From: Bacteroidales bacterium
Lineage (GTDB): Bacteria; Bacteroidota; Bacteroidia; Bacteroidales; P3
Assembly (NCBI GenBank): GCA_017645585.1
Contig: JAGCOF010000027.1
Location: 1 to 36,256, forward strand
Direction: 5' to 3'
DNA: 36,256 nt
Positions 1 through 36,256 of the stretch are shown here, piece by piece. Under the pieces are notes generated by a model. It saw only the letters and a list, made by a program, of their open reading frames with translations. It made no database searches and was not told the origin of the DNA. The position numbers and the translations under genes were made by a program. The stretch's first letter is position 1. Every line of letters starts with the position of its first letter.

Positions 1-2207
1 AGCAGACGTTCTTTAAGCTCTTTCTCCAGATAGTTGACGGTATCAACACTCTCGCTGAACACCACCAGCTTGCCTTCGAGGTTCTTGCTCTTGTCGAAGA
101 GTTCATCCTCCAGCATACTGACAAAGAGGTCCAACTTGGGGTCGGACTTCACCTTGTCCCATCGTTTGCAGAGTTTGTCCAACACCTCGGCATCGTATTC
201 CAGCATCGGCAAGAAATCAGGCTTGAAGTCGGAAGCACGGAATACAATCTCATTCTGTTCAAAGCCCTTACCGATGGCTAGCTCGATTATCTCGTCCAAC
301 TCCATACCGTCGGCTTGCAGTTTCTTTACATTCAGTTCGGGAGCGATGATCACCTTGTCCTCTTTGAACATTTTTATCATGCCATTGGTGGCGTCGAGTA
401 GCGTGTGTAGCGAACGGCGGAAAGCGTCGAAGCTACTCTCCAGACGCTTGACCATGTGGGTTTGGTAGATTCCGGCCAGAGAGTCGGCCATGTGTTTTGC
501 TGTTTTGCCAGACGGAATCTTGTAAGACGGGCAATATTCTATGGCTCTATATCGGGCATAGCGCAAGCCGCTGCCGTCGAACATCTCGGGGTTGTCATCC
601 TTCAGATTGGCTGTGGGCGTGTCTACCAACTTCTTGTAGGTCTCGACGAAGAGCATCAGCACCTCGGGCGACATCTGATAGGTGCGGTCGGTGGGGTCGA
701 GCAACTGCGGGAAATGAATCTCGCCGGCATAACGGGGTTAGTGCTGGATGTTGCTGCGGGTGCGACGCACCATCACCTTCTCCAACACAATGTGGCGCAT
801 CTGTTGGTTGATATCGTCGATATGACTGGTGAGGTAGTCGGCACTCAGTACGCGACGCTGCGACATAAGGCTTTTGAATTCCTTTATCCACGGGGCAAAG
901 GTGTCGGCGATGTTACTTATGCCATCGAGCGTACAGCGGGCAGTATCCTGGAACAGCAGCAGCTGGTTCTTGATATCTTCGGGCGTGTTATTGAGCGGGG
1001 TGGCCGAAAGCAGCAGTACACGCTTGCCACCCTTGACATTGCCCTTGTTGGGTCGTGCCGACTTGCAGATGCGCTGCAGCAGGTCGTAGTTGTCGTTGCT
1101 ATCGTGTCGGAAGTTGTGCGCTTCATCGACAATGATAAGGTCGTAATAGCCTGGTTGACTGAAGTTGTCAGATCCCTCAATCACCTTTTCCAAACTGCCA
1201 TTGGTGATAAAGTGACTGAATTTGTTTTTGATACGGAAGTCTGCAAAAGTGTCTTCCCAGTTGCTTTTAACCGCAGGTGGGAAGATGACGAGGATGCGGG
1301 TGTTGTCGCCATTGGCGGCGATGAAGCGCTGCGCAATCATAGCGGCCACCACAGTCTTGCCCAAACCCACCACGTCGGCAATGAAACAGCCACCGTGTTT
1401 CATCATAATGTCATATCCCTGCACCACAGCGTCGCGCTGATAGGTGAGGTTGTCGTAGTTGTCGGGCAGTTGTGGAATGAAATCATCTTCGACCTGGTTG
1501 CCGAAGTGGTCGATGAGCATCCGCATATAGAGCTCGTAGGGTGTGGGTTGATGCTCTTGTGGCGCAAGATGGGTCTTCCCGACGATATGGTTCACATCGT
1601 CCAAGGTCACCGGAATGGCATCGTTCCAGAGTTGCTGGAACTGTTCCTCGCAATAGTGCACATCGTCATAGTCCTTCATGGCCACATTGAGCTCGTAGCG
1701 AGGCGGCTCGGTGGTGCCGAGTCCTTGAGCGCTGAGGTTGCTGCTACCCATGATGACCCAGCCGTCGCTGTGTTCGCTGTGGTTCTTGGGCAGACAGAGG
1801 TAGAACTTGGCGTGGAGGTCTTTGGCGGGATGGATGCGCAGTTGCAGACGTCCACTCGAAACATCTTCACAGAACTGACGGATGCCCTCGTCCACCTCGG
1901 ATGAGTATTCCGACTGATAGACATCGCGAAGGAAATCTTCGCAGTATTGTTCCAAACTTACCTCCTTATCGCCAAAGAAGAGCTTGCCGGCTGCCTGCGA
2001 TTGACGGAAGAGGTTGTCGATATTGATGCCGACAAGAATCTTGATTTCCTGTGTGGCATCCAATTCCTGCCGCAGTTTGAAATATCCCGAAGAACGAAAA
2101 TAGCCAACAACAGCATGGAATATGTCGAAGTTGGCCATTGCAGAGGCGATGCCGTGGAACTTGTCCATCAGAGTCGACTCGATATTGTTGAAAAACTTGG
2201 TGCTCAT
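1..2207 (-). pseudogene. PLD-domain SNF2/DEAH helicase, interrupted by an in-frame stop and cut by the window edge
   Basis: The gene reads leftward from ATG 2205-2207. An earlier in-frame TTG at 2240 is less likely. Residues 1-200 form a phospholipase D-like domain with one HxK motif (H132, K134) followed by GSSNLS (154-159). Residues 250-489 form an SF2 helicase lobe: YQRDA (256-260), Walker A DVVGLGKT (278-285), DEAH (361-364) and SAT (401-403). After codon 489 comes TAA at 738-740. The same frame then stays open for about 245 more codons to position 1 and reads as the rest of the family (PRYAGEIHFPQL just after the stop; LVVFSES near the edge, as in helicase lobe 2). This looks like one gene with a single nonsense change, probably Tyr to stop, rather than two genes. 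PLD-helicase proteins are often found in mobile or defence regions; that role is inferred here. An assembly error is possible. Confidence 0.8.
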
Positions 2208-2260
2208 AAGGCTTGGCGTTTGTCGCGCTTCGCCTTTCAAAGAAAAAAGTTATCCGTGAT

Positions 2261-2367
2261 ACTTTCAATGTACCCGAGGATTTACTGGACTACCTACTAC
2301 CATACAAGAAAGCACACGGATAAGCCGCGTGCGTTCCGCTTTCTTGGCAGGTAGTACATTGAAAAGT
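2261..2367. repeat. Imperfect nested inverted repeat in the helicase leader
   Basis: ACTTTCAATGTAC (2261-2273) faces GTACATTGAAAAGT (2354-2367), identical apart from one extra A. Inside, AAGAAAGC (2306-2313) faces GCTTTCTT (2338-2345), and CTACCT near 2290 faces AGGTAG near 2349. Just outside, GTCCAGT followed by TTCGGGTAC (about 2368-2385) is a second inverted, diverged copy of the stretch at about 2270-2291. No transposase is present. It could be the remnant of a small palindromic mobile element or a leader RNA structure. Confidence 0.55.
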
Positions 2368-2487
2368 GTCCAGTTTTTCGGGTACTCCAAAGAAAAGCAA
2401 AAACGCTTATAAATTATGTATTTATCTTATACTATTGTTCTTATTTTATGTTGATTTATTAATTACTATTATTTTTTTTTCACGCTG

Positions 2488-2520
2488 CAAAGATAGTAAT
2501 ATTTTTTTGATTACACAAAA
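2488..2520 (-). promoter_or_regulatory. Bacteroidota promoter for the PLD-helicase gene
   Basis: On the minus strand a TTTTG (-33, 2516-2520) and TATCTTTG (-7, 2488-2495) are separated by 20 nt, matching the primary sigma factor consensus of Bacteroidota. Transcription would start near 2480 and give a long leader of about 270 nt, which contains the imperfect hairpin at 2261-2367. Confidence 0.7.
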
Positions 2521-2569
2521 GTTTTTGTTAGGGAACACCTGATGGAGCAGCGATAGAACGGCGTAAGTA

Positions 2570-2646
2570 TATTGGAGGTACACCGGAAGTACCCTTTTGT
2601 TAAGATAGAATTACCCTAGAGTTATCCTAGAGTTAGTATAGAGTTA
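2570..2646. repeat. 11-nt periodic array (locus D)
   Basis: Seven consecutive 11-nt units end in GTA or TTA. The last three are nearly identical: CCCTAGAGTTA (2614), TCCTAGAGTTA (2625) and GTATAGAGTTA (2636). The first four (2570, 2581, 2592, 2603) are diverged. The period equals that of the arrays at 11055, 22594 and 30228, and the GAGTT core resembles their TCGGAGTTG unit. There are no spacers, so it is not a CRISPR. Eleven is not a multiple of three, which argues against coding. Confidence 0.6.
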
Positions 2647-2687
2647 AAATAGCGACGGTATAGGAATGCAAGGTCTCCTTATCATGT

Positions 2688-2715
2688 TGTATATTATTCT
2701 ATAGAATAATATACA
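2688..2715. repeat. 28-bp perfect AT-rich palindrome
   Basis: TGTATATTATTCTA followed directly by its exact reverse complement, centred at 2701/2702 with no spacer. It lies in the gap between the proS 3' end and the helicase leader. It could extrude as a cruciform or serve as a dimeric binding site; function unknown. Confidence 0.7.
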
Positions 2716-2748
2716 TGAAAGAATAGGGCAACAATGCAACAAAGAATA

Positions 2749-2775
2749 GGCTGCTGTGCAAAAAGTACAGCAGCC
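2749..2775 (-). terminator. Hairpin terminator downstream of proS
   Basis: GGCTGCTGT (2749-2757) and ACAGCAGCC (2767-2775) form a perfect 9-bp stem with a 9-nt loop, 24 nt past the proS stop. On the minus strand it is followed by a weakly T-rich stretch (TATTCTTTG). On the plus strand AATTTT follows, so it might work in both directions. Confidence 0.55.
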
Positions 2776-2799
2776 AATTTTAGATGCAGAGGTTGCAAA

Positions 2800-4272
2800 T
2801 CAGTAGCTGCGAGCGAAGACGACGCGGCGGTGGCTGGGCTTGCCGCTGTAGATGCACTTGCCCTCCTCGTCGGGAGCGTCGTAGGGGATGCAACGGATGG
2901 TGGCCTTGGTCTCCTCCTTGATGCGTTCTTCGGTCTCGGCGGTGCCGTCCCAATGGCAGAGCAGGAAGCCGTTCTTTTCAATCTCGGTCTTGAATTCTTC
3001 CCAGCTGTCGACCTTGCGGGTCATGCTGGCGCGGAAGTCGGCGGCCTTCTTAAAGAGGTTCGCCTGGATGGTCTCCATGAGCTCATAGACGTGGTCGGCA
3101 ATGCCTTCGATGGGCATGGTGATTTTCTCCAGTGTATCGCGGCGGCAGACCTCGCAGGTGCCATTCTCCAGGTCGCGCGGACCAATGGCGAGGCGCACGG
3201 GGACGCCCTTGAACTCATACTCGTTGAACTTCCAGCCGGGCTTGTACTCGGGACGGTTGTCATATTTCACCACGAGACCTTTGGCCTCGAGGGCTTTCAC
3301 TATGGGAGCGATGTGCTCGTCGAGCTGTCGCTGCTGCTCGTCGCTCTTGCAGATGGGGACGATGGCCACATGGATGGGAGCCAGACGCGGCGGCAGAACG
3401 AGACCGTTGTCGTCAGAGTGGGTCATGATAAGGGCGCCCATGAGGCGTGTGCTGACGCCCCAAGAGGTGGCCCATACGTATTCGAGCTGGTTCTGCTTAT
3501 TGAGGAACTGCACCTCGAAGGCCTTGGCGAAGTTCTGACCTAGGAAGTGGCTGGTGCCGGCCTGCAAGGCCTTACCATCCTGCATCATGGCCTCGATGCA
3601 GAGAGTGTCGAGGGCGCCGGCGAAGCGCTCGTTGGGACTCTTGTGGCCTTTGATGACAGGCACAGCCATGTATTGCTCCGCAAAGTCGCCGTAGACGTCA
3701 AGCATGCGGCGGGCCTCCTCCTCGGCCTCCTCACGGGTGGCGTGGGCGGTGTGTCCCTCCTGCCACAGGAACTCGGCGGTGCGAAGGAACATGCGGGTGC
3801 GCATCTCCCAGCGCACCACATTGGCCCATTGGTTGCAGAGGATGGGAAGGTCGCGGTAGGACTTAATCCAATTCTTATAGGTGCTCCAGATGATGGTCTC
3901 GGAGGTGGGGCGCACAACAAGCTCTTCCTCGAGCTTGGCGTTGGGGTCAACCACCACGCCGCTGCCATCGGGGGCGTTCATCAGGCGGTGGTGGGTCACC
4001 ACGGCGCATTCCTTGGCGAAACCTTCAACATGCTCGGCCTCGCGGCTGAGGAAGGACTTGGGAATGAAGAGCGGGAAATAAGCGTTAACGTGGCCGGTGG
4101 CCTTGAACATGCTGTCAAGCTGGCGCTGCATCTTCTCCCAGATGGCATAGCCGTAGGGTTTTATGACCATGCAACCGCGGACGGCACTCTGCTCGGCGAG
4201 GTCGGCACGCACCACAAGTTCGTTGTACCATTCGGAGTAGTTTTCACTGCGTTTAGGAAAGTCTTTTGCCAT
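2800..4272 (-). CDS. proS: Prolyl-tRNA synthetase (archaeal/eukaryotic type)
   Basis: 490 aa class II aminoacyl-tRNA synthetase that charges tRNA-Pro in the cytoplasm. The class II core starts near the N-terminus ([12 protein letters not shown], residues 10-21). A motif 2 region with [20 protein letters not shown] is followed by the family signature GHTAH, and motif 3 lies around residues 250-290. The C-terminal part has cysteine pairs (CEVC, later two single Cys) and ends in a Tyr, as in the short ProS type found in Archaea, Eukarya and most Bacteroidota. This type lacks the editing insertion of the long bacterial enzyme. The length fits the family. The gene stands alone and diverges from the barrel-protein gene. 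A weak TAATTTTG at 4332-4339 on the minus strand could be its -7 element. Confidence 0.97.
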
Positions 4273-4357
4273 ATTTTTATTTTATCTCTTATACAATAAA
4301 CAGCGTAAATTGTCGTTTTCAAAAACGGTTGCAAAATTACAGAAAAAAACGCACGTG

Positions 4358-5200
4358 GTGAAATCTTTTCTCAACATAATAGGCAAACAACTGATACTCA
4401 TCACCTTTTTAGGCTCCCTTACCATGAGTGCGGGGGCGCAGGTGAAGTTGACGGTGGACACCTTGGAGTGCCATATTGTCAGTTTTTCGGTCGGGGTGCT
4501 GGCACCCGCCTGGGGTTCACACACAGGTGGCATGCCCAACGGAAGCATGTCCGATTTGTACAAGTCACCCTACATCGACTTCGGTCTGGAATGGAACTAC
4601 AAATACCAGAACAATTGGATGCTCACCTTCGATGCTGACATGTGGTTCGGCGGCTCGAGCGACAACCTGCAGCAACGCGAGGTGCGCATGGGCAATGTGT
4701 TCACCAGCGGAGGATACGCCATGAGCTGGGGCGGTTACGACGGTGTAGTGACAGCCTACAACCGAGGCCTTGCTGCGCGTCCGGGCGTAGCCAAAATCAT
4801 CACCGTGCTGCCCAAAAATCCCAATTCAGGTATCCTGCTGAAGCTCAGCGGGGGCTGGTTCATGCAGAAGACCGTTTTCACCCAGGACTTCAACCAGACG
4901 CCCGTGCCGCAGCTCAGCGGCAACTACGCCAAGCTCTATGACCACCTGCGCAATGGTGCCATACTCACCGAGAGCATCGGCTTCGTGTACATGAGCAACT
5001 ACTCCTCCTATATCAATGTCAAACTGACCTTCGACTTGAGCCAATGCTGGAGCTGGTCCTCGCGTCCCTACACCATCGACAACCTGATGGGCCTCAGCGG
5101 CAAGGACCACAACACCTACTTCGACCTGCTCTACGGCATCCGGCTCACCTGGATGTTCCCCTTCACGGGCAAAACAACCTACGACTATTACTATTATTGA
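4358..5200 (+). CDS. Putative outer-membrane beta-barrel protein
   Basis: No named family recognised. I start it at GTG 4358, which gives a clean signal peptide (MKSFLNIIGKQLILITFLGS, then AGA before Q). The frame is open back to a TTG at 4310. The mature part (about 255 aa) is rich in aromatic residues with alternating strands such as SPYIDFGLEWNYKYQ, a GGYAMSWGGYDG turn region, and a YYYY C-terminus, typical of small Bacteroidota outer-membrane barrels. It is 12 nt upstream of waaA on the same strand, so it probably heads the envelope operon. Its position beside lipopolysaccharide and Omp85 genes suggests an envelope role; that is inference. Confidence 0.8.
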   Translation: MKSFLNIIGKQLILITFLGSLTMSAGAQVKLTVDTLECHIVSFSVGVLAPAWGSHTGGMPNGSMSDLYKSPYIDFGLEWNYKYQNNWMLTFDADMWFGGSSDNLQQREVRMGNVFTSGGYAMSWGGYDGVVTAYNRGLAARPGVAKIITVLPKNPNSGILLKLSGGWFMQKTVFTQDFNQTPVPQLSGNYAKLYDHLRNGAILTESIGFVYMSNYSSYINVKLTFDLSQCWSWSSRPYTIDNLMGLSGKDHNTYFDLLYGIRLTWMFPFTGKTTYDYYYY

Positions 5201-5212
5201 TTTAGCAAGAAT

Positions 5213-6451
5213 ATGAGACTTCTTTACTCCATAGGAATTCTGCTTTACTCGTTCGGAGTACGTCTGGCAGCCTTCTTCGGGCACACCAAAGCGCGCCAGA
5301 TGGTGCGCGGCTGGTGCAACACCCCGTTCTCCGAGTACCGTTTTCCTTTCTACAACCGGCCCACGGTGTGGTTCCACGCCTCGAGTCTCGGTGAATTCGA
5401 GCAGGCACGGCCCGTCATGGAGCGCTACCGCCAGCTGCACCCCGACCACCGCATCCTGCTTACTTTCTTCTCCCCTTCGGGTTTCGAGGTGAGGAAGAAC
5501 TACGAGGGCGCCGACGCAGTGTGCTACCTGCCGCCCGACACGCTGAAGAACGCGCGCCAGCTGGTGGCAGTGGTGCACCCTGTGGCGGTATTCTTCGTCA
5601 AGTATGACTTCTGGTTCAACTACCTGCACGAGCTTCGCGACAAGAACGTCCCCATCTACCTCTTCTCGGCCATCTTTCGCCCTCAGCAGTATTTCTTCCG
5701 CCCCTGGGGTCATTGGTATCTGCAGAAACTGCGCGACTGCTACCGCCACATCTTTGTGCAGGACGAGGCCAGCCTGCAGTTGCTGCAGCGCTATGGGGTG
5801 ACCCGTTGCTCCATTGCCGGCGACACGCGCTTCGACCGCGTGCACCAGATTGCCCAATCGGCCGAAGGCAATACCGTGGTAGAGGAATTCCTCAAAGACT
5901 ACAAAGGCAAGGTGCTCATTTGCGGCAGCACATGGCTACCCGACGAGAAGATACTTGCCAAAGCCAGCAGCAACACATGGTGGCCCGAGCGGGTCATCAT
6001 TGCGCCGCACGTCATCAACGAGGAACACCTCAAACAGATTGAAACCCTCTTCCCCGAAAGCGTAAGATATTCCAGCTTATCCAAGGAGGCAAAAAAAGCC
6101 AAGGTCCTTATCATCGACAACATCGGCATGCTAGCCAAACTCTACCGCTACGCCGACGTAGCCTATATCGGCGGCGGCTTCGGTGTGGGCATACACAACA
6201 TCCTAGAGGCCGTCACCTTCGGCAAACCCGTCATCTTCGGTCCCAACTACCGGAAGTTCAAGGAGGCACGCGACATTATCGCCCGTGGTGGCGGTTGGTC
6301 TATCAAAAGTGAGAAAGAACTGACCACCGACTGTCTGGGCCGCCTGCTGACCGACCCCGACGCCTACAGCACAGCCGCGCAAGCCTGCCAGAAATACATG
6401 GAGGAGAACCTCGGAAGCACCGATATCATCATCCGCACTGTTGAAAGCTAA
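5213..6451 (+). CDS. waaA: 3-deoxy-D-manno-octulosonic acid (Kdo) transferase
   Basis: 412 aa, GT30 family (WaaA/KdtA). It transfers Kdo from CMP-Kdo to lipid IVA at the cytoplasmic face of the inner membrane, the step joining lipid A to the core sugars. It has an N-terminal hydrophobic anchor (residues 2-22), the conserved HASSLGEFEQ segment with the presumed catalytic Glu61, FVKYDFWFNYL for the middle of the first Rossmann domain, and a C-terminal domain with GGGFGVGIHNILEA and FGPNY for CMP-Kdo binding. The length is normal. Its last codons overlap the TTG start of tamL by 11 nt, implying translational coupling. Confidence 0.96.
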   Translation: MRLLYSIGILLYSFGVRLAAFFGHTKARQMVRGWCNTPFSEYRFPFYNRPTVWFHASSLGEFEQARPVMERYRQLHPDHRILLTFFSPSGFEVRKNYEGADAVCYLPPDTLKNARQLVAVVHPVAVFFVKYDFWFNYLHELRDKNVPIYLFSAIFRPQQYFFRPWGHWYLQKLRDCYRHIFVQDEASLQLLQRYGVTRCSIAGDTRFDRVHQIAQSAEGNTVVEEFLKDYKGKVLICGSTWLPDEKILAKASSNTWWPERVIIAPHVINEEHLKQIETLFPESVRYSSLSKEAKKAKVLIIDNIGMLAKLYRYADVAYIGGGFGVGIHNILEAVTFGKPVIFGPNYRKFKEARDIIARGGGWSIKSEKELTTDCLGRLLTDPDAYSTAAQACQKYMEENLGSTDIIIRTVES

Positions 6452-8801
6452 AGCGCCACATATCATCCTCCTCATCCTCGCCACGAGCCTCTTCACCTCG
6501 TGCTACACCTACCGCTACATGGACGAGGGGGAGCATGTGCTCTATCACAACGAGTTCGACATCACGATGGCCGACAGCAGCACCGTCACTCCCGAAGTGA
6601 AGGACGCCCTAAAGAATGTGCAGACCTTCAGTTTCCAGAAGCCAAACACTCGCTTCCTCGGCATCAAGCCGCTGCGCATGAGCATGGCCATCTACGGCAT
6701 CGCCAACCCCAAGGACAAATCAATCGTGGGACGCTATTTCCGCACCCTGGGACAGGCACCTGTGGTGTATGACTCCGACCGCTCCAAGCGCACCACCCAG
6801 CAACTGCAACAGCTGCTGCAATCGAAGGGCTGCTTTAACTCCACCGTCACCTTCGACACCCTGAAGCTCACCAAGCACAACATCACCATCGGCTACCACA
6901 TCGCCGCCTCGCCGCGCTACACCATTGACGAGGTGGTCTACCGCACCGAAAACCGCGGCGTCGACAGCCTACTGCACCTCTGGAGCTCCAACGCCCTCAT
7001 CCGTGCCGGACAGCCCTACGATCAGGACAACATAGCCGCCGAGCGCGCCCGCATCATCAACAACCTACGCGAATCAGGCTACTACCACGCCACCAGCGAC
7101 CTCGTCACCTTCATGGTCGACACCACCTACTCCACCAACCAGCTCAGCATCGACGTGCTCGTCGACGGCAGCACCCTGCAGGTCTACCACATCAACAACA
7201 TCTATATCTACCCCAACCCCACCACCAGCGGCCGAAACGACACCCTCATCCACACCTACTTCACGCCGCGCAACCACATCGACTACAAGTTTGTCTACTC
7301 CGAGCCCATGACGCTCCACCCCCAGACCATCAGCCGCGCCATGATGCTCTTCCCCGGCATGACCTACCGTCCGCGCTACATCACCAACACCTACAACTCG
7401 CTCCTTTCGCTGCGCAACTTCAAATACATCAATGTAGACTTCAGCGAGTCACCATCCTCAACCGACTCCCTGCCGCTGGTCGACGCCCATGTGCGCCTCA
7501 TCAACGCCACCCAGCAGCGCCTTTCCCTCTCGCTCGAGCTCACCAACGCCTCGCCCCTTGGCGGCAGCGACAGCGGCAACTTCTTCCTCGGCGGCAACCT
7601 CGGCGTGGAGACCTCGCTCGAATACCAGCACAAGAACCTCTTCGGCGGCGCCGAACTGCTGCGCGTCAAAGGGTCGCTCCTCCTCGAGCTGCCCAAGCTC
7701 AACCTCGGCAGCGCCAGCGGCAGCCTGCACAACGACTTCTCGGCCTTCGAGGCCACCCTCGACGCCACCCTCGACATGCCCGTCTTCCTCATCCCCTTCT
7801 CTGAGCAATTCATCGTCTGGCAACGTTCCAAGCCCCATACCCTGCTCAGCCTTGGCGGCAGCTACCAATACCGCTACTACTTCGAGCGCATCCTCGCCAA
7901 CACCTCCTTCGGTTACTCCTGGAGCCATTCGCGCACCGCCTCCAACCAGGTGCTACCCATCGAGCTCACCTTCGTCCGCATGCTCTCCGTCGATGAGAGC
8001 TTCGCCGCCCGCATGAACAGCCTCAACGACCTGCGCCTCAAGTATCAATACAGCAGCCACTTCATCATGGACGCCCGCTACGACTACACCTACTCCAACC
8101 AGCAGTACGGCACCCGCAACAACTTCCACGCGCTGCACCTCAGCGTCGAAAGCGCGGGCAACCTGCTGGCCGGCATCGGAAGTCTGGCTTCGGCACCCAC
8201 CGACGAGAACGGCGTGCAGCAAATCTTCGGCGTCCCCTACTCGCAATACATACGCCTCGGCGGCGAATGGACCCGCTACCGCTACGTAGGCACCCGCAGC
8301 ACCCTCGTAGCCCGCCTGCTCGTCGGTGCCGGCCTGCCCTACGGCAACTCCATCTCCATGCCCTACGAAAAGAGCTTCTTCGGTGGCGGCCCCACCACCA
8401 TGCGTGCCTGGCAGCTGCGTCGCCTCGGCCCCGGCAGCTACACCGCCGGCGGCGACCTCCTCGAGCGTGTGGGCGACCTGCAGCTCATCCTCAACCTCGA
8501 AAGCCGTTTCCCCATCGTCAGCATCCTCGAGGGCGCCCTCTTCAGTGACATCGGCAACGTGTGGCTCTTCAACGCCTCCGAGCAGTATCGCGATGGCGAA
8601 ATCAAGTGGAACAGTCTCCCCTCCGAGCTGGCCGTCGGCGTGGGCTTCGGCCTCCGCATCAACGTCTCCATCGCCACCCTCCGCGTCGACTTCGCCATAC
8701 CGCTCTACGACCCAGGCTACGCCGACGACCTCCGCTGGCGTCCGGCCCATTGGGGCTTCAACCAAATCGTTACCAACTTCGGCATCAACTATCCCTTCTA
8801 A
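6441..8801 (+). CDS. tamL: Omp85-family lipoprotein, TamL type
   Basis: 786 aa. The N-terminus is a lipoprotein signal (LFTSC, lipidated Cys21). POTRA-like repeats follow (for example the segments beginning YTIDEVVYRTE and YHINNIYIYPN). The C-terminal half is a 16-strand-type barrel with the Omp85 motif FFGGGPTTMRAW, a variant of the loop motif VRGF/Y, and it ends in Phe. Bacteroidota are known to have such a lipid-anchored TamA relative, TamL, working with TamB; no tamB lies in this window. The start is TTG 6441, inside the waaA end; the signal peptide begins immediately and no ATG is near. Codon use is strongly C-ending. BamA is the main alternative, but the lipobox argues against it. Confidence 0.88.
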   Translation: MKAKAPHIILLILATSLFTSCYTYRYMDEGEHVLYHNEFDITMADSSTVTPEVKDALKNVQTFSFQKPNTRFLGIKPLRMSMAIYGIANPKDKSIVGRYFRTLGQAPVVYDSDRSKRTTQQLQQLLQSKGCFNSTVTFDTLKLTKHNITIGYHIAASPRYTIDEVVYRTENRGVDSLLHLWSSNALIRAGQPYDQDNIAAERARIINNLRESGYYHATSDLVTFMVDTTYSTNQLSIDVLVDGSTLQVYHINNIYIYPNPTTSGRNDTLIHTYFTPRNHIDYKFVYSEPMTLHPQTISRAMMLFPGMTYRPRYITNTYNSLLSLRNFKYINVDFSESPSSTDSLPLVDAHVRLINATQQRLSLSLELTNASPLGGSDSGNFFLGGNLGVETSLEYQHKNLFGGAELLRVKGSLLLELPKLNLGSASGSLHNDFSAFEATLDATLDMPVFLIPFSEQFIVWQRSKPHTLLSLGGSYQYRYYFERILANTSFGYSWSHSRTASNQVLPIELTFVRMLSVDESFAARMNSLNDLRLKYQYSSHFIMDARYDYTYSNQQYGTRNNFHALHLSVESAGNLLAGIGSLASAPTDENGVQQIFGVPYSQYIRLGGEWTRYRYVGTRSTLVARLLVGAGLPYGNSISMPYEKSFFGGGPTTMRAWQLRRLGPGSYTAGGDLLERVGDLQLILNLESRFPIVSILEGALFSDIGNVWLFNASEQYRDGEIKWNSLPSELAVGVGFGLRINVSIATLRVDFAIPLYDPGYADDLRWRPAHWGFNQIVTNFGINYPF

Positions 8802-9701
8802 GTGAAAAAACCACTCATCTACATAGTGCTGGTGCTCAGCACCATCTTCTGGGGCATCAGCTTCATCATGACCAAGGAACTCTTCCTCAGCGAAGAGCAC
8901 ATCACCGTCACCATCCTCATCACCCTGCGTCTGGCCATTGCCTCGCTGGTGATGGTGCCCGTGCTGCTGCTGACAGGCCACATGGAGCGTGTGCGTAAAG
9001 AAGACCTCAAGTGGTTCCTCCTGCTGGCACTCTGCGAGCCCTTCATCTACAACCTCTGCGAAACCAGCGGCGTGCAGCTCGTCAGCGGCTCGCTGGCCTC
9101 GGTCATCGTGGCCACCATCCCCCTCTTTGTCCCCTTCGGCATGTGGCTGGGCTACCGCAAACGGATACACCTGCCGCTGCTCATCGGCGTAGTCCTCTCG
9201 CTGGTGGGCGTAGCCATCATGCTCATCGGAGGCGACGGACTGACAGGCAATGCCAAAGGACTGCTGTTCCTCAGTGGCGCTGTGTTCATCGCCGTAGTCT
9301 ATACGCTAATCTTGGTGAAGATTGTGGACCACTACAATTCCGTCACCATCACCACCTATCAAAACCTGATTGGACTGATTTACTACTTGCCGCTGATGCT
9401 GCTCACCGACGGCAGCCGCCTGTCGCTGCTCTCGTGGAGCCCCAAGATGCTCCTCCTGCTGCTCACCCTCGGCATCTGCTGCTCCACCCTCGCCTACGTC
9501 TTCTACAACATCGGCGTGCGCCGTCTCGGCGCCTCCGAGGCCTGCATCTTCAACAACGCCATCCCCGTCTTCTCGCTCATCGCCGCCGTCCTCATCGGCC
9601 AGGAGACCTTCAGCTGGCTCAAGGTGGCCGGCATCGTCATTGTCATCTCCGGCGTCGCTATCGCGCAGTATCAGCCTCGGGGAACTTCGGGAAATCCATG
9701 A
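8802..9701 (+). CDS. EamA-family (DMT superfamily) transporter
   Basis: 299 aa inner-membrane protein with about ten hydrophobic segments arranged as two EamA repeats. The first begins IYIVLVLSTIFWGISFIMTK; the second begins near LLFLSGAVFIAVVYTLI. The typical ETSGVQL and GASEACIFNNAIPV segments are present at the ends of TM helices 3-4 and 8-9. The family exports or imports small metabolites; the substrate cannot be read from sequence. The start is GTG 8802, directly after the tamL stop, so it is the last gene of the operon. Its final 44 bp overlap the 3' end of the opposite-strand phosphodiesterase gene. Confidence 0.9.
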   Translation: MKKPLIYIVLVLSTIFWGISFIMTKELFLSEEHITVTILITLRLAIASLVMVPVLLLTGHMERVRKEDLKWFLLLALCEPFIYNLCETSGVQLVSGSLASVIVATIPLFVPFGMWLGYRKRIHLPLLIGVVLSLVGVAIMLIGGDGLTGNAKGLLFLSGAVFIAVVYTLILVKIVDHYNSVTITTYQNLIGLIYYLPLMLLTDGSRLSLLSWSPKMLLLLLTLGICCSTLAYVFYNIGVRRLGASEACIFNNAIPVFSLIAAVLIGQETFSWLKVAGIVIVISGVAIAQYQPRGTSGNP

Positions 9702-10167
9702 TTTCCAATTCGCAGGGCTGCGGATTGAGGGCGAAACGCACCAGCGTGCAGCTCTTGTGGAACCCCGACCGGCCGGCAGCCCCCGGATTGATATGCAGGA
9801 AACCCATCTCCCTGTCGTACATCACCTTCAGTATGTGGCTGTGGCCGCAGACAAACAGGTCGGGCCGTGCCAGCTCAAGGGTGCGGCGCAGCGCCGTTGG
9901 ATAATGGCCGGGCCAGCCGCCGATGTGCATCATCAGCACCCGCTGCCCCTCCACCTCGAAAAACAACTGTTCTTCAAGCTCATAGTGCAGCGCGAAGCTG
10001 TCGCAGTTGCCATAGACGGCGCGCACCGTTTTCCAGGCGCGCAACTCCTCGAGCACCCCGGGCCCCAGGTCGCCGGCATGCCACAACTCGTCGCAGTCCT
10101 TGAAGAACGTGTAGACCTGCGGCGGCACCACCCCGTGCGTATCGCTCAAAACACCAATGCGTTTCAT
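9658..10167 (-). CDS. YfcE/MJ0936-type metallophosphoesterase
   Basis: 169 aa from ATG 10165-10167, which is preceded by a GGGGAAAA stretch. The upstream in-frame extension runs through an intergenic repeat and is not believable. All calcineurin-like metal motifs are present: SDTHG (D9, H11), HAGD, GNCD, MMHIGG and GHSH. Small members of this family are Mn-dependent phosphodiesterases of unknown physiological substrate. The last codons (to 9658) overlap the end of the EamA gene tail to tail by 44 bp, and no terminator is visible there. The repeat element 10178-10320 separates it from the ATPase gene upstream on the same strand. Confidence 0.92.
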   Translation of the reverse strand: MKRIGVLSDTHGVVPPQVYTFFKDCDELWHAGDLGPGVLEELRAWKTVRAVYGNCDSFALHYELEEQLFFEVEGQRVLMMHIGGWPGHYPTALRRTLELARPDLFVCGHSHILKVMYDREMGFLHINPGAAGRSGFHKSCTLVRFALNPQPCELEIMDFPKFPEADTAR

Positions 10168-10177
10168 ATTCTTTTTT

Positions 10178-10320
10178 CCCCACTTCGTGAGATCTTGGAA
10201 ATCTTGGAAATTCATGATTATCATAGATTTCCAAGATTTAGCTTTATAGTCTTTGAAAATCCTGGATATATATATAAAATCCACATTTCCAAGATTTCCA
10301 GGATTTCCGCCGAAGGCGGG
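10178..10320. repeat. Palindromic intergenic element with hairpin ends
   Basis: The left end is a small CAC-TTC-GTG hairpin (about 10181-10189) followed by GATCTTGGAAATCTTGGAAAT (10191-10211, two near-identical units). The right end is the inverted counterpart: ATTTCCAAGATTTCCAGGAT (10285-10304), then a CCGCC-GAA-GGCGG hairpin (about 10307-10319). A further ATTTCCAAGATTT lies at about 10227-10239. The whole can fold back on itself like a REP pair or a small MITE. A related single copy is at 11312-11350. Confidence 0.7.
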
Positions 10321-10324
10321 GAGA

Positions 10325-10873
10325 CTACTCATTGGCCTTTATCTCTTTCAGGTTTTCCGAGATCATCTCCTTGAGGTAGTTGATGATATGTATGTCGTTC
10401 ATCGACATGCCGTCCAGCGCCTCCTTCAGCTCGTCGGTGTCGAGCACAAACTCGTCCTCGTCAGTGCGGTAGGTAATAATGAAATGAATATCCTCGTGGG
10501 CCGACAGCAGCATCACCAGCGTGCCCGGCAAGTCGCCCATCGGCGGACGGTCCCAATGGTTGTGCAAGAACCAGAATTCCAACCGAGTACCTACGCCCAG
10601 CTCGCTGGTCAGCTTCATGCCGCCGCCGCAGTTCTCCGTGTTCATCTTGATGAGCGGCAGCCCGAGGCCCACCTTGCGCGTCGTGCGGCTCGTCGTGTAA
10701 GGGTCCGTCACCTTGGCCAGAAACTCGGGGCTCATGCCCTTGCCGTTGTCCTCGATAGTGAAGTGGAAGTCGTTGTTCTTCAAACTGTCCACAATGGTCA
10801 GCTTGATATCCTTGGCGTTGGCGGCTGTGGAGTTCTCCATCAGGTCGTAGACGTGCATCGCAAGTTCCTTCAT
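10325..10873 (-). CDS. Orphan GHKL (histidine-kinase-like) ATPase
   Basis: 182 aa cytoplasmic protein made of an HATPase_c domain with no kinase HisKA, receiver or sensor domain. The N box is at residues 10-14 (DLMEN), G1 at 42-47 (DNGKGM) and G2 at 69-74 (GLGLPL). The last 65 residues are a separate tail rich in acidic residues (TDEDEFVLDTDELKEAL). Similar stand-alone ATPases occur beside hydrogenase genes in Firmicutes and Bacteroidota, but there are none here. It might be an anti-sigma-type kinase or a partner of an unlinked regulator. It has its own promoter and is bracketed by repeats on both sides. Confidence 0.85.
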   Translation of the reverse strand: MKELAMHVYDLMENSTAANAKDIKLTIVDSLKNNDFHFTIEDNGKGMSPEFLAKVTDPYTTSRTTRKVGLGLPLIKMNTENCGGGMKLTSELGVGTRLEFWFLHNHWDRPPMGDLPGTLVMLLSAHEDIHFIITYRTDEDEFVLDTDELKEALDGMSMNDIHIINYLKEMISENLKEIKANE

Positions 10874-10904
10874 AGCAATATCGTTTTTTTAAACTTTCGC
10901 GGTG

Positions 10905-10935
10905 CAAAGATACAAAAAAAAACGGTAACCGCCAA
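10905..10935 (-). promoter_or_regulatory. Bacteroidota promoter for the GHKL ATPase gene
   Basis: The minus strand carries TATCTTTG (10905-10912) with a TTG (10933-10935) 20 nt further upstream. It is 32 nt before the ATPase start codon. Confidence 0.7.
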
Positions 10936-10989
10936 TCGGCCGTCGACACACCCCCTTCCCGACCACCGGCCACCAACCACCGACCACCC

Positions 10990-11290
10990 ATTTACATCGT
11001 GCACGACCTATTCGTATCGGCACCGTATCCGCACCGTATCGACACCGTCTTTTCTCCGACCACAGTCGGACTTCTGTCGGACTTGAGTCGGACCAGAGTC
11101 GGACCAGAGTCGGAGTTGGTGCGGGACGATACAGCCGTTAACATGTTTATAACATGATTATTAGCACTATCAATTGCCACCAACACCCGTTTTTGTCCAA
11201 CAGAAGGCCATTTTTAGGAGTTATTCAGAGGCCGAACTGACTACTGACAAACAACAACCGACAACTATTTACATCGCGCACGACCTATTT
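10990..11290. repeat. Composite repeat element A: two TCGTGCACGA boxes with an 11-nt array between
   Basis: The box ATTTACATCGTGCACGACCT starts at 10990, with its palindromic core at 10997-11006. Three 11-nt units ending in ACCGTA or ACCGTC follow (11017-11049). Then come six 11-nt units at 11055-11120: TCCGACCACAG, four TCGGAC units and TCGGAGTTGGT. The first two units form a TCCGAC/GTCGGA hairpin. A second box (core TCGCGCACGA, 11274-11283) lies 277 nt after the first. CCACCGACCACC- or CAACCGACAACT-like low-complexity sequence precedes each box. The same layout is found at 30163-30464. Confidence 0.75.
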
Positions 11291-11311
11291 TTGTCACCGC
11301 TTTTTCACCTC

Positions 11312-11350
11312 CCCGCCGTTGGCGGTAATCCTGTAAATCTTGTAAATTTT
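11312..11350. repeat. Single copy of the CCGCC hairpin / AATCCTG repeat
   Basis: CCGCCGTTGGCGG is followed by TAATCCTGTAAATCTTGTAAAT. It aligns base for base with the right end of the element at 10283-10320 read on the minus strand, with G/T changes. It lies between repeat element A and the promoter of the next gene. Confidence 0.65.
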
Positions 11351-11393
11351 TCATCTGGATTTATGGATTACGCGCAGCGGGATAAATAAAAAT

Positions 11394-11424
11394 TTTGCCA
11401 CATTGGGGAAAATGCGTATCTTTG
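11394..11424 (+). promoter_or_regulatory. Bacteroidota promoter for the gene at 11450
   Basis: TTTG (11394-11397) and TATCTTTG (11417-11424) are separated by 19 nt, a close match to the consensus. Transcription should start near 11430 and leave a leader of about 20 nt. Confidence 0.85.
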
Positions 11425-11449
11425 CAGTCAAATTTAAACCGCTCCACCT

Positions 11450-12721
11450 ATGAAAAGACTTGGCATCATCGAAATAATACTAATTCTAAGTGGTATTGTA
11501 TGCGCTCAGGACACTATCTTCGAGCAGGATCCGTGGTATCTATTTAATGAACATGGGCCGTTTTATTCTACGACAGAATTTACTGGAAGAAATAATATTG
11601 GCGTCGATAATATTATTCAGCAGTTTTGTGCGGAAACCCCGGGAACCTTTATTTATGGTATCGCCATCACGGCAAAGAATTTCCCTATTGACATTGAGGG
11701 TGTGTATCCTCCCTCATTTCTTCTGTACAAGCATGCGGCATCAGGCACACCTCCATCAATTGCCTTCATAGACTCGGCAAATGTATATGACAACATGTAC
11801 AAGTCATGTTATTTCAACTATTATGTGGAGGACAATTCATGTTATCATGCAGGCAATTATGTAGTCCCCTGCTATGAGTTTTATTTTGACATACCACACA
11901 TGATAAACGCCACCTGCGATACGTTTTATATCTCCACCTATTGGCCTCAGGAGCGTCGGTCGGTATGGAGGGAGTGGTATCAGCAAATTCAGGACCCCGA
12001 GAGGTGGTATTATATGTATGTTGGCTACTATAATATTTCACCAAGTACACCAATACAACCATGGTTTCAATCACTCTCTTTGGACACAATTACAGATATT
12101 TCTTACGTGAGTGCTGCTGCTTTAGGGGGAGGCATATTCCCCATAGTAAAATTGCGGTGTACTGCGATGGAAAATCTACAGTTGGTGGAGCAGGGGTATC
12201 TGTCGGCGACGGTGGCGTGGCGGCAGAACGAGACGCCAGAGCAGTATCAGGTTTCCATCGGTCCCGTCGGCAATAAGCCCGATTCGGGGGCCATGTTCTA
12301 CACCACCGACACCTTCTATACCTTCACCAATTTAGAGCCCGACACAAACTATTCGGTGTGGGTGCGCAAGGCCTGCCGATACATTACCGCAGGCTATGAC
12401 ACCATTGTGTGGAGCGACTGGAGCAACGAAGTGGTATTCACGGCTGTGGGCATCGACGAGGTGGAGGCCGACGGGGTGCGCATCACCAGCCAGCGCAGCA
12501 GCATCGTGGTGGAGGGGGCCGAGGGCCGCGAGGTGAGGGTGTACGACATGCTGGGGCGCGAGGTGACACACTCCTCAGTCAGCGTATGCTCGGCCCGAAA
12601 TGCCACAGGCATTTCTCTTCCTAACTTAGGGGAGCAGCGAAGAATAGCGGTGCCGACGGCGGGCATCTACATGGTGCGCGTGGGCAACCTGCCGACACGC
12701 AAGGTGGCGGTGTTGCGGTAG
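11450..12721 (+). CDS. Secreted protein with fibronectin type III-like domain and type IX sorting signal
   Basis: 423 aa. A signal peptide covers residues 1-19 (cleavage before Q20). Residues 20-242 are an unrecognised, Tyr- and aromatic-rich domain with many N-x-T/S-like segments. Residues 245-330 look like a fibronectin type III domain (LSATVAWRQN; FTNLEPDTNYSVWVRKAC; WSDWSNEVVFTA). Residues 334-423 are a type A C-terminal sorting domain (VRVYDMLGREV; GIYMVRVGN; KVAVLR), which sends proteins through the type IX secretion system to the cell surface. Base composition changes sharply near 12180: the 5' part is about 40% GC by eye and the Fn3 and sorting part is 57-70%. This suggests a chimera of acquired and native segments. 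Confidence 0.85.
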   Translation: MKRLGIIEIILILSGIVCAQDTIFEQDPWYLFNEHGPFYSTTEFTGRNNIGVDNIIQQFCAETPGTFIYGIAITAKNFPIDIEGVYPPSFLLYKHAASGTPPSIAFIDSANVYDNMYKSCYFNYYVEDNSCYHAGNYVVPCYEFYFDIPHMINATCDTFYISTYWPQERRSVWREWYQQIQDPERWYYMYVGYYNISPSTPIQPWFQSLSLDTITDISYVSAAALGGGIFPIVKLRCTAMENLQLVEQGYLSATVAWRQNETPEQYQVSIGPVGNKPDSGAMFYTTDTFYTFTNLEPDTNYSVWVRKACRYITAGYDTIVWSDWSNEVVFTAVGIDEVEADGVRITSQRSSIVVEGAEGREVRVYDMLGREVTHSSVSVCSARNATGISLPNLGEQRRIAVPTAGIYMVRVGNLPTRKVAVLR

Positions 12722-12756
12722 TCTTTTTCACTTTATTTTTATATATACATACTATT

Positions 12757-12806
12757 TATTGTTTTCCTACGTTAAGAGTTTTATTATTTTAAAAAGGAAA
12801 ACAATA
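12757..12806 (+). promoter_or_regulatory. Inverted repeat covering the ribosome-binding site of the next gene
   Basis: TATTGTTTTCC (12757-12767) is the exact reverse complement of GGAAAACAATA (12796-12806). The right arm holds the AAGGAAA ribosome-binding region of the GTG start at 12808. In RNA the arms could pair across a 28-nt loop and hide that site. Regulation is inferred only from this geometry. Confidence 0.45.
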
Positions 12807-12807
12807 C

Positions 12808-13716
12808 GTGAAAAAGCATCTCATACTGCCCCTGATAGCCCTGGCGGCGCTGCTGGCCACCAGCTGCGAGGAAGACGAGTTCACCGAGCCGTCGTTCATC
12901 CACTTGGAGTCCATCATACTGCAACCCAACGACAACCACCTGCTGTTCAACGACCCGGGCATGCTCACCAGCGACATTGTGGCGGCCTACGTGGTGGCCC
13001 ACCGTCCGGGGGCGTCGAAGGTGGATACCATCGGACTGTTCGAACTGCCGTTCACGGTGCCGATACTCTACCAGGGCGAGCTGGACTACATCGACTTCTA
13101 CCCCGCCATACAGCAGAGCGGCAGCTCGTTGGCGTTGCCGTTCTACACGTTCTACCACCGTATACGCCATGAAGGCGGCACCCTCGTGAAAGGCGCCACG
13201 CTGGATTTTGGCACCGACACCACGACCTACAACCTGACGCGCGAGGATATGCGTATCTTTGTGCCCTTCGAGCCGCCGGCAAGCGACATCTATTTCGACT
13301 CGGTGATGCAGTGGGCCACCGGCGCCACGGCCGACGCCTGCACAGGACAGGGCTACGGCTATGTGCATGTGCCGGCGGACCGCAGCTATGTGGACTTCGC
13401 GCTGGAGCCGACCATCACCGTCACCGACCCCACCAAGCTGGTATACCTGGAGCTGGACACCCGTAGCGACATGGACTTCGAGGTGTATATGAACTCGCGC
13501 TACGACTCGGGCGGCGCCATCGACAAGCAGCCCGTGATGGTGGTGCGCAAGTCGTCGACCTGGAAGCACCTATACATCAACCTGGGCAAGACCTGGGCCT
13601 ATTTCAATCATTACAAAGACTTCACGCTGTCGTTCTCGGCCCTGAACGAGAACGGCGTCGAGGGCGACATACGGCTCGACAATGTGCGCGTGCTGACCAC
13701 GAGCGTGGTGCTATAA
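12808..13716 (+). CDS. Lipoprotein of unknown function
   Basis: 302 aa, GTG start with AAGGAAA upstream. The signal peptide ends in a lipobox (LATSC, Cys20) followed by acidic residues (EEDE), typical of surface-directed or outer-membrane lipoproteins in Bacteroidota. The body is beta-rich, with no domain recognised beyond a jelly-roll-like feel in the second half (LVYLELDTRSDMDFEVYMNS; FTLSFSALNENG; IRLDNVRV). It lies 50 nt upstream of the sugar phosphotransferase gene and may be cotranscribed with it. Confidence 0.8.
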   Translation: MKKHLILPLIALAALLATSCEEDEFTEPSFIHLESIILQPNDNHLLFNDPGMLTSDIVAAYVVAHRPGASKVDTIGLFELPFTVPILYQGELDYIDFYPAIQQSGSSLALPFYTFYHRIRHEGGTLVKGATLDFGTDTTTYNLTREDMRIFVPFEPPASDIYFDSVMQWATGATADACTGQGYGYVHVPADRSYVDFALEPTITVTDPTKLVYLELDTRSDMDFEVYMNSRYDSGGAIDKQPVMVVRKSSTWKHLYINLGKTWAYFNHYKDFTLSFSALNENGVEGDIRLDNVRVLTTSVVL

Positions 13717-13765
13717 AAACTGACAACCGACAACCGACAACTGATAACTTGACAACCGACATCTA
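13717..13765 (+). repeat. ACTGACAACCGACAA low-complexity repeat
   Basis: Short repeats of the motif GACAACC/T fill the gap between the lipoprotein stop and the sugar phosphotransferase start. The same motif precedes a TCGTGCACGA box at about 11236-11268 and appears as ACTGACAACT at about 33983-34006. It looks like a recurring intergenic simple sequence in this genome. Confidence 0.6.
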
Positions 13766-13766
13766 C

Positions 13767-15200
13767 ATGGAAAAGAAACAAACAGCCAAATATATTGTCT
13801 GCGACACCCTGTCGGCCATGCTGGCGTGGGCGGCGCTCTTCGTCTTCCGCAAGACGGTACTCGAGGCCGACGGATGGGAAGGACTGCGCCATGTGTTCAA
13901 CGACCCGCACTTCTGGACAGGACTGCTGGTGGTCACCGCCGGCTGGCTGGTGCTCTACACCATCCAGGGCATGTATCGCAACGTGCTACATCGCGCCCGA
14001 CTGAAAGAGCTGATTGAAACCCTGATAGCCACCGTGCTGGGCGTGGTGGTGATTTTCTTCGTGCTGCTCATCGACGACGAGATGCCCTCCTACCGCAACC
14101 ACTACGCCTCGTTTCTCTTTCTGCTGGCGGTACATTTCACGTTGACCTACATCCCCCGTCTGCTCATCACCACGCAGACCGTGGGGCGCGTGCACAACCG
14201 CCGCATCGGTTTCCCGACGCTGATGATAGGCACCGGCCGCAAGGCGTTGCAGACCTACCTCGACCTCGAGAACCAGGAGACCTACTCGGGCGAGCTCTTC
14301 GTGGGCTGCATCGACATAGAGGGCGCAGAGCGCAGAGCGCAGAACGGAGAGCAGGGGGTGGAGAAGGTGATGCCCTGCCTGGGCAAGATAGACAACCTGC
14401 GCGAGGTGGTGGAGCGCCACAACGTGGAGGAGGTGATTATCGCCGTCGAGGACGAGGATCGTGGCCGCGTGAACGAACTGCTGCGGGCCGTGGACGAAGC
14501 GGGCGACATGATTATCAAGATTACCCCCGACGCCCGCGACCTCATGGTGGGCTCCATCAAGCAGGAGAGCATCTTCCACTCGCCGTTGATAGTGATCAAC
14601 AACCGCCTGATGGACGAGTGGCAGTACTCGCTGAAGCGCATCTTCGACATCCTTATCTCAATAGTGGCGCTGGTGCTGCTGTCGCCTGTCTTCCTTGTAA
14701 CGGCGCTGATAGTGAAATTCACCTCCCCCGGGCCCGTTTTCTACGCCCAGGAGCGCATAGGCTACCACGGCAAGCCGTTCAAGATGCACAAATTCCGCTC
14801 GATGTATGTCGACGCCGAGGAGAGCGGTCCCGCACTGAGCAAGGACAACGACCCTCGCATCACCCCCTTCGGGCGCTTCATGCGCAAGGTGAGGCTGGAC
14901 GAAATACCTCAGTTCTACAATGTGCTTAAGGGCACGATGAGCCTGGTGGGCCCCCGTCCCGAGCGGCAGTTCTACATCGACCAGATTGTGAAGCGTGCAC
15001 CCGAATACTTGCTGCTGCAACGTGTGAAACCCGGCATCACCTCGTGGGGCCAGGTGAAATACGGCTATGCCTCGACGGTGGACGAGATGGTGGAGCGCCT
15101 ACGCTACGACCTGCTGTATCTCGACAACATGTCGCTCAGCACCGACCTGAAGATACTCCTCTACACGGTGATTATCATCATGCAGGGACGAGGAAAGTGA
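13767..15200 (+). CDS. Polyprenyl-phosphate sugar-1-phosphate transferase (WcaJ/WbaP family)
   Basis: 477 aa from ATG 13767. A TTG at 13749 in frame would add six residues from a repeat and is less likely. The N-terminal half has four to five TM helices. The middle is a Rossmann-like CoA-binding-type domain (MIGTGRKALQTYL). The last 190 residues are the bacterial sugar transferase catalytic domain: an RIFDILISIVALVLLSPVFL membrane hairpin, then KFTSPGPVFYAQERIG, HKFRSMYVDAE, VRLDEIPQFYNVLKG and LVGPRPERQFY. The enzyme loads the first sugar phosphate onto undecaprenyl phosphate to start exopolysaccharide, capsule or O-antigen synthesis. No other glycan genes are adjacent, so it is an orphan priming enzyme here. 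Short GCGCAGA repeats at about 14325-14345 encode a small loop insertion. Confidence 0.93.
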   Translation: MEKKQTAKYIVCDTLSAMLAWAALFVFRKTVLEADGWEGLRHVFNDPHFWTGLLVVTAGWLVLYTIQGMYRNVLHRARLKELIETLIATVLGVVVIFFVLLIDDEMPSYRNHYASFLFLLAVHFTLTYIPRLLITTQTVGRVHNRRIGFPTLMIGTGRKALQTYLDLENQETYSGELFVGCIDIEGAERRAQNGEQGVEKVMPCLGKIDNLREVVERHNVEEVIIAVEDEDRGRVNELLRAVDEAGDMIIKITPDARDLMVGSIKQESIFHSPLIVINNRLMDEWQYSLKRIFDILISIVALVLLSPVFLVTALIVKFTSPGPVFYAQERIGYHGKPFKMHKFRSMYVDAEESGPALSKDNDPRITPFGRFMRKVRLDEIPQFYNVLKGTMSLVGPRPERQFYIDQIVKRAPEYLLLQRVKPGITSWGQVKYGYASTVDEMVERLRYDLLYLDNMSLSTDLKILLYTVIIIMQGRGK

Positions 15201-15221
15201 AAAATGAAAAGTGAAAAATAT

Positions 15222-15929
15222 ATGAAACAGAGATTACTGATTGGTGCGCTGGCAGTATTACTGCTGGCAGCCTGCGGAGAAAAGAGCAAGGCCCCAAGGC
15301 TGGAGAACCAGACCGACACCCTCTCGTGGGTGATGGGCGAAAACCTGGGCCTGGCGCTGGACCAGATGGAGAATATACAGCTCGACTACGACCTGGTGAT
15401 GCAGGCCATGAAGCACACCCTCGACGGCAAGGAGCAGCCCATCAGCGACAGTGCCTTCCATGACGCGATGAACTACATCATCTTCATGCAGCAGCAAGAG
15501 GCGCTGCGCAAAGCCGAGGGCAACAAGTCGATGGTGGATCGTCAGCAGGAGGCCTATTTCGCCAACCTGGAGAAAGAGAACCCCAACGTCAAGAAGCATC
15601 CCGTCGGCTTCTACTACGAGGTGCTGAAACAAGGCACGGGCCGCACGGCGGAAGTGGGCCTGCGCGTCAGTTTCGACTACCGCAGCTTCCTGATGTTCAG
15701 CGGCGAGGCCTACGACCAGACCTACGGCAAACGCGACCCCATACTGCATGTGGTGGGCAAGCCCATGTTCCCGGGCCTGATTGCTGGCATGCAGTTGATG
15801 AACGAAGGCAGCATCTACCGCTTCTACTTCCCCTATCAGCTGGCCTTCGGCGAGCGCGGTTCGGACCCGATACCCGGCTTCACCCCCTTCATCTACGAGG
15901 TGGAACTGCATAAGATTTACAACGACTAA
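15222..15929 (+). CDS. FKBP-type peptidyl-prolyl isomerase lipoprotein
   Basis: 235 aa from ATG 15222. An ATG at 15204 sits in a GTGAAAAATGAAAAGTG repeat and would spoil the signal. The lipobox is LAAC with Cys18. Residues 20-120 resemble the helical FKBP N-terminal dimerisation domain (DTLSWVMGENLG). Residues 125-235 are an FKBP fold (VGFYYEVLKQGTG; VSFDYRSFLMFSGEAYDQT; VVGKPMFPGLIAGMQLMNEGSIYRF; FIYEVELHKI). Several active-site positions differ from canonical FKBPs (a Phe replaces the usual Trp in the pocket region), so it may act more as a chaperone than an isomerase. Periplasmic membrane-anchored folding factor. Confidence 0.88.
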   Translation: MKQRLLIGALAVLLLAACGEKSKAPRLENQTDTLSWVMGENLGLALDQMENIQLDYDLVMQAMKHTLDGKEQPISDSAFHDAMNYIIFMQQQEALRKAEGNKSMVDRQQEAYFANLEKENPNVKKHPVGFYYEVLKQGTGRTAEVGLRVSFDYRSFLMFSGEAYDQTYGKRDPILHVVGKPMFPGLIAGMQLMNEGSIYRFYFPYQLAFGERGSDPIPGFTPFIYEVELHKIYND

Positions 15930-15948
15930 CACATAAAACCACTACATC

Positions 15949-17388
15949 ATGGTATCATTCATTATCGCTGTCATACTGCTGGTACTTGGCTACCTGCTTT
16001 ATTCCAAGGTGGTGGAGCGCATTCTCGGCGTCGACCCGCAACGTACCACGCCCGCCGTGGCGCACCCCGACGGAGTGGACTACGTGCCCATGAAACCGTG
16101 GCGCATTTTCCTCATCCAATTCCTCAACATTGCCGGCGTGGGTCCCATCTGCGGCGCCATCATGGGTGCGCAGTTCGGCACTGCCTCGTTCCTCTGGATT
16201 GTCTTCGGCTGCATCTTCGCCGGTGCGGTGCACGACTTCATCGCGGGCTTTATCAGCATCCGTCAGGACGGCGCCTCGCTGCCCGAGATACACGGCAAAT
16301 ACCTGGGCAACGGCATGAAGCAGTTCATGCGCGGCTTCACGGTGCTGCTGATGATCCTGGTGGGCGCCGTGTTTGTGAATACCCCCGCCGTGCTGCTCAA
16401 CCAGAACTTCACACCCGATTGGAATATCTTCATCTGGGTGGGCATCATCTTCGCCTACTACCTGCTGGCCACCCTGCTGCCTATCGACAAGGTGATTGGC
16501 AAGATATACCCTATCTTTGGCATTCTGCTGCTGGCCATGGCTGTGGCCATCGTGGTGGCCTTTGTGGTCTACCGTGTGCCGATACCCGAGGTGTGGCAGG
16601 GCATGGAGAACCGCCACCCGCAGGCCGCCACCAACCCCATCTTCCCCATGATGTTCATTAGCATCGCCTGCGGTGCCATCAGCGGCTTCCACGCCACCCA
16701 GAGCCCCCTCATGGCTCGCTGCATGATCAACGAAAAGCAGACACGCCCCATCTTCTACGGCGCCATGATTACCGAAGGCGTGGTAGCTCTCATCTGGGCT
16801 GCCGCCGCCACCTACTTCTTCCACGACAAACCCGAGCTGTGCATCGGCAAGAGCGGTAACGATATGGTGGGCGTCATCGCAAACGAGTGGTTCCCCAAGG
16901 TCATCGCCGTCATCTGCATCCTCGGCGTCATCAGCGCGGCCGTCACCAGCGGCGACACCGCCCTGCGCTCGGCGCGACTGATTGTGGCCGACTTCATGCA
17001 CGTGGACCAAAAGCCCGTTCCCAAGCGTTTGCTGGTGGCCCTGCCGGTATTTGTGCTGGCCGCCGCACTGCTGGTCTTCTCGCTGGTCGACAAGGAAGGT
17101 TTCCAGGTTATCTGGCGCTACTTCTCGTGGGCCAACCAATTCCTGGCCATGGTCACCCTCTGGGCTGTCACCGTGTTCCTCTCGCGCCACCTGCCCGGCA
17201 AAGCCTGGTATTGGATCACCCTCATCCCTGCCCTCTTCATGAGCATGGTGACCATCAGCTTCCTCCTCGTGGCACAGAAAGAGGGCCTCGGCAGTGTCCT
17301 GCCGCATTCCCTCGGCTACGGCATCGCCGCCGTCATCACGCTGGCGCTCTGCATACTCTTCTTCATTCGCAAAAACAGAACCAAATAA
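15949..17388 (+). CDS. cstA: CstA-family carbon starvation / pyruvate or peptide transporter
   Basis: 479 aa inner-membrane protein with about 13 hydrophobic segments. Family hallmarks: the N-terminal IIAVILLVLGYLLYSKVVER and GVDPQRTTPA; the conserved QFLNIAGVGPICGAIMGAQF; HDFIAGFISIRQDGASLPEI; and ISGFHATQSPLMARCM. E. coli CstA is about 700 aa; this shorter type is common in anaerobes. Members transport peptides or pyruvate; the substrate here is unknown. It follows the FKBP gene by 19 nt and precedes the VWA gene by 3 nt, so the three are probably cotranscribed. Confidence 0.93.
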   Translation: MVSFIIAVILLVLGYLLYSKVVERILGVDPQRTTPAVAHPDGVDYVPMKPWRIFLIQFLNIAGVGPICGAIMGAQFGTASFLWIVFGCIFAGAVHDFIAGFISIRQDGASLPEIHGKYLGNGMKQFMRGFTVLLMILVGAVFVNTPAVLLNQNFTPDWNIFIWVGIIFAYYLLATLLPIDKVIGKIYPIFGILLLAMAVAIVVAFVVYRVPIPEVWQGMENRHPQAATNPIFPMMFISIACGAISGFHATQSPLMARCMINEKQTRPIFYGAMITEGVVALIWAAAATYFFHDKPELCIGKSGNDMVGVIANEWFPKVIAVICILGVISAAVTSGDTALRSARLIVADFMHVDQKPVPKRLLVALPVFVLAAALLVFSLVDKEGFQVIWRYFSWANQFLAMVTLWAVTVFLSRHLPGKAWYWITLIPALFMSMVTISFLLVAQKEGLGSVLPHSLGYGIAAVITLALCILFFIRKNRTK

Positions 17389-17391
17389 CCC

Positions 17392-18741
17392 ATGCGCAAG
17401 CTGCTCATAGTGCTGCTGCTGACGGGGTTCGCTGCCTCGGCTATCGCCCAACAGCCCGACAAGACAAGGCTGCTGCTTATCATGGACTGTTCCAACTCCA
17501 TGTGGGACCATTGGCAGAGCAACAGCAAGATAAAGGTGACGCAGCAGGTGCTGCTGTCGTTCCTCGACAGCATCTCCAAGCAGCACGACGTCGATGTGGC
17601 CCTGCGCGTGTTCGGTCATCTCAACAAGGAGCAGTTCGGTACGCGCCTCGAGGTGCCCTTCGGCGAGAACAACATCTACCGCCTGCAGAGCAAGATCAAG
17701 ACCCTCGTGCCGCAGGGCGGCTGCACGGCGGCAGCAGCGCTCACTGACGCCCTCAGCGACTTCCCCGCCACAGGCTCGTCGCGCAACCTTATATTGATTA
17801 TTACCGACGGCATGGACGACTGCGACGCCGAGATATGCGATGTGGCACGTCAGGTGCAGCTCAGCGGCGTGGTGGTGCAGACCTTTGTGCTCTGCATCGG
17901 CAACGGCTCGACATCCTATGCTTCGTGCGCCGGCAGCGTGTTCCCGGTGCCGCACGAGGAGGAGTTCGCCAAGACGCTCTACGACATCTTCCGCCTCAGC
18001 GGCCACAAGGCCAAGGTGGTGCTGAACATGGTGGACGGCGGCGGCGACCTCTACGAGACGGAGCACCCTGTGGCCTTCTACGACCACCGCACCGGCGTCA
18101 TACGCCAGAGCACCATCTACAGCGTCGACGGCAAGCTGAAGCCCGACACGCTGCTGATGGACCCGCTAATGACCTACGACATGACCGTCTTCACCCATCC
18201 GCCGCTGCGCCGCGAGGCCATGCAGTTCAGCATCGACCGCGTGAACAATATCGACATCACCGTCAGCGAAGGCGCCCTCAAGGTGCATTACAGCGGCCAA
18301 CGCCCACAATGGACACAGTCGGCCGTGGACGCCATCGTGCGCCGTGCCGGAAGTGGTGAACGTGTGGCAGCCCAGGAAGTTGGCGAGGTGGGACAGTACC
18401 TTGCTGGCCGCTATGACGTGGAAGTGCAAACGCTACCTGTTACTGTGCTCCGCAATGTCGAGGTGCGCGGCAATGCCGCCACCGAGCTCTCGGTACCTAT
18501 GCCCGGCATGCTGGTGCTCAGCAAGCCCAAGGGCATCACCACTGGTGCCATATTTAGATTGCGCGACGGCCAGGTGGAATTCGCCACTGACCTCAACCCC
18601 AGCACCGCCGGCGAACGGCTATTATTGCAACCCGGCCAGTACGAACTCGTCCTCCACCCCCAGAACACCACAGCATACAAAAAAGTACAAACCAAGCGGT
18701 TTGTGATAGAAAGCTCACAGACAACAAAGATACAATTTTAA
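17392..18741 (+). CDS. Secreted von Willebrand factor A-domain protein
   Basis: 449 aa. A signal peptide covers residues 1-19. The VWA domain covers about 26-200 with a complete MIDAS: D32-C-S34-N-S36, a Thr in GGCTAAAALTDAL, and the acidic ITDGMDDCD. Two extra cysteines in the domain may form disulfides. The second half has two beta-rich segments, the last (GQVEFATDLNPSTAGERLLLQPGQYELVLH) resembling a small adhesion-type domain. VWA domains bind protein partners through a divalent metal; the partner is unknown. The last 60 bp are AT-rich and lead directly into the restriction-modification island, whose left edge lies at about 18.68-18.75 kb. Confidence 0.88.
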   Translation: MRKLLIVLLLTGFAASAIAQQPDKTRLLLIMDCSNSMWDHWQSNSKIKVTQQVLLSFLDSISKQHDVDVALRVFGHLNKEQFGTRLEVPFGENNIYRLQSKIKTLVPQGGCTAAAALTDALSDFPATGSSRNLILIITDGMDDCDAEICDVARQVQLSGVVVQTFVLCIGNGSTSYASCAGSVFPVPHEEEFAKTLYDIFRLSGHKAKVVLNMVDGGGDLYETEHPVAFYDHRTGVIRQSTIYSVDGKLKPDTLLMDPLMTYDMTVFTHPPLRREAMQFSIDRVNNIDITVSEGALKVHYSGQRPQWTQSAVDAIVRRAGSGERVAAQEVGEVGQYLAGRYDVEVQTLPVTVLRNVEVRGNAATELSVPMPGMLVLSKPKGITTGAIFRLRDGQVEFATDLNPSTAGERLLLQPGQYELVLHPQNTTAYKKVQTKRFVIESSQTTKIQF

Positions 18742-18755
18742 CAATTATTGACAAT

Positions 18756-20027
18756 ATGATTCAAACAAGACATACTCTCATAAATGGAGATAGCAGAAAC
18801 ATGAGTCTGATGCCAGACAAGTCAGTGCATCTAATCATTACTTCCCCTCCATACTGGCAGTTGAAGGATTATGGTACCGATGATCAAATAGGATTTAATG
18901 AGAGCTATGAGTCTTACATCAACAATCTGAATCTTGTATGGTCAGAATGCAATCGTATTTTGAAGGACGGATGTCGTCTGTGCATCAATATCGGAGATCA
19001 ATTTGCCCGCTCTGTATATTATGGTAGATATAAGGTTATTCCCATCAGGACTGAGATTATACGCTTTTGTGAGACATTAGGTCTTGATTACATGGGAGCC
19101 GTAATATGGCAGAAACAGACATCTATGCATACTACGGGCGGCGGCGTTGTGATGGGCAGTTTCCCTTATCCTCGTAATGGTATCCTAAAGATTGATTACG
19201 AATTCATCCTGATTTTCAAAAAACAGGGTAAAGCACCTATGCCCACAAAAGAGCAAAAAGAAATGTCGGAGATTGGAAAGGACGAGTGGAACAAATTATT
19301 TGCTTCACATTGGACATTTGCAGGTGCACGACAGGACGGACATATTGCGATGTTCCCGGAGGAACTCCCTGCACGACTGATAAAGATGTTCTCTTTTGCA
19401 GGAGAGACCATTTTCGACCCTTTCATGGGTAGCGGAACAACTGCTTTAGCAGCAAGGAATCTTAATAGGGACTCTATCGGCTATGAAATCAACAAAGATT
19501 TCAGGCAATATTATGAGCAGAAGGTAATCAATAGATCTATTTTTGACCAAAATATCTACAACATCCGTGAGGACGAGGCATCGTATCGATTAACTGGACG
19601 GATGGACACTCTTCCTTATTTGTTTTATGATCCACTGAAGATGAACAATAAAGTTGATGTAAAAAAACTTCAGTTCGGCTCTAAAATTGACAAGAATAGT
19701 GGTGAGCGAGAGGAACTTTATTCTGTTAAACAAGTGTTGTCTCCAAATTTATTGGAATTGAACACCGGTTTGGTCATAAAACTATTAGGTGTTGAACCAA
19801 ACCCGACCAAAGTAGAACAGGCTACAGATTATCTCCAAAGCAAAACGAAAGGACATAAAGTATACATGAGGTTTGACAAAATAAAGTACGACTCACAGAA
19901 CCAACTATTGTGTTATCTCTATTTAGAAAACCGAACATTCCTAAATGCACATATTCTAAAAGAGAAGTTGGCAATAGCAGACACAAGTATAGCATATAAA
20001 TATAGAAATAAGTTTATAAACTATTGA
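18756..20027 (+). CDS. DNA methyltransferase, probably N4-cytosine type
   Basis: 423 aa. It has the catalytic motif TSPPYW (29-34) ahead of the AdoMet-binding motif FDPFMGSGTT (220-229), the permuted order of the beta class. Ser in SPPY is typical of N4-methylcytosine enzymes, while D/NPPY is typical of N6-adenine ones. About 150 residues follow the core (KVEQATDYLQSKTKGHKVYMRF) and may serve in target recognition. It is about 35-40% GC against about 60% in flanking genes. It heads a three-gene block with the winged-helix-like protein and the MjaI-type endonuclease, whose DNA target it should protect. Confidence 0.93.
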   Translation: MIQTRHTLINGDSRNMSLMPDKSVHLIITSPPYWQLKDYGTDDQIGFNESYESYINNLNLVWSECNRILKDGCRLCINIGDQFARSVYYGRYKVIPIRTEIIRFCETLGLDYMGAVIWQKQTSMHTTGGGVVMGSFPYPRNGILKIDYEFILIFKKQGKAPMPTKEQKEMSEIGKDEWNKLFASHWTFAGARQDGHIAMFPEELPARLIKMFSFAGETIFDPFMGSGTTALAARNLNRDSIGYEINKDFRQYYEQKVINRSIFDQNIYNIREDEASYRLTGRMDTLPYLFYDPLKMNNKVDVKKLQFGSKIDKNSGEREELYSVKQVLSPNLLELNTGLVIKLLGVEPNPTKVEQATDYLQSKTKGHKVYMRFDKIKYDSQNQLLCYLYLENRTFLNAHILKEKLAIADTSIAYKYRNKFINY

Positions 20028-20031
20028 TAAT

Positions 20032-20349
20032 ATGGCAACAATTCAGCAATTATTAGGAGTTATTCCCTATGGAAAACAAAATGCAATACATGCGGAAGAC
20101 ATTGCTCGTCAACTGCATCTACCAACAGATGGAAATCAGGTTGAGGCGAGAGGATTAATAAGAGATGCTATTATGGCCGGACACATCATTTTAAGCATCC
20201 CTGTTCTGGGATACTGGCGTTCTAATGATAAACAGGAAGTTCAAAACCACATTTCTTCTTTAGATGAAAGAGCACAAGAAATAAGTGAGCGTAGTGCCGC
20301 TATTAAACGGGCTTGGAACAACACTAATCCACATAATCCAATTCAATAA
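20032..20349 (+). CDS. Small putative winged-helix protein of the restriction-modification island
   Basis: 105 aa, 4 nt after the methyltransferase and 3 nt before the endonuclease. Residues 10-65 read like a winged helix-turn-helix: AIHAEDIARQLHLP would be helices 1-2, VEARGLIRDAIMAGH the recognition helix, and ILSIPVLGYWRSN the wing. The remaining 40 residues are a charged helix (SSLDERAQEISERSAAIKRAW). I do not recognise a named family. It may be a controller of the restriction genes or an accessory DNA-binding subunit. The low GC matches its neighbours. Confidence 0.75.
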   Translation: MATIQQLLGVIPYGKQNAIHAEDIARQLHLPTDGNQVEARGLIRDAIMAGHIILSIPVLGYWRSNDKQEVQNHISSLDERAQEISERSAAIKRAWNNTNPHNPIQ

Positions 20350-20352
20350 GAG

Positions 20353-21042
20353 ATGAAAACATATTCAATGACCTTTGCGGGCAAGAAAGAGTTTCTTTTG
20401 AACCATACATGCCAATTATACCAACTCACTCGTCCAAACAAAGTCGGGGCTGTGATGAATCTGATTCGTCAATGCCAACCTTCGTCTATTGAAGAATGGG
20501 AGAGGTGGTACTTTGAAAACGCAGTGACCGAGGGTAAAACTCCAGTTAGAATATCGAGAGAATCTCTATTAGAACTTGGAGAACGTTTGTATACCAAGAT
20601 GACTGAACTTGTAATTCCACAATTACAAGAAGCAATCAATAGTTTAACCCGTCAGGACTGCATAAACTATGTATACAATCTAACAATCAACCGTACATTT
20701 GATGGTTATCAGCGAGAAAAATCTGTTGTAAATGACGGTTTGGCAAAGATATTTAAAGACATTGCTTTTGAGGAAAGTGACCCTGAACTTGATCACGCTG
20801 GTGATATCGATTATGTTGCCCATGTTGGCGACTATCAGATTGGCATTCAAATTAAGCCAGTGACAGCAAATGCCAATTTTGGTGGTTATTCTCTTACCGA
20901 AAGGATGAAAGCCAGCTTTGAGGACTTCAAAGAGAAGTATGGCGGAGAAGTATTTGTGGTTTTCAGTTTGGACGGCAAGATTGCTAACCCTGAAGTAATT
21001 GATGAGATAACCAAAGAAATTGAAAGCTTAAGAAACAAATAA
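20353..21042 (+). CDS. MjaI-family type II restriction endonuclease
   Basis: 229 aa. The N-terminal segment TRPNKVG (26-32) followed by EEWERWYFEN (47-56) matches the MjaI family pattern TRPxxVG...EWxxWY. The nuclease core is a PD-(D/E)XK variant: D151-I-D153, then IGIQIKPV with Q166 and K168, that is D-x12-QxK. MjaI itself cuts CTAG and its partner makes N4-methylcytosine, agreeing with the methyltransferase upstream. CTAG as the target here is inference. The gene is low in GC. The island ends here: the next gene starts 12 nt on with host-like composition. Confidence 0.82.
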   Translation: MKTYSMTFAGKKEFLLNHTCQLYQLTRPNKVGAVMNLIRQCQPSSIEEWERWYFENAVTEGKTPVRISRESLLELGERLYTKMTELVIPQLQEAINSLTRQDCINYVYNLTINRTFDGYQREKSVVNDGLAKIFKDIAFEESDPELDHAGDIDYVAHVGDYQIGIQIKPVTANANFGGYSLTERMKASFEDFKEKYGGEVFVVFSLDGKIANPEVIDEITKEIESLRNK

Positions 21043-21054
21043 AACAAAATAACA

Positions 21055-22269
21055 ATGACCCACTACGAAAAACAATCAAGCAAAGAGTTGCGCGCCGGCA
21101 TGGGCGAAGGCCTGGTAGAGGCTGGCCGCAAGAACGAGAATGTCGTCGCCCTGAGCGCGGACGTGAAAGGCAGCGTCAAGATGGACGGCTTCGCCAAGGA
21201 GTTCCCTGAGCGCTTCATCCAGTGCGGCATCGCCGAGGCCAATATGGTCGGCATTGCCGCCGGCCTGAGCCTCTGCGGCAAGGTACCCTTCATCGGGGGC
21301 TTCGCCGAGTTCGTCACCGGCCGCGTCTACGACCAGATCCGCCAGGTGGTGTGCTACTCGAACAAGAACGTCAAAATCTGCGGCTCGCACGCCGGTATTT
21401 CCCTCGGCGAGGACGGCGCCACGCACCAGACCATGGAGGACATCGCCCTGATGAAGGTGCTGCCCAACATGACCGTCCTCGTGCCCGCCGACTTCAACCA
21501 GGCCAAGGCCGCCACGCTGGCCGCCGCCGAGCACGTCGGACCCGTCTATCTGCGCCTCGGCCGCTCCAAGATGCCCTGTTTCCTGCCGGAGAATGAAAAA
21601 TTCGAAATCGGCAAGGCCCAGCTGCTGAGCGAGGGCACCGACGTGACCCTCTTCGCCTGCGGCCACCTTGTGTGGGAAGCCCTGCAGGCCGCCGAGATGC
21701 TCGAGAAGGTAGGCATCAGCTGCGAGGTTATCAACATCCACACCATCAAGCCCCTCGACGTGGAGGCCGTCGTGGCCAGCGCCCGCAAGACCGGCGCCGT
21801 CGTCACCTGCGAGGAGCACCTCTTCAACGGCGGCCTCGGCGACAGCATCGCCCAGACCCTCGCCCTGCACTGCCCCACACCCATGGAGTACGTGGCCGTG
21901 GACGACCGCTTCGGCGAGAGCGGCACTCCCGACGAGATGCTCACCAACTACCACCTCCGCGCCGCCGACATCATGGCCAAGGTCTACGCCATCCTGCAGC
22001 GCAAGCCCGGCGCCCCGCAGCAGCGCTACTGCCAGAGCTGCGGAATGCCGCTGACCGACGAGGTCACAAGCGAGAATCCCGACTACTGCACCTACTGCTA
22101 CAAAGATGGCCACTTCACCGCCGACTGCACCATGGAGCAGATGATAGACTTCTGCGTCCAGTACGTCGACGAGTTCAACCGCAGCACCGGCCAGCAACTC
22201 ACCGCCGACGAGTACCGCCAGCAGCTCCTGCAATACTTCCCGCAGCTCAAGCGCTGGAAGAAGAAATAA
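21055..22269 (+). CDS. Transketolase C-terminal subunit fused to a zinc ribbon
   Basis: 404 aa. Residues 1-315 form the pyrimidine-binding and C-terminal domains of a split transketolase (ALSADVKGSVK; RFIQCGIAEANMVGIAAGLS; GSHAGISLGEDGATHQ; CEEHLFNGGLGD). It should pair with an N-terminal subunit to move two-carbon units in the pentose phosphate pathway. Residues 326-348 hold a C-x2-C-x15-C-x2-C zinc ribbon (CQSCG and CTYC), followed by CTMEQMIDFC and a helical tail. The tail resembles the small stand-alone Zn-ribbon proteins with a GMPL...YCTYCYKDG signature (putative zinc ribbon family). The frame is continuous across the junction. The matching N-terminal subunit is on the other strand at 25224-26072. 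Confidence 0.9.
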   Translation: MTHYEKQSSKELRAGMGEGLVEAGRKNENVVALSADVKGSVKMDGFAKEFPERFIQCGIAEANMVGIAAGLSLCGKVPFIGGFAEFVTGRVYDQIRQVVCYSNKNVKICGSHAGISLGEDGATHQTMEDIALMKVLPNMTVLVPADFNQAKAATLAAAEHVGPVYLRLGRSKMPCFLPENEKFEIGKAQLLSEGTDVTLFACGHLVWEALQAAEMLEKVGISCEVINIHTIKPLDVEAVVASARKTGAVVTCEEHLFNGGLGDSIAQTLALHCPTPMEYVAVDDRFGESGTPDEMLTNYHLRAADIMAKVYAILQRKPGAPQQRYCQSCGMPLTDEVTSENPDYCTYCYKDGHFTADCTMEQMIDFCVQYVDEFNRSTGQQLTADEYRQQLLQYFPQLKRWKKK

Positions 22270-22280
22270 AATGCAACCCT

Positions 22281-22490
22281 ATGTTTAGTACTTTATTTAA
22301 AACAGAAGGATACAAAAACTTCATAAAAAAACTCCTATGGATAGCGCTTGCCGTTCTATTCATCGGAGTAGTGTTCCGCCTCACCCACCTCAATGAAGGA
22401 TACATCATGATACTTTGCGGTGGTGGCACCCTGCTTATCATCGGCCTCCTGAAGCTGGTCGAGATGATTTCGGAAAACCACGAAGGCTAA
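22281..22490 (+). CDS. Small two-helix membrane protein
   Basis: 69 aa, ATG 11 nt after the transketolase stop. An N-terminal charged segment (FKTEGYKNFIKK) is followed by two hydrophobic helices (about residues 19-33 and 42-60) joined by FRLTHLNEG, then an acidic end. The arrangement recalls the N-terminal membrane part of GldL from the type IX secretion motor (YKNF, hydrophobic helix, short loop with His, second helix). It is much shorter and lacks the GldL cytoplasmic tail, so this is a weak resemblance only. Its place just before a strong terminator makes it the last gene of that transcript. Confidence 0.7.
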   Translation: MFSTLFKTEGYKNFIKKLLWIALAVLFIGVVFRLTHLNEGYIMILCGGGTLLIIGLLKLVEMISENHEG

Positions 22491-22507
22491 CAAGCCATCA
22501 GAGTTAG

Positions 22508-22537
22508 GGCCCGCACCTGTGGCGCGGGCCTTGTTTT
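22508..22537 (+). terminator. Rho-independent terminator
   Basis: GGCCCGC (22508-22514) pairs with GCGGGCC (22524-22530) and is followed by TTGTTTT, 17 nt after the stop of the small membrane protein. Confidence 0.85.
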
Positions 22538-22593
22538 AACCAAAATTAACACTTGCACAACTCACTCTAAGCCAACACCAACTCCATACCATG

Positions 22594-22648
22594 TCCGACT
22601 AAAGTCCGACTCTCCTCCGATCACCGTCGGACAATGCACGGAGATGAC
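22594..22648. repeat. 11-nt periodic TCCGAC array (locus B)
   Basis: Units begin at 22594 (TCCGACTAAAG), 22605 (TCCGACTCTCC), 22616 (TCCGATCACCG), 22627 (TCGGACAATGC) and 22638 (ACGGAGATGAC). Read on the minus strand this matches the arrays at 11055 and 30228, including TCGGACATGGT followed by GGAGTTGG. No TCGTGCACGA box lies at the expected distance, so this is a partial, inverted copy. Confidence 0.7.
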
Positions 22649-22691
22649 TCGGGAATAACAGACGATTAAGACACAGGCAAAGGAGAAGAAA

Positions 22692-22943
22692 ATGAGACAA
22701 TCGACTATCGATAAATATGGACGCCATATACTCTTTTTCTGGGGTATCGTATTCGCCCTCGTGGCGTACATTTTATGGAAGGATGTCATTGTCGAGCACC
22801 AATGGCCCGACAATCTCGACCTCTGGATAGGCCTCATATCGACGCCGCTGGTTTCCCTCGTCAGCCTTGGAACTGCCATATTCTACCACCAGATAAAGAA
22901 GAAGTCTCAGTCTAAAAACAAACCGAAAGCCGACAATAAATGA
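22692..22943 (+). CDS. Small membrane protein of unknown function
   Basis: 83 aa with two hydrophobic segments (about residues 12-28 and 43-64) and a Lys-rich C-terminal tail, so both ends are probably cytoplasmic. An unusually good Shine-Dalgarno sequence (AAAGGAG, 22679-22685) precedes the ATG by 6 nt; most genes here lack one. Its stop overlaps the start of the LOG gene in an ATGA, implying coupled translation. No family recognised. Confidence 0.75.
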   Translation: MRQSTIDKYGRHILFFWGIVFALVAYILWKDVIVEHQWPDNLDLWIGLISTPLVSLVSLGTAIFYHQIKKKSQSKNKPKADNK

Positions 22944-23512
22944 ACACAGCAGTCTTCTGCGGCTCTTCGCTGCCGCACAACAAGGAAATCGTCGAGGCCG
23001 CCGCCGTCCTCGGCCGCCGCATCGCGCAGGAGGGGCACACCCTCGTCTATGGCGGATCCAACCTCGGCCTCATGGGCGTGGTCAGCGGCGCGGCGCTGGA
23101 GGAGGGAGGCCGCGTCGTCGGCGTCATCCCCAACCTCTTCAGCGACGACATCATCCACTCGCAGCGCGTCACCGAGCTCGTCCGCGTCGGCAGCATGGCC
23201 GAGCGCAAGGAACGCATCCTCGCCCTCTGCGACGCCTTCATCGCCCTCCCCGGCGGCATCGGCACTATCGACGAAGTCTCCGAAGTCATGGTCATGAATC
23301 AGCTGCAGATAGTCGACGGCAAACGAGTGTTGGACGGCAGCTATCAGCAGAAGCCGATGATACTCCTCAACATCGACGGCTACTACAACCCCTTCCTCGA
23401 ACAGCTCCGCCTCATCAAAGAGGAGGGCCTGATGCGCAGCGACGCCGGGCTGGTCTCGGTAAATTCTTTAGATGATGTGTTTTTAAAGCTCAATCAGATT
23501 GTAAAAGATTAG
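22940..23512 (+). CDS. LOG-family protein (nucleoside 5'-monophosphate phosphoribohydrolase type)
   Basis: 190 aa Rossmann-fold protein of the TIGR00730/LOG group. Signatures: VFCGSS (5-10), VYGGSNLGLMG (37-47), MAERK with R89 and K90, and PGGIGTIDE (104-112), the PGGxGTxxE catalytic loop. These enzymes split cytokinin-type or ordinary nucleoside monophosphates into base and ribose 5-phosphate; in non-plant bacteria the physiological substrate is uncertain. Its last seven codons form the left arm of a long hairpin (23489-23566). Confidence 0.93.
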   Translation: MNTAVFCGSSLPHNKEIVEAAAVLGRRIAQEGHTLVYGGSNLGLMGVVSGAALEEGGRVVGVIPNLFSDDIIHSQRVTELVRVGSMAERKERILALCDAFIALPGGIGTIDEVSEVMVMNQLQIVDGKRVLDGSYQQKPMILLNIDGYYNPFLEQLRLIKEEGLMRSDAGLVSVNSLDDVFLKLNQIVKD

Positions 23513-23566
23513 AAAAGAAGGCTACGCAATCATTATTCTTTTAAAATCTTTTACAATCTGATTGAG
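23489..23566. repeat. Long inverted repeat made from the 3' end of the LOG gene
   Basis: The left arm 23489-23510 encodes the last residues of the LOG protein (LNQIVKD). Its perfect 22-nt inverted copy is at 23545-23566. With two mismatched positions the stem extends a further 7 bp (23513-23519 with 23536-23542), leaving a 16-nt loop. The right arm ends 15 nt before the next start codon. It could act as a terminator or attenuator; it lacks a clear T-tract. Confidence 0.8.
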
Positions 23567-23581
23567 ACAAAATCTGAAGCG

Positions 23582-24247
23582 ATGAGCCATCTGTTGAGCA
23601 AGAGCAAGTACATCCGCGGCCTGCAGTGCGACCGCGCCCTGTGGCTCGACGTGCACAACCCGCGCTTGGCGAAGTACACGCGCGAGCAGATGCGCCGCTT
23701 CGACCGTGGCCGCGACTTCGAGTACGCCTTCAAGGCCACCTTCCCCGACGGCATTGACCTCAGCGCCGAGCTGAAGCGCAACGTGGACGCCTACCCTGAG
23801 CGCACGGCGCAATTATTAGACAAGGAAGAGGAGATAGACCTCTTCGAGGCGGGTTTTTCATACGACGACGTGCTGGTCTTGGCCGACGTGGTCCACAAGC
23901 GCCCCGACGGCACATTAGATATATATGAGGTGAAAAGCGGCAACACCCTCAGCGAGACCTACCGCCGCGACGCCGCCCTGCAACATTATGTCATCTCCCA
24001 CTGTAGGGAGATAAACACCTTCAGCATCGTCTACGCCAACCCCGCCGGCGGCTTCATCAAAGAGGAACTCTCCGCCGCCCTGCAAGAGCAGCATGAGAAA
24101 ATAGAAAAGAACATCGCCGCCATGAAAGAGATCATCCGCAGCGGCGAGCCCGCCACACCCACAGGTCAGCACTGCCTCGAGCCCTACGCCTGCCCTTACC
24201 AGCACTATTGCGCCCAAGGCGTCAGACAAATGTCGCTGTTTGGGTAA
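23582..24247 (+). CDS. Cas4-like PD-(D/E)XK nuclease with Fe-S cysteines
   Basis: 221 aa. N-terminal LSKSKYIRGLQCDRALWL has the first cluster cysteine, C16. The nuclease motif is D102, then E116-V-K118 (LVLADVV...IYEVKSG), followed by a Gln-containing helix (DAALQHYVI). Three C-terminal cysteines, C198, C204 and C210, complete a Cas4/AddB-type 4Fe-4S site. It resembles the N-terminal part of DUF2779 proteins, which are usually longer with a C-terminal RNase H-like domain missing here. There are no cas genes or CRISPR array nearby. It probably acts on DNA ends or single strands; the biological role is unknown. Confidence 0.82.
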   Translation: MSHLLSKSKYIRGLQCDRALWLDVHNPRLAKYTREQMRRFDRGRDFEYAFKATFPDGIDLSAELKRNVDAYPERTAQLLDKEEEIDLFEAGFSYDDVLVLADVVHKRPDGTLDIYEVKSGNTLSETYRRDAALQHYVISHCREINTFSIVYANPAGGFIKEELSAALQEQHEKIEKNIAAMKEIIRSGEPATPTGQHCLEPYACPYQHYCAQGVRQMSLFG

Positions 24248-24250
24248 AAG

Positions 24251-24283
24251 GAAGAGGGCCACACCATTGATGTGGCCCTCTTC
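24251..24283. terminator. Bidirectional terminator
   Basis: GAAGAGGGCCACA (24251-24263) and TGTGGCCCTCTTC (24271-24283) form a perfect 13-bp stem between two convergent genes. T-rich sequence follows on the plus strand (TTATATTG) and a less clear one on the minus strand. Confidence 0.85.
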
Positions 24284-24299
24284 TTATATTGTTGTATAA

Positions 24300-25130
24300 T
24301 TATCTATCCACCGGGAAGGCAATCTCGCGCTCAATGACTTGATAGGGCACGTTGTTGCGGTAGATGGTCTGGCGCACCCAGTTGTCGTCCTCGTCGTACT
24401 CGTAGACGTAGCTGTGCTTCCAATTGAGGTGCTCGTCATAGTTGAACGAGCTGACCTCAATGAGGTTGTCGTGGTCGTCGTAGTAGTAGGTCGTCAGAGC
24501 CGAGAGGAACTCGTCGGCATCGTAGAAGCGCCACTCCACACGGTTGCCACGGGCATCATACTTGTAGAGGTAGTGCTGCATCAGCTCGCCGTCGCGGTTG
24601 TAGAACTCCATCTCGGTGCAGTTGCCCTTCTGGTCATATTTGTAGGTACGCTTCTCGGTCATTTCGCCGTCCTGGTCGAAACTCTGCTCCTCCACCTTGA
24701 GGCCGTTCTTGAAAGTGCTGCTCTCCTTCTTGGTCATCTGGTTGCCGAGGAACACGGTGCGCTCGATGCGGTTGCCGTCACGGTCGTTGAGGTAGGCGGT
24801 GCGGCCGGTGAGCATCTTCTCGCGGTTGTACTCGTTCCAGCCCAGGCTGTAGCCGTTGACGTCGAAGTAGTAACTGTACCAGGTATAGTCGTCGGCCTTG
24901 GTGCGGAACTTGTCAGCGAAGTTGCCGCGCTTGTCAAAGGTGATGCTATCGATGCAGACGAGCTGCCGGCCACCGTCGCGTCCGCCGCGGAGGTTGTAGG
25001 TATACTCTATGACATAGATGGCGTTGCCGTGGATACCCATTTCGGTGCGCGAATTCTTGCGGGGCTTGGGGCCTGCAAATGCTGTGCCTGCCATGAGCAG
25101 GACAAGGACGAGAGCGATATTTTTCTTCAT
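24300..25130 (-). CDS. Secreted YD-repeat-like protein
   Basis: 276 aa. A signal peptide covers residues 1-19 (AFA before G). The rest is a run of about 20-residue beta-hairpin units of the form YxYDxxGNxxExxFYxxDGE, similar to YD/RHS repeats and MORN-like wrap repeats: TYKYDQKGNCTEMEFYNRDG, YKYDARGNRVEWRFYDAD, YYYDDHDNLIEVSSFNYD and YEYDEDDNWVRQTIYRNN. There is no toxin domain or RHS core peptide, so it is not a polymorphic toxin. Probably a periplasmic or outer-membrane-associated repeat protein common in gut Bacteroidota. It has its own promoter. Confidence 0.82.
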   Translation of the reverse strand: MKKNIALVLVLLMAGTAFAGPKPRKNSRTEMGIHGNAIYVIEYTYNLRGGRDGGRQLVCIDSITFDKRGNFADKFRTKADDYTWYSYYFDVNGYSLGWNEYNREKMLTGRTAYLNDRDGNRIERTVFLGNQMTKKESSTFKNGLKVEEQSFDQDGEMTEKRTYKYDQKGNCTEMEFYNRDGELMQHYLYKYDARGNRVEWRFYDADEFLSALTTYYYDDHDNLIEVSSFNYDEHLNWKHSYVYEYDEDDNWVRQTIYRNNVPYQVIEREIAFPVDR

Positions 25131-25153
25131 CTTTTATACTATATTTTGCGGTG

Positions 25154-25187
25154 CAAAGATACAACTTTTTCGCGATACTAACGCAAA
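25154..25187 (-). promoter_or_regulatory. Bacteroidota promoter for the YD-repeat-like gene
   Basis: The minus strand has TATCTTTG (25154-25161) and a TTTG (25184-25187), 22 nt apart, 24 nt ahead of the start codon. Confidence 0.65.
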
Positions 25188-25223
25188 AAAAGCGAAAATA
25201 TTGTGTTTTAGGGCGCAATCCAA

Positions 25224-26072
25224 TCAGAAGTCGCCGAGGGTCTCGGGCAACTGGGCGAGAGCCTTGGGCAGGTCGTCGGCGCTGAGCACCGAGCCGTGGT
25301 ACTTGTTGGTGTCCTGCATGAAGTCGACACCGTAGCCCATCTTGGTGGTGAGGATGACGCACACCGGCGCACCCTGGCCGCTCATCTGCTTGGCCTTGGC
25401 CATGCCGTCGAGCACCTGCTGCATGTCGTTGCCGTTCTCAATGACCACCACCTTCCACATAAAGCTCTCAAACTTGGCCTTGAGGTCGCCGAGGCTCATC
25501 ACTTCGTCCACCGTGGCGTCGATCTGCTGGTTGTTGTAGTCGATGGTGCTGATGAGGTTATCTACCTTCTTGGCGCCAGCAAACATCACGGCCTCCCAGA
25601 TCTGACCTTCTTCCAATTCACCGTCGCCATGCATGGTGTAGACCATGTGCTTGTCACCGGTCATCTTCTTGCCGAGGGCGGCACCTACGCCGACGCTCAT
25701 ACCTTGACCGAGGGAGCCCGAAGCCATACGGATGCCCGGCAGGCCGTGTTCGGTGGAGGGGTGGCCCTGCAGACGGGTGCCGAACTTACGGAAGGTAGCC
25801 AACTCGCTGACGGGGAAGTAGTCGCGGCGGGCCATGGTGCTGTAGATGACCGGCGTGATATGGCCCTGCGAGACAAAGAGCATATCCTCACCCTCGCCGC
25901 TCATGGTGAACTTCTGCGGGTCGAAGTCCATGATATTGAAGTTCATGGCCACAAACCAATCGGTGGTGCCGAGCGAGCCGCCCGGGTGGCCGCTCTTGGC
26001 GGCAGTGGTCATACGGAGAATGTCGCGGCGCACCTGCGTCGCAATCTGCTGGAGTTCTGCTGTGGTTTTCAT
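25224..26072 (-). CDS. Transketolase N-terminal subunit
   Basis: 282 aa, the thiamine-diphosphate-binding half of a split transketolase. The signature KSGHPGG (26-32) carries a substrate-contacting His29. GHITP holds a cofactor-region His, and GDGELEEG (149-156) with N180/N181 forms the Mg-ThDP motif GDG-x~30-N. The partner half is at 21055-22269 on the opposite strand. The two subunits are usually encoded side by side, so the separation here is odd. The ATG overlaps the upstream lipoprotein stop by one base (TAATG). It is the last gene of the minus-strand run that starts at 30084. Confidence 0.95.
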   Translation of the reverse strand: MKTTAELQQIATQVRRDILRMTTAAKSGHPGGSLGTTDWFVAMNFNIMDFDPQKFTMSGEGEDMLFVSQGHITPVIYSTMARRDYFPVSELATFRKFGTRLQGHPSTEHGLPGIRMASGSLGQGMSVGVGAALGKKMTGDKHMVYTMHGDGELEEGQIWEAVMFAGAKKVDNLISTIDYNNQQIDATVDEVMSLGDLKAKFESFMWKVVVIENGNDMQQVLDGMAKAKQMSGQGAPVCVILTTKMGYGVDFMQDTNKYHGSVLSADDLPKALAQLPETLGDF

Positions 26073-26524
26073 TATTCTTGTGTTTTATTTTGTTTCAGTT
26101 TGAATACATACAAGCGCGAGTTTTGGTCGGTGGCATAGAGCTCGTTGCCGTGGCGGGTGACGTTCACTGCCCAAGTGTTCTCGTCCCAATCATGGATGGT
26201 ACCGTTGCCACGGTCGCCATACATGGTGACATGTCCCCACACGCGGCCCTGCGCACCGTCGGTCTCCACATAGATGGTTTCACCCTTTTTGTTGTTGTCC
26301 TGTTGCTTACGGGCAACAGCGGCTTGGGTGGCAGCGGGCTTGGGGGCGGGCTTGGCGTCGCGGATGACCGGCACAAGCGTCACTGACTCAGCCTCGACGG
26401 GCTCTGCGGCGACTGTCTCTTCCACGGGTTCCTCGGGCACCGTCACAGGTTCCTGCACATTCTGCTTGCAGGCGGCGAGGGTGGCCAATGCCAGCAGCGG
26501 GGTCAAAATGTAACTTATTTTCAT
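26072..26524 (-). CDS. Small lipoprotein with Pro/Glu/Ala linker
   Basis: 150 aa. The lipobox is LAAC (Cys19). Residues 25-75 are a low-complexity linker rich in Pro, Glu, Val and Ala. The C-terminal 65 residues form a compact beta domain (ETIYVETDGAQGRVWGHVTMYGDRGNGTIHDWDENTWAVNVTRHG). No family recognised. The linker suggests that the small domain is held away from the membrane. It lies 19 nt after the endonuclease gene and overlaps the transketolase start. Confidence 0.75.
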   Translation of the reverse strand: MKISYILTPLLALATLAACKQNVQEPVTVPEEPVEETVAAEPVEAESVTLVPVIRDAKPAPKPAATQAAVARKQQDNNKKGETIYVETDGAQGRVWGHVTMYGDRGNGTIHDWDENTWAVNVTRHGNELYATDQNSRLYVFKLKQNKTQE

Positions 26525-26543
26525 AACTTGATGTGTATTGTTT

Positions 26544-27293
26544 TCAATATTTCCAATGACTCCAATCGAACGAAGCCTCCGCCTCCTCGGGCAGCGAGGG
26601 GAAGAGGTTGCGGCCTATGACCGCTTCTACGCTGTCGACGGTGACGGCATAGCGCTTCGGCGAGCCGTCCTGTTTGTTGTTCTCCACCAGGAAGCCCACC
26701 GTGACGAAGCCCCCGTGGGTCTGCACAGCCAGCGCCTTGAAGAAGGCATCGGGCACTTGCACGCCGGCCTTGCCTATGGTGCCATAGCGCCCTGTGCCTT
26801 GCACGGGACCGCAGACGACATAGACGCTGCCATAGCGTTTGGCCAGCCTACGTGTCAGCTCCTCAATCTTACGCCAAGCCTGACTGTTCATCTCGTGGTC
26901 CTGCGGGCAGACATTGGTGAAGTAATAGCTCTCCTCCAGCGCCTGCGCGCTCCACTTCATGTCGGCCCTCGGCGCCATGTGGCCCTTGTCCCAGCCGCTG
27001 TTGGCATAGTCCTCGCGGCTGGCCTTGGGGTAGTCGACGTTGGGGTCGCGGCTGAAGGGGCAATTGACGTCGTAAGCGTCGCTCAATTCCTCAGCCGTCA
27101 ACTCCCACGCCACCCAATTGGGTGTAAGGGTTGTGTGGTTGTAGGAGGCCGTGTAGCCGGTGCGCACCACAATGTCCTCCTCCTCGCCGTAGGCGGGCAG
27201 TTCCAGGCCGGCGGATGCCGACAAGGGCTGCTGCGGCACCTGCGCCGTGCAGGTGGCCACCAAGAGGGACAATATGACCATCAACACCTTCAT
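26544..27293 (-). CDS. Exported DNA/RNA non-specific endonuclease (NUC1 family)
   Basis: 249 aa from ATG 27291-27293, one base after the stop of the upstream gene. Longer in-frame versions lie inside that gene and lack a signal. Residues 1-18 are a signal peptide. The beta-beta-alpha metal site is DKGH (102-105, a DRGH variant with catalytic H105) followed by MAPRADM, with the metal-binding Asn in NVCPQDHEMNSQAW (N136). The last third carries the typical VPDAFFKALAV and KRYAVTVDSVEAVIGRNLFP. It degrades DNA and RNA outside the cytoplasm, probably for nutrient recovery. No inhibitor gene is seen beside it. Confidence 0.92.
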   Translation of the reverse strand: MKVLMVILSLLVATCTAQVPQQPLSASAGLELPAYGEEEDIVVRTGYTASYNHTTLTPNWVAWELTAEELSDAYDVNCPFSRDPNVDYPKASREDYANSGWDKGHMAPRADMKWSAQALEESYYFTNVCPQDHEMNSQAWRKIEELTRRLAKRYGSVYVVCGPVQGTGRYGTIGKAGVQVPDAFFKALAVQTHGGFVTVGFLVENNKQDGSPKRYAVTVDSVEAVIGRNLFPSLPEEAEASFDWSHWKY

Positions 27294-27294
27294 C

Positions 27295-28695
27295 CTATAA
27301 ATCCACCTCCTCGCGGAATTCGGGGATACTGATATGCTTCCATCCGTCTTTCTCCAACGTCTCGGCAAAGTGCTGCTGCGTCTCCGCCTCGCCGTGCACC
27401 AGGAAGATATACTTCACCTTCTTCTTGTCCTGGCAGGAGATATAGCGCATCATCTCGCTGTAGTCGCCGTGGCCCGACAATGAGTCAATGCGGCGCAACT
27501 CGGCGCGCACCTTGTGCACCTGGCCGAAGATGCTCACCGTCTCGTCGCCACGCATAATCTTGGCGCCCAGCGTCGAGGGCTCGCAGTAGCCCACGCAGAG
27601 GATAGTCGTGGCGGGATTGTCGATGTGGTTGGCCAGGTGGTGCTTCACACGGCCAGCCTCCATCATGCCGCTGGCGGCAATGATGACGCAAGGTTTGTGC
27701 CTGATGTTGAGTTGTTTGCTCTCCATCACGCTCTGTATGTAGTGCAGCCTGTTGAAGCCGAAGGGGTCGGGGTCAGTCTGGCAGTATTCGGCGATGTTTT
27801 GGTTGAAGCACTCGGTGTGCAGGCGCATAATGTTGGTGGCGCTGACGCTCAACGGGCTGTCCACAAAGACGTCGATGTCGGGCAGCAGCTTGACATGCTC
27901 CAGCCGGTCGAGCGCATAGATGATTTCCTGGGCGCGGCCGATGGCGAAGCTGGGGATGATGAGCTTGCCCTTCTTCTTGGTACAGGTGTCGAGCACCGCC
28001 ATCAGCAGTTCCTGCTCGGCATCTTGTATGCTCTCGTGCAGTCGGTCGCCATAGGTGCTTTCCATGATGAGGTAGTCCACCTGCGGGAACGGCTCGGGGT
28101 CCTTGAGTATCTGCTTGTCGTAGCGGCCGATGTCGCCCGTGAAGCCGAGGCGTATCGTGCGACGGCCGTCCTTGATTTCGAGGTAGACGAGCGCCGAGCC
28201 GAGGATGTGGCCGGCGTCGAAGAACTCCACCGTCACTTCGCCCTCGATGTTGAATTTCTTATGGTAGGGCACGCTGATGAAACAGCTCATGCACTGCTGT
28301 GCGTCCTGCTCGTCGTAGATGGGCTCTACGGGTTCCAGCCCCTGGGCCTTGCGTTTCTTGTTGAAGGTCTGCGTATCCTGCTCCTGTATGCGGCCGGCGT
28401 CAGCCAGCATGATGGCGCAAAGGTCGCGCGTGGCCGGAGTGCAAAGCACCGTGCCGCGGAAACCCAACTTGTAGATATAGGGTATCAGGCCACTGTGGTC
28501 GATATGGGCGTGGCTGAGGATGAGGTAGTCAATCTCAGTGGGGTCGAAGCCCAGGTCGCGGTTCATCGCGTCGGTCTCCAGGCCCTTGCCCTGATACATG
28601 CCGCAGTCAAGCAGTATCTTAACTCCGCGCTTGGTGGTTATCAGGTGTTTGCTTCCCGTCACCTCGCGGGTGGCACCCATGAATTGCAGTTTCAT
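27295..28695 (-). CDS. Beta-CASP metallo-beta-lactamase-fold ribonuclease
   Basis: 466 aa. The N-terminal metal motif is H62-A-H64-I-D66-H67, with further ligands in DAGHILGSA and FTGDIGR. The beta-CASP insert is marked by MESTYGDR and PSFAIGRAQE. The C-terminal RNA specificity domain has SGMMEAGRVKHHL and SGHGDYSEMM. The group relates to eukaryotic CPSF-73 and bacterial RNases; members cut or trim RNA in the cytoplasm. It is cytoplasmic here (no signal) although it sits between two exported-protein genes. It starts 12 nt after the LRR gene and ends one base before the endonuclease start. Confidence 0.94.
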   Translation of the reverse strand: MKLQFMGATREVTGSKHLITTKRGVKILLDCGMYQGKGLETDAMNRDLGFDPTEIDYLILSHAHIDHSGLIPYIYKLGFRGTVLCTPATRDLCAIMLADAGRIQEQDTQTFNKKRKAQGLEPVEPIYDEQDAQQCMSCFISVPYHKKFNIEGEVTVEFFDAGHILGSALVYLEIKDGRRTIRLGFTGDIGRYDKQILKDPEPFPQVDYLIMESTYGDRLHESIQDAEQELLMAVLDTCTKKKGKLIIPSFAIGRAQEIIYALDRLEHVKLLPDIDVFVDSPLSVSATNIMRLHTECFNQNIAEYCQTDPDPFGFNRLHYIQSVMESKQLNIRHKPCVIIAASGMMEAGRVKHHLANHIDNPATTILCVGYCEPSTLGAKIMRGDETVSIFGQVHKVRAELRRIDSLSGHGDYSEMMRYISCQDKKKVKYIFLVHGEAETQQHFAETLEKDGWKHISIPEFREEVDL

Positions 28696-28707
28696 ATTCT
28701 CTTGCCG

Positions 28708-30084
28708 TTAATTAACCATTACTTTTCGGGCGGGTCCCTCGCCTACCCTAACCAAATAGGCACCCGGGGCGGCCACCCTGACGGTGAGCGCCTCATGGTG
28801 TGCCGTCGTGTCGTACAGCTGGCGCCCTGCCACGTCATACACCCTCACCTGCTGCCCAGCCACACCGCTGATTTTCATATACCTTTCCGACACCGACACC
28901 CTCCATGGAGACGCTTCGACGGCGCTCGCCGACAGCTGCTCGAAGACGGCCTGCAGCGAGGTGTTGCCCGTCAGCGTCAGCTGGCGCGGGTTCTCAGTGC
29001 TGCCATCCTGCCAACAGACGAAGCGACCGCCCTCAAGGGGCAGCCCGCACACCTCGGCCAGGGTGCCCGCCGGCAGCAGGGCACTGCCCACGCCGACACC
29101 GAGTGCCACATTGCCCGAGGTCACATCGAGCCTGTAGAAGGTCGGAAGGATGGTATCGTGTATCGTATCATACAAGGTAACAGTGTCGTGCACCTGCACC
29201 GTCAGGTAGACGGTGTCGGACAGCACCACCGTGTCGTGCAGCACCAGGGTGTCGCCATCACCCAGCCACAGTGTGTCGCGCTGCTCGCGGAAGAACATGG
29301 CAGTAAACGAGCAGTCGGTCAGCGCGTTGACCATGCGCGGATTGAGGGTGTCGCCGTCCTGCCAGCAGGCGAAGAAGCAGCCCGTGGCAGGCTGTGCAGC
29401 CAGGGTCACCAGCGTGCCGGCATTGTAGCTGCCGCCGCCGGTCACCGTGCCGCGCGAGGCGTAGTTGGCCTGCACCGTGAGGGTTACCTGACAGCCGGCA
29501 TCCACCAGCGTACCGAAGCCGTTCCACGGCGCCACCGCGCCATAGGCGGCCACAGCATTGCAAGCCACATGCAACGTACAGGCGCTCAACGCTATATTGT
29601 AGAAGATATTGGAACCCGTGGTCGGAGGCACGGCAGCGCCCACCCACACGTCGGTCAAGGCCGAGTCGTCCACAAAAGCGAAGTCGCCAATGCTCATCAG
29701 GGTGGAGGGCAAAGTGATGGTGGTCAGCGACGTGCAGTTCCGCACCGCCGAATTGCCCACCGCACTAATGCCCTCGGCGAGGGTCACCGAAGTGAGGCCT
29801 GCGCAACCGTAAAGTGAATGATTGCCAAGCGAAAGCACGTTATAGGTGCTGTCACCGTCCGAGACGGTGGCCGGTACCGTCAGGGCACCTGTGGGCCGTG
29901 TAAAGCCGTTCCAACCAGCCGTCGGACTATTATTGGCATTGGGGTACACCACCTGCACGCCGCCCGCCTCACGGGTGAAGTAGAGCGTCTGGCCCGACGG
30001 CACCGTGGCCGCGAAGTCGTAGGCCCGCACCGCCGTGGAGCAGAGCGCAAAGAGCAGCAGGAGTATGGCACCTCTTTTTATCAT
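28708..30084 (-). CDS. Leucine-rich-repeat surface protein with type IX sorting signal
   Basis: 458 aa. A signal peptide covers residues 1-21. BspA-type leucine-rich repeats cover about 85-150 (LYGCAGLTSVTLAEGISAVG; VRNCTSLTTITLPSTLMSIG). Two InlB B-repeat-like modules follow (VTLTVQANYASRGTVTGGG ... CWQDGDTLNPR, and LDVTSGNVALGV ... CWQDGSTENPR). Between them lies a Thr/Asp-rich stretch with repeated HDTV/YDTI units. The C-terminal sorting domain is VRVYDVAGRQLYD ... GAYLVRVGEGPARKVMVN. Such proteins are displayed on the cell surface by the type IX system and bind host or food-derived ligands; the ligand is unknown. It heads the five-gene run, with no consensus promoter visible just upstream. 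Confidence 0.88.
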   Translation of the reverse strand: MIKRGAILLLLFALCSTAVRAYDFAATVPSGQTLYFTREAGGVQVVYPNANNSPTAGWNGFTRPTGALTVPATVSDGDSTYNVLSLGNHSLYGCAGLTSVTLAEGISAVGNSAVRNCTSLTTITLPSTLMSIGDFAFVDDSALTDVWVGAAVPPTTGSNIFYNIALSACTLHVACNAVAAYGAVAPWNGFGTLVDAGCQVTLTVQANYASRGTVTGGGSYNAGTLVTLAAQPATGCFFACWQDGDTLNPRMVNALTDCSFTAMFFREQRDTLWLGDGDTLVLHDTVVLSDTVYLTVQVHDTVTLYDTIHDTILPTFYRLDVTSGNVALGVGVGSALLPAGTLAEVCGLPLEGGRFVCWQDGSTENPRQLTLTGNTSLQAVFEQLSASAVEASPWRVSVSERYMKISGVAGQQVRVYDVAGRQLYDTTAHHEALTVRVAAPGAYLVRVGEGPARKVMVN

Positions 30085-30162
30085 AATTCTTTATTAACGC
30101 ACCCCCTGCGCCTTTATTGTATCCACCCTTAAAAAAAGATTTCGGCCACCCTTTGGGAAGGT

Positions 30163-30464
30163 ATTTATGTCGTGCACGACCTAATCGAATACACCCCGTA
30201 CGAACGACGTAGGAACACCGTGTTTTGTCCGACTGCGGTCGGACTTGAGTCGGAGTTGAGTCGGACATGAGTCGGACATGGTACGGAGGGGGTGCGACGT
30301 CAGGATGGGGTATTGCGCACTGAAACAGTGATTTTTAGGTGGTTGTTGGTCGGTAATCGGTGGCCGGTGGCCGGAAATGCGGCGATTTGGGGGCGGTTGT
30401 CGGTCATTTTTGACCACCGACTACCGGCCACCGGTTACCCATTTATGTCGTGCACGACCTATTT
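30163..30464. repeat. Composite repeat element C: two TCGTGCACGA boxes with an 11-nt array between
   Basis: Box cores lie at 30170-30179 and 30448-30457, 278 nt apart. Three 11-nt units follow the first box (30190-30222, including CGAACGACGTA and GGAACACCGTG). Then comes an array from 30228: TCCGACTGCGG, TCGGACTTGAG, TCGGAGTTGAG, TCGGACATGAG, TCGGACATGGT. The array begins 58 nt after the box start, exactly as in element A. Between the array and the second box is an imperfect 23-bp inverted repeat (30352-30374 with 30417-30439, 20 of 23 positions paired). Confidence 0.75.
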
Positions 30465-30500
30465 TCGGAGAGGTGTTTCGGAGGGTATCCAAGGGATTAA

Positions 30501-30532
30501 TTTTGTACAATAATAAAAATGTTGTATCTTTG
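30501..30532 (+). promoter_or_regulatory. Bacteroidota promoter for the yidC operon
   Basis: TTTTG (30501-30505) and TATCTTTG (30525-30532) with a 19-nt spacer. Transcription would start near 30540, about 68 nt ahead of yidC. Confidence 0.85.
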
Positions 30533-30542
30533 CAATTTGTTT

Positions 30543-30558
30543 TCCACCGTAAGGTGGA
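30543..30558 (+). promoter_or_regulatory. Hairpin at the 5' end of the yidC mRNA
   Basis: TCCACC, loop GTAA, GGTGGA: a 6-bp stem with a GNRA tetraloop, placed just after the predicted transcription start. It may stabilise the 5' end of the message; regulation is not shown. Confidence 0.5.
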
Positions 30559-30607
30559 GGGTAAACTATTGTAAAACAACTGATATAAAGCAGAAGAAAA
30601 AAGACTA

Positions 30608-32596
30608 ATGGACAAGAAATCTATCATCGGACTTGTTTTGATTTTCGCCATTTTTGTGGGATATATGTTCTGGGTGGCCCCCTCGAAGGAGGAGATGGCC
30701 GAGCGGCAGCGCGTGTATGACAGCACGGTGCAGGCCAACCTGGAGGCCCAGCGCATCGAGGACTCGATTGCTGCCGCCAAAGCGCTGCAGGACAGCCTGG
30801 CCGCCGCCGGCGACACCACGCTGGTGCAAGGCGCTGTGCGCAAAGTGGGCGATATGGGTGCCTTCAACGCCGCCACGCAAGGCGAGGTGCGTAGCTTCAC
30901 CATGAGCAACCACCTGATGACCGTGGAGTTCAACACCCTCGGCGCACGCGTAGATCGGGTAGTGTTGACCGACTACCTGACCTATGACAGCAACGAGCTG
31001 GTGCTCATCACCCCGTCGGAAGACAATATGAACCTTGTTTTCTCGACCGAGGACAACCGTGTAATCAACACCAAAGACCTGGTGTTTGTGCCCTACCTCG
31101 GCGACACAGACAGACCTGTTTACAACAGTCTCATCGACAACGAACTCGCCCTTGACTTGGAAGAGGTTTTACGCGTCCGTTTCCGTGCCGAAATCGACGA
31201 CAGCGTCAATCACGGCTACCTCGAATTCGCCTACACCATGCACGGCGACAGCTACGAGGTGGACTTCGACATCAACTTTGTGGGCCTCAAGGAGGTGGTG
31301 CGCAACACGCCTTACATGGACTTCCAGTGGCAGAACCGCATGCTGCGCCAGGAGAAGGTGAACAGCGGCAGCCGCGGCAAGAGCAACCGCAACAGCGACC
31401 GCGAGCGCTACTACAGCAGCATCTACTACAAAGGCCCCAAGGAGAAGAACCCCAACAACGTGGGCATGGGCACCGACAAGCAGAAGCAGGTGAAGACCGG
31501 CCTCGATTGGGTGGCCTTCAAGGACCAATACTTTGCCGCCATCCTCAACGCCGAGGGCGGTGTGCCGTTTGAGAACGCCGACCTGGCGGTGATGACCGAC
31601 AAGCGCGATTCGGCTGCCAACTACCTGACCGACATGGGCGCCATCATCGGCCTGCCCTACGACCAGGCCTCGGGCCAGATGCACATGAGCTGGTACTACG
31701 GTCCCACTAAGCTGCGCGACCTGCGCAAGATGCACCGCGGCTACGACCGCATGCTGCCCCTGGGCTGGACCATCATCTCGAAGAGCATCAGCCGCTACCT
31801 CATCATTCCCGTGTTCAACGTGTTGGAACGCTTCAATTGGAACTACGGCATTATCATCATCGTCTTCACGCTGTTGATCCGCCTGGTGCTGCTGCCGCTG
31901 GTGTTCAAGAGCTACCAGGGCGGCGCCATCATGCGCATACTGAAGCCCGAGATGGACGCCCTCAACAAGAAGTACCCCGCCCAGGAGCAGGCCATGCAGA
32001 AGCAGCAGGCCATGATGGCCCTGCAGAAGAAGGCAGGCTACAGCCCGATGGCAGGCTGCCTGCCGGTGCTGATACAGATGCCCTTCCTGACGGCCATGTT
32101 CATGTTCTTCCCCATCGCCATCGAGCTGCGCCAGAAGTCGTTCCTATGGTGCCCCGACCTGTCGAACTATGACTCCATACTCGACTTCGGCTTCAACGTG
32201 CCGCTCTACGGCGACCACATCTCGCTCTTCTGCCTGCTGATGTTCGGCATGCAGTTCTTCTACACCTGGTACACCATGAAGCAGCAGGCCGGCACGCAGA
32301 GCATGCCCGGCATGAAGTTCATGATGTACTTCATGCCCTTCATGATGCTCTTCATCTTCAACAGCCAGAGCGCGGGCTTGAACCTCTACTACCTGGTGTC
32401 GCTCACCTTCACCATGTGCACCATGATGCTCATCCGTCGCTTCACCAGCGAGAAGAAAGTGCGCGCCCGCATGGCCGCCTACGACCAGAAGCACGCCAAG
32501 GACAGCGGCAAGAAGAAAAAGAGCAGCTTCCAGCAGCGCCTCGAAGAGCTGCAGAAGCAGGCCGAGCAGATGCAGAAACAGCAGCAGAAACGATAA
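30608..32596 (+). CDS. yidC: Membrane protein insertase YidC
   Basis: 662 aa. N-terminal TM helix (residues 5-22), a large periplasmic domain (about 75-370) and a C-terminal five-helix Oxa1/YidC core starting at FNWNYGIIIIVFTLLIRLVLL. That core includes the conserved membrane Arg, the cytoplasmic hairpin (EMDALNKKYPAQEQAMQKQQ) and the segment AGCLPVLIQMPFLTAMFMFF. The tail is rich in Lys and Gln (SFQQRLEELQKQAEQMQKQQ), as often seen in YidC proteins that contact ribosomes. It inserts and folds inner-membrane proteins alone or with SecYEG. It is the first gene of the operon with nhaD 12 nt downstream. Confidence 0.97.
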   Translation: MDKKSIIGLVLIFAIFVGYMFWVAPSKEEMAERQRVYDSTVQANLEAQRIEDSIAAAKALQDSLAAAGDTTLVQGAVRKVGDMGAFNAATQGEVRSFTMSNHLMTVEFNTLGARVDRVVLTDYLTYDSNELVLITPSEDNMNLVFSTEDNRVINTKDLVFVPYLGDTDRPVYNSLIDNELALDLEEVLRVRFRAEIDDSVNHGYLEFAYTMHGDSYEVDFDINFVGLKEVVRNTPYMDFQWQNRMLRQEKVNSGSRGKSNRNSDRERYYSSIYYKGPKEKNPNNVGMGTDKQKQVKTGLDWVAFKDQYFAAILNAEGGVPFENADLAVMTDKRDSAANYLTDMGAIIGLPYDQASGQMHMSWYYGPTKLRDLRKMHRGYDRMLPLGWTIISKSISRYLIIPVFNVLERFNWNYGIIIIVFTLLIRLVLLPLVFKSYQGGAIMRILKPEMDALNKKYPAQEQAMQKQQAMMALQKKAGYSPMAGCLPVLIQMPFLTAMFMFFPIAIELRQKSFLWCPDLSNYDSILDFGFNVPLYGDHISLFCLLMFGMQFFYTWYTMKQQAGTQSMPGMKFMMYFMPFMMLFIFNSQSAGLNLYYLVSLTFTMCTMMLIRRFTSEKKVRARMAAYDQKHAKDSGKKKKSSFQQRLEELQKQAEQMQKQQQKR

Positions 32597-32608
32597 ACTT
32601 ACAATACA

Positions 32609-33982
32609 ATGGTTGTTACATTAGTTACAATATTCATCCTCGGGTACGCCTGCATAGCATTGGAGCACCCGTTGAAAATCAACAAGACAGCCACAGCCCT
32701 GCTGCTGGGATGTATCACCTGGGCCATATTCAACATGTTCAATATGGCCAGCCCCGAAATCCTCGGCCAGTACGGCGGACTTGAGGGCTACCGCTCCTTC
32801 GTGAGCACAAGCCTTGTGGAGAACCTCGGCGAGACGGCGGAGATTGTCTTCTTCCTCCTGGGTGCCATGACCATCGTGACGCTCATCGAAGACTACCAGG
32901 GCTTCACGGTCATCACCGACCACATCACCACCACCAACAAGAAGAAGCTGCTCTGGGTGCTCTCCATCCTCACCTTCTTCCTCTCGGCCCTGCTCGACAA
33001 CATGACCACCGCCATCGTCATGGTGGCCCTGCTGCGCAAGCTCATCGCCGACCGCAAGGAGCGCTGGTTCTTCGCCGGCATGGTCATCCTCGCCGCCAAC
33101 GCCGGCGGTGCCTGGAGCCCCATCGGCGACGTCACCACCATCATGCTCTGGATCAAGGGTCAGGTGACCACCGTCAACATCATTGTCAAGACCCTCCTGC
33201 CCAGCCTGGTGTGCATGATTGTGCCGCTGGTCATCCTGGGCAGCACTCTCAAGGGCGACATCGAGCGCCCCGAAGAGTCCCGTAGCGGCATCGAGGTGGC
33301 CTCGTGGATGCGCAAGCTGGTGCTCATCATGGGCGTCTGCGGCCTCATCTTCGTCCCCGTGTTCAAAACCATCACCCACCTGCCGCCCTATCTCGGCATG
33401 CTCCTCAGCCTCTCGGTGCTGTGGGTCACCACCGAAATACTCAGCCGCCGCCACTCCAAGGAGGGTCACCGGCTGCCCACCGCCGTCAGCACGCTGGAGC
33501 ATGTCGACGTGCCCACCATCCTCTTCTTCCTCGGCATCCTGATGGCCGTCAGCTGCCTCAAGGTGGCCGGCATCCTCGGCAGCCTGGCCATGGGGCTCGA
33601 CTCCATGCGCGGCATCGAAGCGGGCGGCGAGACCGTGGGCTTCTTCCTCATCGACCTCATCATCGGCATCCTCTCCTCCATCGTCGACAATGTGCCTCTG
33701 GTGGCTGCCGTGCAGGGCATGTACCCCATGAGCCCCGAAGGCTTCATCGCCAACCACCCCTTCTGGGAGTTCCTCGCCTACTGCGCCGGTACGGGCGGCA
33801 GCCTGCTCATCATCGGCTCGGCCGCCGGTGTGGCTGTCATGGGCATGGAGAAGATAGACTTCATCTGGTACCTCAAGAAAATCTCCTGGCTGGCATTGGT
33901 CGGCTACCTCGCCGGCGCCGTCGTCTTCATAGGCATGAACCTCTTACTTGAGCCCTTCGAATGGTGGAGCACCATGGTGTAA
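32609..33982 (+). CDS. nhaD: NhaD-type Na+/H+ antiporter
   Basis: 457 aa inner-membrane protein with about 12 TM segments, of the ion transporter superfamily. Recognisable parts: ALEHPLKINKTATALLLG at the N-terminus; FFLLGAMTIVTLIEDYQGF; FLSALLDNMTTAIVMVALL; ANAGGAWSPIGDVTTIMLWI; and the repeat counterpart IGILSSIVDNVPLVAAVQGMY with CAGTGGSLLIIGSAAGVA. The paired LDNMTT / VDNVPL motifs with Asp and Asn in broken helices are the presumed ion site. It expels Na+ or Li+ in exchange for H+. It follows yidC and precedes the transglycosylase-like gene by 25 nt. Confidence 0.93.
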   Translation: MVVTLVTIFILGYACIALEHPLKINKTATALLLGCITWAIFNMFNMASPEILGQYGGLEGYRSFVSTSLVENLGETAEIVFFLLGAMTIVTLIEDYQGFTVITDHITTTNKKKLLWVLSILTFFLSALLDNMTTAIVMVALLRKLIADRKERWFFAGMVILAANAGGAWSPIGDVTTIMLWIKGQVTTVNIIVKTLLPSLVCMIVPLVILGSTLKGDIERPEESRSGIEVASWMRKLVLIMGVCGLIFVPVFKTITHLPPYLGMLLSLSVLWVTTEILSRRHSKEGHRLPTAVSTLEHVDVPTILFFLGILMAVSCLKVAGILGSLAMGLDSMRGIEAGGETVGFFLIDLIIGILSSIVDNVPLVAAVQGMYPMSPEGFIANHPFWEFLAYCAGTGGSLLIIGSAAGVAVMGMEKIDFIWYLKKISWLALVGYLAGAVVFIGMNLLLEPFEWWSTMV

Positions 33983-34007
33983 ACTGACAACTAAAAACTG
34001 ACAACTC

Positions 34008-35264
34008 TTGAAAACTCTTTGGGCTGAATTCAAGCAGCGCTCCCTGTGGCGCAAGATTGCAGACATCCTGCTGCTCCTCTTCGCGCTGGCGGGGATGGCC
34101 ATCCTCGGCGCCTGGGGCCTCTACCAGCTGGGCGTGACCAACAACAAAGGGGCCATCGACAAGAACTACCGCTACATGGTGGACGCCGCCGCGGTGGGAC
34201 AAAGCAAGGAGGCCGTCGAGGTAGCCAACCTGCACGACCAACTGCTGCGCCTGGCCGAGGTTGCCGAACGGCACCCCGTCAACGCCCGCCTGATGCTCAA
34301 CGCCGTGGTGACGAGCGACGACCCGATGCTGCTCGACCGTATGCTGGCGGCGGCAGCCATCTATATGGACCAGGCCGACACCCTCGACCCCGAGCAGAAC
34401 GTCATCCCCTGGATGACCGGCCCCGAGTGGCCCGCCCTGAAGGACGCCATTCTGCGCGACAGCGCCCTCATCCGCGAGGCCGGCCGCCTGACCGGTGTGG
34501 AGCCCCGTCTCATCGTGGGCTGCCTCATCGGCGAGCAGATACGCCTCTTCAACTCGAAGCGCGAGATGTTCAAGAAATACCTCGGCCCCGTCAAGGTGCT
34601 CAGCGTGCAGAGCCAATTCAGCTACGGCGTCAACGGCATCAAGGACTTCACCGCCGAAGCCGTGGAGCAACACCTGCAAGACCCCACGAGCGAGTACTAC
34701 ATGGGGCCCGCCTATGAGCACCTGCTCGACTTCACCACCGACGATCACGAGACCGAGCGCTACAACCGCCTGGTGGACTACCACAACCACCTCTACAGCT
34801 ATATCTACACCGGCTGCATCCTGCACCAGACCATGCTGCAGTGGCGCCGCGCAGGCTACGACATCAGCGACCGTCCCGACCTGCTGTTCACCCTCTTCAA
34901 CGTGGGCTTCAGTCAATCGGTGCCCAAGGCCGACCCCCGCCCGGGTGGCAGCCGCATCACTGTGGGAGACCGCGAATACACCTTCGGCGCCATAGGCTTC
35001 GACTTCTACTACAGCGGTGAGCTGGCCAACGCCTTCCCCTTCCGCAGGGAACGCTTCGTCAGCAGCGACCACGCCCTCACGCCCGAAGAGATCGAGCGCA
35101 TACAGGACAACATGAGCGACTGCCGGCGTCCGGAGAAAGGGTTGGAATATCGCAAAGACTCAACCAACCAGGCCAACCAGCAATCAAACATCTTGGACGA
35201 GCCACCCGACCCCTTCGGCATCGACCACAGCAAGGTGGTGCCCATGGAGCACACCGCACAGTGA
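34008..35264 (+). CDS. Membrane-anchored lytic-transglycosylase-like protein
   Basis: 418 aa from TTG 34008; no ATG lies before the TM helix. A single N-terminal TM helix (residues 17-43) leaves the rest in the periplasm. The part around 165-310 has the order expected of a lysozyme-like SLT fold: GVEPRLIVGCLIGEQIRLF, where E may be the acid, then SQFSYGVNGIKDFTAEAVEQHL and later LLFTLFNVGF. It resembles the DUF1402-like group rather than classical Slt enzymes. It would cut or bind peptidoglycan; catalysis is unproven. The last 50 residues are Pro/Asn/Gln-rich and probably disordered. Probable third gene of the yidC-nhaD operon. Confidence 0.72.
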   Translation: MKTLWAEFKQRSLWRKIADILLLLFALAGMAILGAWGLYQLGVTNNKGAIDKNYRYMVDAAAVGQSKEAVEVANLHDQLLRLAEVAERHPVNARLMLNAVVTSDDPMLLDRMLAAAAIYMDQADTLDPEQNVIPWMTGPEWPALKDAILRDSALIREAGRLTGVEPRLIVGCLIGEQIRLFNSKREMFKKYLGPVKVLSVQSQFSYGVNGIKDFTAEAVEQHLQDPTSEYYMGPAYEHLLDFTTDDHETERYNRLVDYHNHLYSYIYTGCILHQTMLQWRRAGYDISDRPDLLFTLFNVGFSQSVPKADPRPGGSRITVGDREYTFGAIGFDFYYSGELANAFPFRRERFVSSDHALTPEEIERIQDNMSDCRRPEKGLEYRKDSTNQANQQSNILDEPPDPFGIDHSKVVPMEHTAQ

Positions 35265-35361
35265 CTCCTAATAAATGTTAAATACCCAGAACGGTGCAAT
35301 AACCGACAACACTTCACGTTATTACGCATAATTAACCCTTTTAAATTAAACAATAATCATT

Positions 35362-36210
35362 ATGAAAAAAGGAATCTTTTTCTCGTTGGCAGTAGCGCTG
35401 ATGCTGAGCTTTGGCGCGTGCACCCCCGACGACAACAACAACCAAAACGGCAACGGCAACAGCGAAAACAACAACTCGCTGGTTGGCAATTGGAAAGTGG
35501 ACAACATGACCTACAACGGCCAGGAGATGACCCCGCCGGACATGGTGCTGGTGATGAACGCCAACGGCACCGGCGATGTGCTCATGAATGGCCAGAGTGA
35601 GAACAACAACTTCACCTGGAGCGTCAACGGCAACGTGCTCACCGTCCATCCCAACGGCGGCGGCGAGTACAGCTTCACCATCGTCAGCATCAGCGCCACC
35701 GAGGCCTCGCTGAATGGCAACGTGGTACCCGGCACCGACATGCAGGGCGACGTCACCATGCACCTGACCAAGATTAACGGTGGCGGCGGCGACAACCCTC
35801 CCGACCCTCCCACCGGTGACTTCCCTGCCGGCACCATCTGGAATTATGAATTAAACACTTCGGAGTATGACCCTGATGAGGGTGTAACCTACGACATTAC
35901 CATCCAGCTGAGACTCCATTTCAACACCGGCAACCAAGGCGTTATCACCATGTTTGAAGATGTATCCGTCTATGGACAATCCGTGTATAGCGACAGCGAG
36001 GACCAGCCCTTCACCTACACCTACAACTCTGCCACCAACTCCGGCACCATCACCATCACAGACACCGATCCTGACACCGGCGAGACCGAGACCGAAACAA
36101 CTCCCTTTACCTACAACGCCGCCAATAACACCATCGTTCTCATCAATCCCGACCCCGATCCTGATGACCCGCTTGGCAATGAGATTATATTCACCCGTGT
36201 GAATAAATAA
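35362..36210 (+). CDS. Lipocalin-like lipoprotein
   Basis: 282 aa. The lipobox is FGAC (Cys20), followed by an Asn/Gly/Asp linker (NNNQNGNGNSENNN). Residues 40-135 begin LVGNWKVDNMTYNGQEM and read like the lipocalin-like domains of many Bacteroidota lipoproteins (strand, NANGTGDV, WSVNGNVLTV). A GGGGDNPPDPPTGD linker leads to a second beta domain at about 155-282 (GTIWNYELNTSEYDPDEGVTYDITIQL; GTITITDTDPDTGETETETTPF) that looks like a diverged second copy. Located on the outer membrane, probably surface-facing; ligand unknown. No consensus promoter was found in the 97-bp gap upstream. Confidence 0.8.
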   Translation: MKKGIFFSLAVALMLSFGACTPDDNNNQNGNGNSENNNSLVGNWKVDNMTYNGQEMTPPDMVLVMNANGTGDVLMNGQSENNNFTWSVNGNVLTVHPNGGGEYSFTIVSISATEASLNGNVVPGTDMQGDVTMHLTKINGGGGDNPPDPPTGDFPAGTIWNYELNTSEYDPDEGVTYDITIQLRLHFNTGNQGVITMFEDVSVYGQSVYSDSEDQPFTYTYNSATNSGTITITDTDPDTGETETETTPFTYNAANNTIVLINPDPDPDDPLGNEIIFTRVNK

Positions 36211-36233
36211 AAACACACAATCAGATACAGGGA

Positions 36234-36256
36234 GGGCCGCCCCCACGGGGCGGCCC
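36234..36256 (+). terminator. GC-rich hairpin at the window edge, probable terminator
   Basis: GGGCCGCCCC (36234-36243) pairs perfectly with GGGGCGGCCC (36247-36256) around CAC, 24 nt after the lipoprotein stop. The window ends at the stem, so a T-tract cannot be checked. Confidence 0.65.

Follow-up and report, generated by a model that had tools for sequence, protein, structure and literature searches.

Introduction

It is usually by their sequence that the interspersed repeats of bacteria are recognised. The REP and BIME elements of enterobacteria are dispersed intergenic palindromes arranged in mosaics, with REP typically found at gene ends, and parC iterons are 11-bp repeats in arrays that are bound by the oligomerising protein ParR and make up a single plasmid centromere. 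BrickBuilt, a MITE/minisatellite of Porphyromonas gingivalis, consists of a leader and tail that enclose an array, with small inverted ends (PMC4596501). The Escherichia coli gyrase motif is symmetrical and 130 bp long, with a 10.75-bp periodicity of GC content (PMC6379681). A literature search that took in few subscription papers and no bioRxiv yielded no account of such 11-nt arrays between the genes of Bacteroidota. Here we compare these systems with two intergenic elements, A and C, of a Bacteroidales bacterium, found in a 36,256-nt stretch of DNA that is called the window below.

Results

Elements A (10990–11289) and C (30163–30463) are built to a common plan, as the initial annotation had proposed. 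Each has a near-palindromic box, phased units, a dyad, an array and a second box, with CCG units every 11 nt leading into a TCCGAC..GTCGGA dyad and TCGGA units every 11 nt following it. All parts are described on the forward strand, and exact matches to TTTAYRTCGYGCACGACCTA define the four boxes. Element A opens with a box (TTTACATCGTGCACGACCTA) at 10991–11010, continues with a left arm of ACCGT-type units at 11013–11048 (TRF, period 11) and with the dyad and right arm at 11055–11114 (TRF, 11058–11114), and closes with a box (TTTACATCGCGCACGACCTA) at 11268–11287. Element C has its first box (TTTATGTCGTGCACGACCTA) at 30164–30183, a partly degenerate left arm of CCG units at 30184–30226 that was read from the sequence, the dyad and right arm at 30227–30280 (from the sequence and TRF, which reports period 11 at 30238–30277), and its second box at 30442–30461. 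The fixed distances that had been noted were recovered in both elements: the TCCGAC that opens the dyad begins 58 nt past the start of the TCGTGCACGA core (10997 to 11055 in A, 30170 to 30228 in C), and the two boxes are 277 nt apart in A and 278 nt apart in C. Of the three ACCGT units ascribed to both, all are clean in A, whereas the first two of C have decayed to CCCCGT and CGACGT. Across the window the 14-nt box core has 10 matches with up to three mismatches against 3.0 expected, a number that none of 100 shuffles equalled.

Boxes and arrays are separable. A TCGGA array of the same type, with CCG units, dyad and CGG units, lies at 22577–22641 on the reverse strand as an inverted match to element C, and the closest box-like match inside 600 nt of it carries seven mismatches; another, of a different 11-nt unit (TAGAGTTACCC type; TRF, no strand assigned), lies at 2599–2652, where the closest such match carries eight. 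Since these and other box-less arrays exist, the array can stand alone.

A search of the 1.93-Mb draft genome for further copies, which the initial annotation had suggested, places A and C among at least 56 box pairs, these being found among 61 loci. The box matches 86 times forward and 80 times in reverse, counts that are similar because the box is near-palindromic, and a reversed control pattern matched 0 and 1 times. In the alignment of 51 of the 56 pairs (type-1 copies, the five type-2 copies being excluded) the boxes and array core are near-invariant, while the median pairwise identity is 59 per cent and the maximum 88 per cent, which supports the view that this is a maintained layout rather than a recent duplication. 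The commonest of the 55 measured box-to-box distances are 278 nt (15 copies), 267 nt (10) and 277 nt (9), and in 43 of the 55 the distance modulo 11 is 2 or 3. Neighbouring TCGGA-type or box elements are at least 5.1 kb apart across 36 intervals between listed places, which include type-2 and contig-end boxes and the array at 22577–22641, exclude single-place contigs and the lone box C48:17160, and, like the gap counts below, come from a home-made gene caller run on a draft that is 83 per cent complete. A guessed additional motif, CTGA..TCAG, was seen near arrays in two cases and no more.

The placement of the elements relative to genes was judged by TAnnTTTGY, which we take to be the promoter motif and on which all promoter-like calls and counts here depend. 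Promoter-like TATCTTTGC sequences read from the window lie outside element A on both sides, at 10904–10912 on the reverse strand for the left gene (start 10873) and at 11417–11425 on the forward strand for the right gene (start 11450), and outside element C at 30525–30533 on the forward strand, upstream of yidC (30608). For 55 of the 56 pairs (L045, near a contig end, was excluded), the motif stands between element and gene pointing away from the element on 38 of 62 gene-start sides and pointing toward it on 4, and it falls inside the element in 1 of 55. By this motif the elements are positioned outside core promoters and mostly upstream of them. Arrays also occupy 13 of 43 divergent gaps in this genome against 24 of 217 other gaps (p 0.003).

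The box is present in only 1 of 36 same-genus relatives, and the 11-nt arrays are far more widespread than the box. A survey of periods 7, 8, 10, 11, 13, 14, 16, 17, 19, 20 and 22, with low-complexity segments excluded, covered 904 kb from 27 genus genomes and found 60 arrays of period 11, one of period 10 and none of period 13, in stretches chosen blind to arrays, those of the own genome being taken from element-carrying contigs with the window included. The dominant periods among those tested were 7 and 11, plus their multiples. No period-11 array was found in 18 of the 27 genus genomes, each sampled for 20 kb or less, and none in 393 kb of 22 genomes from other families. A separate scan of called gaps covered periods 5–30, again with low-complexity segments excluded.

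The units themselves vary from species to species and inside single genomes, and in three relatives (G010, G023 and G003) some arrays are direct, with no dyad. Aligned together, 38 units reach 6.87 bits, above the maximum of 6.01 in 50 shuffles, and the consensus is lost once similar units are removed, the score of the remaining 19 being reached by 9 of 50 shuffles. Given this failure of an all-unit consensus, a single protein would have to tolerate very different sequences, or several proteins would have to be involved.

The gap upstream of yidC is a position shared between species. It holds an 11-nt array in 11 of 19 genomes read, with units that differ between species and a period of 11 alone save for one period-12 hit; this occupancy exceeds the 13 of 43 divergent gaps (p 0.011), in a test whose 18 relatives were hand-picked, several because they carry TCGGA arrays. 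The gap is long where the array is present and short without it in G001, G024, G036 and G002, yet in G004 it is long with no 11-nt array. In general, 4 of 56 array loci fetched from nine other species clearly share an adjacent gene with a box element of the own genome, which we would guess is about chance level, and in G024 three of five fetched arrays lie upstream of an orthologue of a gene with such an element upstream. The locus of element A was rejected as a conserved site, an array being present there in 1 of 14 other genomes. Overall, the sharing of positions between species is weak, and loci other than yidC show little of it.

Discussion

Among the three explanations that had been offered, a binding platform, a mobile repeat and a structured RNA, the first fits best with the dyad, the strict 11-nt phase, the place upstream of core promoters and the recurrence at yidC. 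From the sequence we tentatively read A and C, at close to an even chance, as members of a family of DNA elements, dispersed between genes, that would serve as a helically phased platform for a putative oligomerising protein. The array would be its working part and comprise putative half-sites, one per helical turn (11 bp) and often symmetric about the dyad, and we infer that the protein would bind and spread on a single face of the double helix, with the dyad, in arrays that have it, as the starting point. From its place upstream of core promoters, in many cases in the gap between two divergent ones, such a site could bend the DNA, insulate the promoters, organise the chromosome or act as an upstream regulatory site. 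Many TCGGA arrays of this species are enclosed by two palindromic boxes, where a second protein probably binds.

Past mobility of the elements is possible, and it might be argued that they are non-autonomous and MITE-like, with boxes as ends on which a recombinase or transposase acts in trans and arrays as passengers. Boxes stand at both ends in 56 of the 61 loci, copy number is high, the neighbourhood is mosaic, several contigs end near elements, few positions (the 4 of 56) are common to species, and the short and long forms of the yidC gap resemble gain of a block. However, the copies are old by their identity, no near-identical copies were seen, the box is found in 1 of 36 relatives and arrays occur without it, the long yidC gap of G004 has no such array, and the own genome has no Y1_Tnp match. 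Judged as MITE ends the boxes are inverted and direct at once, because they are near-palindromic, and copy identity does not rise above 88 per cent. An origin from phages or plasmids was rejected, the box being absent from viral contigs, element A unmatched in plasmids and element C unmatched in phages; in named genomes, where records of the own genome are possibly absent, the box has two matches (Lentzea and Kushneria), about the two expected by chance. We consider the mobile reading unlikely, although it retains an appreciable share of the probability. Less probable still is a REP/BIME-like element that depends on a RAYT (Y1 transposase) for its spread or maintenance, a reading that we regard as scarcely credible: dispersed intergenic palindromes in mosaics do look REP/BIME-like and Y1_Tnp is found in 39 of 59 genus genomes, but Y1_Tnp (PF01797) is unmatched in five array-bearing genomes, the own genome (83 per cent complete), G009, G016 (100 per cent complete), G019 and G029, which largely refutes it, and a RAYT hidden in the missing 17 per cent of the own genome would leave G016 unexplained.

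The symmetry of the arrays invites two further readings. Inverted 11-nt arms could fold as a long hairpin in a transcript and act as a regulatory RNA, terminator or dsRNA, and indeed the predicted folds are strong and certain arrays are palindromic throughout or almost so (43 of 43 positions paired in G012, 38 of 38 in G019). Yet some arrays have no dyad, the left and right arms of the own-genome copies that were read pair no further than a 7-bp core, and core promoter motifs stand between element and gene, leaving the elements mostly outside transcripts from nearby promoters. Rfam families gave no match in the window at gathering thresholds, and among 46 palindromic arrays with at least two transition mismatches 20 have mismatches of a single kind where independence would give 12.7, a strand bias that is weak and inflated by repetition. 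A structured RNA is therefore a weak option, and we hold it to be improbable. Strong gyrase sites, in which dyad and phased arms would wrap round the gyrase C-terminal domains, are in our estimate highly improbable, even though array length and dyad resemble the gyrase motif, two-fold symmetry, a mark of strong gyrase sites, is present in many arrays (not all), and intervals of 5–44 kb between elements could suit supercoil domains. Across 39 units, one of which was counted twice, the first harmonic of GC content at period 11 shows no excess (z −1.6), so the defining feature of the gyrase motif, GC and AT alternating in phase, is missing.

A broader proposal, which we put forward as doubtful, is that such sites upstream of promoters form a chromosome-wide set in this genus, are set by the helical period, often with a dyad, more than by their letters, and are occupied by an oligomerising nucleoid protein that is very undemanding of sequence. 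If so, the period would persist as units are replaced, both from genome to genome and inside one genome, and the arrays would represent a bacterial architectural system of an undescribed kind. An 11-nt rhythm that persists although the letters differ from species to species and from site to site of one genome separates phase from sequence as a selected trait, and makes the arrays natural experiments on the evolution of DNA-binding arrays. Should a binding protein emerge, it would count as a global organiser or regulator of a new kind, and its sites between divergent promoters would make bacterial promoter insulation directly testable.

These elements resemble enterobacterial REP and BIME in being dispersed intergenic palindromic mosaics, and differ in that several array-bearing genomes have no Y1 transposase, in the 11-nt phase and in their place mostly upstream of promoters. 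With parC iterons they share arrays of an 11-bp repeat, at many chromosomal sites here as against one plasmid centromere. The E. coli gyrase motif and the strong gyrase site of Mu offer a likeness in their extent of about 130 bp, two-fold symmetry and helically periodic arms, whereas the present arrays have no GC-phase signal (PMC6379681, PMC12393610 for the gyrase sites). BrickBuilt is likewise intergenic and multi-copy, with a tandem array of short units between conserved flanks (PMC4596501); its unit is 23 nt long and the unit here is 11 nt, so that by unit length these elements fall outside it. The dyad and the change of unit between species are seen here and are absent from the BrickBuilt abstract, and its 19 copies in ATCC 33277 (PMC4596501) compare with 56 or more box pairs of the present genome, together with many unit families per genus.

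Box elements in the genome

The initial annotation had described, in elements A (10990-11289) and C (30163-30463, upstream of yidC), paired boxes 277 or 278 nt apart and an array starting at +58, all of which are present as described, with a dyad opening at +58; the further copies that it proposed to seek in the genome were also found, with 56 box pairs among 61 fetched loci. Allowing up to three mismatches, the box (20 nt in A and C) matched 86 times on the forward strand and 80 on the reverse, while its reversed control matched 0 times and once; many boxes match both strands because the sequence is nearly palindromic. The 61 loci are non-redundant; the remaining five carry a single box, four of them close to a contig end, and the matches listed thus place at least 56 pairs in this draft genome. 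Several contigs (C1, C6, C11, C27, C29 and C42) stop close to a box element, as though assembly had been interrupted by the repeats.

In the copies read, the common form (type-1) runs from the left box through CCG units at 11-nt steps to the dyad TCCGAC-N4-GTCGGA. CGG units follow, five or six of them with the same 11-nt step, and then a stretch of weaker conservation, 7-nt repeats and the second box. Pairwise identity among 51 such copies has a median of 59% and a maximum of 88%, with the boxes, the CACCGT units and the TTTTgTCCGAC..GTCGGA core near-invariant. In five copies (type-2) the same boxes enclose another array of period 11, made up of TGGGACAACAA together with its inverse. Box-to-box distances (55 measured) were most often 278 (15 copies), 267 (10) or 277 nt (9), and by our arithmetic 43 of the 55 equal 2 or 3 modulo 11, an agreement that must partly reflect common descent. 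Some TCGGA dyad arrays lack boxes: at 22577-22641 in the window and at locus L180 nothing within 600 nt comes closer to the box than seven mismatches, and about 12 more places are not near any box among the matches listed. Box and array are therefore separable modules.

Other repeats occur as well, some of them beside these elements. Period-7 arrays of the AACTGAC and ACCGACC types lie at 10959-10988, 13718-13761 and 33982-34006 and before boxes, which they often abut in this genome; the genus is strongly enriched in them, with 64 in 904 kb compared with 2 in 393 kb outside it. An inverted pair at 10285-10323 and 11309-11347 belongs to another dispersed module, with 9-nt units and a CGCCG..CGGCG hairpin, that adjoins box elements in several loci. 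Just past the second box of locus L016 lies a GTTTCACGTGAAAC sequence, which resembles a parS site. Separately, a 31-nt inverted repeat (23489-23566; 94% complementary, 16-nt loop) lies where the gene at 22940-23512 ends.

Arrays across the genus

The box was present in one of 36 same-genus relatives (G012), where boxes are paired in ten loci, 256-328 nt apart, and the pairs inspected enclose 11-nt arrays of CTCCGACACAA type. One array of this relative (L183, 17191-17275) is a palindrome with 43 of 43 positions paired. The pattern TCGGA-N6-TCGGA-N6-TCGGA, with at most one mismatch, is found in 28 of 59 genus genomes, this one included, ten of which have more than 20 matches (reversed controls, 0-12 per genome). 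The favourite unit differs from species to species in each species looked at, and several unit families occur within one genome.

Arrays were counted by period across 27 genomes of the genus (904 kb), leaving out periods divisible by 3, on stretches chosen blind to arrays, those of the own genome coming from contigs known to carry elements. Period 7 gave 64 arrays, period 11 gave 60, 14 gave 38 and 22 gave 28; periods 8 and 16 gave 7 each, 10, 17 and 20 one each, and 13 and 19 none. Outside the family, 22 genomes (393 kb) yielded no period-11 array. Within the genus, seven genomes sampled at 74-136 kb each account for 57 of the 60, and two of the 20 genomes sampled at 2-20 kb had any. Across periods 5-30, period 11 ranked first or nearly first in the called gaps of five of the seven well-sampled genomes. 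An alignment of 38 units reached 6.87 bits (maximum 6.01 among 50 shuffled sets); once units with fewer than four differences to another were dropped, the 19 left gave 6.81 bits against a null mean of 6.61, equalled by 9 of 50 shuffles. The units form related families, and a consensus over all of them is not supported by the shuffle test.

Position along the chromosome

Upstream of yidC, an 11-nt array starts within 520 nt in 11 of 19 genomes, with many different units; among periods 8-14 the only other match was a single one of period 12. This exceeds the occupancy of divergent gaps (13 of 43; p 0.011), for a set whose 18 relatives were hand-picked, several for having TCGGA arrays. At this site G026 (L176, about 1209) carries a near-perfect palindrome of 11-nt ATATATGTGCT units, very different from the others. 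An array was found at the element A locus in one of 14 other genomes. Of five arrays fetched from G024, three precede an orthologue of a gene that is itself preceded by a box element here (by sequence, presumably C1-peptidase-like, DNA polymerase III delta-like and MoxR-like), and one of 14 loci in G012 shares such a gene (peptidyl-tRNA hydrolase-like). Among the 56 loci fetched from nine species, many of which had flanks no longer than ~600 nt, this makes 4, a number that does not clearly exceed chance expectation. We conclude that certain sites are maintained or used again, yidC foremost among them, and that these counts do not support conservation of position in general.

On a single contig, consecutive elements of the TCGGA or box type were separated by at least 5.1 kb (36 intervals; median 12.8, mean 16.3). 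None of the intervals among elements listed fell below 5 kb, where by our calculation ~9.5 would be expected under independent placement. Since the intervals cover the elements listed and gene structure itself imposes some spacing, the avoidance of close spacing is best treated as a lead.

Placement and possible function

By a simple codon-model gene caller, 21 of 55 box elements lie between divergent genes, 24 between tandem and 5 between convergent ones, with 5 undetermined. In the stretches sampled from seven genomes, an array is present in 13 of 43 gaps between divergent genes, in 19 of 185 between tandem genes and in 5 of 32 between convergent ones (divergent vs other, p 0.003, divergent gaps being also longer). 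TAnnTTTGY, the core-promoter motif of Bacteroidota, stands between box element and gene, directed toward the gene, on 38 of 62 gene-start sides and the opposite way on 4; on 32 gene-end sides the figures are 5 and 1. It occurs inside one of the 55 elements, and motifs of this type flank element A on both sides. Judged by these motifs, most box elements sit upstream of promoters and would not be part of the transcripts.

An RNA hairpin folded from the arrays is a weak explanation at best: the elements would mostly stand outside messages, and Rfam gave no match to a known RNA in the window. By eye, the innermost half-sites of the dyad are 11 or 12 bp apart in several species. The strict 11-bp phase, the dyad and the site upstream of promoters together point to a DNA-level site for a putative oligomerising protein. 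Such a protein might make loose demands on the letters, or several such proteins might be involved; the boxes could be sites for a second putative protein, or could mark where a mobile element once ended. Wrapping by gyrase is a natural idea because the E. coli gyrase motif is a symmetrical 130-bp pattern with 10.75-bp GC periodicity (PMC6379681); the array units, however, lack an excess GC harmonic at 11 bp. RAYT was ruled out in several array-bearing genomes.

Literature searches for such repeats in Bacteroidota turned up no description of 11-nt arrays. The nearest described system found is BrickBuilt of P. gingivalis, a MITE of intergenic regions that carries a minisatellite of 23-nt units (PMC4596501). 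BrickBuilt resembles the present elements in being an intergenic repeat with a short-unit array, and differs in its unit (23 nt rather than 11) and in being one sequence family. We would file the 11-nt arrays and box elements among dispersed intergenic repeats, as a new variant; they may also constitute a new architectural system.
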